A stretch of 64,000 bases of DNA from positions 2,790,001 to 2,854,000 of the forward strand of contig NZ_CP016761.1 of NCBI RefSeq assembly GCF_001642935.1. Direction: 5' to 3'. Source of the DNA: Fictibacillus arsenicus (GTDB lineage Bacteria; Bacillota; Bacilli; Bacillales; Fictibacillaceae). The position numbers were made by a program, and so were the translations under genes. Shown here one piece after another: positions 1 through 64,000 of this stretch (the stretch's first letter is position 1; each line of letters opens with the position of its first letter). The notes beneath the pieces are model-generated. The model had not been told where the DNA came from. It was given only the letters and a program-made list of their open reading frames with translations, and made no database searches.

Positions 1-1051
1 TCATCTTTACATCATGTGCATACTTCATAAAATCCCATACGATCAGGAAATAATCTTCAAAATTCATGTTCTTAATAGTATTAAGCTCATATTGGAGACG
101 GTTTTCGATTTCAGGAGTCACCGTATCAAATCTATTCTTTACACCTTTTAAGCATAACTCTGTCAAATATTCAAAACTGTCTCTATCACCCGGAACAGGA
201 TATTTCGGAAGTGCAATCTCTCCTAAAGTGAGCTCAAGGCTGCACATGTCCGCTAGTCTTTGAGTTTCTTCTAATACTTCAGATGAATGGGAGAATAACC
301 TTTCCATTTCACTGTGAGATTTAAAATAAAATTCTCCTGTAGGCAGTTTATACCTGTCAGGATTATTTATCTTCTCTCCATTTTTGATGCAAACTAGAAC
401 ATCATGAGCCTTTGCATCCTCTGCATGTAAATAATAGGTTTCATGCGCACAAAGGAGCGGAAGATTAAATTCTCTTGCAATGGACTGAAGTTGAAGGTTT
501 AATGTTTTCTCAAAGCCTGTACCATGATCCTCCAGACCAATGTAGAAACGTTCCGGAAAAACATCTTGATAAAAACGAATACATCTTTCCAGCAAATTCG
601 CTTTACTTCTTTCAGCGGAAAGATACTGTTGAATCTCCCCTTCTGGACCTGAAGATAAAGCAATCAGACCTTTAGAATGTATGGAAAGTTCTTCATGTGT
701 TACAGGTGTGATATCTCCACCCTGCTTTGTTTGCATTAGTGTCGATAGCCTTAGCAGATTCTGATATCCTTCATTGTTTTGTGCATATAAAAGGATTTTA
801 CTCCATTGTTCTGTATGTGAATCACTTTCTGAATCTGATTTTCTAATTTCCGCCTCTAAACCTAAAATTGGTTTTATACCCGCTTTTTTGCACGCCGTAT
901 AAAATTTTAATGCTCCATACATATTGGCTTTATCTGTTAATGCCAATGCAGAAAAACCTGATTCAGCTGCTCGTTCTACAAGTGCGTCTATGCGGCAAGA
1001 ACTTTCGAGAAGAGAATACTCGCTATGTATATGCAGAGGAACAAATCCCAT
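1..1051 (-). CDS. dnaE: DNA polymerase III subunit alpha DnaE, N-terminal part (runs off window)
   Basis: Replicative DNA polymerase of the DnaE type, which extends RNA primers in Firmicutes. About 350 N-terminal residues are visible and the rest lies beyond base 1. The protein opens MGFVPLHIHSEYSLLESS, a PHP-domain start, followed by an ALTDKANMYGALKFY block where metal-binding PHP domains usually carry TDH, so the PHP site looks degenerate. The ATG at 1051 follows an AAGGAAGTG ribosome site. It is divergent from ytrH, the same arrangement as in B. subtilis. Family assignment is secure; the catalytic palm is not in view. Confidence 0.95.
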   Translation of the reverse strand, partial: MGFVPLHIHSEYSLLESSCRIDALVERAAESGFSALALTDKANMYGALKFYTACKKAGIKPILGLEAEIRKSDSESDSHTEQWSKILLYAQNNEGYQNLLRLSTLMQTKQGGDITPVTHEELSIHSKGLIALSSGPEGEIQQYLSAERSKANLLERCIRFYQDVFPERFYIGLEDHGTGFEKTLNLQLQSIAREFNLPLLCAHETYYLHAEDAKAHDVLVCIKNGEKINNPDRYKLPTGEFYFKSHSEMERLFSHSSEVLEETQRLADMCSLELTLGEIALPKYPVPGDRDSFEYLTELCLKGVKNRFDTVTPEIENRLQYELNTIKNMNFEDYFLIVWDFMKYAHDVKM

Positions 1052-1163
1052 ACCTTCACTTCCTTTTTTGCACCTATTTCCAACTCCATTATAGTATAGA
1101 AGTCAGAGTGTGTTAATGAAACAAGCTATGCGATTTCCGTTAAACTCTTTATCTGTAAAACGA

Positions 1164-1192
1164 GCATACTCTTCTTTTATTATCCATACATT
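1164..1192 (+). promoter_or_regulatory. Candidate sigma-E promoter of ytrHI
   Basis: A GCATACT -35 element (1164-1170), a 14-bp spacer and a CATACATT -10 element (1185-1192) agree with the mother-cell sigma-E consensus. The gap to the ytrH ATG at 1214 is short but leaves room for the GAGGAGG ribosome site. ytrHI is known as a sigma-E operon in B. subtilis. The -10 also sits inside a perfect inverted repeat, TATCCA-N5-TGGATA (1181-1197). Confidence 0.6.
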
Positions 1193-1213
1193 GGATAATA
1201 GAGGAGGGTTCTC

Positions 1214-1546
1214 ATGGTACGCGATTTTTTTGCAAATATAATTCTTGATTTTGCTATTGCATTTGGTGTGCTTCTAGGAGGAGCGCTTATAGGCGGACTC
1301 GCAGCATTTCTTGTTGGAAAAGCCCCTATTCTCGAAATGATGGAACTGGCTAAAAAACTAAAAATCTGGGCAATCGTTGCAGCAATCGGAGGCACATTTG
1401 ATACCATATCAAACTTTGAAAGAAGCTTTGAAAATGGAGCAACTTTTGAGATTTTTAAGCAGCTCACCTATATCTTTGTTGCAATAGCAGGTGCTAATAC
1501 GGCAATTATATTAATTCAATGGCTAAGCCAGGAACAAATAGACTAA
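1214..1546 (+). CDS. ytrH: Sporulation membrane protein YtrH
   Basis: A 110-residue integral membrane protein of the YtrH family, made in the mother cell and needed for full spore resistance in B. subtilis. Hydrophobic segments lie at about residues 8-33, 48-62 and 83-103, with a glycine-rich first helix (GVLLGGALIGGLAAF). The ATG follows GAGGAGG. Its stop TAA overlaps the ytrI start by one base, so the two are translationally coupled. A sigma-E-like promoter lies directly upstream. Confidence 0.9.
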   Translation: MVRDFFANIILDFAIAFGVLLGGALIGGLAAFLVGKAPILEMMELAKKLKIWAIVAAIGGTFDTISNFERSFENGATFEIFKQLTYIFVAIAGANTAIILIQWLSQEQID

Positions 1547-2055
1547 TGAGGATTCCGCCGCTCTATCACCGAAAAGGCTATCAGCGTTTTTTTGCAGGAG
1601 TCGCCATCGGCTTCATCATCGGCTGGGCATTTTTCCTTTTTCAAGGCGGGTTAGCGCATGAACGACTAATTCATTTAGTAAAAGAACAAAAGTCAGAGTT
1701 AGATGATTACAAGAAAAAAAATGAAATTCTCACTTCTGATGATAAGAAAGCAAATGAAGAACTGGCAAAGAAATTCAAACTGCATGAAATTAATGTCCGT
1801 TTTTCAAATACCTCATCTGATAAATTATCTAACCTGACTAAGCTGCATTTAACAAAAGCAGTTGAGGATGATCTGGAGCATCTGATAGGTGAGGATACCG
1901 AGACAATCGCAAAAAGTCATGTTTTACTCGAACAAGCTATCGAAAATAAGCCGTTTCAGCTTGATGATGAACAAAAATACGAGGTGAAAATTGATCATTT
2001 ATATCTGACCACAGGAATACTCCGAATTTATATTTCAGCGCGTGTGATTGAATGA
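1546..2055 (+). CDS. ytrI: Sporulation membrane protein YtrI
   Basis: A 169-residue protein with a short N-terminal tail (MRIPPLYHRKGYQRF), one membrane helix at about residues 15-33, then an extracytoplasmic or mother-cell-facing coiled-coil region rich in K/E (about 40-80) and a mixed C-terminal domain. I chose the ATG at 1546 that overlaps the ytrH stop rather than the in-frame ATG at 1519, because MRIPP is the conserved family start and the overlap gives coupling. It works with YtrH in spore assembly; the molecular role is not known. Confidence 0.88.
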   Translation: MRIPPLYHRKGYQRFFAGVAIGFIIGWAFFLFQGGLAHERLIHLVKEQKSELDDYKKKNEILTSDDKKANEELAKKFKLHEINVRFSNTSSDKLSNLTKLHLTKAVEDDLEHLIGEDTETIAKSHVLLEQAIENKPFQLDDEQKYEVKIDHLYLTTGILRIYISARVIE

Positions 2056-2175
2056 ATATGCATAAATTATGGTCTAAATATTACGTTTTTATGAATCTTT
2101 AGGCAGCAGAATAGCATTCACCCCACTTTTTGTATAGAATATTATTAAAAGAGTGAATATTGGGGGGAAACTACA

Positions 2176-2358
2176 ATGATTATTAATCGAAAAGAACTTG
2201 CACGTGAAAAGGTTAAAGAATTGCAGAATGGTTTCTCTGCTTTCGCAGAAACGAAAGAAGTAGCAGAATTAATTAAAAGAGAGCTTGCTAAGTTAAACTT
2301 TAAAGTTCATGAAGATGTAACGGACCTAGGCTCTTGGTTTATCCCAGAAAAAAATTAA
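2176..2358 (+). CDS. Small hypothetical protein, 60 aa
   Basis: A 60-residue charged protein with a strong GGGGGG ribosome site 8 bases before the ATG and its own terminator, so it is probably a real gene. The N-terminal 45 residues look helical and amphipathic (repeated K/E, LIKRELAKL), with a tail ending GSWFIPEKN. I do not recognise a family. It sits alone between ytrI and the convergent nrnA. No membrane segment or cysteine is present. Confidence 0.6.
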   Translation: MIINRKELAREKVKELQNGFSAFAETKEVAELIKRELAKLNFKVHEDVTDLGSWFIPEKN

Positions 2359-2364
2359 TGAATG

Positions 2365-2430
2365 ACACATTTGAAGATTTATTTGCAAGCCTTCGAATGT
2401 GTAAAAAGGCCCCCCGATGAGGCCTTTTTT
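2365..2430. terminator. Tandem hairpins with bidirectional terminator
   Basis: The first hairpin has ACACATTTGAAG (2365-2376) and CTTCGAATGTGT (2391-2402) arms with one G:T wobble. It is followed directly by AAAAAGGCC/GGCCTTTTT (2403-2430), which can terminate both the small upstream gene and nrnA. Confidence 0.8.
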
Positions 2431-3376
2431 ATTTGGTTTTATATTCAATACATGCTTTCCTTAATTCTGAAAGAACAGATTGAGTCTCTTCATTTGTATA
2501 TACAGTTGCTCCTGATGCTCTAGGGTGTCCTCCACCATTAAACTTAGCTGCAATCTTATTTACAACCGGTCCTTTTGAACGAAGTCTGACCCTTATTTGA
2601 TCAGGCTCATCCACAAAGAAAACCCATGCTAACAGGCCTTCAACATGCGAGAATGAATTTACCAAAAGTGAAGCCTCACTCGCACTTGCATCATATTTCT
2701 GTAATGTTTCTTCTGTGAGATGAATATAACCGACACATTCATCTACAATTGAAAAATGCTGAAGAACATAACCATTTAATCTTACCAGTTTCTCTGAAAT
2801 TTTATAAAGGTTCTCATGAATCTCAGAAGGTGCAAAACCTGTTTCTATCAGCATTGCTGCATATCTATGTGTCTTTTCTGTTGTATTCGAATACAAGAAC
2901 CGCCCTGTATCACCAATAATGCCAGCATATAAAAGTCTTGCTGAATTACTGTTTAGCTCCAAGCCCTTATCAGCACCAAAAAGATAAAAATCCATAATCA
3001 TTTCACTTGTAGAGCTTGCCGCTGTATCTACCCAAACTAAATCACCATACGGATCTTCATTTGGATGATGATCAATCTTTATAACCGTTTCACCTAAAGT
3101 GTAACGCGTATCACTGACTCTTGGAGAATTTGCCGTATCGCAAATAATGACTAAAGATCCTCTGTACATCTCGTCTTCGACAGTATCCATTTTATTTAAG
3201 AAGATAAGACTATCATCCTCTTCCCCTACTGCATATACTTCCTTCTCAGGAAAGCTTGCCTTAATTATGGCAGCAAGTCCGCCTTGTGAGCCAAGCGCAT
3301 CGGGATCTGGTCTTACATGTCTGTGAATAATAATTCGTTCATATTGATTAATTTTATTTAAAATTTCCTCTTTCAT
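2429..3376 (-). CDS. nrnA: DHH-family oligoribonuclease / pAp phosphatase NrnA
   Basis: A 315-residue cytoplasmic phosphoesterase that degrades nano-RNAs and dephosphorylates 3'-phosphoadenosine 5'-phosphate. Visible motifs are RPDPDALGSQ near residue 22 (metal ligands), CDTANSPR, the DHH signature IDHHPNED and the C-terminal DHHA1 motif GGGHPRASGA. Length matches the B. subtilis protein (ytqI). The ATG follows AAAAGGAG. It is convergent with the small gene and divergent from ytpI. Confidence 0.95.
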   Translation of the reverse strand: MKEEILNKINQYERIIIHRHVRPDPDALGSQGGLAAIIKASFPEKEVYAVGEEDDSLIFLNKMDTVEDEMYRGSLVIICDTANSPRVSDTRYTLGETVIKIDHHPNEDPYGDLVWVDTAASSTSEMIMDFYLFGADKGLELNSNSARLLYAGIIGDTGRFLYSNTTEKTHRYAAMLIETGFAPSEIHENLYKISEKLVRLNGYVLQHFSIVDECVGYIHLTEETLQKYDASASEASLLVNSFSHVEGLLAWVFFVDEPDQIRVRLRSKGPVVNKIAAKFNGGGHPRASGATVYTNEETQSVLSELRKACIEYKTK

Positions 3377-3414
3377 AATGAACTCCTTTTACACCTAGTT
3401 GTGGCAATTCTGGT

Positions 3415-3428
3415 TTTAAACGTTTACA
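3415..3428. promoter_or_regulatory. Possible cre (CcpA) site between nrnA and ytpI
   Basis: TTTAAACGTTTACA matches 13 of 14 positions of the consensus TGWAARCGYTWNCW. The mismatch is the conserved second-position G. It lies between two divergent starts, so either could be affected. The sequence is AT-rich, so chance similarity is possible. Confidence 0.3.
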
Positions 3429-3461
3429 ATATAGTGGAGTAAATACTTGGGGGAATTTTCA

Positions 3462-3761
3462 ATGCCGATTTTTATTATCCTTATTATACTTTCTTTTGCT
3501 CTTTATGTGTTTTATAAAGTTCGTGAAGTTCGTGCAAAAGAGCCTTTTTATAAACAATGGACTGGGACAAAAGCAAAGATGGCGCTTGGGGCATTTTTGG
3601 CTTCCTTTGGATTAAACGAATTAACAGCTGTAGAAGGCCGTGTTCAGCTTTGGGTGGCTCTTATTTTCCTGGCATACGGAATCGTTCTTTTACTGATGAA
3701 CTGGAAAATGTACAAGCATTTTTTAACACTTGCTCGTCAAGAAGCAAAAGAAACGAACTGA
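3462..3761 (+). CDS. ytpI: YtpI-family membrane protein
   Basis: A 99-residue protein with an N-terminal helix (about residues 2-19), a cytoplasmic basic stretch, then two more hydrophobic segments (about 43-60 and 65-85). Function is unknown. The ATG at 3462 is preceded by GGGGGAA; the in-frame TTG at 3447 overlaps that ribosome site, so the ATG is preferred. Its place between nrnA and ytoI matches B. subtilis. Its own terminator follows at once. Confidence 0.85.
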   Translation: MPIFIILIILSFALYVFYKVREVRAKEPFYKQWTGTKAKMALGAFLASFGLNELTAVEGRVQLWVALIFLAYGIVLLLMNWKMYKHFLTLARQEAKETN

Positions 3762-3771
3762 AAATAGTATG

Positions 3772-3799
3772 AAAAAGTCCCTCCGAAGGGGACTTTTTT
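3772..3799. terminator. Intrinsic terminator of ytpI
   Basis: AAAAAGTCCC and GGGGACTTTTTT arms around a short loop, followed by the T run, 10 bases after the ytpI stop. Confidence 0.85.
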
Positions 3800-3803
3800 C
3801 TTT

Positions 3804-4039
3804 GGCTGTTTTCGTAAGCTTTGTTGCTCGTGGAAGTGGTTGATCTCCGTTTCAGATGCTCGCCACCTCGACACTCTGCGTCCTTAGGTGTCTCACCTGT
3901 CACACTGATCCTAAGTGGGACAGGTGAGACCATTTAATGTCGCATAGCGACAAATGGGCTCACCGCACACCCTGCGAAAAGCGAGCCCTGTAACGGAAAT
4001 TAACGTCTTACAAAAGCAACAAAGTTTACGAAAACAGCC
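3804..4039. repeat. Dispersed GC-rich element copy 1 (A-A' palindromic form)
   Basis: A 236-bp copy with matching terminal inverted repeats: GGCTGTTTTCGTAAGCTTTG at the left and its near-perfect complement ending AAAACAGCC at the right (one mismatch over 25 bases). Inside are the family hairpin GTGAG...CTCAC (3924-3963, stem CCATTT/AAATGG, inner GTCGC/GCGAC) and a second inverted repeat, GTCTCACCTGTC...GACAGGTGAGAC (3889-3929). Unlike most copies, both ends are of the same A type. Confidence 0.85.
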
Positions 4040-4059
4040 TTTAAAAAAAATCGTTTCTA

Positions 4060-4150
4060 AAAGAATGCTGCTTGGTGATTTGTTTTGTTGAGACCCTTTG
4101 CTGACAAGGGAGTATAATGTGCGAGCATCCTGGAGCGGAAATTAACAGCA
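4060..4150 (-). repeat. Degenerate partial copy of the dispersed element
   Basis: GCGAGCATCCTGGAGCGGAAATTAAC near 4117-4145 matches the right-hand interior of the element (split here: GCGAGCATCCTGGAGC then GGAAATTAAC). No intact end is left. It directly follows copy 1 and fills the gap before the ytoI stop. Confidence 0.6.
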
Positions 4151-4159
4151 TCCGAATTT

Positions 4160-5485
4160 TTATGAACGGTGATCGATTAATTGAGCCATCATCATAGCCT
4201 TTCCTGCAATCTTACCATCATGATATATCTCAACATCTACTTTTCCAAATTTCCTGCTCACTTCCAGCACTCTAGGAACAAATTGTATTTCACTCTCTAT
4301 CTGAACAGGCTTAATATAATAAAAGGTTACGTTCTCAACGACTACATCACCTTTTTTAATTCTTCTTAAAGCCTTACGAGCTGTTTCTGTTACTAGTGTC
4401 ATTAATACGCCGTACGAAACTGTTCCTAAATGATTCGTCATTTGCGGAGTGATTTTACAGGTAAAGTTAACTTCATTCTCATACTTATGTTCTTTTAATT
4501 CGGTCGTGATTAAATCATCGAATGTCGCACCAACTTGAGGCTGTTTCTGCATCATCTGCATCGCCTTTAACACATCTTGCCGGGTTAAGATTCCTATCAG
4601 TTTATGTGAAGAACCTGTAACCGGAAGCAGCTCAATGCCTTCCCAAATCATCATGTGTGCACATGCTGCGACAGATGTTTTTTCCGTTACTGTTAATGGT
4701 GATCGTGTCATTACTTTTTCAATATTCATGTCCTCGGATACACCAATAATATCTTTCGATGTTACTACACCGGTTACACGATTCGATTGATCTACTACAG
4801 GATAACGGCTATGCATTGTTTCACGGTTAAGTTCATGCCAGCGCTCGACCTTATCGTGCTGAAAAAGATAGTGTGTTTCATCAATTGGAATTAGAATATC
4901 TGAAGCGAGTACGATATCTTTTTTAATTAACCGGTCATGAATCGCCTTATTGATCATTGTCGCAACAGTAAACGTATCATAACTCGTAGAGATAACCGGC
5001 AGTTCCAATTCGTCAGCAAGTCTTTTCACTTCTTCTTCCGTGTCAAATCCACCTGTGATCAAAATAGCACTGCCAGCCTTCAATCCTAACCCATGAGCAT
5101 TAATACGGTTACCGACAATCAATAAACTTCCCGCATCAACATAGCGCATCATCGCTTCTAGTTTCATTGCACCGATCACAAATTTGTGTAAGGTTTTATG
5201 AAGTCCAGCTCGGCCTCCAAGTACCTGTCCTTCAACAATATTAACAACTTCGGCAAATGTTAATTTTTCAATATTGCTTTTCGCTTGCCGTTCAATCCGA
5301 ATGGTCCCTACACGCTCAATAGTGCTGACAATCCCTTGGTTTTCTGCTTCTTTAATCGCGCGATAGGCCGTTCCTTCACTAACTGTTAAATCTTTTGCGA
5401 TTTGCCGAACGGAGATTTTCGACCCAACATCAAGCTCTATAATATGCTGCAATATTTGTTCATGCTTTGTTAGCATTGCATTCAC
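4160..5485 (-). CDS. ytoI: CBS/DRTGG-domain regulator YtoI
   Basis: A 441-residue multidomain cytoplasmic protein. It has an N-terminal winged helix-turn-helix (about residues 5-65, VRQIAKDLTVSEGTAYRAIKEAE), a DRTGG domain (about 70-180), a CBS-domain pair (about 190-310; MHSRYPVVDQSNRVTGVVTSKD and ELLPVTGSSHKLIGILTRQD type blocks), and a C-terminal hotdog thioesterase-like domain (about 330-435, HLGTVSYGVLMTLVTETA). The CBS pair suggests an adenylate-sensing transcription factor, but the ligand and targets are not known. The first ATG follows AAAGGAAC. Confidence 0.88.
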   Translation of the reverse strand: MNAMLTKHEQILQHIIELDVGSKISVRQIAKDLTVSEGTAYRAIKEAENQGIVSTIERVGTIRIERQAKSNIEKLTFAEVVNIVEGQVLGGRAGLHKTLHKFVIGAMKLEAMMRYVDAGSLLIVGNRINAHGLGLKAGSAILITGGFDTEEEVKRLADELELPVISTSYDTFTVATMINKAIHDRLIKKDIVLASDILIPIDETHYLFQHDKVERWHELNRETMHSRYPVVDQSNRVTGVVTSKDIIGVSEDMNIEKVMTRSPLTVTEKTSVAACAHMMIWEGIELLPVTGSSHKLIGILTRQDVLKAMQMMQKQPQVGATFDDLITTELKEHKYENEVNFTCKITPQMTNHLGTVSYGVLMTLVTETARKALRRIKKGDVVVENVTFYYIKPVQIESEIQFVPRVLEVSRKFGKVDVEIYHDGKIAGKAMMMAQLIDHRS

Positions 5486-5558
5486 CGTTCCTTTTATCTG
5501 TATCTATCTGTTTCAGTTAATTGACTAATACAGATTATACAGGCAATGGAACAGAAAC

Positions 5559-5798
5559 TCAACTTTCCATGTGTATCCTTTTTCGTGACTTTTGATTAAC
5601 AAAAGCCTGTCTCTTAACTGTTCTTTTTCTAGCTTCATTTTTATTAAACAGTAAACTTAATACCAGCATTCCGGCAAATCCTGTCCAGGCAATTGAAAAA
5701 AAGGTTTGCATCGTAAGTCCTTCAAATGATAATGCAGGTAATCCCACGTAAATTAATACAACGAGCATAAGTAACTTTGCTATTTTTTCCTGACTCAT
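5559..5798 (-). CDS. Small membrane protein, 79 aa
   Basis: Two hydrophobic segments (about residues 6-22 and 30-47) followed by a strongly basic tail (NEARKRTVKRQ...KSRKR). The ATG at 5798 is preceded by an excellent AGGGAGGTTG ribosome site; upstream in-frame starts are not. It lies 54 bases downstream of the ytkL-type gene on the same strand and is probably cotranscribed with it. It has no recognised domain. It sits where B. subtilis also carries a small membrane-protein gene, but I cannot confirm orthology. Confidence 0.7.
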   Translation of the reverse strand: MSQEKIAKLLMLVVLIYVGLPALSFEGLTMQTFFSIAWTGFAGMLVLSLLFNKNEARKRTVKRQAFVNQKSRKRIHMES

Positions 5799-5852
5799 AA
5801 AACAACCTCCCTTACTATAATTCGTATGCATAGAAAGGGAGGTTAGAATCAT

Positions 5853-6533
5853 TTATATATTTAAGCTTTCACCGCTCTGCATCACTTTTCCTTTACTTCC
5901 GAGCTTGGACACAAAAGAGCTTTCTGGATCTTGTTCGATAGGCGGGAAGGTATTGTAATGAATAGGAACGGTTATATGAGCTCCGATCCATTCCGCTGCG
6001 ATTAAGGCATCTTCTGGTCCCATCGTAAAATTATCTCCTATCGGCAAGAAGGCCGCATCAGGTTTCTCCAGTTCACCGATCATTTTCATATCGGAAAAGA
6101 GTGCAGTGTCCCCTGCATGATAAAGGGTTTTATTGTCAGAGGAGAATAAAATTCCTGCAGGCATACCTGTATAGACGACTGTTCCGTCTTCTTCCTCGTA
6201 ACTAGATCCATGAAAGGCTTGTGTGAATTTCACTTTTCCCCATGAAAATTTACGGCTGCCTCCGATATGCATCGGGTGTGTTTCTACACCTTTTGAAGCA
6301 ATGTAGTTTGCAAGTTCAAACGGTGCAACAACCAAGCTGTTATTTTTCTTTGCGATTTCAACTGTGTCGCCAACATGATCATTATGACCATGCGTTAAAA
6401 GAATTACATCTGCTTTAACATCTTCAACGCTGATTTTACATTGACCATTTCCATTAATAAAAGGGTCGATCCAAACAGAGTGCTCACCGGTTTGAATTTC
6501 AAGTACAGAATGTCCATGATACGTCACTTTCAT
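5853..6533 (-). CDS. ytkL: UPF0173 metal-dependent hydrolase (YtkL type)
   Basis: A 226-residue metallo-beta-lactamase-fold protein. The motif [12 protein letters not shown] near residue 55 is the HxHxDH metal site, with later ligands in [11 protein letters not shown] and a conserved His near the end ([12 protein letters not shown]). The substrate is unknown. The ATG at 6533 follows GAAGGAGGGTG; upstream in-frame codons lack a ribosome site and the family starts MKVTYHGHS. The small membrane-protein gene follows. Confidence 0.92.
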
Positions 6534-6608
6534 TATAAATACACCCTCCTTCAAATAATAGGATTCGTTATTGCATCCTACTTTCCTTTTCATACCCTAT
6601 TATAGGAC

Positions 6609-6665
6609 ATAAAAAAAGTCCGATTCCAGCCCAGAAGGAATTAAAGGCTGAAACTCGGACTTTTA
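6609..6665 (-). terminator. Intrinsic terminator of ald
   Basis: AAAAGTCCGA and TCGGACTTTT arms, with an inner CAGCC/GGCTG pairing. The T run lies on the minus strand, so this ends the ald transcript. Confidence 0.8.
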
Positions 6666-6675
6666 TTCTTTTCAG

Positions 6676-7800
6676 TTATTGTTTTTGAGCCAGAATTGAA
6701 CCTGCGTCTTTGTAGTCTAACTGATGAGATTCTGCAACTGCTTTATAGGTTACAAAGCCATCGAGTGTATTAATACCTTTTAATAATGCTTCATTATCCA
6801 GACACGCTCTAACATATCCTTTGTTAGCAATCTGCAATGCATATGGAACCGTTACGTTAGTCAAACCAATTGTAGATGTACGCGGAACAGCCCCTGGCAT
6901 ATTCGCCACCGCATAATGCAATACACCATGTTTTTCATAAGTAGGATTATCATGAGTCGTAATCCGATCAACTGTTTCAAAAATTCCGCCCTGGTCGATA
7001 GCTACGTCAACGATAACAGAACCTGGCTGCATTCCCTTAATCATCTCTTCGGTTACCAGTTTCGGTGCCCTTGCACCCGGAATCAGAACTGCACCAATAA
7101 CTAGAGCCGACTCTTGAACAGCAAGTGCTATGTTAAGAGGGTTCGATATCAGAGTATTGATCTCGACACCAAAAATATCATCGAGATGACGAAGACGTTC
7201 AGGGTTTAAATCGATAATGGTAACGTCTGCACCAAGACCCATAGCAATTTTGGCTGCATTCGTTCCCACAACTCCGCCGCCAATAACAGTTACCTTTCCG
7301 CGCCTTACACCTGGAATTCCGCTTAGCAGAATCCCAAGTCCGCCTTTAGGCTTCTCTAAAAACTGTGCGCCGATTTGTGCGGCCATTCTTCCAGCAACTT
7401 CACTCATCGGTGTCAACAGAGGCAGCGTTCCATTTGGAAGCTGAACGGTTTCGTACGCAATTCCGATTACTTTGTTTTCAGTTAAAGCTTTTGTCAATTC
7501 AGGTTCAGGAGCCAGATGCAGATAAGTGAATAAAATCAGACCTTCACGAAAAAAACAGTACTCTTCCGGCAATGGTTCTTTAACTTTCATAACCATTTCC
7601 ATTGACCACGCTTGGGTCGGAGTCTCAACAATCACTCCGCCTGCACCTTCGTATTCTTCGTCTGAAAAACCAGATCCAATACCTGCACCTCTTTGTATAA
7701 AAACTTCATGGCCAGACGCCACTAAATTTAGTACACCAGCAGGAGTCATTGCAACTCTGTTTTCATTATTTTTAATTTCAGTCGGTACACCGATCTTCAC
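6676..7800 (-). CDS. ald: Alanine dehydrogenase
   Basis: NAD-dependent reversible conversion of L-alanine to pyruvate and ammonia, used for alanine catabolism and important in spore development. 374 residues, the usual length. Visible are the N-terminal [20 protein letters not shown] substrate-domain start (Arg15 region), the Rossmann motif [15 protein letters not shown] near residue 173 and the conserved [15 protein letters not shown] near the end. The start is GTG, 6 bases after AGGGAGG. It appears monocistronic. No AdeR-type regulator lies beside it. Confidence 0.96.
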
Positions 7801-7993
7801 TGCATTCCCTCCCTGAAAGTTATTGGAAATTTTTTCTTCATATCTATAGTTACCATACCACCAAAAAACTAAAATAAAAAGACGGATTTATTTCTATATG
7901 TAAGACAGCTTTTAATGTTCCCGAATTAATATAGAAACATTCATTGAACGTGATTAAAGGAAGCGAGTACGTGTCGAAGCATGGCCGAAAATT

Positions 7994-8113
7994 ACGTATT
8001 TTTCATTTAATTTGCGATTTTTAGAAATAACGTGCGATTAATAAAATTAACGCGTGTTTTTCTTAAATAAGGTGTGATTATGTAATCTGCGATGTGAAAA
8101 TATACACGCGATT
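7994..8113. repeat. 20-bp phased array 1 (core GCGATT)
   Basis: Six degenerate units recur at exactly 20-bp steps (7994, 8014, 8034, 8054, 8074, 8094), each opening with ACG/GCG/GTG followed by an AT-rich tail. The best units are GCGATTTTTAGAAATAACGT and GCGATTAATAAAATTAACGC. It fills most of the gap between ald and the gene at 8159-8320; the rest of 7801-8158 is AT-rich ald upstream sequence. Confidence 0.65.
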
Positions 8114-8114
8114 T

Positions 8115-8149
8115 CAAAAAAAAGGATAACTCCCGGCGAGTTATCCCTA
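8115..8149 (-). terminator. Intrinsic terminator after the arg cluster
   Basis: GGATAACTC/GAGTTATCC stem with CCGGC loop and a T run on the minus strand, just downstream of the small gene ending at 8159. It overlaps the edge of the 20-bp array. Confidence 0.85.
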
Positions 8150-8158
8150 CTTTTTTGC

Positions 8159-8320
8159 CTATTGAAGACTTTCCTCTTCGTCTAACTTTGTGCGCTGCTG
8201 ACCTTGATCAACTTTATCAACTACTCCGCTTTGGTAAGCTTCAGTAATCTGCTGATGAACGGTCATTTCGCCTTCTTGATCATATTCCAGCTGCTGATTC
8301 GGATGCTTCTCATTTTGCAT
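8159..8320 (-). CDS. Small DUF4025-like (YozQ-type) protein, 53 aa
   Basis: A 53-residue acidic, glutamine-rich protein, MQNEKHPNQQLEYDQ then EMTVHQQITEAYQSGVVD. The central block resembles the THEQVSDAYMEGTID pattern of the DUF4025/YozQ family; this resemblance is from memory and modest. The ATG follows a very strong AAGGAGGAAG site, and a terminator follows the stop. It lies 66 bases downstream of argH with no terminator between, so it may ride on the arginine transcript. Function unknown. Confidence 0.65.
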   Translation of the reverse strand: MQNEKHPNQQLEYDQEGEMTVHQQITEAYQSGVVDKVDQGQQRTKLDEEESLQ

Positions 8321-8386
8321 TTTACTTCCTCCTTCGATATAGAAACCTTGTCATTAGTTTCTGTCTTCAGAAGAAAGTTATCTCGG

Positions 8387-9772
8387 TTAATTACTGGAAA
8401 TAAATACGGCGGATTTTGCTGCCTCAAGCTGCTGTCGCACTGCTTGGAATCCAGTTCCACCTTCAGAATTTCTTTTTTCAACTGCAGTCTTAGGAGAAAG
8501 TGCCTCATACAAATCCTCTTGTACGATCGGACACCACTCTTTATATTCCTCAAGACTAATATCAAGCAAGTAGCATCCCTTTTGAATGCAATGAAGAACC
8601 ATCTGTCCTACTAGTTCATGCGCTTCTCTAAAAGGAATCCCATTTTTCGCAAGATAATCTGCAAGTTCAGTTGCATTAGAAAAATCTTGATGGACGGCTT
8701 TGTTCATTCGGTCCTCATTAATTTTTATTTCATTCATCATGCCAGTCATAATGCTCAAACACCCTTTGACTGTTTTGACAGCATCAAATACCGGCTCTTT
8801 GTCTTCTTGCATGTCTTTGTTATATGCAAGGGGAAGACCTTTCATTAATGTAAGCAATGAAAGAAGGGAACCATACACTCTTCCGCTTTTTCCGCGAATC
8901 AGCTCAGCCATATCCGGATTCTTTTTTTGCGGCATCATGCTGCTGCCGGTAGTGAAGCTGTCACTGATCTCGATAAACCCAAATTCTTCAGATGACCAGA
9001 GGATCAGTTCTTCACAAAAACGTGATAAATGCATCATGATCATTGAAGCATTGCTGCAGGATTCGATAGCAAAATCTCGATCACTGACTGCGTCTAAGCT
9101 GTTCAAATATTTTTTAGAGAATCCTAGTTCGTTCATTGTTACATTTCGATCAATCGGAAATGTTGTTCCAGCAAGTGCACCGGCTCCAAGCGGCATAATA
9201 TCTGTTCTTTTCAAACTGTCTTGCAGCCTCTCTTTATCTCGTTCAAGCATCCAAAAATATGCTAATAGATGATGAGCAAATGAAACAGGCTGTGCACGCT
9301 GAAGATGCGTGTACCCAGGAATGATTGTTTCAACATGGTCTTCAGCTAAATTCAGCAGTGAGTTTTGAAGTTCATTAATTTGATCTATAATCTCGAGGGT
9401 TTCTTCTTTTACGAAAAGATGAAAATCAGTTGCCACTTGGTCATTTCGGCTTCTTGCCGTATGGAGTTTTCCGCCATCCGGACCGATTTGATCAGTAAGC
9501 AGTTTCTCAAGGTTCAAATGTATGTCTTCATACTTTACTGAATACTCCAGCTTGCCTTCCTGCTCTTGTACTTGAAGATCTTGAAGACCATTTTTTATAT
9601 TTTCATATGCACTCTCTTCGATAATTCCACTTTGGAATAACATTTTGGCATGAGCAAGGCTGCCTTTAATGTCATGACTAGCTAGTTGTTTATCAAAAGA
9701 AATGGAAGCTCCAAATTCATCTACCCATTCTTCCGGCTGTTTCGAAAAACGGCCACCCCATAATTTCTTCAC
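8387..9772 (-). CDS. argH: Argininosuccinate lyase
   Basis: Last step of arginine synthesis: argininosuccinate to arginine plus fumarate. 461 residues, full length. Diagnostic blocks are [16 protein letters not shown] near residue 110, the [13 protein letters not shown] histidine region near 160 and the family signature [12 protein letters not shown] near 280. The start is GTG, overlapping the argG stop by 4 bases (GTGA), so the two are translationally coupled. Confidence 0.97.
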
Positions 9773-10971
9773 ACTTTCACCTCATTTTTTTGAACCATGC
9801 TGCTAACTTTTGTAGGCAGACCCCATAATGAAATAAATCCTTTTGCAGCACCGTGATCAAACATGTCGTCAGATGTATAAGTAGCAAGTTTTTCATCGTA
9901 TAGTGAATAAGGTGATTTTCTTCCTTCCACAATTGCGTGGCCTTTGAAGAATTTAACTCGCACAGTTCCTGTTACATAAGTTTGTGTTTCATCTAAAAAG
10001 GCTTTTAATGATGCATTTAATGGAGAGAACCAAAGGCCTTCATAGATTAATTCAGTCATTTTCTTTTCGATGATCGGCTTAAAATGAGCGACTTCTTTTA
10101 CAAGTGTCAGATCTTCAAGCTCTTTATGTGCTTTAATTAACGTCGTCGCTGCAGGGCATTCATACACTTCACGTGATTTAATTCCAACCAGTCGATTTTC
10201 TACATGGTCAATACGTCCAACACCATGTGCACCGCCCCATTCGTTAAGCTGATCAATTAGCTTTTCAAGTGAAACGTTCTTTCCGTTTAATGAAACTGGA
10301 ACTCCTTTTTCGAATCCGATTTCGACGATTTGAGGCTCATCTGGTGTATTTTCCAGTGCAGCTGTCATCTCATATGCTTCTTCTGGAGGAGCTGCCCAGG
10401 GATCTTCTAAAATCCCACACTCATTGCTTCTTCCCCATAAGTTCTGGTCAATAGAAAAAGGATTTTCTTTTTTAATCGGAACAGGAATATCATGTTGTTT
10501 CGCATATTGAATCTCTTCTTCACGAGACCAGCTCCATTCACGCACCGGCGCTAATACTTCGAGATCCGGAGCTAATGCTGCAACAGAAACTTCAAATCGA
10601 ACTTGGTCGTTCCCTTTTCCTGTACATCCATGAGCAACTGCAGTTGCTCCGTATTTTTTAGCTGTTTCTACTAATTTTTTTGCGATTAAAGGTCTGCTCA
10701 ATGCAGAAATCAGCGGATATTTCCCTTCATACAATGCATGTGACTGCAGTGCAACTAATGCATATTCTTCTGCGTATTCTTTTTGGACATCTAATACGAT
10801 AGATTCTGAAGCTCCAATTGATAAAGCTTTTGATTGAATAAATGGAAGGTCCTTGCCTTCTCCAACATCCAAGCATAATGCAATTACCTCATAACCCTTT
10901 TCTGCCAGCCATGGAATTGCCACCGATGTATCTAATCCTCCAGAGTACGCTAAAACTACCTTTTTTCCCAT
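9769..10971 (-). CDS. argG: Argininosuccinate synthase
   Basis: Joins citrulline and aspartate using ATP. 400 residues. The N-type ATP pyrophosphatase PP-loop AYSGGLDTS is at residues 8-16, followed by the citrulline/aspartate-binding blocks [14 protein letters not shown] and [14 protein letters not shown]. The ATG follows AGGAGGAGAG. It is first in the argG-argH operon. Upstream, an inverted pair of 14-mers may bind ArgR. Confidence 0.97.
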
Positions 10972-11000
10972 ATGATATCTCTCCTCCTGAAAACCTGTTA

Positions 11001-11027
11001 ATGTATATTTTATTTATTTTTATACAT
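11001..11027. promoter_or_regulatory. Palindrome upstream of argG, possible ARG box
   Basis: ATGTATA-N13-TATACAT, 30 bases before the argG start. The minus strand reads ATGTATAAAAATAA (11027 to 11014), and the same 14-mer occurs on the plus strand at 11107-11120. AT-rich boxes of about 18 bp are typical for ArgR/AhrC, but the match is not to the exact consensus. Confidence 0.4.
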
Positions 11028-11106
11028 AATTGTTTATAAAAATACCATTTATAATAATACATACTATAACAAAAAGAGAGAAGAAAATGCAAGGTTATTC
11101 TTTAAA

Positions 11107-11120
11107 ATGTATAAAAATAA
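11107..11120 (+). promoter_or_regulatory. Second ATGTATAAAAATAA motif
   Basis: Exact copy of the 14-mer found on the opposite strand at 11014-11027, 80 bp away. The pair lies in the divergent region between argG and the gene at 11187, as expected for a looping regulator. Confidence 0.4.
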
Positions 11121-11186
11121 TATCAATGATTATTCTGGCTTCAGAGCAGCGCCTTTTGTACAATGGAAGTAAGAGGTGATGATCGG

Positions 11187-11501
11187 ATGCATAACAATTT
11201 TGTTTGGGATGAGAAGCTTGGAATTTCAGTTCCTAATTTGCATAAATCATGGGAAGCTTATGAAAGGGCCGAACAAGCAGCCATTCTGCTGCAATGGGAA
11301 AAGATTAGAGGTGCGATTCCAGACCGAATTAGAGAAATTGAAACACAAATTAATAAACTTCAAGACCGGTTGTCTATTGAAGAAAACTTTGAGTTATCCT
11401 GTGAATTTAACCAAAAAATTGCAAGCCAAGCATCCATCATTAATGATCTCTGGCTTTGGTATAGGTTAAACCAGCAGGTAACATCGAAAATACACGGATA
11501 A
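11187..11501 (+). CDS. Hypothetical protein, 104 aa, divergent from argG
   Basis: A soluble, mostly helical protein rich in tryptophan. The N-terminal third carries WDEKLGISVPNLHKSWEAYERAEQAAI; the middle (about residues 45-75) is a charged coiled-coil-like stretch (RIREIETQINKLQDRLSIEE); the end has INDLWLWYRLNQQ. The ATG at 11187 is chosen because AGAGGTGAT lies 6 bases before it; the earlier in-frame ATG at 11163 has no ribosome site. A strong terminator follows. I do not recognise a family. It may share control with argG through the shared intergenic motifs. Confidence 0.7.
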   Translation: MHNNFVWDEKLGISVPNLHKSWEAYERAEQAAILLQWEKIRGAIPDRIREIETQINKLQDRLSIEENFELSCEFNQKIASQASIINDLWLWYRLNQQVTSKIHG

Positions 11502-11506
11502 AATAC

Positions 11507-11539
11507 AAAAAAAAGAGGGTGCCTATGCATCCTCTTTTT
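11507..11539. terminator. Bidirectional terminator (hypothetical gene / moaB)
   Basis: AAAAGAGGGTGC and GCATCCTCTTTTT arms around CTAT, with A and T runs on both sides, between convergent genes. It overlaps the moaB stop codon. Confidence 0.85.
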
Positions 11540-12044
11540 ATTTATGAAGCTGTTGTACGATATGCGTAAGTTCCGGCAAAATTAGTTTTTTCATTCCGAG
11601 CTTTACAGCACCTGATGAACCTGGCAGTGCGAAAATAGCCGTTTTCCCATGCACACCGGCAACAGCACGGCTCAGCATAGCTCCTGACCCAATATCTTCT
11701 GTATAACTTAACATACGGAAAAGCTCCCCGAACCCGGTGACTTCTTTTTCAAATAATGACGTTAAGGATTCTATCGTTACATCTCTCGGAGCAATCCCTG
11801 TTCCTCCATTAAATATGACGACATCGATATTTTCATCTTTAATAGCAAACTGAGCAGCTTCATGAATCAGGCTCTTGTCATCCTTTATAATTCTATACTC
11901 ACGAATGTCATGATTTTGTTCAATTAGAAATGAACGGATGAGCTTGCCGCTTTTGTCCGTATCTTCATTTCTCGTATCACTTACGGTTACAATCATGCAT
12001 CTTGCTTTCTCCGGTGCAAGCGCCTTATGTTCTTGTATACTCAT
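11538..12044 (-). CDS. moaB: Molybdenum cofactor synthesis protein MoaB/Mog family
   Basis: A 168-residue MoaB/Mog-family protein; members adenylate molybdopterin. The MPT-binding blocks are MIVTVSDTRNEDTDKSG near the start, FNGGTGIAPRDVT near residue 80 and ALPGSSGAVKLGMKKLILPEL near the end. The ATG lies 11 bases after the stop of the EcsC-like gene, so the pair is probably one transcript. In B. subtilis moaB also sits between argG and ackA. Confidence 0.92.
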   Translation of the reverse strand: MSIQEHKALAPEKARCMIVTVSDTRNEDTDKSGKLIRSFLIEQNHDIREYRIIKDDKSLIHEAAQFAIKDENIDVVIFNGGTGIAPRDVTIESLTSLFEKEVTGFGELFRMLSYTEDIGSGAMLSRAVAGVHGKTAIFALPGSSGAVKLGMKKLILPELTHIVQQLHK

Positions 12045-12055
12045 AAAATGAACAC

Positions 12056-12892
12056 CTATCCGTTATATTTTTCATTTAGATATCTTTTTTGATAAAACTT
12101 ATGTGCGATTTCAGTTATTTTTCTTGATTGCTGGTAGTTCATAACAGCACCCACAGCCATACCGAAAATAGGCAAACCTTGAGTCAGCTTCTTTCTGAGA
12201 AGCAAGATCGCCATCATCTTTACGATTTGCTGTATAGGATGGGACATCCATGATATATCAGCTATTACATCTTTGCCTGAATAAAAAATTGGATCTTCTT
12301 CTTCACGAAGCTCTTCCATAAGTTCATCCCACTTTTCTTGCTGATAACGTTTCGGCATCGTAGCTGCATGATACACTTTTAACGAGCGCATCATTTCAGA
12401 TGGTCTCTGAATATCATAGCCATAGTGCATGGCAATAGACTGAACTGACCGTATACCAAGTGCGACCATAGCTGGAAAATCCGTTCCTAGAAAAAGCAAT
12501 CCTCCAGTTCCCGCGAGTCCTCCTTGAGAAAAAGATAATATTCGGTTGCGTGCAATTTGCTGATCTGCCATATAAGATAACTGATCAATCGAACATTTTT
12601 TCAAATCTTCAATTTCAAAAATATCATCTCGAAAGACCCGCGCTTCAGAAAGGAGTCTTTGTTTCATATCCAGCTGAAATTGAGAGTTTTGTATAAGAGC
12701 ATGGATGTGAAAAAGAACAGAATCAACATATTCACCGATCGTTTCCTGCATCTCTTCTGATAAAAGATCCATCTGTCTTGTTGCCCATTTTTCATATGTA
12801 CGCCCAAAATCTGTTGGTTCATAAGTAAAAAAATGATCTTCCCAGCTTTTGATTTCTTGCCAGATTTGTTCTTCGCGTTCTGTTAATGGCAT
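12056..12892 (-). CDS. EcsC-family protein
   Basis: A 278-residue EcsC-family protein of unknown biochemical role. It opens with a tryptophan-rich acidic stretch (EEQIWQEIKSWEDHFFTYEPTDFG), has a glycine-rich hydrophobic segment near residues 122-145 (FSQGGLAGTGGLLFLGTDFPAM) and another near 225-255 (MMAILLLRKKLTQGLPIFGMAVGAVMN). The ATG follows AAAGGAGGAG. It lies just upstream of moaB on the same strand. No ecsAB transporter genes are nearby, so it is an orphan member. Confidence 0.85.
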   Translation of the reverse strand: MPLTEREEQIWQEIKSWEDHFFTYEPTDFGRTYEKWATRQMDLLSEEMQETIGEYVDSVLFHIHALIQNSQFQLDMKQRLLSEARVFRDDIFEIEDLKKCSIDQLSYMADQQIARNRILSFSQGGLAGTGGLLFLGTDFPAMVALGIRSVQSIAMHYGYDIQRPSEMMRSLKVYHAATMPKRYQQEKWDELMEELREEEDPIFYSGKDVIADISWMSHPIQQIVKMMAILLLRKKLTQGLPIFGMAVGAVMNYQQSRKITEIAHKFYQKRYLNEKYNG

Positions 12893-12965
12893 GCCGCTCC
12901 TCCTTTAACCTTTTTTATAGTTTATAATAACCGCTGGATTAAGTAAAAAATCAGTAGTAAAGTAT

Positions 12966-13637
12966 TTAGCAGCCAGACTTAAAAGGGTTCTTCCATTCCA
13001 TCAGCAATCCATAATGATGGGACTCTTCATCCTCTAAGTATCCCGGTACAAGCATTAGAGGTGTTCTGCCGCAGCGCAGCAAAAATGATATGACTTGATC
13101 ATGGATTTCTCCATTCACTACTTTTTCAATATATTGCTCTGGCGTCAGCTCATTTGCATACTTATGATATCCGGGCATTCTTCCCCCTCCTAACAATCGG
13201 TCAAGATTCAAATGTATGACTGCCTCATACATGGATTGCATAAGAAGTTTGCCGAGATCAAGTTTTCTAAAAGAGGGACGTATGCATATATCAACAATAT
13301 AAAGAGTATTTCCGTTTTTGTTATGTGTTTTAATATAGCCGCTGTCAGTAATCTCTTCCCAAGTATGCTTTGGAGATTCTGGATTAAAGCCTACTAACAG
13401 CCCGGTAATGGATCCAGCAAGAACTCCGTCAATCTCCACACATAGTGCTCCCTCAGGAAAAAGTGTGATGTGATTATTCAGCTGTTCTTCGTTCCACCAA
13501 AGGTCTGAAGGAAATGGAGGAGGAAAGCTTTCCTTTTGAATTTGAATAAGTTCATCAAAATCTTCTTTCACATAATTTCGGACAATTGCTTTTACATTCT
13601 TTTCTTTCCTATATAAATATTGTTCCTTTTTGTACAT
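12966..13637 (-). CDS. GNAT-family N-acetyltransferase
   Basis: A 223-residue acetyl-CoA-dependent acyltransferase of unknown substrate. The GNAT core is visible: IVRNYVKEDFDELIQIQKESFP (beta1-alpha1), ALCVEIDGVLAGSITGLLVG (beta2-beta3) and LYIVDICIRPSFRKLDLGKLLMQSMYE (beta4 and the acetyl-CoA loop, with RKLDLG in place of the usual QxxGxG). The extended GRMPGYHKYANELTPEQYIEKV block resembles acetyltransferases paired with carbon-nitrogen hydrolases. The ATG at 13637 is preferred over upstream in-frame codons. It stands alone. Confidence 0.85.
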   Translation of the reverse strand: MYKKEQYLYRKEKNVKAIVRNYVKEDFDELIQIQKESFPPPFPSDLWWNEEQLNNHITLFPEGALCVEIDGVLAGSITGLLVGFNPESPKHTWEEITDSGYIKTHNKNGNTLYIVDICIRPSFRKLDLGKLLMQSMYEAVIHLNLDRLLGGGRMPGYHKYANELTPEQYIEKVVNGEIHDQVISFLLRCGRTPLMLVPGYLEDEESHHYGLLMEWKNPFKSGC

Positions 13638-13738
13638 GAATAGATCTCTCTCCCTTTTCAGTTTGAGCAAACTCAGTTAAAGGTACTTTAAAGGATTTAC
13701 GCTATCTTGGTCTGTTTTCCTTCAATAAATATAAAAAA

Positions 13739-13958
13739 GGCTGTTTTCGTATACATTGTTGTTTTGTGAAAGTTGTTGCTTTCCGTTCCAGGTACTCGCT
13801 TTCCGCGGGGCAGGCGGCGAGCCACATTCGAACGTTTCACTTATAAGTGTCTCACCTGCCCGCCAGTCCCGCAGGAGTCTCGCACCTTCCCATCCAATCA
13901 ACTTTTCAATGATGAATTTCAAAATCTCTCCGCAGCAACATTCTTTTAAAAATAAGCC
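13739..13958 (+). repeat. Dispersed GC-rich element copy 2 (A to B)
   Basis: Starts GGCTGTTTTCGTATACATTG, continues through ACTCGCTTTCCGCGGGGC and the central hairpin (here GAGCCAC...GTGTCTC arms with an ACTTATAAGT core), and ends with GGAGTCTCGCACC...AGCAACATTCTTTT...AAGCC. It occupies most of the 376-bp gap between ackA and the acetyltransferase gene. Confidence 0.85.
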
Positions 13959-14013
13959 CAAAAAAAACAACCTTTCTTCATGTGTGTAACCATGAAAAAA
14001 GATTGTTTATCAA

Positions 14014-15201
14014 CTACATCGCTATACGCATAGTATCTCTAGCGATCATAACTTCTTCGTTTGTAGGAATGACAATTACTTTTACAGGTGAATGAGGATA
14101 GCTGATAAATGCCTCTTTCCCGCGGACCTGATTTAGAGCAGGATCCCAATAAACACCCATAAATTCTAATCCGCGCAGTACACGCTCACGAACTGCTGTA
14201 CTGTTTTCACCGATTCCTGCTGTAAAGATGATAGCATCGATTCCTGCCATTCTCGCTGCGTAAGAACCGATGTATTTGTGGATACGGCTTGCAAATACTT
14301 CTAGAGCAAGCTCAGCACGTTCATTTCCTTGCTCCGCTTCACTTTCAATATCACGAAGGTCAGATGAGAAACCAGAAACGCCAAGCATACCACTCTTATT
14401 GTTTAGAACATTTAATACTTCTTCAGCACTTTGACCCGTCTTTTGCATGATATAAGGAATTAACGAGGGGTCAATGTTACCAGAACGAGTTCCCATTGTT
14501 ACACCTGCTAAAGGAGTGAATCCCATAGATGTATCGATCGATTTCCCGCCTTCAATTGCAGCGATACTTGCTCCGTTACCAAGGTGGCATGAAAGAAGGC
14601 GAAGCTGCTCAACCGGACGGCCAAGAAGTTCAGCCGCTCTTTCAGAAACATACTTATGGCTTGTACCGTGGAAACCATATTTACGGATTCCGTATTGCTC
14701 ATAGTACTCGTATGGCAAGCTGTACAAGAATGATTTTTCTGGCATTGATTGATGGAAAGCTGTATCGAATACAGCCACTGCTGGTACATTCGGCAATACA
14801 TTTTTGAACGCCTTGATTCCCACAACGTTTGCAGGGTTATGCAATGGAGCAAGATACGAAATCTCTTCGATTTCTTTTAATACTTCTTCCGTAATTAATA
14901 CTGAATCATTAAACTTTTCTCCTCCGTGTACAACACGGTGGCCAATTCCTTCAATTTCATCAAGGGAAGAAATAATATTATGTTTGATCAATTTATCTAA
15001 AAGCATGGAAACAGCTTCAGAGTGGTCTTGAATATCTTTTACTTCTTTTATTTTTTCACCATTAACTTCAATTGTGAAAATAGAATCGTTCAAACCGATA
15101 CGTTCAACAAGTCCTTTAGTTAAAACTTCTTCTTCTGGCATTTGCAGAAGCTGAAACTTTAAGGACGAACTTCCGGCATTAATTGCAATAATTTTAGCCA
15201 A
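14014..15201 (-). CDS. ackA: Acetate kinase
   Basis: Acetyl phosphate plus ADP to acetate plus ATP, for overflow metabolism. 395 residues from a TTG start at 15201, which equals the B. subtilis length and gives [16 protein letters not shown]. That TTG is 9 bases after AAGGAG; the upstream in-frame ATGs either overlap this site or have none. Signature blocks are [43 protein letters not shown] and [11 protein letters not shown] terminator and a cre site separate it from ytxK, so it has its own promoter. Confidence 0.97.
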
Positions 15202-15317
15202 AATAGCCATCTCCTTCATATTCAATGAAAAAGAAGAGCGCTTTGGTGCACACTTCTAACTCATTAATACTATAATCCTTCCTTATTTAAACATTGCCCC
15301 TATTTATAATCAAGGCT

Positions 15318-15331
15318 GTAAAACGCTTACA
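15318..15331. promoter_or_regulatory. Weak cre-like site upstream of ackA
   Basis: GTAAAACGCTTACA matches 12 of 14 consensus positions, with a perfect right half (ACGCTTACA). It lies 25 bp from the stronger site at 15356-15369. Confidence 0.4.
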
Positions 15332-15355
15332 ACTTATATTCATGCAATTCAGATT

Positions 15356-15369
15356 TGAATGCGTTTGCA
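15356..15369. promoter_or_regulatory. cre (CcpA-binding) site upstream of ackA
   Basis: TGAATGCGTTTGCA matches 13 of 14 positions of TGWAARCGYTWNCW. It lies 155 bp upstream of the ackA start, on the promoter-distal side, the position from which CcpA activates ackA in B. subtilis. Confidence 0.65.
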
Positions 15370-15374
15370 ACATC

Positions 15375-15406
15375 AAAAAAAACAGCATAGGTTATCCCAC
15401 GCTGTT
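15375..15406 (-). terminator. Intrinsic terminator of ytxK
   Basis: AACAGC...GCTGTT stem with a T8 run on the minus strand. It overlaps the ytxK stop and is next to the ackA cre site, so ackA needs its own promoter. Confidence 0.75.
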
Positions 15407-16403
15407 ATTTTTCACGTTCCCATTCAGTTTTAAACCACTCATTTATTTGTTCCATCACATTCGCAAGTCCTGCTTTATTCGAGAAGGAGGGAAGCTGCGC
15501 TAGCATTGCTTGTTTAGGTTTTATAGTTCCTTCGCCATTTTTCTGAAGTATAAGGACACTTTTTGCATGGACGGTTGATTTAAATAGAGATTCAGGAAGC
15601 TGAAGCAATCCTAAAACTGATACATGTTCTTTAATCCAAGCTTTCAACAAACCTGATTGCTCGCTTTCAAAAAGATTGTTAGGAACAATAAATATTCCGA
15701 TTCCAGTTTCCTTCAGATGATGTACAGCTTGCTCAATGATGAGATGGTGTGCGTATGTGTGGCCCTCTTTTTCACTGACTTTAAACACTTTAGCACTTTC
15801 GTCATCTGGGTAGTATCCAACCGGAAGATCAGCTACGACTACGTCAACTGGATCAGCATAAAGAGGTTTAATCACATCTTGATGAAAGAGTTCAACTTTA
15901 TGTTTTTGAATATTTGCATTTACCCAAGCTAAACGCAATAGAGTTTCATCTACTTCCACACCAAACGCTTCACATTGCTTTTCTTTAAGCTGGTTTAATA
16001 CAGCTGTCAATAAGTTACCTGAACCTGTTACAGGATCCAGCAGTGTAAGATGTTCAGCTTTTTTCATAAATTTTTGAACGAGATAGCCCGTAAATAAAGC
16101 TACAGCATCAGGAGTCATTGCGTGATGCGGCTGCACTGCTTCTTTCATTCCTTTTAAAACTGCAAGCTGAAATGCCTTTCGCAATTCTTCCTTGCCGTAT
16201 TCAGCAAGATTAACCTTTTTATATTCATCGGTTAATACACTTACAAGCTCTTTTGGATATTCTTTAGGGATCTCTTGAAAAAATAGATTTTCTCCAGTTT
16301 CTACGAGAGCATCTAAATAAGGGAGATCAAGCTTCTCCTTAATTGCTGTTGCAGTATTATCCATTACTATAAACATTTTTTCTACATCTTTAAAATTACT
16401 CAT
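15405..16403 (-). CDS. ytxK: Class I SAM-dependent methyltransferase YtxK
   Basis: A 332-residue N6-adenine-methyltransferase-like protein. The SAM-binding motif is LLDPVTGSGNLLTAVLNQL near residue 120, and motif IV is VVADLPVGYYP in place of NPPY, so the exact target base or group is uncertain. The N-terminal helical part (about 1-95) and a C-terminal extension complete the family architecture. The ATG follows AGGAGGACG. It lies directly upstream of ackA, as in B. subtilis. Confidence 0.88.
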   Translation of the reverse strand: MSNFKDVEKMFIVMDNTATAIKEKLDLPYLDALVETGENLFFQEIPKEYPKELVSVLTDEYKKVNLAEYGKEELRKAFQLAVLKGMKEAVQPHHAMTPDAVALFTGYLVQKFMKKAEHLTLLDPVTGSGNLLTAVLNQLKEKQCEAFGVEVDETLLRLAWVNANIQKHKVELFHQDVIKPLYADPVDVVVADLPVGYYPDDESAKVFKVSEKEGHTYAHHLIIEQAVHHLKETGIGIFIVPNNLFESEQSGLLKAWIKEHVSVLGLLQLPESLFKSTVHAKSVLILQKNGEGTIKPKQAMLAQLPSFSNKAGLANVMEQINEWFKTEWEREK

Positions 16404-16478
16404 TACCGCGTCCTCCTATGTTTGCACAGGAAACATTTTAACAAATGAAGTGCATGATATACAATCTAAAGGTTTAGA

Positions 16479-16697
16479 GACTGTTTTTGTAAACTTTGTT
16501 GCTTTTGAAAGTTGTTAATTTCCGTTACAGGACTCGCTTTCCGCAGGGTGTGCGGTGAGCCCATTCGTCGCCTTGCGACATTGAATGGTCTCACCTGTCC
16601 CACTCATCCTGCTGGAGTCTCGTCCTTCCACTCCAATTAACTTTTCAGTGAAGCACTTTGTGATAGCCTCTCAGTAGCAACAATCTCTAAGAAAGGC
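16479..16697 (+). repeat. Dispersed GC-rich element copy 3a (A to B)
   Basis: Starts GACTGTTTTTGTAAACTTTG and ends GTAGCAACAATCTCTAAGAAAGGC. The central hairpin (16555-16594) has GTGAGCCCATTC and GAATGGTCTCAC arms around GTCGCCTTGCGAC. Its B end abuts copy 3b in the opposite orientation. Confidence 0.85.
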
Positions 16698-16990
16698 TGT
16701 TTTCTTAAGGATTGCTGCTTATGGCTTTTTCTATTTTCATCATTTGCAAGTTGATTGGAGCACAAGGTGCGTGCCTACCACATGAGAAGCTTCTTGCTAG
16801 GCATGCGACGAGGAAGCTTACCTCGTTAGCAATTACTTGTAGACGCAGGAGCAAAGATACTTCTAAGAAGCGGTCAGGTGGAGACTCCTAATGGCGCAAA
16901 GCGGCAGGAGGCTCACCGCACGCCCCGTGGAAAGCGAGCAACCTGGAGCGGATATCAACTACTTTCAAGAGCAACGATAAGAAAAAAGCT
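16695..16990 (-). repeat. Dispersed GC-rich element copy 3b (B' to A')
   Basis: Starts GGCTGTTTTCTTAAGGATTG and ends with the complement of the A side (GCTCACCGCACGCCCCGTGG, then AAAGCGAGC). It carries a longer internal segment (about 16770-16880, with GCATGCGACGAGGAAG and TTGTAGACGCAGGAGCA) that recurs in the copy at 48731. Copies 3a and 3b fill the 634-bp gap between ytxK and tpx. Confidence 0.85.
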
Positions 16991-16998
16991 TATAAAAA

Positions 16999-17026
16999 AT
17001 CTCCGGTACAGATTTGCACCGGAGAT
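16999..17026 (-). terminator. Intrinsic terminator of tpx
   Basis: ATCTCCGGT/ACCGGAGAT stem, 10-base loop, and a T6 run on the minus strand, 11 bases after the tpx stop. Confidence 0.85.
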
Positions 17027-17037
17027 GACTGGTTTGT

Positions 17038-17535
17038 TTATTTTGCAGCTTTAGCAGCTTCAATGGCTGCTTCATAATTTGGATGACTCGTTACTTCGTC
17101 TACATATTCAACATATGTAATTTTGTCCGAGCTATCGATTACGAATACAGAGCGCGCAAGAAGACGAAGCTCTTCAATTGCAACACCATAAGCTTTACCA
17201 AACGAAAGATCACGGTGGTCAGATAGTGTTTGAACATTTTCAATACCCGCTGCAGCACACCATCTTTTTTGTGCAAATGGCAAATCTACAGAGATCGTTA
17301 ATACTTTTACATTTCCAAGCTTTGAAGCTTCTTCATTAAAACGGCGAACTTCTGCATCACACACACCTGTATCAACTGAAGGTACAGCTGCGATTAGTCT
17401 TACACTGCCTTTTGAATCTGCCAGAGTAACTTCTGACATATCATTTGCAAGAACTTTAAAATCTGGAGCTTGATCCCCCGCTTTTAACTGGTTTCCTAGT
17501 AAAGTGACTGGTTTTTCTTTAAATGTTACGCTCAT
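17038..17535 (-). CDS. tpx: Thiol peroxidase
   Basis: A 165-residue atypical 2-Cys peroxiredoxin that reduces alkyl and hydrogen peroxides using thioredoxin. The peroxidatic Cys59 lies in [19 protein letters not shown] and the resolving Cys93 in [11 protein letters not shown]; the conserved [10 protein letters not shown] block is present. The ATG at 17535 is used; the TTG six bases earlier is possible, given GGAGGAG at that distance, and would add two residues. Single gene with terminator. Confidence 0.96.
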
Positions 17536-17596
17536 GATCAAATAACTCCTCCTTTAAATTTATGTACTTCCCTATTCATCTTAAAACATCGCAGAA

Positions 17597-17625
17597 GAAA
17601 AAGCTAACAAGATGTTAGCTTCCTT
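17597..17625 (-). terminator. Intrinsic terminator of ytfIJ
   Basis: AAGCTAACA/TGTTAGCTT stem with a TTTTTCTTC tail on the minus strand, a few bases after the ytfJ stop. Confidence 0.75.
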
Positions 17626-17627
17626 TT

Positions 17628-18092
17628 TTAAAACTCATTTGTTTGTGTGTTTGCAGACCCTTTTTGCTTATTTTTATTCATCAAATGCTGCAGCTTATCG
17701 ATAACGCCAGGAGCTAAGTCTAAAATTCTTTCATATAGATGCGTACTGTTGTCAAGGTGAATGGTTTTTATACCTGTATTGCTTACAACTAGGAATGCGA
17801 TTGGAGTAATTGAAACTCCGCCCCCGCTTCCTCCACCAAACGGCATTTCTTTTGAACCGTTCGAAGACCCTTGCTGAGAGCCTTGAGACCCTTGAGATGA
17901 TTGTTGAGATTCCTGCTGATTTCCGAATTCACTTCCTCCAGCTGCAAATCCAAACCCAACTTTTGAAACGGTAAGGATTACACTCCCGTCAGGAGTTTCA
18001 ACAGGGTCTCCGATAATTGTATTAACATCGATCATTTCTTTAAGATTTTCCATAGCGGTTTTCATTAAACCCTGGATTGGATGTTCACTCAT
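17628..18092 (-). CDS. ytfJ: Sporulation protein YtfJ (GerW family)
   Basis: A 154-residue GerW/YtfJ-family protein. The family core is at about residues 1-60 (HPIQGLMKTAMENLKEMID, IIGDPVETPDG, VSKVGFGFAAGGSEF) and about 95-140. Between them is a low-complexity Gln/Ser/Gly stretch followed by PFGGGSGGGVSITPIAFLVV. Homologues are forespore-expressed and needed for normal germination. The ATG follows GGAGGAG, which lies inside the last codons of ytfI, two bases upstream. Confidence 0.92.
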   Translation of the reverse strand: MSEHPIQGLMKTAMENLKEMIDVNTIIGDPVETPDGSVILTVSKVGFGFAAGGSEFGNQQESQQSSQGSQGSQQGSSNGSKEMPFGGGSGGGVSITPIAFLVVSNTGIKTIHLDNSTHLYERILDLAPGVIDKLQHLMNKNKQKGSANTQTNEF

Positions 18093-18094
18093 TT

Positions 18095-18766
18095 TTACAC
18101 TCCTCCAGTCATATATTCAGAATTTACGTGAGATGAACGTCTTGATTTCCGCCAAGACTTCAATATTTTTAACATAACGACAATAGCATGCCCGATTTTA
18201 AAAGAAACCATACAGGATAGCCTTGTTTCACTGTGCATTCCTTGAAAAACCGGAACTACAGAGATCGATGGCGTTCCTTTTAAAAGGAAAAAGGTATTGA
18301 TCAGCTGCAAGACGATCCCTTTAATTCCCCATACTGTTCCAGCTGCAATTGCTGATGATGAAGCCTCACCGAGACCTATAGCGCTATGCCATTCCAACTG
18401 AGAAACTTTTATCTTTTTTAAGAAGTATGCAATTATCCGATACAGGTTTTGAACATGTTTTAATGTTTTTTGAAACGATTCATACTGATTTTTTATTTGT
18501 TTAAATGAAATTTTCTTTTTCTTTTCTTTCTTCTGCCCCATACTCGTTTGCTTTTCTTCTCTTATCTTTACTGAATGGTCTTTTGCATCAATTTGGACAA
18601 TCGGTATATGCAATGTGTATCGAATAATCCGATACATACGCAGCGTAATCTGTATATCACTGTTGTCGTTGCGATGCACAAAATGAAGCGCTACATTCAG
18701 CGTTGAGAACATCAAAATAAGAAATAAAAATAAAAAAATTCCTAATATAATTAAAATCCATTCCAT
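18095..18766 (-). CDS. ytfI: DUF2953 membrane-anchored protein YtfI
   Basis: A 223-residue DUF2953 protein with one N-terminal membrane helix (about residues 2-22) and a basic linker rich in K (about 65-90). It is always found beside ytfJ and presumably acts with it in the spore. The C-terminal end contains the ribosome site for ytfJ. The SD before its own ATG is AAGGGAAGAG. In B. subtilis yteJ and sppA lie upstream; here the neighbour is nadK. Confidence 0.88.
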   Translation of the reverse strand: MEWILIILGIFLFLFLILMFSTLNVALHFVHRNDNSDIQITLRMYRIIRYTLHIPIVQIDAKDHSVKIREEKQTSMGQKKEKKKKISFKQIKNQYESFQKTLKHVQNLYRIIAYFLKKIKVSQLEWHSAIGLGEASSSAIAAGTVWGIKGIVLQLINTFFLLKGTPSISVVPVFQGMHSETRLSCMVSFKIGHAIVVMLKILKSWRKSRRSSHVNSEYMTGGV

Positions 18767-18804
18767 AAAAGCTCTTCCCTTCTGTTTTTCAGTATAGGCA
18801 AGCG

Positions 18805-18821
18805 ACGTTTAATCTAAACGT
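18805..18821. promoter_or_regulatory. Perfect palindrome between ytfI and NAD kinase
   Basis: ACGTTTA-ATC-TAAACGT, 7-bp arms with a 3-bp spacer, in the divergent intergenic region. It could be an operator; no known consensus is recognised. Confidence 0.35.
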
Positions 18822-18912
18822 AATGAGAATGTCTGATACAATGTAATAGGAATCAATAATTTAAGACCGAACACAATAACTGTGGAGAATCATTTAAAAG
18901 GAGGAATGGAAG

Positions 18913-19710
18913 ATGCCAGAAAGAAATAAGATTTTCTTTTTCTATAAAAGAGAAGAGTCTATTCTCGAAAAAGCTGAAGGATTAAAATCTTTAGCAGAAA
19001 GAGAAGGATTTGAAGTTGTGGAAAATGAAAAGGAAGCCAACATTATTGCAAGTATAGGCGGTGACGGATCGTTTTTGCAGGCAGTACGCAAAACGGGTTT
19101 TAGAGAAGATTGTTTATATGTGGGAGTAAGTACACTGGATTCGGAATTTTATTGTGACTTTCATGTCGACGATCAAGCTGGGATGATCGAAGCAATGAAA
19201 AACGAACAGATCGAAGTTCGTAAGTATCCGGCACTTTCCGTTACGATAGATGGACAAGGTTCTTTTTATTGCCTGAACGAATGTTCACTTCGTTCTTCTA
19301 TTATTAGAACACTTGAAATCGATGTTTTTATTGATGATCTTTATTTTGAAACTTTCCGCGGAGACGGTTTAATCATATCCACGCCTACTGGAAGTACAGC
19401 TTATAATAAATCAGTCAACGGTGCAGTGGTTGATCCAATGCTAGCATGCTATCAGATCAGTGAGCTTGCTTCTTTAAACAATAATCAGTATCGTACGCTC
19501 GGTTCATCATTTATTTTGAGTGATAACCGAAAAATGTCCTTAAAGATCAAACATGATAACAGCCATTATCCGATTATCGGAATGGATAACGAAGCGATGA
19601 GTATTAAACATTGCGAGAGCCTGAGTTTTGAAATTACAGAGAAAAGAATTAAAACGGTAAAACTAAAAGATAATTCATTCTGGCATAAAGTGAAAAGAAG
19701 CTTTTTGTAG
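18913..19710 (+). CDS. ppnKB: NAD kinase (second type, NadF/PpnKB)
   Basis: Phosphorylates NAD to NADP using ATP or polyphosphate. 265 residues. The nucleotide loop SIGGDGSFLQAV is near residue 48, NECSLRSSII is in the family core and the STPTGSTAYNKSVNGAVV signature is near 155. The ATG follows AAAAGGAGGAATGGAAG. Firmicutes carry two NAD kinases; this is the ytdI position, next to ytcJ. A strong terminator follows. Confidence 0.94.
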   Translation: MPERNKIFFFYKREESILEKAEGLKSLAEREGFEVVENEKEANIIASIGGDGSFLQAVRKTGFREDCLYVGVSTLDSEFYCDFHVDDQAGMIEAMKNEQIEVRKYPALSVTIDGQGSFYCLNECSLRSSIIRTLEIDVFIDDLYFETFRGDGLIISTPTGSTAYNKSVNGAVVDPMLACYQISELASLNNNQYRTLGSSFILSDNRKMSLKIKHDNSHYPIIGMDNEAMSIKHCESLSFEITEKRIKTVKLKDNSFWHKVKRSFL

Positions 19711-19745
19711 AGGTCTAAACGAGTTCGTTTAAGTTTAATAACATG

Positions 19746-19782
19746 AAAAAAGCAGGTTTCCGTCTGGGAACCTGCTTTTTTT
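19746..19782 (+). terminator. Intrinsic terminator of NAD kinase
   Basis: AAAAGCAGGTTTCC and GGAACCTGCTTTTTTT arms with a five-base loop, 36 bases after the stop. Confidence 0.88.
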
Positions 19783-19889
19783 AATCTGATATATATAGCT
19801 TATCCATGTGCAAAATTGAACTTATGAGCCTTCAAATGAATTTATAGGCTTTTCGACAATGTTAGCTTTCTATTCTTAGTAAAAGAACT

Positions 19890-19915
19890 ACAGCCTGCAT
19901 TGTTATGCAGGCTGT
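19890..19915 (-). terminator. Hairpin after ytcJ
   Basis: ACAGCCTGCAT/ATGCAGGCTGT stem, just downstream of the ytcJ stop. The minus-strand tail AGTTCTTTT is only a partial T run. Confidence 0.65.
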
Positions 19916-19918
19916 TTC

Positions 19919-21526
19919 TTATTCTGATCTTACTTTATTATCGGATTGGCAGAATGCGATCTCACCTTCTACTATTGTGTAAACTACTTCAGCTTTCAGT
20001 AACTCATCAATAGGCACAGTAAACAAATCACGGTCATAAACCGTAAAATCTGCGGCATAGCCTTCTTTAATATATCCTCTAAAATGCTCTTGCTGTATAG
20101 CTGCAGCACTTCCATAAGTGTATAGACCGATCGCTTCATGTCTCGTAAGCTTTTGCTCTGGAACATATCCTTCATGGTCTTCTCCAGGCTTTCTTCGTGC
20201 ATTTGCTGCATAAATACCCAGTAGCGGATCAACTGGTTCTATTGGGGCATCTGATCCTCCCGCACAAATAATACCCTCATCCAATAAGGTTCTAAAAGCA
20301 TAAGCATACGGAATCCGTTCTGTACCGAGACGCTCAATCAGCCATGGGAAGTCCGATGCTACAAAACCTGGCTGAACATCTAAAATAACGGATAGCTTTT
20401 TTATCTCTTCAATCAAAAACTCTGATACTAAACCTGCATGAATTAAACGGTCTCTGCCACCAAGAGGCGGACATTTTTTAATCGTTTCAATCGTTTTCTG
20501 CAGAGCCATATCACCAATGGTATGAACGGCGATATTCATGTTTTCTTTTCGTGCTTTTTGAATCAGGTTTAATAGTTCATCGTCTTCGTGAATATAAACA
20601 CCAGAGGTTTCGGGAGCATCATTATATGGATGAGAAAGCCATGCTGTCCGTCCTCCAAAAGCTCCATCCCCGAAAATTTTCATGGCACCATATTCTACAA
20701 ATGGCAGCTGATAATTTTGTTTAACCTTCTTAAAATCATCAAGTGCCTCATGATGAACGAGTAAATGAGCTTTAAATTTCACATGATCTTCTTCAAAAAC
20801 CTTTTTGTAAGCTTTTAATGGCCTTTCAACATATCCATAATAACTAAGATCCTCTGTATGGCCACCGGTTAATCCTAAAGAGAGCAAGTATTCAACGGAT
20901 GTTTTTAATGCTTTGTTCAAATATTCCTGTGAAACCTCCGGAACTGCTTTTTTTACTAGGTCAGCCGCACTGTCATGCAATAAACCAGTAGGTTCCCCGT
21001 CAGCATCCCTTTTAATAATACCGCCAGCAGGATCAGGTGTTTCACTCGTAATACCAGCTAACTCAAGAGCTTTTGAATTTGCTAAAAATGCATGACGGCA
21101 CACTCTTGATAATAAAACCGGACGACCATCAGAAATGGCATCTAATTCGTGCTTGTGAAAAATTTTCCGGTCAATAAAATTGTTCTCGTTCCATCCCTCG
21201 CCAAGCAGCCACTCATCTTTACCCAAAGTTTGCGCTTTTTCTTTAAGCGCTTTTTCCATTTCTTCTGCAGAAGTCATTTCTGAGAGATCTAACCTTATAA
21301 GCTTTTCACCATGACCAATGAGATGCAGATGACTGTCAACAAATCCGGGAAACATCACATTGCCTTCCAAATCAACAGTACGAGTAATTTCACTGCCATA
21401 CAAAACATGCAGCTCATTTTTAGTTCCCGTTTTTTCAATCTTCCCTTCCTTTACAAATACTGCCTCACATTGATCACCTTCACTGACCATCGTATATATT
21501 TTTCCGTTGTGAAACAAAGTCCCCAC
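19919..21526 (-). CDS. ytcJ: YtcJ-like amidohydrolase
   Basis: A 535-residue metal-dependent amidohydrolase of the YtcJ/NfdA group. The HxH metal motif is GFVDSHLHLIGHGE near residue 60, further ligands lie in NIAVHTIGDMALQ and RLIHAGLV, and the final catalytic Asp lies in CAGGSDAPIEPVDP. The substrate is unknown. The start is GTG at 21526, seven bases after AAGGTGG; the upstream in-frame ATG has no ribosome site and would add 22 unlikely residues. Downstream of ytcI, as in B. subtilis. Confidence 0.9.
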   Translation of the reverse strand: MGTLFHNGKIYTMVSEGDQCEAVFVKEGKIEKTGTKNELHVLYGSEITRTVDLEGNVMFPGFVDSHLHLIGHGEKLIRLDLSEMTSAEEMEKALKEKAQTLGKDEWLLGEGWNENNFIDRKIFHKHELDAISDGRPVLLSRVCRHAFLANSKALELAGITSETPDPAGGIIKRDADGEPTGLLHDSAADLVKKAVPEVSQEYLNKALKTSVEYLLSLGLTGGHTEDLSYYGYVERPLKAYKKVFEEDHVKFKAHLLVHHEALDDFKKVKQNYQLPFVEYGAMKIFGDGAFGGRTAWLSHPYNDAPETSGVYIHEDDELLNLIQKARKENMNIAVHTIGDMALQKTIETIKKCPPLGGRDRLIHAGLVSEFLIEEIKKLSVILDVQPGFVASDFPWLIERLGTERIPYAYAFRTLLDEGIICAGGSDAPIEPVDPLLGIYAANARRKPGEDHEGYVPEQKLTRHEAIGLYTYGSAAAIQQEHFRGYIKEGYAADFTVYDRDLFTVPIDELLKAEVVYTIVEGEIAFCQSDNKVRSE

Positions 21527-21579
21527 TATACTACCACCTTTGTACATTTGCTTTTTTGTATTATAACGGTTTTCAGAAT

Positions 21580-21606
21580 AAAAAGCAGACAAAAGCCTGC
21601 TTTTTT
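21580..21606 (-). terminator. Intrinsic terminator of ytcI
   Basis: AAAAAGCAG/CTGCTTTTTT stem with T runs on the minus strand between ytcI and ytcJ, so the two are probably separate transcripts. Confidence 0.75.
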
Positions 21607-21611
21607 CAACC

Positions 21612-23186
21612 TTATCTCGTTTTCGATGCTTCTAACTGACGAAGCTCGATGCGCCGGATCTTTCCTGATGTCGTTTTTGGAAGATCGCTCACATACTCAA
21701 TCAAGCGGGGATATTTATAAGGTGCTGTCAGTTGTTTAACATGTTCCTGCAATTCTGGTGTTAATGCTTCTTTACTCGCTGATTCATCTCTTAATACTAC
21801 AAATGCTTTTACAATATGTCCTCTAATTTCATCTGGACTTGCCACAACAGCACACTCTTTTACCGCTGGGTGCTTTACAAGGGCATCCTCCACTTCAAAT
21901 GGACCAATCGTATAGCCTGATGAAATAATGATGTCATCTCCTCTTCCTTCAAACCAGAAATACCCGTCATCATCTTTCTTCGCTTTATCGCCTGTAACGT
22001 AATAATCTCCTCTAAAAGCCATCAACGTTCGATCCTGATCTTTATAATACTCTTTAAATAGTGCAGGGCAATTTTTGTGAACCGCAATATCACCGACTTC
22101 ACCAGCCTTTACTGGAACACCATTCTCATCAATGATCTCAACATCATTTCCTGGTGTTGGTTTCCCCATAGATCCAGGCTTAATTTCCATACCTTCCATA
22201 GTTCCAACCAGCAAAGTATTTTCCGTTTGGCCATATCCGTCACGGACTTTAACATGGAAATACTTTTCAAACGTATCAATTACTTCTCTATTTAAAGGTT
22301 CTCCTGCGGAAACAGCACTTCTTAAATGCGGTAAACGATACTGATCGAGATTGTCCACTTTTGCCATTAATCGATATTCTGTCGGGGTGCAGCATAAAAC
22401 AGAAATCTGTTCATTCTCTAGCAGAGCTAAATATTTTTGAGGATCAAACTTCCCCTGATAAACGAATCCTGCAGCTCCTGTACCCAAAGTGGAAAGAAAT
22501 GGGCTCCAAATCCACTTTTGCCAGCCAGGTCCTGCCGTAGCCCATACTTTATCGTTCTCGGAAATATTTAACCAGCTTTTAGCTGCAGTACGGATATGTG
22601 CATATGCCCATCCATGTGTATGTACAACACCTTTAGGCTGTCCAGTTGTTCCTGATGTGTAGGATAGAAATGCCATATCATCCTTTGAAGTTTTTGGCGC
22701 CTTATAGGAAACGCTTACATTCTCTGTTATTGCATTTAAACTTAACCAATTTTCCGTGTCACCGTTAGTGCTTATTTTGTATGTAAGAGTCGGAAGAGCG
22801 TCTTTTATTTCGTTTACCTGTTCTGTGTACTGATGGTCTGCAATAATTGCTTTTGCTTCACTATGCTGAACACGGTAGCTCAAGTCTTTAGCTCTAAGCA
22901 TTTCGGAACAAGGAATAACTGTGATACCTGCTTTTAAACACGCGATATAAACAGCGTACGTTTCAATTAATCGCGGCATAATAACAAGAACTCGATCTCC
23001 CTTACCTAAACCCAATTCCTCAAGTGAATTAGCAATTTGGTTTGATCGTTCTATTAACTTTTTATAGGTTATGGTTTGTTTTTCATTGTCTTCGTTCATC
23101 CAGATTAGAGCCGTTTTTTCGGGGTTCTCTGCGTATTTTTCAATTTCCATTGTTAAATTGTAGATACTTGGAGCTGCCAAGTTCAT
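21612..23186 (-). CDS. ytcI: Acyl-CoA synthetase YtcI (acetyl-CoA-synthetase-like)
   Basis: A 524-residue ANL-superfamily enzyme that activates a short-chain or branched acid to its CoA ester. The AMP-binding motif SYTSGTTGQPKGVVHTH is near residue 170, the DGYGQTENTLLV block near 320 and the DDIIISSGYTIGPFEVE hinge near 420. The catalytic lysine lies in LPKTTSGKIRR near the C-terminus. The ATG at 23186 follows AAAGGGTGG. It resembles medium or branched-chain acyl-CoA synthetases more than AcsA, whose true copy is at 38496. Confidence 0.9.
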   Translation of the reverse strand: MNLAAPSIYNLTMEIEKYAENPEKTALIWMNEDNEKQTITYKKLIERSNQIANSLEELGLGKGDRVLVIMPRLIETYAVYIACLKAGITVIPCSEMLRAKDLSYRVQHSEAKAIIADHQYTEQVNEIKDALPTLTYKISTNGDTENWLSLNAITENVSVSYKAPKTSKDDMAFLSYTSGTTGQPKGVVHTHGWAYAHIRTAAKSWLNISENDKVWATAGPGWQKWIWSPFLSTLGTGAAGFVYQGKFDPQKYLALLENEQISVLCCTPTEYRLMAKVDNLDQYRLPHLRSAVSAGEPLNREVIDTFEKYFHVKVRDGYGQTENTLLVGTMEGMEIKPGSMGKPTPGNDVEIIDENGVPVKAGEVGDIAVHKNCPALFKEYYKDQDRTLMAFRGDYYVTGDKAKKDDDGYFWFEGRGDDIIISSGYTIGPFEVEDALVKHPAVKECAVVASPDEIRGHIVKAFVVLRDESASKEALTPELQEHVKQLTAPYKYPRLIEYVSDLPKTTSGKIRRIELRQLEASKTR

Positions 23187-23291
23187 TTCAACATCCACCC
23201 TTTCGTATACCTCATAGTTGACTACAATTAACATTATAATATATTTTAGAAAATTTTTAAAATTTAGTCAGCGGATAAGGACATATTAAAA

Positions 23292-23312
23292 GGAGCGGGG
23301 ACAACCCGCTCC
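23292..23312 (-). terminator. Intrinsic terminator of the SASP gene
   Basis: GGAGCGGG/CCCGCTCC stem with a five-base loop and TTTTAAT on the minus strand, 17 bases after the stop. Confidence 0.85.
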
Positions 23313-23328
23313 GTTAGCCATTTATTAT

Positions 23329-23517
23329 TTACTTTGTGAATCCACCTAGAGCTTGAGCTACTAGACGCTTAGTGATTTCTCCACCTACAGATCCGTTAGC
23401 GCGAGAAGTTGAATCTGGTCCAAGGTTTACACCGAATTCAGAAGCGATTTCATATTTCATTTGGTCAACAGCTTGTTGTGCACCTGGCACTACTAATTGG
23501 TTGCTTTGGTTTGCCAT
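23329..23517 (-). CDS. sspA: Small acid-soluble spore protein, alpha/beta type
   Basis: A 62-residue DNA-binding spore protein that coats and protects DNA in the dormant spore and supplies amino acids on germination. The family signatures are both clear: [19 protein letters not shown], containing the GPR protease site (EFGVN), and the C-terminal [15 protein letters not shown]. The ATG follows GAAGGAGGTG. I could not place a convincing sigma-G promoter. Position between ytcI and thiI matches B. subtilis sspA. Confidence 0.96.
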
Positions 23518-23653
23518 TTTGTTTCACCTCCTTCGTACTAATAATGTGTGACGAAATGGCCGTTTCAATTCTTGGAAATTGTTGTGTGTATTGCCATTTC
23601 ACAAGGTTTTGTCTCTTTCTTACCGTTCAATTAGTAACGTAAGTCGAATAATA

Positions 23654-23681
23654 AAAGCCTGCACAAAAATGTGCAGGCTTT
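23654..23681 (-). terminator. Intrinsic terminator of thiI
   Basis: AAAGCCTGCACA/TGTGCAGGCTTT perfect 12-bp stem with a T run on the minus strand, four bases from the thiI stop. Confidence 0.88.
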
Positions 23682-23685
23682 ACAA

Positions 23686-24897
23686 TTAAAACAGATCTTC
23701 AAACGTATTTTCTGTTGTTTTGCCTTCTTCAAGGATAATGGTTTCAACATTTCGAACCGCTTCTTCTATCAATTCTTCCAAATTCTCAATATTTTTTTCG
23801 AACCATATCGCCTTATCACGCTTCGGCTTAGTTTTTGGAGCAGATGGCAAGAAGATTGTACAACAATCTTCATATGGACGAATTGAGATATCATAAGTTC
23901 CGATTTTATGGGAGATATTCATAATTTCCTGCTTGTCCATTGTGATAACCGGGCGCAGAATAGGCATGTTTGTTACTTCGTTTATAGCATACATGCTGTG
24001 CATCGTCTGGCTGGCTACTTGTCCAAGATTTTCTCCGTTTGCAATTGCCATTGCATGGTTGCTTTCAGCAAGCTTTTCCGTTATTCTCAGCATTACACGT
24101 CTCATGATGGTCATGCTGTAGCTTGCTGGAATCTTATCTTTTATCGTTTGCTGTATCGTTGTAAACGGAACGATATGGAGCTTGATCTTCCCTCCGCTAT
24201 AGCGTGTCAGTTCCTGTGTTAGATCAACAACTTTTTGTTTAGCGCGTTCGCTTGTAAATGGAGGGCTGTGAAAATGAACACCTTCTATACGGACTCCGCG
24301 TTTCATTGTTAGATATCCTGCAACAGGACTGTCAATTCCGCCAGAAAGCATGAGCATTGCTTTTCCGCCAACACCTATCGGCAGTCCGCCAGCTCCCTCA
24401 TATGTCTGGCAGCTGATATACGTCCCTGTATCTTTAACTTCTACTTTCACATTTACATCAGGATGATGAACATCAACTGTAAGACCATCTGTATGCTCTA
24501 AAAGGTAGCCCCCCACTTCGCGGTTAAGCTGCATGGAGTTTACAGGAAAAGATTTTAATGAACGCTTTCCCGTTACTTTAAAAGTCCCTTTTTGAACCAT
24601 CGCTTCTTTGAGTGCAAGTAAAGCTGCTTTTTGGATTTCTGCTAACTCATTTTCCGCTCTAAGTGCAAGGCTGATCGAGTGAATACCAAAGATGTCCTGA
24701 AGTGCCTTTACAACAGGCTCATGCGGCTCGCCATTCAATTCAACAACGATTCGGTCAAATAATTTAGCCATTTTTAGCTTGTCATATTGACGAAGCTTTC
24801 TTTTTACAGTGACAAATAATTGAGATTCGAAATGTCTTCTGTTTTTCCCTTTTAGAGATAATTCTCCATAGCGTACAACTAAATGATCATAAAGCAT
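23686..24897 (-). CDS. thiI: tRNA 4-thiouridine sulfurtransferase ThiI
   Basis: Adenylates U8 of tRNA and transfers sulfur to make 4-thiouridine, a near-UV sensor. 403 residues: N-terminal ferredoxin-like domain (1-60), THUMP domain (about 60-165) and PP-loop SGGIDS at residues 185-190. As in other Bacillus ThiI there is no C-terminal rhodanese domain, so sulfur must come straight from the partner desulfurase encoded upstream. The ATG follows GAGGTAATATAA, five bases after the desulfurase stop. Confidence 0.95.
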   Translation of the reverse strand: MLYDHLVVRYGELSLKGKNRRHFESQLFVTVKRKLRQYDKLKMAKLFDRIVVELNGEPHEPVVKALQDIFGIHSISLALRAENELAEIQKAALLALKEAMVQKGTFKVTGKRSLKSFPVNSMQLNREVGGYLLEHTDGLTVDVHHPDVNVKVEVKDTGTYISCQTYEGAGGLPIGVGGKAMLMLSGGIDSPVAGYLTMKRGVRIEGVHFHSPPFTSERAKQKVVDLTQELTRYSGGKIKLHIVPFTTIQQTIKDKIPASYSMTIMRRVMLRITEKLAESNHAMAIANGENLGQVASQTMHSMYAINEVTNMPILRPVITMDKQEIMNISHKIGTYDISIRPYEDCCTIFLPSAPKTKPKRDKAIWFEKNIENLEELIEEAVRNVETIILEEGKTTENTFEDLF

Positions 24898-24902
24898 TTA
24901 TA

Positions 24903-26045
24903 TTACCTCATTACCTTTTTAAAATTTAAAATCTCTTCTTCTAATGCGATTAACGTGCTTTTAGCCTCTTCGACTGTGTTGTCATAAGATGTGCTGATCC
25001 GAATTGCTGTAGAAGCGCGTTGTTCACCAAGGCCCATTTCCAATAGGATCCTGCTCGCGCCTCCTTGTTTAGAAGAACATGCAGAACGTGTCGAAACAAA
25101 TATATCTCTTTTATCAAGAGCGTGAATCAATACCTCTGGTTTAATGCCCTCTACAGAAAAATTAACGATATGAGGAGCTGAATAGTTCTCTGGCGTATTG
25201 AGCTCTACACTCTCTATTTTTTTCAATCCTTCTGTAAATACTTGCTTTACTGCCAGCATCTTTTCTTTTTTGATGCGCATCTCATCCAATGTTAACCGCA
25301 AAGCCTTTGCCATGGAAGCAATTCCAGCCACATTTTCTGTTCCTGCACGCTTTCGATACTCCTGTTCACCGCCTGTAAATAAGGCAGAAAGAGTTACACC
25401 GTTTTTTACATATAGCAAACCGGTTCCTTTCAAGCCATGTATCTTATGAGCAGATAAGGTACAAAGGTCTATTCCCCATTCTCTTAGCTGCAGAGGAACT
25501 TTCCCGATTCCTTGAACATTGTCGACATGAAAAAAGATCTTTTTGTGATCTTTTAGAATCTCACCGATTTCTTTTATAGGCTGAATCGTTCCTGTCTCAT
25601 TATTTACATGCAGCATCGAAACAAGAACCGTATCAGGGCGTAATGCCCGCTTTAAATCTTCTAATGAAGTCATTCCTGCCTCATTCACTGGCAAATAAGT
25701 AACTTCAAATCCCTGTGTCTCTAAATATTGAAACGACTCATAAGATGAAGCATGTTCTACAGCTGTAGTAATTAAGTGTTTCCCGCGATTTTGGTGCTGG
25801 TATGCAATTCCTTTTATTGCTATATTGTTACCCTCAGTTCCACCTGAAGTAAAAACTATTTCAGATGACGTGACAGCTAACAAATCAGCAATTGACTTCC
25901 TTGCTGCTATTAGCAGCTTCTCTGCTTCTCCACCTTTAGAATGAAGTGAAGATGGATTAGCAAAATATTTTTGAGAAACCGTAATAAATGTATCAAGTAC
26001 TTCCTTATATGGCTTAGTTGTAGCACTATTATCGAGATAAATCAT
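24903..26045 (-). CDS. nifZ: Cysteine desulfurase (NifS/IscS family, ThiI partner)
   Basis: A 380-residue PLP enzyme that takes sulfur from cysteine as a persulfide. PLP lysine is Lys201 in LSAHKIHGLKGTG, the cofactor His in TTAVEHASS, and the persulfide Cys323 in VSTRSACSSKQGG. It forms an operon with thiI, which marks it as the dedicated desulfurase for s4U (NifZ in B. subtilis) rather than the general Fe-S enzyme. The ATG at 26045 follows GGAGG by eight bases; the TTG 15 bases earlier overlaps that site. Confidence 0.93.
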   Translation of the reverse strand: MIYLDNSATTKPYKEVLDTFITVSQKYFANPSSLHSKGGEAEKLLIAARKSIADLLAVTSSEIVFTSGGTEGNNIAIKGIAYQHQNRGKHLITTAVEHASSYESFQYLETQGFEVTYLPVNEAGMTSLEDLKRALRPDTVLVSMLHVNNETGTIQPIKEIGEILKDHKKIFFHVDNVQGIGKVPLQLREWGIDLCTLSAHKIHGLKGTGLLYVKNGVTLSALFTGGEQEYRKRAGTENVAGIASMAKALRLTLDEMRIKKEKMLAVKQVFTEGLKKIESVELNTPENYSAPHIVNFSVEGIKPEVLIHALDKRDIFVSTRSACSSKQGGASRILLEMGLGEQRASTAIRISTSYDNTVEEAKSTLIALEEEILNFKKVMR

Positions 26046-26183
26046 CGTTGAATCCTCCAATTAAAACATACCGTCCACAAATGCACATTACAATATCATA
26101 TCACAATTCAAATGCCGTGGCATCTATGCAATATCTACTAAATAGTCTTTGCAAGAAGGTGAAATTCACTCTTTTACAACAGT

Positions 26184-26215
26184 AAAAAAACTGCAGGAAA
26201 TAGATCCTGACAGTT
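26184..26215 (-). terminator. Intrinsic terminator of ezrA
   Basis: Bulged stem ACTG-CAGGA/TCCTG-CAGT followed by T7 on the minus strand; it abuts the ezrA stop. Confidence 0.7.
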
Positions 26216-26216
26216 C

Positions 26217-27908
26217 TTATACATGTGATTTCATATTGATTTCCATTTCTTTTAGTATTCCTGGCTGCACACTTTCAATGGCAGAAGCCGCAATCTGAAG
26301 TGCATCATCGTACTGATAATTTCGGAACGCAATTTCAGCTTCAATCAATCTGATGGAAACCGATTGATAAGAACTTCTAAATCTGTTTCCATATTGAATA
26401 AGCTTTTCAGCCAGAAATGCATTCTCAATCATTTGGGATGTCTCTTCATAGCCTTCGTTCACAGCATCATGGGCTTTATTGAGTACATAAGATACATCAG
26501 ACATTTCTAAAGGCTTTTCATCAAGCTTTTTTGAAACTTCTATAATGTATTCTTCTGCTTTTCCAATCGTAATTAAATAATGTTCTGGAAGACCAGGAAG
26601 ATTGCTTTTTTGAACCATTCGTCTTGCTTCCAGAAGCTTTCTTCTTAATTCTTTAAGACTCTGCTTTGTCTCTAATTCGTCTTTTCTTAGATTATGAAGC
26701 ATCTCTTCATACACCTTTTGAGAACGCTGAAGTTCTTCCATTTGTTTCTGCATTTCTTCCATCATTTCGCGAATAACAGAAAATGACTCTTTTTTCTCAT
26801 CGATTGATTCTTGGATAATAATGAATCGGCTTTGAAGCTTGTGGAAAAGCTTTTCAATTTTCTTTTGCATGTCAGCTTCATTCTGTTCAATTAAATAAGT
26901 GGAAGAAACAACTTCTGTCTCCACTTTAAGATTATCAATGCGTTCCTGCAGGTTTTGTATGTTAAATGTAAAGATCTCTCTCTCTTTAATAACAAACTGT
27001 TTGGAATGCACTTCATTTTCTAGCATTTCATAGAGCTGGTCCATTTTCTGAATAAGCTCATCCATATCCTTTTGAGCAGATTCTAGTTCCAATTCAAATA
27101 CTTTATTTAATGCTACTTCATTTAATTGTTTTAAAGAGGAAATCTCTTTTTCAATTCCAATGTGATGCAGTACATAACCTTGCTGTTCCATTTCTACAAA
27201 GCATGCACTAAGCTCTTTTAAAGAGACAGGTATATCAGATTGCAAAATGACAAGAAGCTCAGGAACACCTTGCATCTTGGTCTTGCAATCAGATATGCGG
27301 TTTAAACTTTCAACAAGTCTTTGTCTCGCTTCAAGATGGCTGCCTTGAACAGTTAGTGATTCAAACGTTTCAAACAGCGATTTAATTTCATCTAATTCTT
27401 TATCAAAAAGCGTTGCAGTTTGTCCTAGCGCGCGAATATGTGTTAAATAATACTTCTTTGCCTCCTGCAGCTTTTCTTTCGCTTCTACGATTTCTTCTCT
27501 ATTAAGTTCTTCACTCGTCACCAATTCATTAATTTCAGAAGTTATTTCTTTCATTCTGGCATCCATGCCGTCTAGTGCTTTATTTACACCAGTTAGAATG
27601 TTGCGGGCTTTTTTAAATCGGTATTTGTCAGTATACTCTTCTGCGTCAAAAAGGTCTTCTTCAAGATTAGGAAGGTGGGTCGTAACCATCTCATCCCATT
27701 CCTGTCGCCACATTTCAAATTTTTCTTCTGTTTCCCCGATCATCGCCATTCCCTTAACCCTTGAAATTTCTTCTGTTAAAGGACGGTTCATAATTTGCAT
27801 TTTCCATGCTTCCAAGCGGTCAATTTCTTTATATATTCTTCGGCGCGACATGGTACCGTAAAGGATTAATGCTAGGAATGTAACTATGGCAATGACTATG
27901 TATATCAT
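26217..27908 (-). CDS. ezrA: Septation ring formation regulator EzrA
   Basis: A 563-residue membrane-anchored spectrin-like protein that limits FtsZ ring assembly and links it to the cell wall machinery. One N-terminal membrane helix (about residues 2-19) is followed by long helical coiled-coil repeats. The conserved C-terminal block LIQYGNRFRSSYQSVSIRL (the QNR-type patch used for medial localisation) and NYQYDDALQIAASAIE are present. The ATG at 27908 is used; the upstream GTG overlaps the GAAGGGG ribosome site. Confidence 0.95.
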   Translation of the reverse strand: MIYIVIAIVTFLALILYGTMSRRRIYKEIDRLEAWKMQIMNRPLTEEISRVKGMAMIGETEEKFEMWRQEWDEMVTTHLPNLEEDLFDAEEYTDKYRFKKARNILTGVNKALDGMDARMKEITSEINELVTSEELNREEIVEAKEKLQEAKKYYLTHIRALGQTATLFDKELDEIKSLFETFESLTVQGSHLEARQRLVESLNRISDCKTKMQGVPELLVILQSDIPVSLKELSACFVEMEQQGYVLHHIGIEKEISSLKQLNEVALNKVFELELESAQKDMDELIQKMDQLYEMLENEVHSKQFVIKEREIFTFNIQNLQERIDNLKVETEVVSSTYLIEQNEADMQKKIEKLFHKLQSRFIIIQESIDEKKESFSVIREMMEEMQKQMEELQRSQKVYEEMLHNLRKDELETKQSLKELRRKLLEARRMVQKSNLPGLPEHYLITIGKAEEYIIEVSKKLDEKPLEMSDVSYVLNKAHDAVNEGYEETSQMIENAFLAEKLIQYGNRFRSSYQSVSIRLIEAEIAFRNYQYDDALQIAASAIESVQPGILKEMEINMKSHV

Positions 27909-28121
27909 TGGAGGCACCCCTTCTACTGTTCTATTTCTTTAATTCCCTGTATTATGTATTAATAATTTCATTTTCTATTTGATAGGTTTATCTGTGTATA
28001 AAATTGCAGTTTAATGCTTTTATGATAACATGTAAACACACATTTGACGCAAAAAAATTGCATAATTTGATAATTTTTTTCCAAATTAATGAAGATTTTG
28101 TCGAAAGGAGGAGGAAAAAGG

Positions 28122-28955
28122 TTGTATTATGATGGACACGTTCATACTCCATTTTGTCCGCATGGTTCTAATGACACATTCGAAAAGTATATTGAAAGAG
28201 CTATATCCCTTGGAATAAAAGGCATTTCGTTTACTGAACATGCCCCATTACCTAAAAATTTTGCAGATCCCACTCCTGCTAAAGACAGTGCAATGCTGTA
28301 TTCAGATTTGAATCATTATTTTCAAAAACTGCAAAAAGTAAAAAAGACTTACAAAAAATTCATCACGATTAAAACAGGTTTGGAAATTGATTTTATTGAA
28401 GGATATGAACAGGAGACAGAACAATTGCTTCGGGAAGTTTCGCCTGAACTGGACGATGCCATTCTTTCTGTCCACTTTTTGCAGATCGAGGGAAAACATT
28501 TTTGCATGGATTATGATGAGAATGTTTTTGAAGAGATGGTCAGGAAATCGGGAAGTTTAGCTTTAGTTTATAAAAATTATTTTTCTGCAGTGAAAAAATC
28601 TGTTAAACACTCATTCAAAAGCTTTCAACCGCTTAGAATCGGTCATATAACTCTAGCTAAAAAGTTTCAGAAGCTGTTCCCAGCAGATTTCAGTATCGAA
28701 GAAGACATCCATAATATTTTAATTGAAATCTCTGAGCGAGGAATGTCTTTAGACTACAATGGCGCTGGTGCTGTTAAACCTTTTTGTGGGGAGCCTTATC
28801 CGCCAAGCTGGATTATTAAAGAAGCGCAGAAAAGAAAAATCCCTCTCGTATACGGGTCAGACGCCCATAGCGCTAAGGGACTCGGTCAAGGACTTGAACA
28901 ACTAGATCAATATGCAAAATTAACTTCCCCACTTCTCTTGGATAGAGCCAAATAA
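28122..28955 (+). CDS. hisJ: Histidinol-phosphatase HisJ family
   Basis: PHP-fold phosphatase converting histidinol phosphate to histidinol. 277 residues from a TTG start at 28122, which follows GGAGGAGGAAAAAGG; the upstream in-frame ATG at 28089 has no ribosome site. Metal ligands are visible in DGHVHTPFCPHG, FTEHAPLP, GLEIDFIEGYE, LSVHFLQ, IGHITL and YGSDAHSAKG. Its 3' end overlaps the convergent refZ by 36 bases. No other his genes are near, as in B. subtilis. Confidence 0.92.
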   Translation: MYYDGHVHTPFCPHGSNDTFEKYIERAISLGIKGISFTEHAPLPKNFADPTPAKDSAMLYSDLNHYFQKLQKVKKTYKKFITIKTGLEIDFIEGYEQETEQLLREVSPELDDAILSVHFLQIEGKHFCMDYDENVFEEMVRKSGSLALVYKNYFSAVKKSVKHSFKSFQPLRIGHITLAKKFQKLFPADFSIEEDIHNILIEISERGMSLDYNGAGAVKPFCGEPYPPSWIIKEAQKRKIPLVYGSDAHSAKGLGQGLEQLDQYAKLTSPLLLDRAK

Positions 28956-29606
28956 TGGCGCTTGAACAGCAGACAGCAGGGGATTTTTTCTTTCGGTTTG
29001 GCACACGCACTTATCAAACCAATTAACCATCCACTTTTTGTAAGGTTTAATGAAAGTCTCCGTTTCCGCTGAAATCTGATAGACTTCAGATAAATACAAG
29101 GGATGCAAAAACGGTAGCATCATCATATCTTTAAATTGAATCGTCAAAAAATCTATTGGCTGTTTCCGGAACTCCTTTTTCTTCATACCTTTCTCAAACA
29201 TCGTTTGCAAAAAATATTTTTCTTTTACAAGATAAGTTGACATCAGTTCACGAACAAGAGTTGAATCGAGCGTCATTTCCCGATAAACGAATCGAGCAAG
29301 CGGCAGATTCTTTTGCTGGTAAACCAATAGCGTCTCTACAAGTTCAATAAAACTGCCTTTAACCGATGAAGACCTTGAAGTATGATACACGATCTCGATT
29401 CTTCTGATATACCCTTCAAAAAATGAAGTGATCAGTTCTTCAAGCAGCCCCTTTTTACCGCCAAAGTGGTATGAGATCAGTGCGAGGTTCACACCTGCTT
29501 TTTTTGCGATCTGTCTTACAGTCGTACCTTTAAACCCTTGGCTTGTAAAAAGATAAATAGCTGCTTCAGCAATTTTAAGCTTCGTTTCTGCTGTATCTTT
29601 CTTCAT
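28920..29606 (-). CDS. refZ: TetR-family DNA-binding protein RefZ
   Basis: A 228-residue TetR-type regulator that binds motifs around the origin and helps position the chromosome and the FtsZ ring at sporulation onset (yttP in B. subtilis). The N-terminal helix-turn-helix is TSQGFKGTTVRQIAKKAGVNLALISYHFGGKKGLLEEL (split: TVRQIAKKAGVNLALISYHF is the core). Start chosen at the ATG 29606; the GTG nine bases earlier sits too close to AGGAAGGA. Overlaps the 3' end of hisJ; no terminator seen. Confidence 0.92.
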   Translation of the reverse strand: MKKDTAETKLKIAEAAIYLFTSQGFKGTTVRQIAKKAGVNLALISYHFGGKKGLLEELITSFFEGYIRRIEIVYHTSRSSSVKGSFIELVETLLVYQQKNLPLARFVYREMTLDSTLVRELMSTYLVKEKYFLQTMFEKGMKKKEFRKQPIDFLTIQFKDMMMLPFLHPLYLSEVYQISAETETFIKPYKKWMVNWFDKCVCQTERKNPLLSAVQAPLFGSIQEKWGS

Positions 29607-29756
29607 TTTTTTCACCGTCCTTCCTTATGTATAAAATTCTTCTGCCGAAGACATAAACCTTTAATAATCGCTCGACAAATAAGGGCTCAAGGGTGTATAG
29701 TTCAACATAATTTGATAGGATAGAATAAACAATTTATCAGGTTTGGAGGAATCTTG

Positions 29757-30242
29757 ATGTTTTCCGTTCAACAATATAGTACTGACAGAAATAAAGCTTA
29801 TGATCTTTTGTGCAAACAGCTTTCAGCACTTCTTGCAGGTGAAACAAATGCAACAGCAAATTTAGCTAATGCATCTGCTTTGTTAAATCAATTCTTGGAT
29901 AGAGTAAATTGGGTTGGTTTTTACACATTTGAAGAAGAATCAAACCAGCTTGTTTTAGGACCTTTCCAAGGACTTCCTGCTTGTGTAAGAATCCCTTTAG
30001 GAAAAGGTGTTTGTGGTACATCTGCTCAAAATCAGGAAACTCTTGTCGTTAAAGATGTACACGAATTTCCAGGTCACATCGCATGCGATGCAGCATCTCA
30101 ATCAGAAATCGTCGTTCCTCTTGTAAAAAACGGGAAGCTTTTAGGCGTTCTAGATATCGACAGCCCTGAAAAAGAAAGATTCGATGAAGTGGATCGGGAG
30201 AATTTAGAAAAGTTTACAAACATATTGCTTCAACACATTTAA
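29757..30242 (+). CDS. ytsP: GAF-domain free methionine-R-sulfoxide reductase (YtsP type)
   Basis: A 161-residue GAF protein of the fRMsr family, which reduces free methionine-(R)-sulfoxide. The three family cysteines are all present: Cys76 in GLPACVRIP, Cys86 in GKGVCGTSA and Cys110 in FPGHIACDAAS, supporting activity rather than a pure sensor role. The ATG follows GGAGGAATCTTG. It is convergent with megL, which also acts on methionine; this may be coincidence. Confidence 0.92.
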   Translation: MFSVQQYSTDRNKAYDLLCKQLSALLAGETNATANLANASALLNQFLDRVNWVGFYTFEEESNQLVLGPFQGLPACVRIPLGKGVCGTSAQNQETLVVKDVHEFPGHIACDAASQSEIVVPLVKNGKLLGVLDIDSPEKERFDEVDRENLEKFTNILLQHI

Positions 30243-30250
30243 TCAAAATT

Positions 30251-30285
30251 AAAAAGCACTGAGCAAAAACTGCTCAGTGCTTTTT
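30251..30285. terminator. Bidirectional terminator (ytsP / megL)
   Basis: AAAAAGCACTGAGCA/TGCTCAGTGCTTTTT, a perfect 15-bp stem with a five-base loop between convergent genes. Confidence 0.92.
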
Positions 30286-30287
30286 GA

Positions 30288-31466
30288 TTATATTTTATTT
30301 AATGCCTGTTCCAGGTCACTCCAGATATCTTCCCAAGCTTCTAGACCAATGGATAAACGCAGAAGCTGATCATTAATTCCCATTTGCTTTCTGCTTTCTT
30401 CAGGAACAACCGCATGGGTCATGGTTGCAGGGTGCTGAATCAGAGTTTCTGCGTCTCCAAGACTGACCGCAATTTTTATTAATTGTAACGAATTCATAAA
30501 AGATTGAGCAGCAGCTTTATCTCCTTTAATCTGAAAACTTATAAGACCTCCTGCATTTTTCATTTGCTTATTTGCCAGTTCGTATTGAGGAAATTCGGGG
30601 TCACCAGGGAACAGAATCGTTTCTACTGCTGGATGTTCTTTTAGCAATTCTGAAAGTTTTTTTGCATTTTCACAATGACGGTCCATTCGTACAGGCAATG
30701 TCTTTATACCGCGCAGCAGCAGCCATGCATCAAATGGAGACATGACACCGCCTATATCTTTTTGAGTTGTCATAGCAAGATGACTCATAAGTTCATTGCT
30801 GCCTACTGCCAGCCCGCCTATAACATCACCATGGCCGCATAAATATTTTGTTGCGCTATGAATGACAACATCACAACCTAATTCAAGCGGACGCTGCAAG
30901 TATGGCGAAGAAAAAGTATTATCTACCACAACAGGTATACCATATTCCTTTGCGATCCTTGCTACCATTTCTATATCCACAAGCTTCATTGTAGGATTAA
31001 TTGGAGACTCAATATAAATGACAGTTGTATGATCTGTAATAGATCCTCGTATAGAATCTTCATCACTCATGGAGTGAAAATCGTGTGTGATATGATATTT
31101 CTCTTCCATTAGCTGCAAAAGACCGAACGTACAGCCATACACACCTTCTGAACAAAGAATATGATCACCCGTTTTAGTAAGACCAAGTAAAATAGCTGAT
31201 ACTGCAGCCATTCCGGATCCAAAAGCCAGTCCTTTTTCACCACTTTCCATAGAAGCAATCCGTTCTTCAAGCATCGCAACAGTTGGATTGCTTAACCGTG
31301 AATAAATGTATCCTTCTTGTTCACCAGCAAAACGGCTTGCTCCAGTTTCAGCGGTATCAAACACAAACGTAGACGTCTGAAATATTGGAGGAGACAAACT
31401 TCCATGATGCTGCAGAGCATGATAGCCTTTATGAATTACTTCAGTTTCAAAGCGTTTTGTATCCAT
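30288..31466 (-). CDS. megL: Methionine gamma-lyase / cystathionine gamma-lyase-like PLP enzyme
   Basis: A 392-residue Cys/Met-metabolism PLP enzyme. PLP lysine is Lys207 in IHSATKYLCGHGD; the PLP phosphate region is FGSGMAAVSA. Cys112 in VYGCTFGLL matches the active-site cysteine that marks methionine gamma-lyases, and QKDIGG follows where MGLs carry their KD pair. Methionine degradation to methanethiol, 2-oxobutyrate and ammonia is therefore the best guess; cystathionine gamma-lyase remains possible. A full cre site overlies its transcription start. Confidence 0.82.
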   Translation of the reverse strand: MDTKRFETEVIHKGYHALQHHGSLSPPIFQTSTFVFDTAETGASRFAGEQEGYIYSRLSNPTVAMLEERIASMESGEKGLAFGSGMAAVSAILLGLTKTGDHILCSEGVYGCTFGLLQLMEEKYHITHDFHSMSDEDSIRGSITDHTTVIYIESPINPTMKLVDIEMVARIAKEYGIPVVVDNTFSSPYLQRPLELGCDVVIHSATKYLCGHGDVIGGLAVGSNELMSHLAMTTQKDIGGVMSPFDAWLLLRGIKTLPVRMDRHCENAKKLSELLKEHPAVETILFPGDPEFPQYELANKQMKNAGGLISFQIKGDKAAAQSFMNSLQLIKIAVSLGDAETLIQHPATMTHAVVPEESRKQMGINDQLLRLSIGLEAWEDIWSDLEQALNKI

Positions 31467-31497
31467 CTCGAGTTCTCCTTTTAGGACGATTTAAAAA

Positions 31498-31511
31498 TGT
31501 AAGCGCTTTCT
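31498..31511 (-). promoter_or_regulatory. cre (CcpA operator) at megL
   Basis: TGTAAGCGCTTTCT (plus strand) matches all 14 positions of TGWAARCGYTWNCW. It lies just downstream of the megL -10 element, the classic position for CcpA repression. Confidence 0.75.
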
Positions 31512-31519
31512 TAATTATT

Positions 31520-31548
31520 ATCATATATGATTGAGTACTTTTTTACAA
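31520..31548 (-). promoter_or_regulatory. Sigma-A promoter of megL
   Basis: On the minus strand, TTGTAA (31548-31543), a 17-bp spacer and TATGAT (31525-31520). Transcription should start near 31513, at the edge of the cre site. Confidence 0.65.
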
Positions 31549-31586
31549 ATTGTCCTCTAAAATTTTTGTGTGTATAACAGGCATGG

Positions 31587-31616
31587 TTGACATAAGGGAC
31601 AAAAAAAGTTTATACT
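31587..31616 (+). promoter_or_regulatory. Sigma-A promoter of rpsD
   Basis: A consensus TTGACA (31587-31592), an 18-bp spacer and TATACT (31611-31616). It produces a leader of about 190 nt before the rpsD ATG. Confidence 0.75.
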
Positions 31617-31619
31617 GTT

Positions 31620-31812
31620 CTTTGTGTAAAATAAGTAGCACTGTGCCCATCAACAGTTATTATTTTGTACCTTGATTTTTCAAATCAGGGAACACCGTGT
31701 AGCTTCATGGCTGCTGAAGTGAAAGTGTTTTTCATACAAAATAAGCTCTTGAAAAGGTCATAGTCACTGTATTGTTTTAACACAAAACAAACAAGTGAAG
31801 GAGGAGTCATTA
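31620..31812 (+). ncRNA. rpsD leader, probable S4 autoregulatory region
   Basis: A leader of about 190 nt separates the promoter from rpsD. It contains several short inverted repeats, such as GATTTTTCAAATC (31674-31686) and GCTTCA...TGAAGT near 31702-31719. B. subtilis rpsD is known to be repressed by S4 binding its leader; I infer the same role from position and length, not from a checked structure. Confidence 0.55.
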
Positions 31813-32415
31813 ATGGCTCGTTATACAGGTTCAACATGGAAAGTTTCCCGTCGTCTTGGAATTTCTCTAAGCGGAACAGGAAAAGAATTATCAAAGCGTC
31901 CTTACGCTCCAGGACAACATGGTCCTACTCAACGTAAGAAAATCTCTGAATATGGTTTACAACTACAAGAGAAGCAAAAGCTTCGTTTCATGTACGGTGT
32001 AAATGAGCGTCAATTCCGCCGCATTTTCAATGATGCTGGTAAAATGCCTGGTATCCATGGTGAAAACTTCATGGCTCTATTAGAAGCTCGTTTAGACAAC
32101 GTTGTTTACCGTCTTGGTCTTGCTCGCACACGCCGTGCAGCTCGTCAATTAGTAAACCACGGTCACATCACAGTAAACGGAAAGCGTGTTGACATCGCTT
32201 CTTACCGTCTTTCTCCTGGAGATGTAATCGGAGTTCGTGAAAAGTCACGCAACCTTACTGCTGTTAAAGAAGCTATCGAAGTAAACAACTTCGTACCTGA
32301 CTTCTTAACTTTTGACGAAAACAAATTGGAAGGTACTTTCACTCGCTTACCAGAGCGTTCTGAGCTTCCAGCTGAGATCACAGAACAACTTATCGTTGAA
32401 TACTATTCTCGTTAA
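31813..32415 (+). CDS. rpsD: 30S ribosomal protein S4
   Basis: A 200-residue primary 16S rRNA-binding protein of the small subunit body, also a translational repressor of its own gene. The N-terminal domain begins [16 protein letters not shown]; the S4 RNA-binding domain is [30 protein letters not shown] (core [10 protein letters not shown], residues about 90-155). No zinc-binding cysteines are present. The ATG follows AAGGAGGAGTCATTA. Codon use is visibly more biased (GTTCGT, CGTCGT, GGTGAA types) than neighbours, as for a highly expressed gene. Confidence 0.97.
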
Positions 32416-32421
32416 GAGTTT

Positions 32422-32458
32422 AAAAAACCTGAAACCCATTATGGGCTTCAGGTTTTTT
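32422..32458 (+). terminator. Intrinsic terminator of rpsD
   Basis: AAAAAACCTGAA and TTCAGGTTTTTT arms with an inner CCCAT/ATGGG pairing, six bases after the stop. Confidence 0.9.
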
Positions 32459-32467
32459 CTTCTTCTA

Positions 32468-32865
32468 AGGCTATTTTCTAAAAGATTGTTGCTTTTGGTT
32501 CAATTTTCCATCCTTTTCATTGACAAGGTGATTGAAGTGCAAGGTGCGAGACGAAAAGCGTAAGCGTCATTTTAGTTAGCCCTATCTCCTGTCCTTTGTT
32601 GATGCAAGTTCACGGTACGTGTTCTTAAATTTATTACACGTTAGCTCAGAATTATTGAGTTTGGCTCAAAAACGCCGAGTTACGCTCAAGATCCACTCGT
32701 TTCGCTCAAACTACCTTTGGTTTCGCTCAAAATCTTCCTTTTTCGCTCAAAGTAACTAAAAACGAGGATAGCACTCGAGAGGCTCACCGCACGCTCCGCG
32801 GAAAGCGAGCATCCTGTAACGGAAATCAACCACTACCAAGAGCAACAAAGATTGCGAAAACAGTC
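32468..32865 (-). repeat. Dispersed GC-rich element copy 4 (B' to A'), with an array inside
   Basis: Starts GGCTATTTTCTAAAAGATTG and ends with GCTCACCGCACGCTCCGCGG...AGCAACAAAGATTGCGAAAACAGTC. The normal central hairpin is missing; a 20-bp phased array (32644-32750) and AT-rich sequence occupy its place, making this copy about 400 bp. Confidence 0.8.
32644..32755. repeat. 20/21-bp phased array 2 (core CGCTCAAA)
   Basis: GCTCA recurs at 32644, 32664, 32684, 32704, 32725 and 32745 (steps 20, 20, 20, 21, 20). The best unit starts are TTTCGCTCAAA and the 10-bp stretches between cores differ. It is nested inside a copy of the dispersed element. Confidence 0.75.
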
Positions 32866-32903
32866 TTTTAATGTATATTATTTATTTTTTATTTGTGAAA
32901 ACA

Positions 32904-32953
32904 AAAAATCGGGGCTCCCAAAAGTAAGTTTACATTACTTTTGGGACAGCCCC
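32904..32953 (-). terminator. Intrinsic terminator of the aldo/keto reductase locus
   Basis: GGGGCT-CCCAAAAGTAA and TTACTTTTGGG-AC-AGCCCC arms (17 bp with a two-base bulge) with a T6 run on the minus strand. Confidence 0.9.
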
Positions 32954-32965
32954 TTCTTTCGTTTA

Positions 32966-33868
32966 TTAATCTACTTCTTTCCCCATGCTCTCTTGAAGAA
33001 TATCAAACCATTGTTCACGGGTTAAAGTGATATTTGCAGCATTGATCGCTGATTGAATCCGCTTCATTTGTCCGCTGCCGACAATCGGCATCACTTCTGC
33101 AGGATGAGCAAGCAGCCATGCATAGGCAACTTCATCTATCGACGCAGCACCTGTTTCTTTTGCAACTTTCTCAAGAACTTTCCTTGCTCTTAGACTTTTT
33201 TCATCTTGTCCTTTAAAAAGTTTTCCTCCAGCTAATGGAGACCAAGCCATAGGTTTAATGTTTTCTTTTTGAAGATAATTAATCGTGCCATCAAAGAAAG
33301 ACTGTTCATGAAGTACTGATAATTCAATCTGATTTGTTACTAAAGGGCCATTGAATTCACGCTGCAACATTTCCATTTGGCGCGGCGTGAAATTAGAAAC
33401 GCCAAAGTGCCTTACTTTTCATTGTTCTTTTAATTGATGAAAAGCTTCAGCCGTTTCGTACGGATCCATAAAAGGATCTGGGCGATGAATCAAAAGAACA
33501 TCGAGATATTCAGTGTTCATCTTTTGCAATGAATTCTCAGCAGACTTAATGATATGCTCTTTGCTTGTGTCGTAGGATTTTATCTTATGATGCGGTCTGT
33601 TTTCCGATACCAGTTTGATGCCGCATTTTGTAACGATTTGAATATCTTTTCTTAGTGATGGTTTTAAAGCAAGAGCTTGTCCAAAGATTTCTTCACACAT
33701 ATAATTTCCATAAATATCTGCATGATCAAATGTCGTAATGCCTGCTTCTATACATTGCTCTACAAGATGAAGTAATTCTTCTGAGGTTAAGTTCCATTCA
33801 GCTAAACGCCAGTGTCCGTGAATGATTTGTGAGAAAGAAAGATCTTCTGCGATTTGAATTCGTTTCAT
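32966..33868 (-). pseudogene. Aldo/keto reductase (YdhF type) with one in-frame TGA
   Basis: Two reading-frame pieces, 33868-33419 and 33418-32966, are in the same frame and join into a 300-residue NADPH-dependent aldo/keto reductase like E. coli YdhF. Catalytic residues are intact: DHADIYG (Asp, Tyr), TKCGIK (Lys) and LLIHRPDPF (His). The only lesion is TGA at 33421-33419, between LKEQ and KVRHFGVSNFTPRQ, where relatives have Gly (GGA to TGA, one base). The ATG follows AAGGATG. It is a recent pseudogene, a sequencing error, or a gene relying on UGA read-through. Confidence 0.85.
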
Positions 33869-33894
33869 AGCTGCACATCCTTTCGAAAATAGAG

Positions 33895-33920
33895 AAGAAC
33901 CCTATAGTTAAAGGGTTCTT
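33895..33920 (-). terminator. Intrinsic terminator of tyrS
   Basis: AAGAACCCT/AGGGTTCTT stem with a seven-base loop between tyrS and the downstream reductase locus. Confidence 0.8.
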
Positions 33921-33932
33921 TCCTTTATATAT

Positions 33933-35192
33933 TTAGTATCTGATTAATGTGTACTTCTTCTTCCCTCTTCTAAGGATAACAAAACGATTTTCGATTCTGT
34001 CTTTCGCATCAATCGTATATGAGAGGTCTTGAACCTTGTCGCCATTTACAGAAACAGCACCGTTTGTCACATCTTCTCTTGCCTGACGCTTAGATGGAGA
34101 AATCTTTGCTTCAACTAAAAGATCTACAATGTTCATGTCCGCTTGGTTCTCTACAGAAAACGATGGAACATCTTTAAATCCTTGTTCGATTTCATTTGCA
34201 GTAAGATCGCTAAGATTCCCGCTGAATAGTGCTTCAGTTATTTTCACTGCTTGAAGGTATGCTTTTTCTCCATGAACAAGCGTTGTTACTTCACGTCCTA
34301 AAGCTTTTTGCGCTTCACGCTTTTCAGGAGCTTCAGCCATTGATTTTTCAAGATCTGCAATTTGGTCCTTAGATAAGAATGTAAAGTATTTCAGCCAGTT
34401 AATAACGTCAGCATCTGCTGCATTCACCCAGAACTGGTAGAACTCATATGGCGTCGTTTTTTCAGCATCTAACCAAATTGTTCCTGATGCTGTTTTCCCG
34501 AACTTTGTGCCATCCGCTTTAGTAATCAAAGGTATGGTTAATCCAAAAGCCTTCTCTTCTTCTCCAGATCGTCTGATTAACTCCATTCCTGCAGTAATGT
34601 TGCCCCACTGATCACTTCCGCCGATCTGCAGCTTAATATCTTCTTTTTGGAAAAGATTTAAGAAGTCATAAGACTGCAAAATCATGTATGAAAACTCAGT
34701 AAAAGAAATACCGCCTTCTAAACGTGAATCTACAGAATCCTTAGCAAGCATGTAGTTAATAGAGAAATTCTTCCCTACATCCCGCAGAAATTCAATCATT
34801 GTAAGTTCGCTAAGCCAATCGTAGTTATTCACTGTATTTGCAGGGTTACCTTCTCTTTCAAAATCAAGTAGCCTGGAAAGCTGGCTTTTAATTTTTTCCG
34901 TCCATTGAACGACGATTTCAGCTTCGTTTAATGTTCTTTCTGTCTGTCTTCCGCTAGGGTCACCAATCAAACCTGTACCTCCGCCGACAAGAGCATAAGG
35001 CTGATGCCCTGCTTCCTGAAATCTTCTTAATGTAAGAATCGGCAGTAAGTTACCAATATGAAGACTGTCTGCTGTAGGATCAAATCCACAGTAGAGCTTT
35101 ACTTTACCGCTTTCAAGTTCTTTTTCAAGCCCTTCTCGATCTGTAACCTGATTAAGCAGACCTCTAAATTCTAAGTCTTGTAAAATGTTCAT
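33933..35192 (-). CDS. tyrS: Tyrosyl-tRNA synthetase
   Basis: Class Ic aminoacyl-tRNA synthetase, 419 residues. The HIGH-type motif is HIGN at residues 45-48 following YCGFDPTADSL; the KMSKS-type motif is KFGKT near residue 230, as in other Bacillus TyrS; the C-terminal S4-like RNA-binding domain starts near 350 (SPSKRQAREDVTNGAVSVNG). Expression is controlled by the T-box leader directly upstream. Divergent from the penicillin-binding protein gene. Confidence 0.97.
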   Translation of the reverse strand: MNILQDLEFRGLLNQVTDREGLEKELESGKVKLYCGFDPTADSLHIGNLLPILTLRRFQEAGHQPYALVGGGTGLIGDPSGRQTERTLNEAEIVVQWTEKIKSQLSRLLDFEREGNPANTVNNYDWLSELTMIEFLRDVGKNFSINYMLAKDSVDSRLEGGISFTEFSYMILQSYDFLNLFQKEDIKLQIGGSDQWGNITAGMELIRRSGEEEKAFGLTIPLITKADGTKFGKTASGTIWLDAEKTTPYEFYQFWVNAADADVINWLKYFTFLSKDQIADLEKSMAEAPEKREAQKALGREVTTLVHGEKAYLQAVKITEALFSGNLSDLTANEIEQGFKDVPSFSVENQADMNIVDLLVEAKISPSKRQAREDVTNGAVSVNGDKVQDLSYTIDAKDRIENRFVILRRGKKKYTLIRY

Positions 35193-35224
35193 CTCTTTCT
35201 TTCCTTTCTCTTTTTAATGGCAAT

Positions 35225-35465
35225 AAAAAAAGTCCCTTTCAAATTGAAAGGGACGTGATTACAATCTCGCGGTACCACCCTAATTAAAAGCTCGCTAAAA
35301 AAAGCTTTTCACTTCATTTCATAACGGTTTCAATCCGTTCCTTGCTACTAAACGGTTCACAAGGAAAGCTCCAGGAGGTAATTCACAAACTGCCTATGTG
35401 CTGGTTTGCATCAACCACCAGCTTTCTGAAACAGGGAGACATCTGCTACTTATTCCTATCTTAGC
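35225..35465 (-). ncRNA. T-box leader of tyrS
   Basis: On the minus strand: the T-box AGGGTGGTACCGCG (35281-35268), then a terminator hairpin GTCCCTTTCAA/TTGAAAGGGAC (35254-35232) with T7. Stem I has the GCTGGTGGTTGATGCAAACC distal region (about 35421-35402) and a likely specifier TAC (35380-35378) in GAATTACCTCC, which is a tyrosine codon. Uncharged tRNA-Tyr should stabilise the antiterminator and switch on tyrS. Confidence 0.92.
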
Positions 35466-35489
35466 TTTATCATTATTATTGTTCTTTTA

Positions 35490-35519
35490 TTTTTACCATA
35501 TGGACGAAATTCATGTCAA
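35490..35519 (-). promoter_or_regulatory. Promoter of the tyrS T-box transcript
   Basis: Minus strand TTGACA (35519-35514), an 18-bp spacer and a weak TAAAAA (35495-35490) upstream of the T-box. The -35 is consensus; the -10 is poor. Confidence 0.45.
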
Positions 35520-35597
35520 TCTTATAATTTCAAAAAAACTGCCCATTTTCACAATTCGACCGTATGTTATACTTATACACAGGGGGGGGAGTACCAA

Positions 35598-38465
35598 ATG
35601 ATGTCTCATTTTGATGGACTTAAACAAAAATGGGAGAAATTTGTCCACTTTTTGAATGAAAAAAGTATTATTCGAACAGCACGAATTACATATAACGTTA
35701 CTTGGAACATGTTTTTGATTGTCACAGTTCTTTTTGTTTTGGGTGGTGTTTTCGCAGCTGGAGTAGGAGCAGGATTCTTTGCTTCACTAGTAAAGGATGA
35801 ACCAGTACGCGCTTACTCGGCTATGAAAGAAGACATCTACAACTACGAGGAAACAAGCACTGTTTATTTTGATAACGATCAATACATGGGTAAACTTCAA
35901 TCAGACTTGGACAGGCAAGAAATTAAACTAAAAGACGTTTCTCCATACGTAATTAAAGCGATTATTTCTACAGAAGATCAATACTTTTATGAACATAAAG
36001 GCATAGTGCCAAAAGCGATTCTGCGTGCAATGTATGAAGAATTTTCTGGTGCCGCAATCGTCACAGGCGGAAGTACGCTGACACAGCAGCTAATAAAAAA
36101 TCAAATTCTTACGAATGAAGTTTCATTTGATAGAAAAGCAAAAGAAATACTTTTAGCTATGCGTCTTGAAAAAGTATTAAAGAAGGATGAGATCCTTGAA
36201 GCTTATCTCAATATCGTCCCTTATGGCCGTAATTCTTCTGGACGAAACGTGGCAGGAATCCAGGCAGCATCTGAAGGTATATTTGGAGTCAAAGCTTCCA
36301 AGCTTAATTTGGCGCAATCAGCTTACATAGCAGGACTTCCGAAGAACCCGTTCGTGTACACGCCTTTCAACAATGGCGGTGAGCCAAAAGAAGATATTTC
36401 AGCAGGCTTAAAACGGATGAAGACTGTTCTAAACCGTATGCTCTCGGCTGGAACGATTACACAAGCTGAATATGATGAAGCGATTAAATATGACATTAAG
36501 AAAAATTTAACGACCAATAAGCAATCTTCTTTTGAAAAGTATCCGTTTTTAACAGTTGAAGTACAAAAGCGTACAGTTGAAGTTCTTACAAAATTAGAGG
36601 CTGAAAAAGACGGTAAGAAAGTAGAAGAATTAACTCCTGAAGAATTAAAAGAATATCAGGATAACGCACGTATTCAAATCAGGCAAAAAGGAATTAAAAT
36701 TCATACAACTATCAATCAAAAAATTTATGATGAAATGCAGCAGGTTGTTAAAAATGATGGATTGTTCGGACCAGCTAATCAGTATGTATACAATAATAAA
36801 GGTCAGCGAATAAAACTTGAAAAACCACAGCCTGAAGAAGTCGGAGCAACATTAATTGACAATAAAACAGGAAAGATAATCAGTTTTGTTGGCGGGCGTG
36901 ATTTTAATAGAGAACAAACCAATCATGCGACAAGCGCACCTAGACAAAACGGTTCAACAATGAAGCCATTACTCGCATACTCTTATGCTGTCGAAACAGG
37001 CAAAGTTCAGCCAGGAACAATCGTACCTGACACTCCAATCGACATAAATGGATGGAAACCTAATAACTATGATAAAGATTTTGATGGTCTAGTTTCTGTT
37101 CGTCACTCACTTAAGAAATCTAGAAATATTCCTGCTATCAGATCTTATCAAAGAGTAGATCATGCGAAAGCTACTGAAAAGCTGATTCAAATGGGGGTAA
37201 CTACTCTTACTAAAGGTGATAGAGCCCACACTGCAATGGCACTAGGTGCTCTAGATATAGGGGTTACAGTCGAAGAAAATGTTAATGCTTTTTCTACATT
37301 TGCAAACAGCGGGAAATTTGTTGATGCTTATATGATTGATAGAATAGAAACGAATGATGGTGAAGTAATCTATCAGCATAAAAGTGAACCGAAACAAGTT
37401 TATAGTCCGCAAACATCATATCTAATGATTGATATGATGAGAGATGTACTGTCATCTGGTACTGCCGCAGGTGTACCTCGAAAACTGGCATTTCAGTCTG
37501 ATTGGGCTGGTAAGACAGGAACAACCAATGAAGATAAAGATTCATGGTTTGTGGCCTCTAATCCTAATGTTACATTCGGAGTTTGGATTGGTTATGACAC
37601 ACCTGCTGATTTAGCTGGTAACACCGGTCAAAGAAATCAGACCATATGGGCTCAGCTTATAAATGTAGCTCATAAACACGCACCTCAATTAGTTGATCCT
37701 GAACAAAGATTTGCGATGCCTTCAGGAATTGTACGCCGTGAAATTTGTGGAATCTCTGGTAAACTTCCATCTGATCTTTGCCGAAGTGCGGGTCTTGTAA
37801 CAACAGATTTGTTTAATGCAAAGTTCACTCCTAAAGAAGTAGATGATACTTTAACAAAAGGCCGTTATGTAGTTGTTGGAGATGCAAAATATAAAGCACT
37901 ACCAACTACACCTGAAGAATTTACTAAAGAGGGTGTGCTTATAAAAGAAGAATTCTTAAAGGAGCTCGGATTAGAAACCCTGAATAAGCTTACCCAAAAA
38001 ATTGATCTCTTGAGCAACATCGTTCCTGAGAAAGAGTTAAAAGAGAATGGCAAAGTGCCATCACCTGTTGCAGGAGCAAAAATGTCTGATGGCGTATTAT
38101 CGTGGTCAGCACATGGTGAGAATGATGTGATTGGATACAGAATCTATCATTCAACAGATGGCAAATCGTTTAATAAAATAGGATCCGTTACAGCAGATAA
38201 AACTTCTGCGAAAGTTCCTAATGGAGTTGTCTATGTAACAGCCGTTGATATCTCTGGGAAAGAATCAGCTGCTCAAACAAAAGTTCAAGTAGGGGAAAAG
38301 AAACCGCCGGCAGAACCCGGAACTCCTCCTCCGACTGGGGGAGATGGAGATAAACCAGATAAACCACAGGATCCTCCACCACCTCCAACTGATCCAGGTA
38401 CAGGAGATCCTCCACCAGCAACTACACAAGATAATAAAAAGAAAGACAAAAAACCCTCGAATTGA
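35598..38465 (+). CDS. Class A penicillin-binding protein (PBP1-like)
   Basis: A 955-residue bifunctional peptidoglycan synthase. Cytoplasmic N-terminus, membrane helix at about residues 38-64, glycosyltransferase-51 domain (Glu126 in IISTEDQYFYEH; GGSTLTQQLIKNQ; KEILLAMRLEK), then the transpeptidase with SxxK in GSTMKP near 452, SRN near 510 and KTGTT near 638. A fibronectin type III-like domain (about 815-900) precedes a Pro/Lys/Asp-rich tail. Domain order matches PBP1 (PonA), but the location beside tyrS differs from B. subtilis ponA, so I give no symbol. GGGGGGGAG precedes the ATG. Confidence 0.93.
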   Translation: MMSHFDGLKQKWEKFVHFLNEKSIIRTARITYNVTWNMFLIVTVLFVLGGVFAAGVGAGFFASLVKDEPVRAYSAMKEDIYNYEETSTVYFDNDQYMGKLQSDLDRQEIKLKDVSPYVIKAIISTEDQYFYEHKGIVPKAILRAMYEEFSGAAIVTGGSTLTQQLIKNQILTNEVSFDRKAKEILLAMRLEKVLKKDEILEAYLNIVPYGRNSSGRNVAGIQAASEGIFGVKASKLNLAQSAYIAGLPKNPFVYTPFNNGGEPKEDISAGLKRMKTVLNRMLSAGTITQAEYDEAIKYDIKKNLTTNKQSSFEKYPFLTVEVQKRTVEVLTKLEAEKDGKKVEELTPEELKEYQDNARIQIRQKGIKIHTTINQKIYDEMQQVVKNDGLFGPANQYVYNNKGQRIKLEKPQPEEVGATLIDNKTGKIISFVGGRDFNREQTNHATSAPRQNGSTMKPLLAYSYAVETGKVQPGTIVPDTPIDINGWKPNNYDKDFDGLVSVRHSLKKSRNIPAIRSYQRVDHAKATEKLIQMGVTTLTKGDRAHTAMALGALDIGVTVEENVNAFSTFANSGKFVDAYMIDRIETNDGEVIYQHKSEPKQVYSPQTSYLMIDMMRDVLSSGTAAGVPRKLAFQSDWAGKTGTTNEDKDSWFVASNPNVTFGVWIGYDTPADLAGNTGQRNQTIWAQLINVAHKHAPQLVDPEQRFAMPSGIVRREICGISGKLPSDLCRSAGLVTTDLFNAKFTPKEVDDTLTKGRYVVVGDAKYKALPTTPEEFTKEGVLIKEEFLKELGLETLNKLTQKIDLLSNIVPEKELKENGKVPSPVAGAKMSDGVLSWSAHGENDVIGYRIYHSTDGKSFNKIGSVTADKTSAKVPNGVVYVTAVDISGKESAAQTKVQVGEKKPPAEPGTPPPTGGDGDKPDKPQDPPPPPTDPGTGDPPPATTQDNKKKDKKPSN

Positions 38466-38479
38466 TTTCGAGGGTTTTT
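38449..38479. terminator. Terminator shared by the PBP gene and acsA
   Basis: AAAACCCTCGAA/TTTCGAGGGTTTTT hairpin. The PBP stop codon TGA (38463-38465) lies in its loop, so the left arm encodes the last residues (KPSN). Confidence 0.85.
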
Positions 38480-38495
38480 CCTGTCTTATATACGC

Positions 38496-40211
38496 TTAGT
38501 CTTCCATTGTAGAAAGGTCGCCTGTTGGAAGATCAAGCTCCCAAGCCTTTAGTACACGACGCATAATTTTACCGCTTCGTGTTTTTGGAAGTTTATCCCG
38601 GAATTCAATCTCACGTGGAGCCGCATGCGCTGCGAGTCCTGATTTCACAAAACTTCTAATCTCTTCTATCAGCTCGTCGTTTGGCTCATAGCCAGAACGC
38701 AAGGCGATGAATGCTTTAATAATTTCTCCGCGAACAGGGTCTGGCTTACCAATTACACCTGCTTCTGCAACAGCCGGATGTTCAACAAGCTTGCTCTCCA
38801 CCTCAAACGGTCCAACACGTTCTCCGGAAGTCATGATTACATCGTCAATTCTTCCCTGGAACCAGAAATATCCGTCTTCATCCATGTATGCTGAATCACC
38901 TGATACATACCAGCCGCCAGGAGTAAAATATGAATCATACTTTTCAGGGTTATTCCAAATTTTCCGCATCATGGACGGCCAGCCCTTTTTAATCGCAAGG
39001 TTACCCATTCGGTATGGAGGCAAGATATTATCCTGATCATCAATAATTGCTGCTTCAACACCAGGGAACGGTTTCCCCATCGAGCCTGGTTTAATTTCCA
39101 TCGCAGGATAGTTACTGATTAATTGGCCGCCTGTTTCAGTCATCCACCAGTTATCATGAATACGAAGATTAAATACCTTCATCCCCCATCGAACAACTTC
39201 AGGGTTTAAAGGTTCACCGACACTTAAGATGTGACGCAGTGCGGACAGATCAAATTTCTTCACAACTTCATCTCCAGCGCCCATCAGCATACGGAAAGCT
39301 GTAGGAGCACTGTACCATACTGTTACGCCGTATTTTTCAATGGTTCCATACCAGTCTTCTGGTGAAAAACGTCCGCCTCTAATTACACTCGAAGCTCCGT
39401 TCAGCCATGGTCCAAAGATTCCATACGAGGTACCTGTTACCCAGCCTGGGTCTGCTGTACACCAGTATACATCTTCTTCTTTTAGATCAAGAACCCATTT
39501 AGAAGTCTGATAATGCTGAAGCATTGCATTGTGTACATGCAGCACACCTTTCGGCTTACCTGTTGAACCTGATGTATAATGAAGAATTAATCCATCTTCG
39601 CGGTCAACCCATTCAATATCAAGATCCTTAGAGGCTTTTGCCATGCGATCAAAGTAACTTACATATGGACCTTCTTCTTTTACATCTTCTCCAACAAGAA
39701 TTACATGTTTTAAGTTTGGCAGTTCACTGACAGGTACACGTTCTAAAAGTGAAGGTGTTGTCACCAGTACTTTTGCTTCACTGTCTTCAAGTCTATCTCT
39801 TACGGCACCTTCCATAAATGCTTCAAAGAGCGGACCAACAATAGCTCCTAATTTGACGGAACCAAGGAATGCGAAATAAAGCTCAGGTGAACGCGGCATG
39901 AAAATAAACACACGATCCCCTTTTTCTACTCCTAGTTGACGCAGCATATTTCCTGCTTTATTAGACATTTCCTTCATTTCTTTAAACGTGTACTTCTCGT
40001 CCCTCTTTTGATCTGAAAAATAGAGTGCGACTTTGTTTTTTCGATGGGATGCAGCATGCCGGTCAATGGCTTCATATGCTATATTTACTCGACCTGTCTT
40101 ATGCCAGGAGAATTCTTTCTCAATGTCTTTCCAATCAAATGCTCCGTATGCTGCCTCATAATCTTGTAAATTAAAATCACCTTTTATTATCGGAAGCGCT
40201 TCCAGTTTCAT
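38496..40211 (-). CDS. acsA: Acetyl-CoA synthetase
   Basis: AMP-forming activation of acetate to acetyl-CoA. 571 residues. Adenylate motif HYTSGSTGKPKGVLHVH is near residue 240, WWMTETGGQLIS near 360 and the hinge MTSGERVGPFEVE near 465. Catalytic Lys548 lies in KTRSGKIMRR; this is the residue acetylated by AcuA and released by AcuC in B. subtilis, both encoded divergently here. The ATG at 40211 follows GGAAGGGAG. Confidence 0.96.
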   Translation of the reverse strand: MKLEALPIIKGDFNLQDYEAAYGAFDWKDIEKEFSWHKTGRVNIAYEAIDRHAASHRKNKVALYFSDQKRDEKYTFKEMKEMSNKAGNMLRQLGVEKGDRVFIFMPRSPELYFAFLGSVKLGAIVGPLFEAFMEGAVRDRLEDSEAKVLVTTPSLLERVPVSELPNLKHVILVGEDVKEEGPYVSYFDRMAKASKDLDIEWVDREDGLILHYTSGSTGKPKGVLHVHNAMLQHYQTSKWVLDLKEEDVYWCTADPGWVTGTSYGIFGPWLNGASSVIRGGRFSPEDWYGTIEKYGVTVWYSAPTAFRMLMGAGDEVVKKFDLSALRHILSVGEPLNPEVVRWGMKVFNLRIHDNWWMTETGGQLISNYPAMEIKPGSMGKPFPGVEAAIIDDQDNILPPYRMGNLAIKKGWPSMMRKIWNNPEKYDSYFTPGGWYVSGDSAYMDEDGYFWFQGRIDDVIMTSGERVGPFEVESKLVEHPAVAEAGVIGKPDPVRGEIIKAFIALRSGYEPNDELIEEIRSFVKSGLAAHAAPREIEFRDKLPKTRSGKIMRRVLKAWELDLPTGDLSTMED

Positions 40212-40371
40212 TGCTATTTCTCCCTTCCCTATTGAATATCTCTTCAAGTATAACATATTATCAAAATTTTTTAACTTATTAGAACTATCTATAAAAAGGG
40301 TTATGAAACCCCTTACATTGCGACGATATCATGTATAATAGAAGTTGGAAACAAACCTAGGTGGTGTAGAC

Positions 40372-41004
40372 ATGAAACACAATAAAACATATAACTGCGT
40401 TGCTTTAAAAACATCTCATGGCACAATAACCGTTGAAGGACCCGTGTCAGCCGAAACACTGGAAGGCCTATATTTTCATGAAAATCTAAAGGCGTTCAGA
40501 CCAGCTAACGAGCAAAAAAAAGCTGTTACTGAAATTGCTAAGCTGGATGAAGGAAGAATTATTATTGCAAAAAATAAAGATACAGTCATCGGCTATGTTA
40601 CATACGTGTATCCCGATCCACTTGAACGATGGTCAGAAGGCAACATGGAAAATCTGCTGGAACTTGGTGCTATTGAAGTAATACCTGACTACCGGAATTT
40701 TAAAGTTGGCAAAACACTATTAAAAGTTTCTATGATGGATGATGCGATGGAAGACTACATCATCATCACAACTGAGTACTATTGGCATTGGGACTTAAAA
40801 GGAACAAAGCTTTCTGTATGGGATTATAGAAAGATCATGGAAAAAATGATGAATGCAGGTGACCTTGAATATATGGCCACCGACGATCCGGAGATTAGTT
40901 CACACCCTGCAAACTGTTTAATGGTTCGGATCGGAAAGCGAATCGACCTGGATAGCGTTCAGCAATTTGATAGAATCCGTTTTAAGAATCGATTTATGTA
41001 TTAA
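40372..41004 (+). CDS. acuA: Protein acetyltransferase AcuA
   Basis: A 210-residue GNAT enzyme that inactivates AcsA by acetylating its catalytic lysine. The acetyl-CoA region is LGAIEVIPDYRNFKVGKTLLKVSMMDDAM near residue 105-135. The ATG at 40372 follows AGGTGGTG; this start gives the exact B. subtilis length. First gene of acuABC, divergent from acsA. I see no convincing cre site in the intergenic region. Confidence 0.95.
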   Translation: MKHNKTYNCVALKTSHGTITVEGPVSAETLEGLYFHENLKAFRPANEQKKAVTEIAKLDEGRIIIAKNKDTVIGYVTYVYPDPLERWSEGNMENLLELGAIEVIPDYRNFKVGKTLLKVSMMDDAMEDYIIITTEYYWHWDLKGTKLSVWDYRKIMEKMMNAGDLEYMATDDPEISSHPANCLMVRIGKRIDLDSVQQFDRIRFKNRFMY

Positions 41005-41048
41005 TTCGACTGACAATACAGAGAGAATTTACTTGGGAGTGGTATATT

Positions 41049-41699
41049 GTGATCGTTCAAAATATGATGCAAGTAAACACAGTGACAATTCATGCGGAAG
41101 AAACGATTGGAACAGCCCTTAAACTTATGCTTGAGAAAGATGTACGTTACCTCCCTGTTGTTGATGACAGCGGCAATTTATTGGGTCTTGTTACTGACCG
41201 GGAAGTAAAAGATGCAAGTCCATCCATCTTTCATCAAAATGAGCATCCTGAAGATTTTGAGAATCCAGTTTCAACGATAATGAAAAATGCCGTTTTCACA
41301 GCACATCCTTTAGATATTGCAGAAGAACTCTCTACTATTTTTTACGAACATAACATAAGCTGCATTCCAGTTTTAGAAGATAACAAACTAGTAGGTTTAA
41401 TTACCGAGCGGGAAATGCTCCATGCTTTTATTCAATTAACAGGTACTCATCAGCCTGGATCTCATTTGGAAGTTGCTGTACCAAACGAAGCTGGCCAGCT
41501 AGCGAAAGTAGCCAGTGTATTAAAGGATTTTCATTTAAATATCAGCTCTGTACTCGTCTACCCCTCTCATGATGAAAAAGAGAAGATTGTTGTTTTCAGA
41601 GTTGGAACGATGAACCCATTGCCAGTAATCGAGCATTTAATAGATCATGGCTATGAAGTGAAGTGGCCTCCAGTTCCAGGTGAGAACAATGGGAAATGA
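41049..41699 (+). CDS. acuB: Acetoin utilisation protein AcuB (CBS-ACT)
   Basis: A 216-residue protein with a CBS pair (residues about 1-130; RYLPVVDDSGNLLGLVTDRE and SCIPVLEDNKLVGLITERE blocks) and a C-terminal ACT domain (about 137-210; VAVPNEAGQLAKVASVLKDF). Such proteins sense adenine nucleotides or amino acids; the role in this operon is not settled. The start is GTG, eight bases after GGGAGTGG. Its 3' end overlaps acuC by 11 bases. Confidence 0.94.
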   Translation: MIVQNMMQVNTVTIHAEETIGTALKLMLEKDVRYLPVVDDSGNLLGLVTDREVKDASPSIFHQNEHPEDFENPVSTIMKNAVFTAHPLDIAEELSTIFYEHNISCIPVLEDNKLVGLITEREMLHAFIQLTGTHQPGSHLEVAVPNEAGQLAKVASVLKDFHLNISSVLVYPSHDEKEKIVVFRVGTMNPLPVIEHLIDHGYEVKWPPVPGENNGK

Positions 41700-42843
41700 T
41701 TCTGTCTTTGTTTATTCACCAGATCTTTTAGGCTATAAATTCAATGATACACATCCCTTTAATCAGCTTAGAGTCCAGCTGGCCTATGAGTTGCTTAAAG
41801 ATTCAGGCTGCCTGGATGACAGCAAGATTGTCCTTCCAAGACAGGCTACAGACGAAGAAATCATGCTTATTCATGACAAAGGTTATGTTGATGCCGTTAA
41901 AAAAGCGGGAGAAGGAAAGCTCAGTAAAGAAATCGGACTTAATTACGGACTTGGTACGGAAGATACGCCGATCTTCCAAAACATGCATGAAGCAAGCAGC
42001 TGGATTGTTGGGGCTACACTAACAGCCGTCGATTGGGTCATGGAAGGGAAAGTAAAACACGCTCTTAGTTTGAGTGGAGGCCTTCACCACGGATTCAGAG
42101 GTAAAGCATCCGGATTTTGTATCTATAACGACAGCTCAATCGCTATTGAATATATGAAGCAAAAGTATAAGGCACGTGTTTTGTATGTGGATACAGATGC
42201 TCACCACGGAGACGGTGTTCAATGGGCTTTTTATGACGACCCGGATGTATGTACATTATCCATTCACGAAACGGGAAGATATTTATTTCCTGGAACTGGC
42301 TCCATTCATGAAAAAGGGGCTGGGAAAGGTTATGGATATTCCTTTAACGTTCCTGTTGATGCCTTTACTGAAGATGAATCTTTTTTAGAATGCTATGAAA
42401 AAAGCCTGTGGGAAGTGGCTGACTTTTTTAAACCGGATGTAATTATCACCCAAAATGGTGCTGATGCTCATTATTATGATCCTCTCACCCACTTGTCGGT
42501 GACGATGAAAACGTATGCTGAAATACCGAGAATAGCAAAAAAAGTAGCAGATAAGTACTGTAGCGGACGCTGGATAGCAACAGGCGGAGGTGGATATGAT
42601 ATTTGGCGAGTCGTGCCGAGAGCATGGTCTTATTTATGGTGTGTGATGAATGATAATGCACCTGCTGGTCGGATCGCTGAGAGCTGGCTTACCCGCTGGG
42701 ATAAAGAAGCCAAGCATCCATTGCCTCGTACATGGGAAGATGAAACTGGCATCTATAAGCCGATTCCAAGGAAAGACGAAATCACTTCAAAGAACAGGGC
42801 AACACTTGAAAAAAGCTTGTATTCCATTCGAAAAAGCTCATAA
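41689..42843 (+). CDS. acuC: Lysine deacetylase AcuC
   Basis: A 384-residue class I HDAC-like Zn enzyme that reactivates AcsA by deacetylation. Catalytic blocks are GLHHGFRGKASGFCIYND (His pair), YVDTDAHHGDGVQ (Zn ligands Asp and His) and ITQNGADAHYYDPL (third ligand), with GGGGYD near residue 300. The ATG at 41689 sits inside the acuB reading frame after AGGTGAG; the in-frame GTG at 41680 overlaps that ribosome site. Last gene of the operon, with a strong terminator. Confidence 0.95.
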   Translation: MGNDSVFVYSPDLLGYKFNDTHPFNQLRVQLAYELLKDSGCLDDSKIVLPRQATDEEIMLIHDKGYVDAVKKAGEGKLSKEIGLNYGLGTEDTPIFQNMHEASSWIVGATLTAVDWVMEGKVKHALSLSGGLHHGFRGKASGFCIYNDSSIAIEYMKQKYKARVLYVDTDAHHGDGVQWAFYDDPDVCTLSIHETGRYLFPGTGSIHEKGAGKGYGYSFNVPVDAFTEDESFLECYEKSLWEVADFFKPDVIITQNGADAHYYDPLTHLSVTMKTYAEIPRIAKKVADKYCSGRWIATGGGGYDIWRVVPRAWSYLWCVMNDNAPAGRIAESWLTRWDKEAKHPLPRTWEDETGIYKPIPRKDEITSKNRATLEKSLYSIRKSS

Positions 42844-42846
42844 AAG

Positions 42847-42877
42847 AAGGAGGACTCCGTGGGGAGTCCTCCTTTTT
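42847..42877 (+). terminator. Intrinsic terminator of acuABC
   Basis: AAGGAGGACTCC/GGAGTCCTCCTTTTT stem with a four-base loop, directly after the acuC stop. Confidence 0.92.
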
Positions 42878-42900
42878 GGTACTATAAATGTCAGTTTTTG

Positions 42901-42990
42901 ATAATCGCACGTAAATAGAAATATTCACACGTTATTTTAGATAATCGCACGATAGCGGCTATTAATCGCACGTTATTTTAAAAATAAACG
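42901..42990. repeat. 20/21-bp phased array 3 (core TCGCACGTTA)
   Basis: TCGCAC or TCACAC recurs at 42905, 42925, 42945 and 42966 (steps 20, 20, 21), best unit AATCGCACGTTATTTTA. A degenerate fifth unit may follow. The reverse complement (TAACGTGCGATT) resembles units of array 1 at 8014-8040. Confidence 0.7.
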
Positions 42991-43040
42991 ATTTTCGACA
43001 AAGTCTCATATTCCCTCTGCAAAATAGAAGGTTCGTTATT

Positions 43041-43086
43041 AAAAAAACTGGCTTAACTAGGAAAATATACGCCTATGTTGAGCCAG
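43041..43086 (-). terminator. Intrinsic terminator of mtnN
   Basis: CTGGCT-AAC/GTT-AGCCAG stem with a 19-base loop and a T7 run on the minus strand. Confidence 0.7.
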
Positions 43087-43096
43087 CTGTACAACT

Positions 43097-43798
43097 TTAT
43101 ATGGATTTTATAATAGATTCCACCATATCAGATGAACGTCTTGCTGCAAGTGCTGTAAATTCTCCAAAGCTTGCTGGAGCTTCACCATTTGCTTTATCTG
43201 AGATGGAGCGAATAATAACAAATGGCACCTCGTTTAAGAAGCAAGCTTGAGCTACAGCTGATCCTTCCATCTCGATGCATGATCCATTAAACAGTGTACG
43301 ATAAATTTCTACCAGCTCACGATCGGCGATGAACTGATCACCGCTTAATACTTTGCCAACCTTTACTTGTGGTCCTGAAAGATTTTCAGCTGCTGTCTCT
43401 GCTAGTTTAACTAGCTTCTCATCCGCTTTAAACTCAGAGTCAAAGGCAAACATCGGAATGGTTCCCTTCGGAAAATCAGGACTCAATGCAGATGCATCGA
43501 TATCATGCTGCATCGCGCTCGATGAGATGACGATATCCCCCACTTCAAGAACAGGGTCGAGTGCACCAGCAACACCAGTGAATAGGATGTGAGTAACTTT
43601 GAATCTGTCGATCAGAATCTGTGTAGTAATCGCTGCATTAACTTTACCTACACCTGATTTACAGAGTACTACCTCTTTATTATGATGTGTGCCCTCATAA
43701 AATTTATTTTGTGCGAAAATGCTTTCCCCATATATATCAAGTGCTTCTTTCATATATACGATTTCTTCATCCATTGCACCGATAATACCAATTCTCAA
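43097..43798 (-). CDS. mtnN: 5'-methylthioadenosine/S-adenosylhomocysteine nucleosidase
   Basis: Cleaves MTA and SAH to adenine and the thio-ribose, feeding methionine salvage. 233 residues. The family start is MRIGIIGAMDEE; further blocks are SGVGKVNAAITTQIL, VFTGVAGALDP, CIEMEGSAVAQAC (catalytic Glu) and ISDKANGEA (catalytic Asp). The start is TTG at 43798 after GAGGTGGGAG; the GTG nine bases earlier lies within that ribosome site. In B. subtilis motP/motS occupy the acuC-ccpA interval instead. Confidence 0.94.
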   Translation of the reverse strand: MRIGIIGAMDEEIVYMKEALDIYGESIFAQNKFYEGTHHNKEVVLCKSGVGKVNAAITTQILIDRFKVTHILFTGVAGALDPVLEVGDIVISSSAMQHDIDASALSPDFPKGTIPMFAFDSEFKADEKLVKLAETAAENLSGPQVKVGKVLSGDQFIADRELVEIYRTLFNGSCIEMEGSAVAQACFLNEVPFVIIRSISDKANGEAPASFGEFTALAARRSSDMVESIIKSI

Positions 43799-43828
43799 TT
43801 CTCCCACCTCATCAAATCGTCTTTATTT

Positions 43829-44104
43829 GGCTGTTTTCGCAAACTTTGTTACTTTGAAAGTAGTTGATTTCCGTTAAAGGATGCTCGCTTTCCGCGGGGC
43901 GTGCGGTGAGCCTCCCTAACGCTTTGCGCTGGCGGGGTCTCACCTGTCCCGCTGATCCCGCAGGACAAGGAAGGCTTCGACAGCATTACATCGCACGAAG
44001 AAAATGTTGATTTTCATTTTCGAGGAGTCTCGCACCTTGCACTCCAATCAACTTTCAATGAAGAGGATAAAAAATGACCTAGCAACAATCTTTTGAAAAA
44101 AACC
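43829..44104 (+). repeat. Dispersed GC-rich element copy 5 (A to B, long form)
   Basis: Starts GGCTGTTTTCGCAAACTTTG. Hairpin 43906-43943 has GTGAGCCTCCC and GGGGTCTCAC arms around GCTTTGCGC. A 60-bp insert (about 43965-44026, GACAAGGAAGGCTTCGACAG... to TTTTCGAGGA) interrupts the B half; the same insert is in copy 8 in the other orientation. It fills the gap between ccpA and mtnN and ends three bases from the ccpA stop. Confidence 0.88.
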
Positions 44105-44106
44105 TT

Positions 44107-45105
44107 TTATTTTGTAGAATCTCTAAATTGAATACGATGAGGCAATACAACAGTATGTTCTTCCACCGTTTCTTTGTTCATTAACTTTGTCAGCAATCTC
44201 ATTGCTACCGCTCCAATATCATACATAGGCTGTACGACTGTTGATAGGGTTGGACGAACCATAGTCGCAAGTCTGGTATTGTCGAATCCGATAACTTCAA
44301 TATCTTCAGGAACCTTTAAACCGCGATCCTGTGCGCCATGAATAACACCTAAAGCCATTTCGTCTGTTCCTACAAATATAGCGGATGGTTTATTATCACT
44401 ATCAAGGAAAGACTCGACAGCTTCAATACCTGAATCGTACGTGTATTCACCGACAAAAACTTGGCTCTCCTCCACTTTTTTTCCATGTTCTTCTAGCGCT
44501 TTTCGGTAGCCGTTAAACTTATAGTAACCGTTGATTGGATCCTCTAGGGGTCCTGTCACCATAGCGACAGATGAGTGTCCTTTTTCAAGAAGGTTTGTAA
44601 CTGCTTCGTAAACAGCATTTTCATAATCGATATTAACTGAAGGAACTTCTTCGTTCATGTCCACCGTTGCTGCCATAACAATAGGAACCGGAGCACGCTT
44701 GAACTCTTCTACATGCTCTTCTGTAATTTTACCGCCCATGAACACAATTCCATCTACTTGTTTTCCAAGCAGCGTGTTCAATAGATGAATTTCTTTTTCT
44801 TTGTTCTGATCAGAGTTACATAAAATAATATTGTACTTATACATTGTCGCAATATCTTCAATACCCCTTGCTAATTCAGCAAAGAAGATACTTGAGATAT
44901 CAGGGATAATAACCCCTACAGTCGTGGTTTTTTTGCTTGCTAATCCTCTTGCTACTGCATTAGGACGATAGCCTAGTCTTTCAATTGCTTCTAATACCTT
45001 TTTTCGGGTAGACGGCTTAACGTTCGGGTTTCCGTTAACAACGCGTGAAACCGTTGCCATTGAAACGCCTGCCTCGCGTGCCACATCATAAATTGTTGTA
45101 TTCAA
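44107..45105 (-). CDS. ccpA: Catabolite control protein A
   Basis: LacI-family global regulator of carbon catabolite control, active with HPr-Ser46-P. 332 residues. Helix-turn-helix [20 protein letters not shown] (residues 4-23), hinge and minor-groove helix [14 protein letters not shown], and periplasmic-binding-protein-like core with [16 protein letters not shown] and [15 protein letters not shown]. The ATG follows GGAGGACTATTTTTGA. Candidate cre targets in this window are at ackA and megL. No hairpin terminator other than the flanking repeat element. Confidence 0.97.
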
Positions 45106-45308
45106 AAATAGTCCTCCTTTTTACTGCATGTCCGACAGCTATGTAATGCTAATATCATACGATAAAGTAGTAAAGTAGGCAACGAATAGGAGCATGTTTC
45201 ACGATTTATTCAATAATTGAAATGATTTTAAAAGAAAACATACCTATTTTGCTTATTTTTGGCGAAATCAGAGTTTATCATACTCTTTTTAATCCTGAAA
45301 CCATAATA

Positions 45309-45337
45309 AAAACCGGCAGCGTTATTTACTGCCGGCT
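45309..45337 (-). terminator. Intrinsic terminator of aroA
   Basis: CCGGCAG/CTGCCGG stem with a nine-base loop and TTTTTATT on the minus strand, 13 bases after the stop. Confidence 0.85.
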
Positions 45338-45349
45338 AGCTGAAACACT

Positions 45350-46438
45350 CTATACCATCTGATTCATTTTAATAAAGCCCGTTTTAACAAGTTCACTAAC
45401 GAACTTTTCAAACTCGCTAATGTTCATTTGCTGTGCTGCATCCGATAAAGCCACTGCAGGATCTGGATGTACTTCAGCCATAACTCCATCAGCTCCGATA
45501 GCTAACGCTGCTTTAGCCGCAGGAAGGAGCAAGTCCTTTCTCCCTGTAGAATGCGTAACATCTACAAATACGGGAAGATGTGTTTCTTGTTTTAGAATTG
45601 GAACAGCGGTTATATCCAGTGTGTTTCGAGTTGCTCTTTCATAGGTACGGATTCCTCTCTCACAAAGGATGATCTGGCCGTTTCCTTGAGACATGATGTA
45701 CTCAGCTGAATTGATAAACTCTTCGATCGTAGCAGATAACCCTCTTTTTAAAAGAATAGGCTTGTCTATCTTCCCTGCAGCTTTTAGTAATTCGTAGTTT
45801 TGCATATTTCTTGCACCGATTTGAATGATATCCAAATACTCAGAAGCCATTTCTAAATCATCTGGATGAACGATTTCACTGATTACTGCGCAGTTGTATT
45901 CATCTGCAACTTTTTTTAATATGTTCAGCCCTTCAATACCAAGTCCTTGAAAATCGTATGGAGAAGTACGAGGTTTAAACGCCCCGCCACGAAGAATCCT
46001 CAAACCATTGTCCGTTACAGCTTGTGCTACTTCTGCTGTTTGTTCATAGCTTTCTACAGCACATGGCCCCGCAATCAGGATTGGGCTCCCGCTTCCGATT
46101 TCAGTCCCTTTTACCGATATAATAGTATCCTCTGACCGCTGTTTTCTGGATACGAGCAGCGCCTTTCTATGATCATCTTCTTGTAGTTCCAGACCTGCTT
46201 TAAATATTTCTTTAAAAAGGTGCTGCATAGTAGCTGTTTCAAACGGACCGTCATTTTCTGATGCAATTAAGTTCAGCATGTGTCTTTCTCTTACAGGATC
46301 ATATTTTTTCATGCCTTGTGCGGTCTTAATCTTTCCGATCTTCTGAACAAGCTCGCCTCGTTTACTGATTAACTCCAAAAGCTCTTTATTGACTTCATCA
46401 AGCTCGGTCCGTAATGTGTTTAATTCTGGATGATTCAT
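45350..46438 (-). CDS. aroA: Bifunctional chorismate mutase / DAHP synthase
   Basis: First step of the shikimate pathway, with feedback sensing through the fused mutase. 362 residues: AroQ-type chorismate mutase (about 1-88; [23 protein letters not shown]) and type I KDPG-family DAHP synthase (about 105-350; [60 protein letters not shown]). The ATG follows AGAGGTG. Same position beside ccpA as in B. subtilis aroA (aroG). Confidence 0.96.
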
Positions 46439-46567
46439 CTATATACACCTCTGTATTTATAAAATGTAAAAAATGTGATACATTTCTAATAATTAGGCTA
46501 TAAAATTATCAGCTTTAAATCGTTTAAACAATTCCTTACGTCTATCGTATCAAAAAGAGGTGCCTTC

Positions 46568-48721
46568 GTGGACAAAAATCTTTTATTTGCACTGGATATC
46601 GGCACTCGCTCAGTTGTCGGTATAATATTAAAGCAGCATTCTGATGGAAAATATGAAGTTTTGCATATGAAAGTCATGGAACATGAAGAGCGTTCTATGC
46701 TGGATGGACAAATCCATCATATACCTGCCGTTGCTAAAGTTATTAAAAAAATTAAAGAACAGCTTGAAACGGAAACTGGACCACTCCAAAAAGTTTGTGT
46801 AGCTGCTGCAGGACGAGCATTAAAAACAGTAAAAGGCAGATCAGAAAGAGACATATCAGCAGTTGCTGTAGCAATGCAAGAAGAAGTTATACATATGGAG
46901 CTTGCTGCCGTTCAGCATGCTCAGTTCCAGCTGGCTAGCATACTGGATGAAAAATCTAATCACATCTACGATTGTGTAGGATATTCGGTTCTTCATTATT
47001 ACCTGGATGATCAGGAAATCGGAAGCTTTATCGGTCAGCAAGGTTTAACAGCTTCCGTGGAGGTAATCGCAACATTTCTCCCAAGAGTGGTTGTCGAATC
47101 CTTAATTAGAGCTTTACGAGAAGCAGATCTTGAGATGGAGGCTTTAACACTCGAGCCAATTGCAGCAATCAATGTGCTGATCCCCCAATCTATGAGGAAA
47201 TTAAATGTGGCTCTCGTTGACATAGGTGCAGGAACATCTGATATAGCTTTAACAGCCGAAGGTACTGTTGTGGCTTATGGTATGGTTCCAGTAGCAGGGG
47301 ATGAAATCACTGAAGCGATCAGCTCAGAGTTCCTATTGGATTTCCCAGTGGCTGAAGAAATGAAGCGATCCCTATTCAATAAAGATTTTGTGGAATATAC
47401 CGATATTTTAGGATTTTCTGCAAAGAAATCTAAATTCGAAGTTCTAGAAAAAATACAGCCAGCTATTGAAAATCTTGCTGAAAAAATAACGCAAGAAATT
47501 CTTCAGCTGAATGCAAAACCACCGCAAGCTGTCATGCTTGTAGGCGGAGGAAGCATGACACCAAGGCTGCGTGAGAAAATTGCAGAAAAACTTAATTTAC
47601 CAATAGAACGTGCAGCTATTCGGGGTATTGATGCTATAACATCACTTACTTCATCCATTAAACAGACCGGTCCTGAATTTGTTACCCCTGTTGGGATTGG
47701 GATAGCTGCAAGAGAAAATCCTGTAAAATATGTAACCGTCACTGTAAACGAAAAAACGATAAGGTTATTCGAAGTAAAAAAACTAACAATTGGGGATGCG
47801 CTTATAGCAGGCGGCGCTGACCTTTCAAAGCTATATGGCAGACCTGGAATGGGTCTAATGATCAAAGTCAATGGTGAAGTAAAAATGTTTAAAGGCGGTC
47901 TTGGCACTCCACCGCAAATTATTATGAGCGGAAAGGAAGCCTCTCTTTCGCATGAAATTTTTGACGGAGCTGTTATCTCCTATAATGCAGGCGTAAATGG
48001 AGCAAATGCCTCTATTGTCGCAAGTGAAGCCGTTTCAGAACATTTAATTAAAACGATTGTAATTGATGGTGAACCGACAACCATCGAAACGCAATATTAT
48101 GTTAATCATCAATCTGTTACCCCTGATACTCTATTAAATGACCGGGATGAACTTATTTCTTATTTTCCTAGTACTATAGAAGAAATGATGGAGATAAAAG
48201 GTTTGCACCTGATCGACAACAACTCTTCATTCTCTGTAAAAGTCGACGGCAAGCCAATCCAATTGTCCCGCAGTATAAATAATTCCATTTATTTAAACGG
48301 CTGTGTCATGGTTAGAGGATCAAACTGGAACGATGGTGATCATCTCACTTTCGAAGCTGCTAAAGACAAACAGGTAACCTTAAAAGATTTACTTGATGTT
48401 CTTCAGTTAAATCTTCTTCAATCCTGTTCGGTAACATTTAATAATGAAGAAGTATCACTGACCAGGCCTTTATTCAAGTTCTACCGTAATGGTGAGTCAC
48501 TTACGGAAGATTCTGTTCTTTATCCAAATGACGAACTAAATATGGAAAAAACAAAACAGCAGCCGTTTATTTTTCAGGATATTTTTACAAAGGTTGATAT
48601 TGCAATTTCCCCGCGGCCAGGTGAAACATTAGTCATATTAAAAAACAAAGAAAAAGCAGGCTTTCAAACAGAGATTGAAACAGGAAATTCATTAGAATTA
48701 AAGTTTGAGGTTCCTATTTAA
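46568..48721 (+). CDS. FtsA-like actin-fold protein with a long C-terminal extension
   Basis: A 717-residue protein. Residues 1 to about 385 are an FtsA/PilM-type ATPase: LLFALDIGTRSVVGII (phosphate 1), an SHS2-type insert near 70-150, LVDIGAGTSDIALTAEG (phosphate 2) and VMLVGGGSMTPRLREKIAE (adenosine motif). True FtsA stops near 430 with an amphipathic membrane helix; here there is none. Instead about 330 further residues follow, with two repeats of beta-rich, KVDGKPIQLSRS-like segments. GTG start after AGAGGTG. The function is unknown; it is not the cell-division FtsA, which is normally paired with ftsZ. Confidence 0.8.
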   Translation: MDKNLLFALDIGTRSVVGIILKQHSDGKYEVLHMKVMEHEERSMLDGQIHHIPAVAKVIKKIKEQLETETGPLQKVCVAAAGRALKTVKGRSERDISAVAVAMQEEVIHMELAAVQHAQFQLASILDEKSNHIYDCVGYSVLHYYLDDQEIGSFIGQQGLTASVEVIATFLPRVVVESLIRALREADLEMEALTLEPIAAINVLIPQSMRKLNVALVDIGAGTSDIALTAEGTVVAYGMVPVAGDEITEAISSEFLLDFPVAEEMKRSLFNKDFVEYTDILGFSAKKSKFEVLEKIQPAIENLAEKITQEILQLNAKPPQAVMLVGGGSMTPRLREKIAEKLNLPIERAAIRGIDAITSLTSSIKQTGPEFVTPVGIGIAARENPVKYVTVTVNEKTIRLFEVKKLTIGDALIAGGADLSKLYGRPGMGLMIKVNGEVKMFKGGLGTPPQIIMSGKEASLSHEIFDGAVISYNAGVNGANASIVASEAVSEHLIKTIVIDGEPTTIETQYYVNHQSVTPDTLLNDRDELISYFPSTIEEMMEIKGLHLIDNNSSFSVKVDGKPIQLSRSINNSIYLNGCVMVRGSNWNDGDHLTFEAAKDKQVTLKDLLDVLQLNLLQSCSVTFNNEEVSLTRPLFKFYRNGESLTEDSVLYPNDELNMEKTKQQPFIFQDIFTKVDIAISPRPGETLVILKNKEKAGFQTEIETGNSLELKFEVPI

Positions 48722-48730
48722 TGACCATTT

Positions 48731-48980
48731 AAGTTGATTGGAGCGGAAGGTGCGAGACTCCAGCGTGCCAACCACCTGAAAATACTTCTTGTAAGGCATG
48801 CACGAGGAACACGCTGAGTCAGGATTTGCTTGTAGACGCAGGAGCACACTAACTTCCTTGAAGGTGAGACCCCGTCAGCGCGAAGCGATAGGGAGGCTCA
48901 CCGCACGCCCCGCGGAAAGCGAGCATCCTGGAGCAGAAATCAACCACTTTCAAGGGCAACAAAGCTTGCTAAAACAATCT
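48731..48980 (-). repeat. Dispersed GC-rich element copy 6 (B' to A', end-truncated)
   Basis: Lacks the B terminal repeat; begins AGTTGATTGGAGCGGAAGGT next to the FtsA-like stop. It carries the same extra internal segment as copy 3b (GGCATGCACGAGGAACACGC, TTGTAGACGCAGGAGCA), then the A' side GCTCACCGCACGCCCCGCGG and GGGCAACAAAGCTTGCTAAAACAATC. Confidence 0.82.
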
Positions 48981-48986
48981 TAAAGA

Positions 48987-49017
48987 AAAAGCGCAGCAGT
49001 CTACCTGCTACGCTTTT
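48987..49017 (-). terminator. Intrinsic terminator of ytxJ
   Basis: AAAAGCGCAGCAG/CTGCTACGCTTTT stem with one mismatch and a five-base loop. It overlaps the ytxJ stop codon. Confidence 0.75.
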
Positions 49018-49346
49018 GTTTTTTCATTTGCCTGAGTCAATTTTTTATTTGTGATATTCCAATGTGAATCATGCCAAACGACTGTATCATCTTCAAAAAT
49101 CAGTACTTGTGGTGATTCATGTTTTACTCCTGTTTGATCTGCAATCAGATTAGAAAGCGGTCTGGAGTCTTGAACATTCAAGTAATAAAGCGTTTCTTCT
49201 TCATTTTCAGAAGCAAATTTTTGGTATTCTTTAAAAGCTTCATGACTTACAGGACATGTTGTACTGTTCTTCATAATAATGAGACGTTTTTTTTGTTCCT
49301 TAACTAAATTCCAATCCTGTTCATTTTGCAGTTGAATAAGTGACAT
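49008..49346 (-). CDS. ytxJ: Bacilliredoxin-like protein YtxJ (BrxC)
   Basis: A 112-residue thioredoxin-fold monothiol protein of the bacillithiol system, which resolves bacillithiol mixed disulfides. The active site is STTCPVSHEAF with a single Cys31, as in BrxC. The ATG at 49346 follows GGAGGTAG. Third gene of ytxG-ytxH-ytxJ, but a terminator-like hairpin lies between ytxH and ytxJ, so its expression may be reduced or separate. Confidence 0.93.
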   Translation of the reverse strand: MSLIQLQNEQDWNLVKEQKKRLIIMKNSTTCPVSHEAFKEYQKFASENEEETLYYLNVQDSRPLSNLIADQTGVKHESPQVLIFEDDTVVWHDSHWNITNKKLTQANEKTKA

Positions 49347-49374
49347 TAATAATCTACCTCCATAATAAAAAGAC

Positions 49375-49401
49375 AAGAAAAAGAATCTGATTCTTTTTCT
49401 T
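49375..49401 (-). terminator. Hairpin between ytxH and ytxJ
   Basis: AAGAAAAAGAATC/GATTCTTTTTCTT perfect 13-bp AT-rich stem with a one-base loop region. It could attenuate transcription into ytxJ. Confidence 0.55.
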
Positions 49402-49427
49402 ATCTTTTCATATTTGTTATTTACTTA

Positions 49428-49850
49428 TCAATATTTTTGCTCTACTAATTCTTGCTCATTTGCTGGATCATAATCTAATGTCTTTTCGTCTTGGATATCG
49501 TCTGTAATTTCACCATACAATTCGGACGCATTCTCTTCTTCTTTTGCACGCCATTTATCAATGTCTTTGCGCAGGTTAGAAGTTAAATCTTTAACTTTTG
49601 TAGCTACTTGATTCGATTGCTCGGAAACAGTACGTACAATATTTGAGGATTTCTCACGAGCTAAATGAGAAAACTCGTTACTTTTATCCTTTAAATACAC
49701 AGCTTGTTCATTTAAATCACTTCGCAACTCTTTTCCTGCTTTAGGAGCCAATAATAATGCTGCCGCTGCCCCTAACATACCGCCAACGAGAGCACCGATC
49801 ATAAAATCCTTGCTGTCAATGTTTTGATTGTTGTTATTGTTGTTGCTCAT
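49428..49850 (-). CDS. ytxH: YtxH-domain general stress protein
   Basis: A 140-residue protein with an Asn/Gln-rich N-terminus (MSNNNNNNQN), a glycine-alanine membrane segment (about residues 16-37, GALVGGMLGAAAALLLAPKAG, the YtxH domain) and a helical charged tail. The ATG directly follows the ytxG stop TAA, whose last codons hold the GGAGGAG ribosome site, so translation is coupled. Sigma-B-controlled stress gene in B. subtilis; function unknown. Confidence 0.92.
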   Translation of the reverse strand: MSNNNNNNQNIDSKDFMIGALVGGMLGAAAALLLAPKAGKELRSDLNEQAVYLKDKSNEFSHLAREKSSNIVRTVSEQSNQVATKVKDLTSNLRKDIDKWRAKEEENASELYGEITDDIQDEKTLDYDPANEQELVEQKY

Positions 49851-50306
49851 TTACACTCCTCCTCTTGAATATTGGTTTGTCGCTGAATCAACATTGGATT
49901 TTTTGAGCTTATACTTCTCCCATAAATTCAATGCTGCATTTCCCCATTGAACCGCTTGCGATATTTGCTTAGACTGCCGCTCCGTTTCTACCGTGATCTG
50001 GTCAGTAACTTTACGGACAGATTGGTTCACCTTTTGAACAGATTGACCAAAATCCTGTACTGCAGAGAAAACGTGATTTAATGAATCAGATTTCTTTTGA
50101 ACATCCTCGGCTAACTGGTTTGTTTTATGTAACAAATCGGTTGTCTCGCGCGTCACGCCGTCTAGTTGTTTTTCCAGACTTCCAAGCGTTACCGCGACAT
50201 TATCGAGGGTTATTTGCAAGGACTTTAAAGCTCTTGATAAAAAATAAACGAGTACAACAAATGCTACTGCAATGATAGCTACACTGATTGAAATAATGGT
50301 TTCCAT
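49851..50306 (-). CDS. ytxG: DUF948 general stress protein YtxG
   Basis: A 151-residue protein with one N-terminal membrane helix (about residues 3-24) and a long amphipathic coiled coil with T/Q/V heptads (DUF948). The ATG at 50306 is used; the GTG 12 bases earlier is part of the AGGAGGTG ribosome site. It heads the ytxGHJ operon behind a sigma-B-like promoter. Confidence 0.92.
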   Translation of the reverse strand: METIISISVAIIAVAFVVLVYFLSRALKSLQITLDNVAVTLGSLEKQLDGVTRETTDLLHKTNQLAEDVQKKSDSLNHVFSAVQDFGQSVQKVNQSVRKVTDQITVETERQSKQISQAVQWGNAALNLWEKYKLKKSNVDSATNQYSRGGV

Positions 50307-50341
50307 TATACGAGACACCTCCTGAAAGTATATTATTAGCT

Positions 50342-50367
50342 TTTCCCGAGTTTATATCAAAGGAAAC
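50342..50367 (-). promoter_or_regulatory. Candidate sigma-B promoter of ytxGHJ
   Basis: Minus strand GTTTCC (50367-50362), a 14-bp spacer and GGGAAA (50347-50342), agreeing with GTTT-N12-15-GGGWAW. It lies 36 bases upstream of the ytxG ATG; this operon is a known sigma-B target in B. subtilis. Confidence 0.6.
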
Positions 50368-50483
50368 GTGTTTTATTAAGTATTCTGGGCTTAAAGCTAA
50401 ATTCCTTTAATAGAACATTACAAATTGTTTAAATTAAGTTAAAATAAAGAAGATATTAAATATATATAGGGGGATTATTCAAC

Positions 50484-51596
50484 ATGAGAGATCCGCGAAT
50501 TCAGCAACTCGCAAAAAACTTGATTACATACTCGGTAAACTTACAAAAAGGTGAGAAAGTTCTCATCGAAAACTTTGGACTGCAAAAAGAATTAGTAAAT
50601 GCATTAGTACAAGAAGCATATGCTGCTGGAGGATATCCTTTTGTATTACTAAAAGATCATTCAGTAATGCGTGCACAGTATACTCAAGCATCTGAAGAAC
50701 AAATGGAGATGATCGCAAAGCATGAAGGAGAGCTAATGAGCCAGATGGATGCTTATATCGGCTTGCGCTCAGGTGACAACATCAACGAAATGTCAGATGT
50801 TCCTTCTGAAAAGATGGCACTCTATGAAAAAACCATTTTTGCAATGCACCGCAAGATTCGTATAAAGAAAACAAAATGGTGTGTTCTTCGTTATCCAAAT
50901 GCTTCAATGGCACAATCAGCCAGCATGAGTACTGAAGCATTTGAGGATTTCTATTTTGAAGTCTGCAACCTTGATTACGGCAAGATGGATGAAGCAATGA
51001 CCGCACTAAAAGATTTAATGGATAAAACAGATAAAGTGCGTATTACGGGACCAGGAACAGACCTGTCGTTCTCTATTAAAGATATTCCTTCTATCAAATG
51101 TTCGGGCCAGAACAATATTCCTGATGGAGAAGTATTTACAGCTCCAGTTAAAGATTCAGTAAATGGAACTATTTCTTACAATACTCCTTCACCTTACAAT
51201 GGCTTCACTTTTGAAAATGTACAATTAACTTTTGAAAATGGGAAAATTGTTAAGGCGACAGCAAACGATTCAGAGCGTATCAACAAAATCTTTGATACTG
51301 ATGAAGGTTCCCGTTATGTTGGTGAGTTTGCAATTGGTGTAAATCCATTTATCAAACACCCGATGAAAGATATCTTATTTGATGAGAAGATTGACGGAAG
51401 TTTCCACTTCACTCCAGGTCAAGCTTATGAAGAAGCTTATAACGGAAATGAATCTAACATTCACTGGGATATGGTAATGATTCAGCGCCCTGATTACGGC
51501 GGTGGAGAAATCTATTTTGATGATGTTTTAATCCGTAAAGATGGTGTATTCGTATTGCCAGATCTTGAACAGTTGAATCCAGAGAACTTAAAGTAA
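50484..51596 (+). CDS. M29-family aminopeptidase
   Basis: A 370-residue metallo-aminopeptidase of the thermophilic M29 family (AmpS/AmpII). Recognisable blocks are LITYSVNLQKGEKVLIENFG at the N-terminus, VRITGPGTDLSFSIKDIP near residue 187, NIPDGEVFTAPVKDSVNGTI near 210 (metal ligand Glu) and the C-terminal SNIHWDMVMIQRPDYGGGEIYFDD with His and Asp ligands. Somewhat shorter than AmpS of about 410 residues, so it is a distinct subgroup. GGGGGATT precedes the ATG. Divergent from ytxG. Confidence 0.9.
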   Translation: MRDPRIQQLAKNLITYSVNLQKGEKVLIENFGLQKELVNALVQEAYAAGGYPFVLLKDHSVMRAQYTQASEEQMEMIAKHEGELMSQMDAYIGLRSGDNINEMSDVPSEKMALYEKTIFAMHRKIRIKKTKWCVLRYPNASMAQSASMSTEAFEDFYFEVCNLDYGKMDEAMTALKDLMDKTDKVRITGPGTDLSFSIKDIPSIKCSGQNNIPDGEVFTAPVKDSVNGTISYNTPSPYNGFTFENVQLTFENGKIVKATANDSERINKIFDTDEGSRYVGEFAIGVNPFIKHPMKDILFDEKIDGSFHFTPGQAYEEAYNGNESNIHWDMVMIQRPDYGGGEIYFDDVLIRKDGVFVLPDLEQLNPENLK

Positions 51597-51605
51597 TATA
51601 AATGG

Positions 51606-51633
51606 GACCGCCCTATAGTTAATTTAGGCGGTC
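51606..51633 (+). terminator. Intrinsic terminator of the aminopeptidase gene
   Basis: GACCGCC/GGCGGTC stem with a 14-base loop and TTTTCT tail, 10 bases after the stop. Confidence 0.78.
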
Positions 51634-51642
51634 TTTTCTAAT

Positions 51643-51866
51643 GGCTGTTTTCGTAAACTTTGCTGCTTTTGGAAGTAATTGATTTCCGTTACAGGTTGCT
51701 CGCTTTCCACGGGGCGTGCCGTGAGCCTCCTAGCGCTTTGCGCAGTTAGGAGTCTCACCTGTCACACTCGTCCCGTAGGAGTCTCGCACCTTGCACTCCA
51801 ATCAACATCTCAAAGAAGAGAATGGAACCAAATTACTCAAAAGCAAAAATCTTTTAGAGAAAAGCC
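51643..51866 (+). repeat. Dispersed GC-rich element copy 7 (A to B)
   Basis: Starts GGCTGTTTTCGTAAACTTTG. Hairpin 51721-51758 has GTGAGCCTCCTA and TTAGGAGTCTCAC arms around GCGCTTTGCGC. Ends GCAAAAATCTTTTAGAGAAAAGCC. It uses the short B half without insert. Together with array 4 it fills the 468-bp gap between the aminopeptidase gene and murC. Confidence 0.88.
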
Positions 51867-51914
51867 TTTCTAATAGATAGCTGAATATTATTGTATGTGT
51901 TCTTTTATTTGTTA

Positions 51915-51992
51915 CGCGTTCGCGCAAAAACATGTGTGTTTCATGCAGAACATTGCTAGTCCCGCGCCAATTCCTTTTAGTTTCACGCGGTA
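51915..51992. repeat. 21-bp phased array 4 (core CRYGC)
   Basis: CGCGCA, CATGCA, CGCGCC and CACGCG recur at 51921, 51942, 51963 and 51984 (steps of 21), each after TT or TCC. It is the most degenerate of the four arrays and lies 50 bp beyond element copy 7. Confidence 0.5.
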
Positions 51993-52009
51993 CCTCCAAA
52001 TCTTAATCC

Positions 52010-52062
52010 AAAAAAAAGCTGACACCATAAAGTTTTATCATTATGGGTCAGCTTCTTTTTTC
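52010..52062 (-). terminator. Intrinsic terminator of murC
   Basis: AGCTGACACCATAA/TTATGGGTCAGCT stem with one mismatch and T-rich tail on the minus strand. Confidence 0.85.
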
Positions 52063-52064
52063 TC

Positions 52065-53372
52065 TTATGGAGTTGCTGTAAGTGCTTCTTCGTATGCTCT
52101 TTGGAACTTTTGGATGTCACCAGCTCCCATGAACAGAAGTACACCATTATCGAATTTCTTAAGAACATCGATGGTATCTTCTGATATAAGCTCCGCATTA
52201 GGAATCTTTTCTTTAAGATTATCGATTGAGAGATTACCAGCATTTTCTCTAGCGGAACCAAATATATCACAAAGGTATACATGGTCAGCTTCGCTTAGGC
52301 TCTCTGCAAATTCATCCAGGAAAGTTTTTGTGCGGGTAAACGTATGCGGCTGGAAAATAGCAACCACTTCACGATTTTTATACTTATATTTTGTAGCTTC
52401 GATTGTAACTTTAATTTCAGTCGGATGATGCGCATAGTCGTCAATCAAGATTTGATCGCCAACTGCCTTTTCTGAAAATCTGCGCTTCACACCTGAAAAG
52501 GTCTTTAACTGCTCTTTAATAATATCCATTGGCAGTGTTTCGTAATGACAGATCGCAATCACTGCTAATGCATTCAATACATTATGAGTTCCGTATCCAG
52601 GAATCTGGAACGTACCATAAAACGTATTTCGCACAAATACATCAAAAGTCGTACCTTCATCACCGCGTTGAATGTTTTTAGCCTGAAAATCGTTATGATC
52701 TTCAAATCCGTAAAATACAACGGGAACTTGAGCATGTATTTGTTGAAGATTTGCATCATCTCCGCATGCGATAATCGCTTTTTTCACTTGCATCGCCATC
52801 TGTTGGAATGCGCTGATTACATCATCCAAGTCAGAAAAGTAATCAGGATGATCAAAGTCGATGTTTGTAATGATTGCATAATCTGGTTCATATGAAAGAA
52901 AATGTCTTCGGTATTCACACGCTTCAAACACAAAGTATTCGCTTCCCATGCTTCCTTTTCCGGTTCCATCTCCGATAAGGAAAGAAGTAGGCTTTGCTGC
53001 CCCTACAACATGTGCAAGCAGTCCCGTCGTTGAAGTCTTTCCGTGTGAACCTGTAACGGCAATAGAAGTGAAGTTAGAAAGAAATTCACCAAGAAAGTGA
53101 TGATACCTGTGAATCGGTATATTCTTTTCATTTGCAGCTTGAATTTCCTCATGCTGCTCACCAAATGCATTACCTGCAATAATGGTTTGACCCTCTTGAA
53201 TGTTATTTTTGTCAAACGGTAACACAGGAATGTTTCTCTCTTCCAGCGCTGACTGCGTAAAAATGTATTGAGTAATATCAGATCCTTGTACATCATGACC
53301 CATGTCATGAAGGATTTGTGCCAACGGGCTCATCCCTGTCCCTTTAATTCCAATAAAATGGTATTGTGTCAT
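52065..53372 (-). CDS. murC: UDP-N-acetylmuramate--L-alanine ligase
   Basis: Adds L-alanine to UDP-MurNAc, the first peptide step of peptidoglycan synthesis in the cytoplasm. 435 residues. N-terminal Rossmann motif [16 protein letters not shown] loop [12 protein letters not shown] (residues 107-117), [10 protein letters not shown] and [14 protein letters not shown]. The ATG follows GGAGGGC. The 230-bp gap upstream to 53602 shows no gene. Same position between ytxG and sftA as in B. subtilis. Confidence 0.97.
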
Positions 53373-53602
53373 GTAAAGCCCTCCACAAAAAGAACACCTT
53401 CTAAAAGGCCTATTTGTATTATTATATGCCTGATTACTTGAATGGTTATATCTTACAAATTACAGGCTGATTCAATACTTGAACCATTATAGCAAAAATT
53501 AAGTATCATCACCATGATAGACAGATGATAAGATTCTATAGTCCGATATTAAAAGAATACCTTCCTATAACTTCACCAAAAAAATGAATATTTAATCCAA
53601 AT

Positions 53603-54700
53603 CTATTCTACGCGTTCAAGTCTTGGATTGTGTCGATAGATTCTTCCTGCTTTTGCTTGATGATTGTCATGCATCAGGACATTGTCGCCAGTGAATCCAA
53701 TATTAATCTTTAATAGATTACTGCCTACACCATAAATATCCACAGGAACCTTTTGCTCTTCAAATTGTTCGATTCTTTCTTTTTTGAAGCCTCCGCTTAC
53801 AACGATTTTCACATGCTGAAAGCCTTCTTCATCCAGAGCTTTACGAAGTGCAAATATCAGCTCAGGGTTAACGCCTCTTGGATCAAAAGAACCAAGCACG
53901 TCTGGGTTTCTGAAAAAGTATTGGTCGACCATCGTTCGTGAAGTATCAACCCTTACCCCTTTTAGCGTTTCCCCAAACTCTCTCGCTACTTTTAGAGCAT
54001 CTGTAATTACATCGTTGTTGTAATCGACAAGTGAAATAAGATCATCTTCCGGATATTTTGCATGGTATGCTTTAGTAGCTTCAACAATATCGCCATTAAA
54101 AATTTGTATAAGAGCATGAGGCATAGTCCCCATACCTTTTTTGCCCCACCATTCGTTCATAGCATGTGTAGCTTGTGCGGTTGAGCCCCCGATATAGGAT
54201 GCATATCCATCTCCAGCCTGCTGAGCAAAGTGATCGTCTCTGTCACCCATAAAAATTACAGGCTTTTGGATACCGGATTTGCTCGCAGCTTTAACTACAT
54301 TATAAACATTCGTAGCTACCGACGTTCTTCTGGCTAGGATTCCATCAATCATTCCTTCGAGAAAGCCAAAATTCTGATAGGGTCCTTTTATAGTGAGTAC
54401 TGTTTCAAAAGGAGAAATTTTATCTCCGTCTTTCAACGAATAGATTTCTAAGGAGTCTGGATCTTTAGCAAACGTCTTTATAAGTGCGATTGCTTCATCT
54501 GAACCGCATAAAACAGCCTCGCTTTTTTGGAAAAACTGCATGGTTACTACATTATCAGGTTTAAACGATTCTACTATTTCACATGTTTTAAGAAAATAAA
54601 CAGCAGAGAACCATCCCTCTCTGATCCGTTCATCAAATTTAAATGTTTTATTCGTCAGCCGCTTAATTTTTCCCTGCAGCTTTAATTCTATTTCTTTCAT
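53603..54700 (-). CDS. Nicotinate phosphoribosyltransferase
   Basis: Converts nicotinate and PRPP to NaMN for NAD salvage. 365 residues, the short subgroup. Conserved blocks are VVTMQFFQKSEAVLCG (N-terminal domain), ARRTSVATNVYNVV, IGGSTAQATHAMNEWW, SLVDYNNDVITDALKVA, RVDTSRTMVDQ and the glycine-rich VSGGFKKERIEQF. It differs in length from B. subtilis PncB (about 490), so I give no symbol. ATG follows GAGGAG. Not part of the B. subtilis gene order here, so it may be an insertion at this locus. Confidence 0.86.
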   Translation of the reverse strand: MKEIELKLQGKIKRLTNKTFKFDERIREGWFSAVYFLKTCEIVESFKPDNVVTMQFFQKSEAVLCGSDEAIALIKTFAKDPDSLEIYSLKDGDKISPFETVLTIKGPYQNFGFLEGMIDGILARRTSVATNVYNVVKAASKSGIQKPVIFMGDRDDHFAQQAGDGYASYIGGSTAQATHAMNEWWGKKGMGTMPHALIQIFNGDIVEATKAYHAKYPEDDLISLVDYNNDVITDALKVAREFGETLKGVRVDTSRTMVDQYFFRNPDVLGSFDPRGVNPELIFALRKALDEEGFQHVKIVVSGGFKKERIEQFEEQKVPVDIYGVGSNLLKINIGFTGDNVLMHDNHQAKAGRIYRHNPRLERVE

Positions 54701-54845
54701 CTATTTACTCCTCATGACTTTTTCATGGTTAATAACAGAAGGGAACTATTCCCCACACTATAATAGCCGACAAGTCCCAATAACTCAAGAAAATCATTTA
54801 TGATGGGCTTCTTCATATGCAGATCATTCACCGGAAAACAGAAAA

Positions 54846-54866
54846 ACTGGCGGGATCACCGCCAGT
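54846..54866 (-). terminator. Intrinsic terminator downstream of sftA
   Basis: ACTGGCGG/CCGCCAGT stem with T-rich minus-strand tail. It lies beyond element copy 8, so a transcript from sftA would run through the element before stopping. Confidence 0.75.
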
Positions 54867-54895
54867 TTATTCTATCTTTAAGACTCTTTTCTATA

Positions 54896-55174
54896 GGCTC
54901 TTTTCTAAAAGATTGTTGCTTTTAAGTAATTTTGTTCATTCTCTTCACTGACAAGTTGATTGGAGTGCAAGGTGCGAGACTCCTCGAAAATGAGAATCAA
55001 CATTTTCTTCGTGCGATGTAACACTGTCGAAGCCTTCCTTGTCCTGCGGGATCAGCGGGACAGGTGAGACCATTCAATGTCGCAAAGCGACGAGTGGGCT
55101 CACCGCACGCCCCGCGGAAAGCGAGCATCCTGGAGCGGAAATCAACTACTTCCAATAGCATTACAAAATCGGCC
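54896..55174 (-). repeat. Dispersed GC-rich element copy 8 (B' to A', long form)
   Basis: Starts GGCTCTTTTCTAAAAGATTG. It carries the same 60-bp internal insert as copy 5 (TCCTCGAAAATGAGAATCAA... to GTCGAAGCCTTCCTTGTCC), then the hairpin (arms GTGAGACCATTC and GAGTGGGCTCAC around GTCGC/GCGAC) and the A' side. The final repeat is decayed. It starts five bases beyond the sftA stop and, with the terminator, fills the gap to 54701. Confidence 0.88.
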
Positions 55175-55178
55175 ATCT

Positions 55179-57794
55179 TTAATCTACTTGACTGTATAAA
55201 CGATTCTCTAATTCTTCTTGTGTGAGGAGGACATGCCTTGGTTTGCTTCCCATCGCTTCAGAAACTAATCCAAAGCTCTCCATCATATCAACAAGTCTCG
55301 CTGCTCGGTTATAGCCAATTCTAAACCTGCGCTGCAGACTGGAAGAAGATGCTGCCCCTACTTCGATCACATAATAGCAAGCTTCTTCAAAAAGCTCATC
55401 TTCAACTTCAGTCGTTTGCTGATGCTGAATCAGTTCCTCGCGTGTAAATAGATAATCTGTTTTATATTCTTCTTTCACATATCGTGTTACTTCTTCAATT
55501 TCTTCATCCGATACGAAGGTACCTTGAATACGAACTGCTTTATTCGATCCGTTTTCCATAAATAGCATATCACCGCGGCCCAATAAACGTTCAGCACCGC
55601 TCATATCTAAAATCGTTCGTGAATCGATAGCAGATGATACTGCAAATGCTGTTCGTGTCGGTACATTCGCTTTTATCAAACCAGTAATAACATCAACTGA
55701 TGGACGCTGAGTCGCGAGAAGCAAGTGAATGCCGCAAGCTCTGGCCTTTTGGGCAATTCGGCAGATAGCTTCTTCTACTTCCTGTGGAGACACCATCATT
55801 AAATCAGCAAGCTCATCAATGACGACTACAATATAAGGCATCTTGTTCTGATAGAGTCTTTCCTGCTCCATCTTTTCGTTATAGCGTTTGATCTCTCTGA
55901 CACCAGTTTTTGCAAACTCTTCGTAACGTCTTTCCATTTCTTCAACAGCCCATTTCAAAGCGGCAGTTGCTTCTTTTGCATCGGTTATAACCGGTGTAAC
56001 AAGATGAGGAATATGATTGTAAGGTGCAAGTTCAACCATTTTAGGGTCAACGAGCAGCAGCCTAACTTCATCTGGTTTCGCTTTATATAACAAGCTTACT
56101 AAAATCGAGTTAATGCAGACACTCTTTCCTGATCCTGTCGCACCTGCAATCAAGCCATGCGGCATCTTTTGCAGATCAGTTACAACAGGAGCTCCCGAAA
56201 TATCAAGACCTAAGGCAACTGTTAAAGAAGAAGCTGAGTCTCTGAACACCTCATGTTCAATAATTTCACGTAAGAATACCGCCCTGCTATGCTGATTCGG
56301 CACTTCAATACCTATTGCGTTTTTACCAGGTATCGGCGCTTCAATACGTATATCCCTTGCGGCAAGACTTAACTTAATGTCATCCGTTAAATTCGTAATC
56401 TTGTTAACCTTGACTCCTGGTGCCGGCTGAACTTCAAATCTAGTTACAGCAGGACCTTTTGTCATGTGAACAACTTTTGCATTCACATTAAAATTGTCCA
56501 ATGTAGACTGAAGAGTATGTTTTTGTTCATTCAGCCAAATATCATCGTCTTCTAGAGATACAGCCGCCTTATTTAAGAATGATAATGGAACAAATAGCTG
56601 CTTGTTCTCGTTTACCGCTCTTTCTGGTCTTGTATGAAATGCAGGGGGTTGAGGTCTAACTGTTGTTTGTTCTTTTTTAGTCTGTGATATGCTTGGTTGT
56701 CTGTCTTTTTTAAGCATCAGTACATTAAAAGGCACATACTTTCCGCCGCTTCTTGGTGTTTCACGTTTTATAACTGGAGCTGGAGCAGTATCTTCTTGTC
56801 CTGCTCTCTCTTGTTCCATTCTTTCTTGTTGAACTGGTCCAGCTTCAGTGGAAGAAACCTCATTTAAGCCGTTACTTTTTTCTTCCTGCTGAACTGGGTC
56901 TTCAAAGATCACTGGAGCTTCTTCCTGATGGAAAGCTGGTGTTTCCTCAGAAATCATTTCTTGTTCTTGTTCTAATTCGATTAAATGTTCTGCTGCTCGG
57001 GTTTCATGAACAATTAGTTCTTGATCCACAAATTCTTCATCAGGTGTTTCAGGATCCAATACAGCATTTTCTCTTATTTCTTCTGAAACAGAAACAACTT
57101 CTTCAGGTGCTGCAGGAAGTGCTTCATCTACTGATTTCAAAAGTTCTTCCGCAATCGAGTTCGTTGGAGGTATGTCTCTCCCAATAAATAAAATCCCTTC
57201 AGGTTTCCGCTTTCCATAGCCATAGACAGGTGACGGCACATCAGTAGGAGTAAACCTTGATTTAACCTCTGAAACCGAATCTTTTGCATCGTTTGTTGGC
57301 TTATGTGAGTTTTTATTCTTTCTCTCATAGCCATAAACCGGCGATGGAACGTGTGTAGCCTTAAATGCAGGGCGTTTAGGTTCTGGTTTCTTTTGATTCG
57401 GAGCCATAGAAGATGATGATCTTCTACTTTCACTTCTAGCTGACCTTTCTTCTCTGCGCACTACCTGCTCTTTTTCAAAATTGTTTTCTCTTGGCTGATA
57501 TGTATTCCGCTGGATTGGAGCCTTTTTGCTTGTTTTTTCATCAGGTATGACCGGGAAACGGAAAGGAGCATTCTCTGGATACTTATGCAGCATTTTAGCC
57601 GAATGCTGATTGTTCGGTTGAACAGGCTTTCTCCCGCTGTTTTTAAAAGCTGGTGTTCTGGCCGGCTTATGTGCTGGAGTGCCTTTCTCATCTGCACGCT
57701 GTTTTTTTACAGGCTGCTCTTCTTTTTCATATAAGGATTCATCCTCATTATCATCATCAAAAAACGTATTCATTAATTTTTTTATCCAACTCAT
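55179..57794 (-). CDS. sftA: Soluble FtsK/SpoIIIE-family DNA translocase SftA
   Basis: An 871-residue septum-associated DNA pump that clears chromosome from the closing division site. There is no membrane domain: the N-terminal 430 residues are a charged, Pro/Glu/Arg-rich linker with two near-repeats (PSPVYGYERKN and PSPVYGYGKRKP). The motor follows: Walker A AGATGSGKSVCINS near 555, Walker B VVVIDELADLMM near 655, ATQRPSVDVITG, and a C-terminal winged-helix gamma domain (about 805-868). ATG at 57794 after AGGTGAG; the longer reading lacks a ribosome site. Confidence 0.93.
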   Translation of the reverse strand: MSWIKKLMNTFFDDDNEDESLYEKEEQPVKKQRADEKGTPAHKPARTPAFKNSGRKPVQPNNQHSAKMLHKYPENAPFRFPVIPDEKTSKKAPIQRNTYQPRENNFEKEQVVRREERSARSESRRSSSSMAPNQKKPEPKRPAFKATHVPSPVYGYERKNKNSHKPTNDAKDSVSEVKSRFTPTDVPSPVYGYGKRKPEGILFIGRDIPPTNSIAEELLKSVDEALPAAPEEVVSVSEEIRENAVLDPETPDEEFVDQELIVHETRAAEHLIELEQEQEMISEETPAFHQEEAPVIFEDPVQQEEKSNGLNEVSSTEAGPVQQERMEQERAGQEDTAPAPVIKRETPRSGGKYVPFNVLMLKKDRQPSISQTKKEQTTVRPQPPAFHTRPERAVNENKQLFVPLSFLNKAAVSLEDDDIWLNEQKHTLQSTLDNFNVNAKVVHMTKGPAVTRFEVQPAPGVKVNKITNLTDDIKLSLAARDIRIEAPIPGKNAIGIEVPNQHSRAVFLREIIEHEVFRDSASSLTVALGLDISGAPVVTDLQKMPHGLIAGATGSGKSVCINSILVSLLYKAKPDEVRLLLVDPKMVELAPYNHIPHLVTPVITDAKEATAALKWAVEEMERRYEEFAKTGVREIKRYNEKMEQERLYQNKMPYIVVVIDELADLMMVSPQEVEEAICRIAQKARACGIHLLLATQRPSVDVITGLIKANVPTRTAFAVSSAIDSRTILDMSGAERLLGRGDMLFMENGSNKAVRIQGTFVSDEEIEEVTRYVKEEYKTDYLFTREELIQHQQTTEVEDELFEEACYYVIEVGAASSSSLQRRFRIGYNRAARLVDMMESFGLVSEAMGSKPRHVLLTQEELENRLYSQVD

Positions 57795-57897
57795 TTTCTC
57801 ACCTATTTCTGTTGGTTGTTTCTTTATTGTAGCGAAAATAGAAGAGAAACAATAGTATAAATATTTATTTGAGCACATACGCCCCAAAAAGAAGAAT

Positions 57898-57928
57898 AAA
57901 AACCACTAGAATGTTCTAGCGGTTTTTA
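57898..57928 (-). terminator. Intrinsic terminator of ytpQ
   Basis: AAAACCACTAGAA/TTCTAGCGGTTTTT stem with one mismatch and a two-base loop region, between ytpQ and sftA. Confidence 0.8.
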
Positions 57929-57953
57929 TTTAGGGGAACTTACCATTTACTGA

Positions 57954-58766
57954 TTACTCATTCGTTTCATCTTCTACCGGCTTATTTTTCGCTAAAATAA
58001 AGACTGGTTCAAGCTCTTTGTTCTCATAAATAAATGGTAAAGCAGTTACCGGTACGCGGCCATTCATGAAAAATTGCATAGCCATTTGCGCTAATATGTC
58101 ATACCCCTGCTTATTTTGAATATCAGCAAGAATCAATACATCCTGATGAGGTACAGCTACAGCCATTTCACCCGATATACGCTTCTTCATATCTTCTAAG
58201 AAACTTATATTGAGAATCCTGCTCGCATCATAACCATCATTATGATTTAAAAAGAAAAAAGTATTTCCGGCTACCTGGTCCTGCTTATAGTCTGTTGACA
58301 GCCGCTTCACATTAAATCTTGCAGCATCAACAACCTGAGACTCCTCAACATTTAATTCCCTCATCTTATGATTCGTCAAAAGTTTATAAGTTTTGCCTAG
58401 GTCTAAAGCATAATAAATTCTTGTTTCTGCAGTGTGTTCCTGATAGAAGAGCTTTTCACCCTCTGGTGTTTCAGCAGGAAATGATGCTGAACGGATAACA
58501 GGGAAAATACGTGAAAGAGACTCTTCATCAGCAGATAGACGTGTGGCTTTTAAACCTTCCTCAACATAATAAACGAGCTCCTCTAAGAGCTGGTCTTTTT
58601 CTTTATCCCATTTCGCACTAAGTCCGCCTAAAGAAAGAGATACCCCTTTCCCTGTTTGCGTATCTTGTACTCTCAACGTTTCTTCTTCTCTCATATACGT
58701 AATTTCTCGTTCAGGATTTGAGAGTCTTTGTTCTAATGCCTTTTTTAGTTTAATTGTATTACTCAA
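57954..58766 (-). CDS. ytpQ: DUF1444 protein YtpQ
   Basis: A 270-residue soluble DUF1444 protein of unknown function. The conserved blocks are YDASRILNISFL, MAVAVPHQDVLILADIQN and AQMAMQFFMNGRVPVTALPFIYEN. The start is TTG at 58766 after AAAGGAGGCGG; no better ATG is available. In B. subtilis it is followed by ytpR (tRNA-binding domain); here sftA follows directly and no ytpR is present. Confidence 0.9.
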   Translation of the reverse strand: MSNTIKLKKALEQRLSNPEREITYMREEETLRVQDTQTGKGVSLSLGGLSAKWDKEKDQLLEELVYYVEEGLKATRLSADEESLSRIFPVIRSASFPAETPEGEKLFYQEHTAETRIYYALDLGKTYKLLTNHKMRELNVEESQVVDAARFNVKRLSTDYKQDQVAGNTFFFLNHNDGYDASRILNISFLEDMKKRISGEMAVAVPHQDVLILADIQNKQGYDILAQMAMQFFMNGRVPVTALPFIYENKELEPVFILAKNKPVEDETNE

Positions 58767-58835
58767 AACCTACCGCCTCCTTTCATTAAGCGAAAAGTGT
58801 GTCAACGTGAAAAACCTCCAAAAGGAGGTTTTCAT

Positions 58836-59261
58836 TTAGTTGCTGCTATCTTCTTTATATTCTACTACTACTTCAGTTCCTAGTCCGCCGCGTGCATTCC
58901 AGTTACCTGTTACTTTTAGATATTTAGGTTTTAAAAGTTCTACCAAGTCCTCTTTAATGCGGTTGGTTGCATGTTCTTGATAGATTCCTACATTTCTGTA
59001 AGATGTTAAATAGTATTTTAACGACTTCATTTCAACTAAATCTTTGTTTGGAATATAGCTGATAATAATATCTGCGAAATCCGGAAGTCCTGACCACGGA
59101 CATACAGACGTAAATTCAGTTGTCGGAATCGTAACCATTGTTTCTTTACCTGCATATTCGAATGGAATCGTTTCTAAGATATCTACTAAAATAACGTTCT
59201 CATCTTGAATATCAAAACGAATTCCTTCATATTTACTGTGGTTCACTTCAACTTTTGCCAT
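58836..59261 (-). CDS. queF: QueF-type nitrile reductase (preQ0 reductase-like)
   Basis: A 141-residue T-fold protein of the unimodular QueF family, which reduces preQ0 to preQ1 in queuosine synthesis. The catalytic Cys54 and Asp61 are in EFTSVCPWSGLPDFADI, and the family motif VEMKSLKYYL (residues 76-85) and the RNVGIYQEHATN block are present. It is shorter and quite different from B. subtilis QueF (165 residues), and queC, queD and queE are not nearby. No preQ1 riboswitch seen upstream. Reductase function is likely; a variant reaction cannot be ruled out. Confidence 0.8.
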   Translation of the reverse strand: MAKVEVNHSKYEGIRFDIQDENVILVDILETIPFEYAGKETMVTIPTTEFTSVCPWSGLPDFADIIISYIPNKDLVEMKSLKYYLTSYRNVGIYQEHATNRIKEDLVELLKPKYLKVTGNWNARGGLGTEVVVEYKEDSSN

Positions 59262-59324
59262 ACTAAAATACTTCCCTTCAATTATAAAAATTGCTATATC
59301 GCTATTATAGCATACACTTTTATC

Positions 59325-59651
59325 CTATTTGTTTTGGATATTTAATTCTTCTAAAAAGGCTGTGATCTGCTCTTTTGTTTTTCTCTCTTTATTCACATAA
59401 CGGCCGATCTCTTGACCGTCTTTAAAAGCTACAAAACTTGGAATTCCGAAGATGTCCAGCTCCTGGCATAGTTCGATTAGTTCATCCCTGTCTGCATAGA
59501 CAAAGTTATATTGTGAATATTCCTCTTCAATCTCAGGAAGGATTGGTTTAATAACAACACAATCAGGGCACCAATCTGCAGAAAAAACAGCCACGGTTAC
59601 ACCTGATTTTATAGTCTCACGAAATTGTTCGATTGATTTAATATTCTGCAT
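59325..59651 (-). CDS. ytpP: Thioredoxin-like protein YtpP
   Basis: A 108-residue thioredoxin-fold protein with active site WCPDC (residues 27-31) in FSADWCPDCVVIKPILP and the cis-proline loop FGIPSFVAF. The WCPDC centre differs from the WCGPC of TrxA, suggesting a specialised redox partner. The ATG follows AAGGAGCTG. It begins 13 bases after the membrane protein stop, so these are probably cotranscribed. Confidence 0.92.
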   Translation of the reverse strand: MQNIKSIEQFRETIKSGVTVAVFSADWCPDCVVIKPILPEIEEEYSQYNFVYADRDELIELCQELDIFGIPSFVAFKDGQEIGRYVNKERKTKEQITAFLEELNIQNK

Positions 59652-59664
59652 ATATAACAGCTCC

Positions 59665-60672
59665 TTATTGGTTCAGTTTCATATCACCGAATTTTATCCG
59701 GCCTGTCTTTCTTAGCCACTCTGATAATAGCAGACTAATGATTATAGGGCCTGCAAAATGCAAAATAAATATAGCAAGAAATGTTTCAAAGGTAAAGCCC
59801 ATAGTCCTGAGTGTCATAATCTGACCGACTAATCCGCTTGTTCCCATCCCAGCACCAGCTGGAATGTTCTCCATCTTAAAAAACATCGTTCCAATCGGAG
59901 CCAGGATTATCCCTGCAACTGTTGGAGGAATTAGGATGTAAGGATTTTTCACGACATTTGGAAACTGAAGCTTCGATGTGCCGATTCCTTGTGTTAACCA
60001 GCCTCCAAAGCCATTTTCCCTATAGCTGCTCGTGGCAAATCCAATCATTTGCGCAGCACAGCCGATTGTTGCCGCACCAGCTGCAATACCTTCGAGTCCT
60101 AACATCATTGCGATAGCCGCAGATGAGATCGGCCCTGTTAAAGCAAGACCTAATAATAAAGCAACTAATATCCCCATTATTAAAGGTTTTTGCTCAGTCG
60201 ACCACATAACCAGCTGTCCAAATGTTTTCATGAATTGATCGATTCCCGGTCCTACAAAAGCAGCCACAGTATAACCGGTTAAAATGGTTACAGCTGGAGT
60301 GACCAATATATCAAACTTTGTTTCACCCGATGTTAATTTTCCAATCTCAACCGCGATTAAAGCAGCTGCAAAACAGCCTGCAACACTTCCAAGTTCAGCC
60401 CCGGCTGCCCCTGCAATTCCAGCTGAAAAGAGAACAAGAGGTGGCGCCTTTAATCCATAAGCAACCGCCGTACCAATAACTGGTCCCATTAATGTCATAG
60501 CTAATTGGCCCATTTTAACAAAAAACGGAATAGACATCTGTTCACCTATGGTTTTAAAAATCAGTCCAACGATAAGGGAAGCCATCAAACCAAGGGCGAA
60601 ATATTGAAAACCTGTAATGAAATAAACCTTTGGAGACAAACTAATCCCTTTTTTATGTAAAAAATCCCGCAT
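59665..60672 (-). CDS. PTS_EIIC_2-family membrane protein
   Basis: A 335-residue multi-spanning membrane protein, about 8-10 hydrophobic segments, of the PTS_EIIC_2 (PF13303-type) group. Notable are the glycine-rich LFSAGIAGAAGAELGSVAGC and TGPISSAAIAMMLGLEG stretches. It lacks EIIA, EIIB or HPr-like domains and no PTS partners are near, so sugar phosphotransfer is doubtful; it may be a transporter of another kind. The ATG follows AAAGGAG. Confidence 0.85.
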   Translation of the reverse strand: MRDFLHKKGISLSPKVYFITGFQYFALGLMASLIVGLIFKTIGEQMSIPFFVKMGQLAMTLMGPVIGTAVAYGLKAPPLVLFSAGIAGAAGAELGSVAGCFAAALIAVEIGKLTSGETKFDILVTPAVTILTGYTVAAFVGPGIDQFMKTFGQLVMWSTEQKPLIMGILVALLLGLALTGPISSAAIAMMLGLEGIAAGAATIGCAAQMIGFATSSYRENGFGGWLTQGIGTSKLQFPNVVKNPYILIPPTVAGIILAPIGTMFFKMENIPAGAGMGTSGLVGQIMTLRTMGFTFETFLAIFILHFAGPIIISLLLSEWLRKTGRIKFGDMKLNQ

Positions 60673-60795
60673 GATTTTACTCCTTTAATTCTAGTTGTGA
60701 AAGATAACACTATCACATTATATCTTGTTTTACCCGGGTGTAAAGACACATGTCAACAACATTGAGTCTCTTTCATTATCTTTTATAGAAAAACT

Positions 60796-60821
60796 TAAAA
60801 AACTGTAAAAAAAGCCGATAA
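60796..60821 (+). promoter_or_regulatory. Sigma-D promoter of the chemoreceptor gene
   Basis: TAAA (60796-60799), a 14-bp spacer and GCCGATAA (60814-60821). The -10 is a full match to the motility sigma factor consensus. The start of transcription would lie about 15 bases before the ATG at 60843. Confidence 0.8.
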
Positions 60822-60842
60822 AATTGCAGGGGGGGAATACAT

Positions 60843-63014
60843 ATGAACATGACGATACGAAAAAGAGTTCAGCTGATGCTTCTTATTAGTTTAGCCGGAA
60901 TGATAGTATTACTTGCATTTATCGGTTTATTTTTATGGCAGAATTCTCAAATGGAAAATGAAAGAGAAAGTGTGCAAAGTGCATTTCTTTCAAGCAGCAA
61001 TATTCGAAGTTCATTTAATGAAGTACGCAAAATGGAACAAGAATACCTGCGCACTCCAAGCGCAGACTCCAAACAGAACGTTCTTACTTATTTAAAAACA
61101 TTGCAGAACGAAACAAGCAAACTCGCTAAAGAGACAGGTGATAAATCCATCAAAGGAATTGAGAGTGATTTAACTGCTTATCAAACTTCATTTGAATCTG
61201 CAACTGGGCTAACCAGCCAGCTAAATTCATTAAAACAGATGATGACCGAAACTTCTGATGAGTTTGCTGAAACAGTAAATACAATGAATGATCAGGCTTT
61301 ACTCGTAAACTTGCTGCAAATGCAAACGTATGAAAAAGATGTTCATATTAAATACGACAGCACTTCCGTAAAGAACTTTAAAGACAGTGCAGTTGTATTC
61401 GACCAAATGTTGGATACAAAAGATATGCCTGCAGATCAATTATCAAGCTTTAAATCAAAACTATTAAAGTACACAAATTCTGCAGATTCCATACAAACGA
61501 TCACAAAGCGAATTGAAGATGACATAAAAACATTTGAAAAAATTGCTGGAGTGGTAGATCAATCTACTTCAGATGCTGAAAAGTCCTTACAAAAGGAGAA
61601 TACAGCTCTCTCAGAAAAACAAAAGTCGGTTAAATTCTGGCTTACGATCTGCTTAATAGCACTTAGTGTAATCATTCTTGTCATTTTAGGAGTTATCGGT
61701 GTGTGGCTGCTGCGCTCCATACAATCTTCTATTTCTGTACTTAAAGAAGGTGCTACCATTATCGGTGAAGGCGACCTCTCATACCGTGTACATACTTCAG
61801 CAAAAGACGAAATGGCAGACCTTGCTCATACCTTTAATGCAATGGCGGAAAAGATGCAAAAATCTATGAACGAAGTAAAAAATGCTGCTGAAAAGCTTAC
61901 AAGTTCCTCTCAAAATCTTGCGGCTGTATCTGAAGAAACAACAGCACAAAGTGATGAAGTAACAGAAGCCATCTCCCAAGTAGCAACAGGTGCTCAAAGC
62001 CAGGCAGATCACCTTCATGAATGTACCGTTTTATTATCAGAAGTTACTGAATCCATTAAGGAAACAGCGACGATAAGTGATGAAATTTCACTGGATGCCC
62101 AAAAAGCAGAAAACGATGGTAAGGCTGGCTCAGATACTGTACAGCGGCTTAATACGCACTCTGAACAATTTCTGGAACTGGCTCAGAGTTTAATTTCTGA
62201 AATTCAGCATGCATCTCAGCAGTCTAAACAAATTAATTCTATCGTGGAAACCATTCAGGAAATTGCGGGCAGTACAGACCTGCTTGCATTAAATGCTGCC
62301 ATTGAATCTGCAAGAGCAGGAGAAGCTGGCCGAGGATTCTCTGTAGTAGCAAGTGAGGTTAGAAAACTTGCAGAACGATCAAAAAATGAGGCACTTAGAA
62401 TCCAGCAGCTTGTAAAATCAATGACTAGCCAGATGGAATTATTATCAAAAGAGACGGTTCGTTTTGAACAATACAGAAACGATCAGCAAATTTCTGTACA
62501 ACAAACAGAACAAGCTTTTACAAGCATTATTCATAACGTTTCTAAGATAAACGGCAGAATCACTCAAGTGAAAGGTGCTATCGGCCGTGTTGAATCTGCA
62601 AATGAAAACTTATCGGAAAAATTATTCGAGGTAAGTGCAATTTCAGAAGAATCTGTTGCAACAAGCGAACAAGTAAGTGCTTCTAGCGTTCATCAAAAAG
62701 AAGCGATCCACCAAGTTAACCTGGCTGCCACAGAATTGCAGGAAATTGCTCTGACACTTCAGCAGGAAGTCGATCAATTCCGTTTAGGTGAAACGTTGAC
62801 TGTTGAAGAAGAAATCGAGTTAATGGAAGAATACCAAGAAGCTGCAGCAACAATAGAAGAAGAATACGAAATTAAGATTACAGAAGAGGACACAGTTTAC
62901 GAAGAAAATGAACACATCGAAGAAACTGATTTCTTTGAAGAAGAGATGATTGAAGACGATCCAAATACAGAGAGTGAGATTCCTTCAGAATTTAAGGATG
63001 AAAATCAAAAATAG
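60843..63014 (+). CDS. Methyl-accepting chemotaxis protein
   Basis: A 723-residue membrane chemoreceptor. Membrane helix 1 at about residues 12-33, a helical extracellular sensor region (about 34-262, four-helix-bundle type), helix 2 near 265-290, HAMP (about 290-345) and a long cytoplasmic signalling coiled coil with the hairpin tip [20 protein letters not shown] near 480-500. The C-terminal 75 residues are unusually acidic (many E-E pairs), beyond the usual receptor end. No CheBR recognition pentapeptide is seen. The ATG follows GGGGGGG, and a sigma-D promoter drives it. Confidence 0.94.
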
Positions 63015-63026
63015 TACGATTTAGAA

Positions 63027-63056
63027 AGAGGGTGTCTCATGGTGAGGCACCCTCTT
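63027..63056. terminator. Bidirectional terminator (chemoreceptor / mltG)
   Basis: AAGAGGGTGTCTCA/TGAGGCACCCTCTT stem with one mismatch between convergent genes; it overlaps the mltG stop codon. Confidence 0.82.
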
Positions 63057-64000
63057 AATAATTCCCGCTTAAATTTGTGTACTTACGATGTTCCTTGTAT
63101 GTTTTTGAGAAATAATGACTCCATGTACCGTCCTGTTTGGCTACAAAGTAATAATAATCATGTTTCTCAGGATTTGCTGCCGCTTTTAACGACTGAAGAT
63201 CAGGACTAGCAATCGGTCCCGGCGGAAGTCCATCATTTAAATAAGTATTGTATGGACTTTTTATCTTTAAGTCCTTTCTCCGCAGCGTTGCTTTAGGTTT
63301 ATCCAGCAAATACTGGACTGTCGAACAGGATTGAAGCTTTTTGCTATCTTGAATTCTGTTCATAAAGACCCCTGCTATCACAGGCTTTTCTTTATTCAAC
63401 AAAGCTTCTTTTTCAATGATCGAAGCAAGTGTTATCCACTCATAAAGTGTTTGATCAGTTTTTATTTCAATAGATTCTGTTTTTTCAATAAAACGATCTG
63501 TCATTTGACGGATTACTTCAGCAGCATCAAGTTGTTTTTCAAAGAAATAAGTATCGGGAAACAAAATGCCTTCCATCGCATATTTTGTTCCCTTCTGTAG
63601 TTTCTTATCTTCTAATTGTAAACTCTCAAATTGATCTTCCCTTAAGCTATCCCACGTCTTTGATGTTTTTAGAAATTCATCTCTCGAAGTGATGCCCTTC
63701 TTACTTAACCTGTCAGCAATCTCTATAACGGTAATCCCTTCAGGAATAATCATTTCAACAGCTTCTGTTTCTCTGTCCAGTGTAGAAAGATCTGCTAATA
63801 ATTCTTTGTAGCCTGTACCATATTTTAATGTATGTTCACCTGCAACCACCTTAGATTTTTTGCCTGTTATCGTTCCATATATATAGAAAAGAAGCTTATT
63901 TTTTATGAATCCTTCTTTCTCAAGATTCTCCGCCAGCTTTTGAAAATCACTTTTCTCGTTAAGAATAAAAGGCTTTTCTGCCCTGCCTTCTACAGGTCTT
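63055..64000 (-). CDS. mltG: Endolytic transglycosylase MltG (YceG family), C-terminal part
   Basis: Cleaves nascent glycan strands in the membrane to set peptidoglycan chain length. About 314 C-terminal residues are visible; the N-terminal membrane anchor lies beyond base 64000. Recognisable blocks are IPEGITVIEIADRLSKKGI, LFPDTYFF, the catalytic ASIIEKEALL (Glu), IAGVFMNRI, SPYNTYLNDGLPPGPIASP and the YYYFVAKQDGTWSHYFSKTY tail. The frame stays open to the window edge; V at 63849 is internal, not a start. Confidence 0.93.
   Translation of the reverse strand, partial: RPVEGRAEKPFILNEKSDFQKLAENLEKEGFIKNKLLFYIYGTITGKKSKVVAGEHTLKYGTGYKELLADLSTLDRETEAVEMIIPEGITVIEIADRLSKKGITSRDEFLKTSKTWDSLREDQFESLQLEDKKLQKGTKYAMEGILFPDTYFFEKQLDAAEVIRQMTDRFIEKTESIEIKTDQTLYEWITLASIIEKEALLNKEKPVIAGVFMNRIQDSKKLQSCSTVQYLLDKPKATLRRKDLKIKSPYNTYLNDGLPPGPIASPDLQSLKAAANPEKHDYYYFVAKQDGTWSHYFSKTYKEHRKYTNLSGNY

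What the first reader, a model, noticed from the sequence alone, without database searches (positions are those of the whole stretch)
3804..55174. Dispersed GC-rich element, nine copies plus one partial in 64 kb, always intergenic
Seen directly: copies at 3804-4039, 13739-13958, 16479-16697, 16695-16990, 32468-32865, 43829-44104, 48731-48980, 51643-51866 and 54896-55174, plus a fragment at 4060-4150. All lie outside genes, mostly just beyond a stop codon, in both orientations. Intact ends are a 20-25 bp GGCTGTTTTCGTAAACTTTG type (A) and a GGCTCTTTTCTAAAAGATTG type (B). No copy encodes a transposase. One copy per 7 kb is dense. Inference: a MITE- or BIME-like family spread in trans, perhaps co-opted as transcript ends.
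Basis: seen in the sequence. Interest (0 to 1): 0.75.

Follow-up and report, generated by a model that had tools for sequence, protein, structure and literature searches.

The report
Hairpin core shared by unrelated transposons
The repeats are small mobile DNA elements that most likely jump with a borrowed enzyme, and their hairpin-forming centre is shared with quite different jumping elements in many relatives of Bacillus, which raises the question of what that centre does for them.

Summary
The repeats are real and are MITEs. They lie where stated, in a Fictibacillus-type chromosome with at least 133 such elements. They have 24-bp inverted ends and 8-bp AT-rich target duplications; for 8 of 8 window gaps at least one relative lacks the element. 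Ends and duplication length match IS1595-family transposons, so movement in trans by an IS1595 transposase is the best reading, although none is detected in this genome. 'Co-opted transcript ends' is not supported.

The surprise is the GC-rich interior: a 129-bp module with sharp edges (GTTGATT...AATCAAC) that also sits between unrelated transposon ends, including upstream of IS1182 transposase genes (12 of 12 in one orientation). It occurs in 133 of 199 genomes and 67 of 98 genera sampled from the order, shows compensatory pairing (16 pairs against 5.1 shuffled) and matches no Rfam family above threshold. It follows 81 of 90 element ends found by end sequence alone, yet is not specially protected at single loci, so it looks kept for the elements' own spread. 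Its function is inferred, not shown.

The parts
3804..4039 (.). A-A hybrid element (A tip at both ends); core remnants 3839-3912 and 3913-4004
   Evidence: relatives G006 and G014 carry an A-B element followed by a B-A element here
4050..4167 (-). decayed B-A element, most of the core lost
13739..13958 (+). short A-core-B element; core 13775-13902
   Evidence: gaps of 15 and 31 bp (no element) in G009 and G012
16479..16697 (+). short A-core-B element; core 16514-16641
   Evidence: no element in G009, G012, G010
16695..16996 (-). B-core-A element with a long internal variant; A tip decayed
   Evidence: short form at the orthologous site of G006
32468..32865 (-). B-core-A element with a foreign insert that holds GCTCAA-type repeats; core half 32768-32830
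   Evidence: 62-bp gap without element in G012
43829..44104 (+). long-form A-core-B element; core 43863-44052 with a 60-65 bp insert
   Evidence: no element in G014, G009, G010, G016 (gaps 4-8 bp between flank hits); short form in G006
48710..48980 (-). B-core-A element, B tip decayed, long internal variant
   Evidence: no element in G009 and G010, deletion remnant in G014 (by inspection)
51643..51866 (+). best-preserved short A-core-B element; 8-bp duplication TTTCTAAT on both sides; core 51678-51806
   Evidence: no element in G014 and G012
54896..55174 (-). long-form B-core-A element; core 54955-55146
   Evidence: short form in G014, two elements in G009, none in G012, G010, G016

Best explanation
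The copies are a high-copy MITE family. Their 24-bp ends (GGCTGTTTTCGTAAACTTTGTTGC and GGCTCTTTTCTAAAAGATTGTTGC) are those of an IS1595-family transposon, whose transposase, supplied in trans, inserts them into AT-rich intergenic DNA with 8-bp target duplications. Between the ends lies a 129-bp imperfect inverted repeat, the core (GTTGATT...AATCAAC), that was found in no IS1595 element examined but is shared with IS1182 transposons and other MITEs. Shown: ends, duplications, presence/absence between species, sharp core edges, covarying structure, co-occurrence of core and ends. Inferred: the trans-acting transposase, and that the core is kept because it helps any transposon that carries it. 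The mechanism I rate likeliest (about 0.35) is insulation: transcription running in from outside makes RNA that folds into the long hairpin and is stalled or cut, which shields the ends (and, in IS1182, the transposase promoter) from read-through. The confidence below is for the MITE/IS1595 part and the shared structured core, not for insulation.
For: 8-bp register: 79% flank identity against 47% null (sd 1.7%), 28 exact 8-mers against about 1 expected, 82 copies of which 45 are from the own genome. Relatives: for 8 of 8 window gaps at least one of six relatives lacks the element. Parent: of 37 IS1595 loci examined, 16 gave inverted ends beginning GG with a duplication of at least 7 of 8 bases (2 GGCTGTTTTCG type, 14 GGCTNTGTTA type); the search demanded the duplication, gave one apparent false hit (L511) and nothing for 20; 0 of 37 contain the core. 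L395 and L397 are IS1595 transposases by NCBIfam. Own genome: no IS1595, ISL3 or IS6 transposase at the thresholds used. Shared core: 272 cores fall into six labelled arm types plus 96 unassigned; identity between types jumps from 0.29 to 0.86 at the left edge and falls from 0.88 to 0.43 at the right. Structure: 16 of 31 pairs with both sides changed against 5.1 +/- 1.6 shuffled and at most 8 when slid; an IS1182-linked core with an unrelated outer stem folds alike (L264, z = -8.0). Core tied to spread: 81 of 90 A-tips found by tip sequence alone are followed by the core in the right orientation; among 48 copies the core is as conserved (0.82) as the tips (0.81), the inner B arm only 0.59. In IS1182 the core lies within 400 bp upstream of the transposase start in one orientation in 12 of 12 cases.
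Against: No transposase for these ends is detected in the own genome, and own-genome copies listed are at most 88% identical to the query (up to 92% for long-form queries), so the family may be inactive here. The core holds no terminator-like site. At orthologous sites it is no more conserved than flanks (0.874 v 0.922 against G006, six sites; 0.937 v 0.946 against G014, three sites), so no host role per locus is seen. In the stored fold G-U cells outnumber A-C cells (36 v 17, counted; the fold was chosen on that strand), and 4 of 4 cores fold better as the strand opposite to IS1182 transposase transcription, which fits insulation of that gene poorly. The 12 IS1182 copies are not all independent (about seven groups by eye), and in L250, L254 and L311 a promoter-like AT box also precedes the core. 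IS1182 copies without the core exist, including all 8 own-genome loci. Element detection and copy retrieval partly used core sequence, which favours core conservation; one search does not have this bias.
Confidence: 0.88

Rival explanations
1. The core acts as DNA: when single-stranded at replication or extruded as a cruciform it folds and recruits a host factor or brings the two ends together, so any DDE transposon profits.
For: Structure is maintained by compensatory change; it is kept in gene-less MITEs and in IS1182 alike; element orientation relative to genes shows no bias, as expected if transcription does not matter.
Against: Upstream of IS1182 transposases the core is in one orientation, 12 of 12; the surplus of G-U over A-C cells points weakly to RNA.
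Confidence: 0.27
2. The core has no function: it spreads because neighbouring and dispersed copies recombine or convert each other, so transposon ends get swapped around a homogenised centre.
For: The A-A element at 3804-4039 looks like a hybrid of two neighbours; at 3 of 6 orthologous sites long and short interiors differ, and at 13739 the core differs far more (98/128 identical) than the flanks (912/998).
Against: 81 of 90 tips keep the core and the nine core-less cases differ from one another; the inner B arm in the same elements decays to 0.59 while the core stays at 0.82; compensatory changes.
Confidence: 0.25
3. The core encodes a small structured RNA, made from the strand that reads GTTGATTGGAG, that acts in trans on a transposase, its mRNA or a host RNase.
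For: That strand folds better in 4 of 4 tested cores; purine-rich internal-loop stretches (GAGACTCC, GGAAAGCGAG) are among the most conserved.
Against: The B arm in front of that strand is the least conserved part; the consensus promoter scans show no excess and only weak 9-of-12 matches in the long-form insert, on the other strand of the element; no Rfam match above threshold. No expression data were available.
Confidence: 0.13
4. The core is itself an independent mobile element that inserts into transposons.
For: Sharp edges with 7-bp inverted ends in many different contexts; a Peribacillus IS1182 with core shows a repeated stretch on both sides of the insert compared with core-less relatives (by inspection).
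Against: No target duplication at the core edges over 89 flank-distinct copies.
Confidence: 0.1

Closest known systems
IS1595-derived MITEs (for example the 165-bp, 7-copy element related to ISHwa6 in Haloquadratum walsbyi, 25-bp ends, 8-bp repeats; table passage read in PMC3852290)
   Same: Non-autonomous, about 25-bp inverted ends, 8-bp duplications, IS1595 ends
   Different: At least 133 copies here, matches in all 17 genus mates, asymmetric, and carrying a structured core that is absent from the 37 IS1595 loci examined
Central domains of SINEs (CORE, V, Deu, Ceph domains; passages read in PMC3272025)
   Same: A conserved middle shared by mobile elements with different ends; function inferred to lie in the elements' own spread
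   Different: Bacterial DNA transposons with inverted ends and DDE transposases, not retroposons; the core has covarying secondary structure
IS1182-family transposons
   Same: Some carry the same core between left end and transposase gene (12 of 40 listed starts)
   Different: Window elements have IS1595-type ends and no gene; the 8 own-genome IS1182 loci lack the core
REP/BIME elements with RAYT
   Same: Dispersed, intergenic, palindromic
   Different: 8-bp target duplications and 24-bp transposon ends here
bcr1 and other Bacillus stem-loop families (table passages read in PMC2267715; the bcr1 paper itself is not held)
   Same: Short, intergenic, structured Bacillus repeats
   Different: No sequence comparison with bcr1 or Bhal-1 was made; by the title in that reference list bcr1 is specific to the B. 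cereus group

Membership tests
MITE | short, no transposase gene | tested here: met
   window elements span about 118-398 bp; only short ORFs of 82-90 aa overlap them in the 80-aa list, judged spurious
MITE | terminal inverted repeats and target duplication | tested here: met
MITE | insertion polymorphism between relatives | tested here: met
   8 of 8 gaps lack the element in at least one relative
IS1595-mobilised | ends and duplication length match autonomous IS1595 elements | tested here: met
   (type-I ends with duplication in L395 and L513, tips only in L399)
IS1595-mobilised | IS1595 transposase in the same genome | tested here: not met
   none in G000; found in a few genus mates (G012, G015 with PF12762; G012, G006 with NF033547)
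IS1595-mobilised | transposase moves the element | not testable with these tools
   needs a bench assay
ISL3-derived | ISL3 transposase in genomes with many copies | tested here: not met
   0 in own genome and 17 genus mates
IS6-derived | IS6 transposase in genomes with many copies | tested here: not met
   0 in own genome; in the genus only two weak hits below cut-off, both in G016
REP/BIME-RAYT | no target duplication, short palindromes | tested here: not met
   8-bp duplications
REP/BIME-RAYT | RAYT gene | not tested
   no search run
any Rfam RNA family | covariance-model match | tested here: not met
   window, gathering: only a T-box elsewhere; three core loci, E up to 1: one sub-threshold hit of 19.2 bits against a cut-off of 50
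bcr1 | sequence similarity to bcr1 | not tested
   bcr1 sequence not at hand

The most novel reading that the evidence does not exclude
One structured nucleic-acid module has been taken up repeatedly by unrelated bacterial DNA transposon families (MITEs with two types of IS1595 ends, IS1182 transposons, GGGGCTGTCC and GAGGCCACTG types) and does the same job for all of them, independent of transposase: a bacterial counterpart of the central domains of SINEs, spread through most sampled genera of the order that contains Fictibacillus.
Probability: 0.4. Interest if true: 0.82.

Novelty: new variant of a known kind. Interest (0 to 1): 0.62.

Why it matters
In ordinary MITEs the ends are conserved and the middle is free to drift. 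Here the middle is as conserved as the ends, keeps its base pairing by compensatory change, and is shared by elements with unrelated ends and transposases. If it helps any transposon that carries it, it is a transposase-independent propagation module; I know of none described in bacteria (recalled; my paper searches were limited), and it is testable with a simple hop assay. It would also explain a very common GC-rich repeat of Bacillaceae-type genomes (in many of the genomes there are over 100 loose first-look candidates) that Rfam 15 does not name.

Tried and rejected
ISL3 as parent was my first guess from end sequence and duplication length (recalled). Rejected: no ISL3 transposase in the own genome or 17 genus mates, and the four relatives with most ISL3 matches (G059, G041, G044, G054) have 0, 1, 1 and 1 element matches. 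IS6 rejected. An autonomous element bracketed by the tips was sought in 393 fetched loci and the window: six tip pairs 0.6-3.5 kb apart were found, all with further tips inside, none a candidate; it appeared only through the IS1595 family search. Independent transposition of the core: no duplication at its edges. Host function per locus: not supported. An orientation bias with gene direction seen in a first set of 38 tandem copies (26 v 12) vanished with 73 (41 v 32). Phages and viral contigs: no match. Plasmids: 13 records, in 12 of which the best match starts inside the element. A first count of 136 own-genome elements included truncated repeats at locus edges; the recount gives 133 after dropping 4 edge cases and duplicates. 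The gene-context figures were the same in both.

Literature: ten searches, mostly capped listings of titles and starts of abstracts. No listed paper appeared to treat this repeat, and six short sequence strings gave only unrelated papers. Passages read: PMC2267715, PMC10969869, PMC10045372, PMC3272025, PMC3852290. The library lacks most subscription papers, so 'not in print' is not claimed.
Full report
What is there. The window (own genome G000, 4.06 Mb, positions 2,790,001-2,854,000) holds ten elements at the stated places. Apart from one hybrid, each is A arm, core, B arm. The A tip is GGCTGTTTTCGTAAACTTTGTTGC, the B tip GGCTCTTTTCTAAAAGATTGTTGC.

They are mobile. On 82 full-length copies from the loci fetched by then (45 of them from the own genome), the eight bases on both sides agree to 79% against 47% for shuffled pairs (sd 1.7%), with 28 exact 8-mers against about one expected; lengths 7 and 9 exceed their nulls by about 0.10, length 8 by 0.32. 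A 12.6-kb part of the window has matches in all 17 genus mates. I compared the orthologous gaps in six of them (not every flank was found in every one): at all 8 gaps examined, which hold the ten elements, at least one relative has no element, for example 4-8 bp between flank hits in four relatives where the window has the 276-bp element at 43829. Some relatives carry a different element in the same gap. The 48710 gap of G014 holds a deletion remnant, not an empty site, so loss also occurs.

Who moves them. ISL3 was the first guess and failed: no ISL3 transposase in the own genome or 17 genus mates. IS6 failed too. IS1595 fits: L395 (G038) is a 1.6-kb transposon with an intact IS1595 transposase (NCBIfam NF033547, E 2.6e-60) and ends GGCTGTTTTCGTAAGGATTGTGGC / GGCTGTTTTCGTATAGATTGTTGC. 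Over 37 IS1595 loci (30, 7), an end search that demanded a first base G and a duplication of at least 7 of 8 bases gave 17 hits, one of which (L511) looks false; 20 gave none. Of the 16, two have type-I ends (L395, L513) and 14 have GGCTNTGTTA ends. A passage in PMC10045372 gives 8-bp duplications for the IS1016 group of IS1595. The own genome has no detectable IS1595 transposase, so its copies are stranded or depend on visiting transposons.

How many. 133 distinct, untruncated elements were found in 490 kb of own-genome sequence (overlaps included) that was mostly chosen because it held hits. A covariance model of the core matched all 150 candidates that the tool scored, out of 1047 first-look candidates, so 150 cores is a floor. 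In relatives, 45 of 60 genomes and all 17 genus mates among them match the whole-element query.

The core. A blastn hit on a Peribacillus plasmid lay just upstream of an IS1182 transposase. Flanks of 272 cores were labelled as type-I IS1595 ends (113), IS1595-II ends GGCTCTGTTAAA (15), GGGGCTGTCC (21), TGTAGACAAA of IS1182 (17), GAGGCCACTG (5), GTGTCCCAAAAG (5) and unassigned (96, some of them decayed type I) (the labels allow one mismatch, a few are doubtful by eye). Several non-type-I forms have their own duplications (a search that rewards duplications; for example L055, L058, L291, L328, L358). Between types, identity jumps at the left edge from 0.29 to 0.86 and falls at the right from 0.88 to 0.43. 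The edges have no duplication of their own. None of the 37 IS1595 loci carries the core. So the MITEs combine IS1595 ends with a core from elsewhere.

Structure. In 34 cores chosen for diversity (36 passed the 87% filter; two were left out), 31 pairs hold in 95.4% of cells; 16 pairs show changes on both sides against 5.1 (sd 1.6) in shuffles, and 4-8 when partners are slid. The structure was derived from the same alignment, so the slid control is not free of bias, and shuffles ignore relatedness. In L264 (upstream of an IS1182 transposase) the outer stem of about 20 bp has unrelated sequence but the same fold, with the inner-loop stretches GCGAGACTCC / GGAAAGCGAG kept. The strand reading GTTGATTGGAG folds better in 4 of 4 cores tested on both strands, and G-U cells exceed A-C cells 36 to 17, which weakly favours it as an RNA. 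A longer form with a 60-65 bp insert occurs in the window and on Paenibacillus and B. subtilis plasmids.

What the core is for. (i) 81 of 90 A-tips found by tip sequence alone are followed by the core in the right orientation; the nine others differ from one another by eye, so no core-less subfamily is seen. (ii) Among 48 own copies the core is as conserved as the tips while the inner B arm is not (copies were partly retrieved by similarity, which favours tip and core). (iii) After insertion the core is not specially protected: against G006 (six sites), flanks 0.922, arms 0.891, core 0.874; against G014 (three sites), 0.946, 0.925, 0.937. So selection seems to act on spreading copies, not on host loci. 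(iv) In IS1182, 12 of 40 listed transposase starts have the core within 400 bp upstream, all 12 in one orientation; in most an AT-rich, -10-like box (such as TTTTAAAATA) follows the core by eye, and in L250, L254 and L311 one also precedes it. The 40 rows include some loci twice and 8 own-genome loci, none of which has the core. I infer that the core blocks incoming transcription or its product; this is the least certain step, and the strand evidence speaks partly against it.

Exchange. The A-A element and the long/short differences at 3 of 6 orthologous sites (16695, 43829, 54896) show that interiors change in place. Simple deletion between short repeats can explain some of these; at 13739 the core is strongly diverged (98/128 identical against 912/998 in flanks and 68/78 in arms), which suggests conversion.

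Context. Of 121 own-genome copies with gene calls (12 of 133 dropped: 7 with a gene over 500 bp away, 4 with short flanks, 1 A-A), 73 are between tandem genes, 30 convergent and 18 divergent, none inside an ORF. Neighbours scanned in the window are ordinary genes such as acetate kinase, ribosomal protein S4 and FtsK/SpoIIIE. Terminator-like sites lie near several elements but none within one, in the parts scanned.

Noticed in passing
window 35246-35471 (-): T-box leader, Rfam RF00230, 153 bits.
   Followed up: no
window 32553-32767 and from about 51874: A second dispersed repeat (ACGGTACGTGTTCTT...TTACACGTT with runs like TTTCGCTCAA), partial inside the 32468 element and beside the 51643 element, and in gaps of relatives G006 and G009.
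   Followed up: no
L248, L249, L251, L252: IS1182 copies sit at intrinsic-terminator-like hairpins and appear to duplicate the whole hairpin as target (by inspection).
   Followed up: partly
own genome, L252 and L276-L282: Two intact and six split IS1182 copies, none with the core in the 400 bp upstream, plus a few distant relatives.
   Followed up: partly
L099, L119: Records named Pseudomonas sp. ISL-84 carry the Bacillales core; possibly mislabelled.
   Followed up: no
L244, L245: A gpi-gnd-zwf block with a long-form core is shared by plasmids of Paenibacillus urinalis and B. subtilis; two Priestia plasmid records match the same core stretch.
   Followed up: no
L395, L399: IS1595 transposons with other small ORFs beside the transposase.
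   Followed up: no
alignment A2, columns 35/106: Some Fictibacillus relatives carry a swapped G-C/C-G pair in the core at several loci (for example G006 at 13739 and 43829, by inspection), as if copies evolve in concert.
   Followed up: partly
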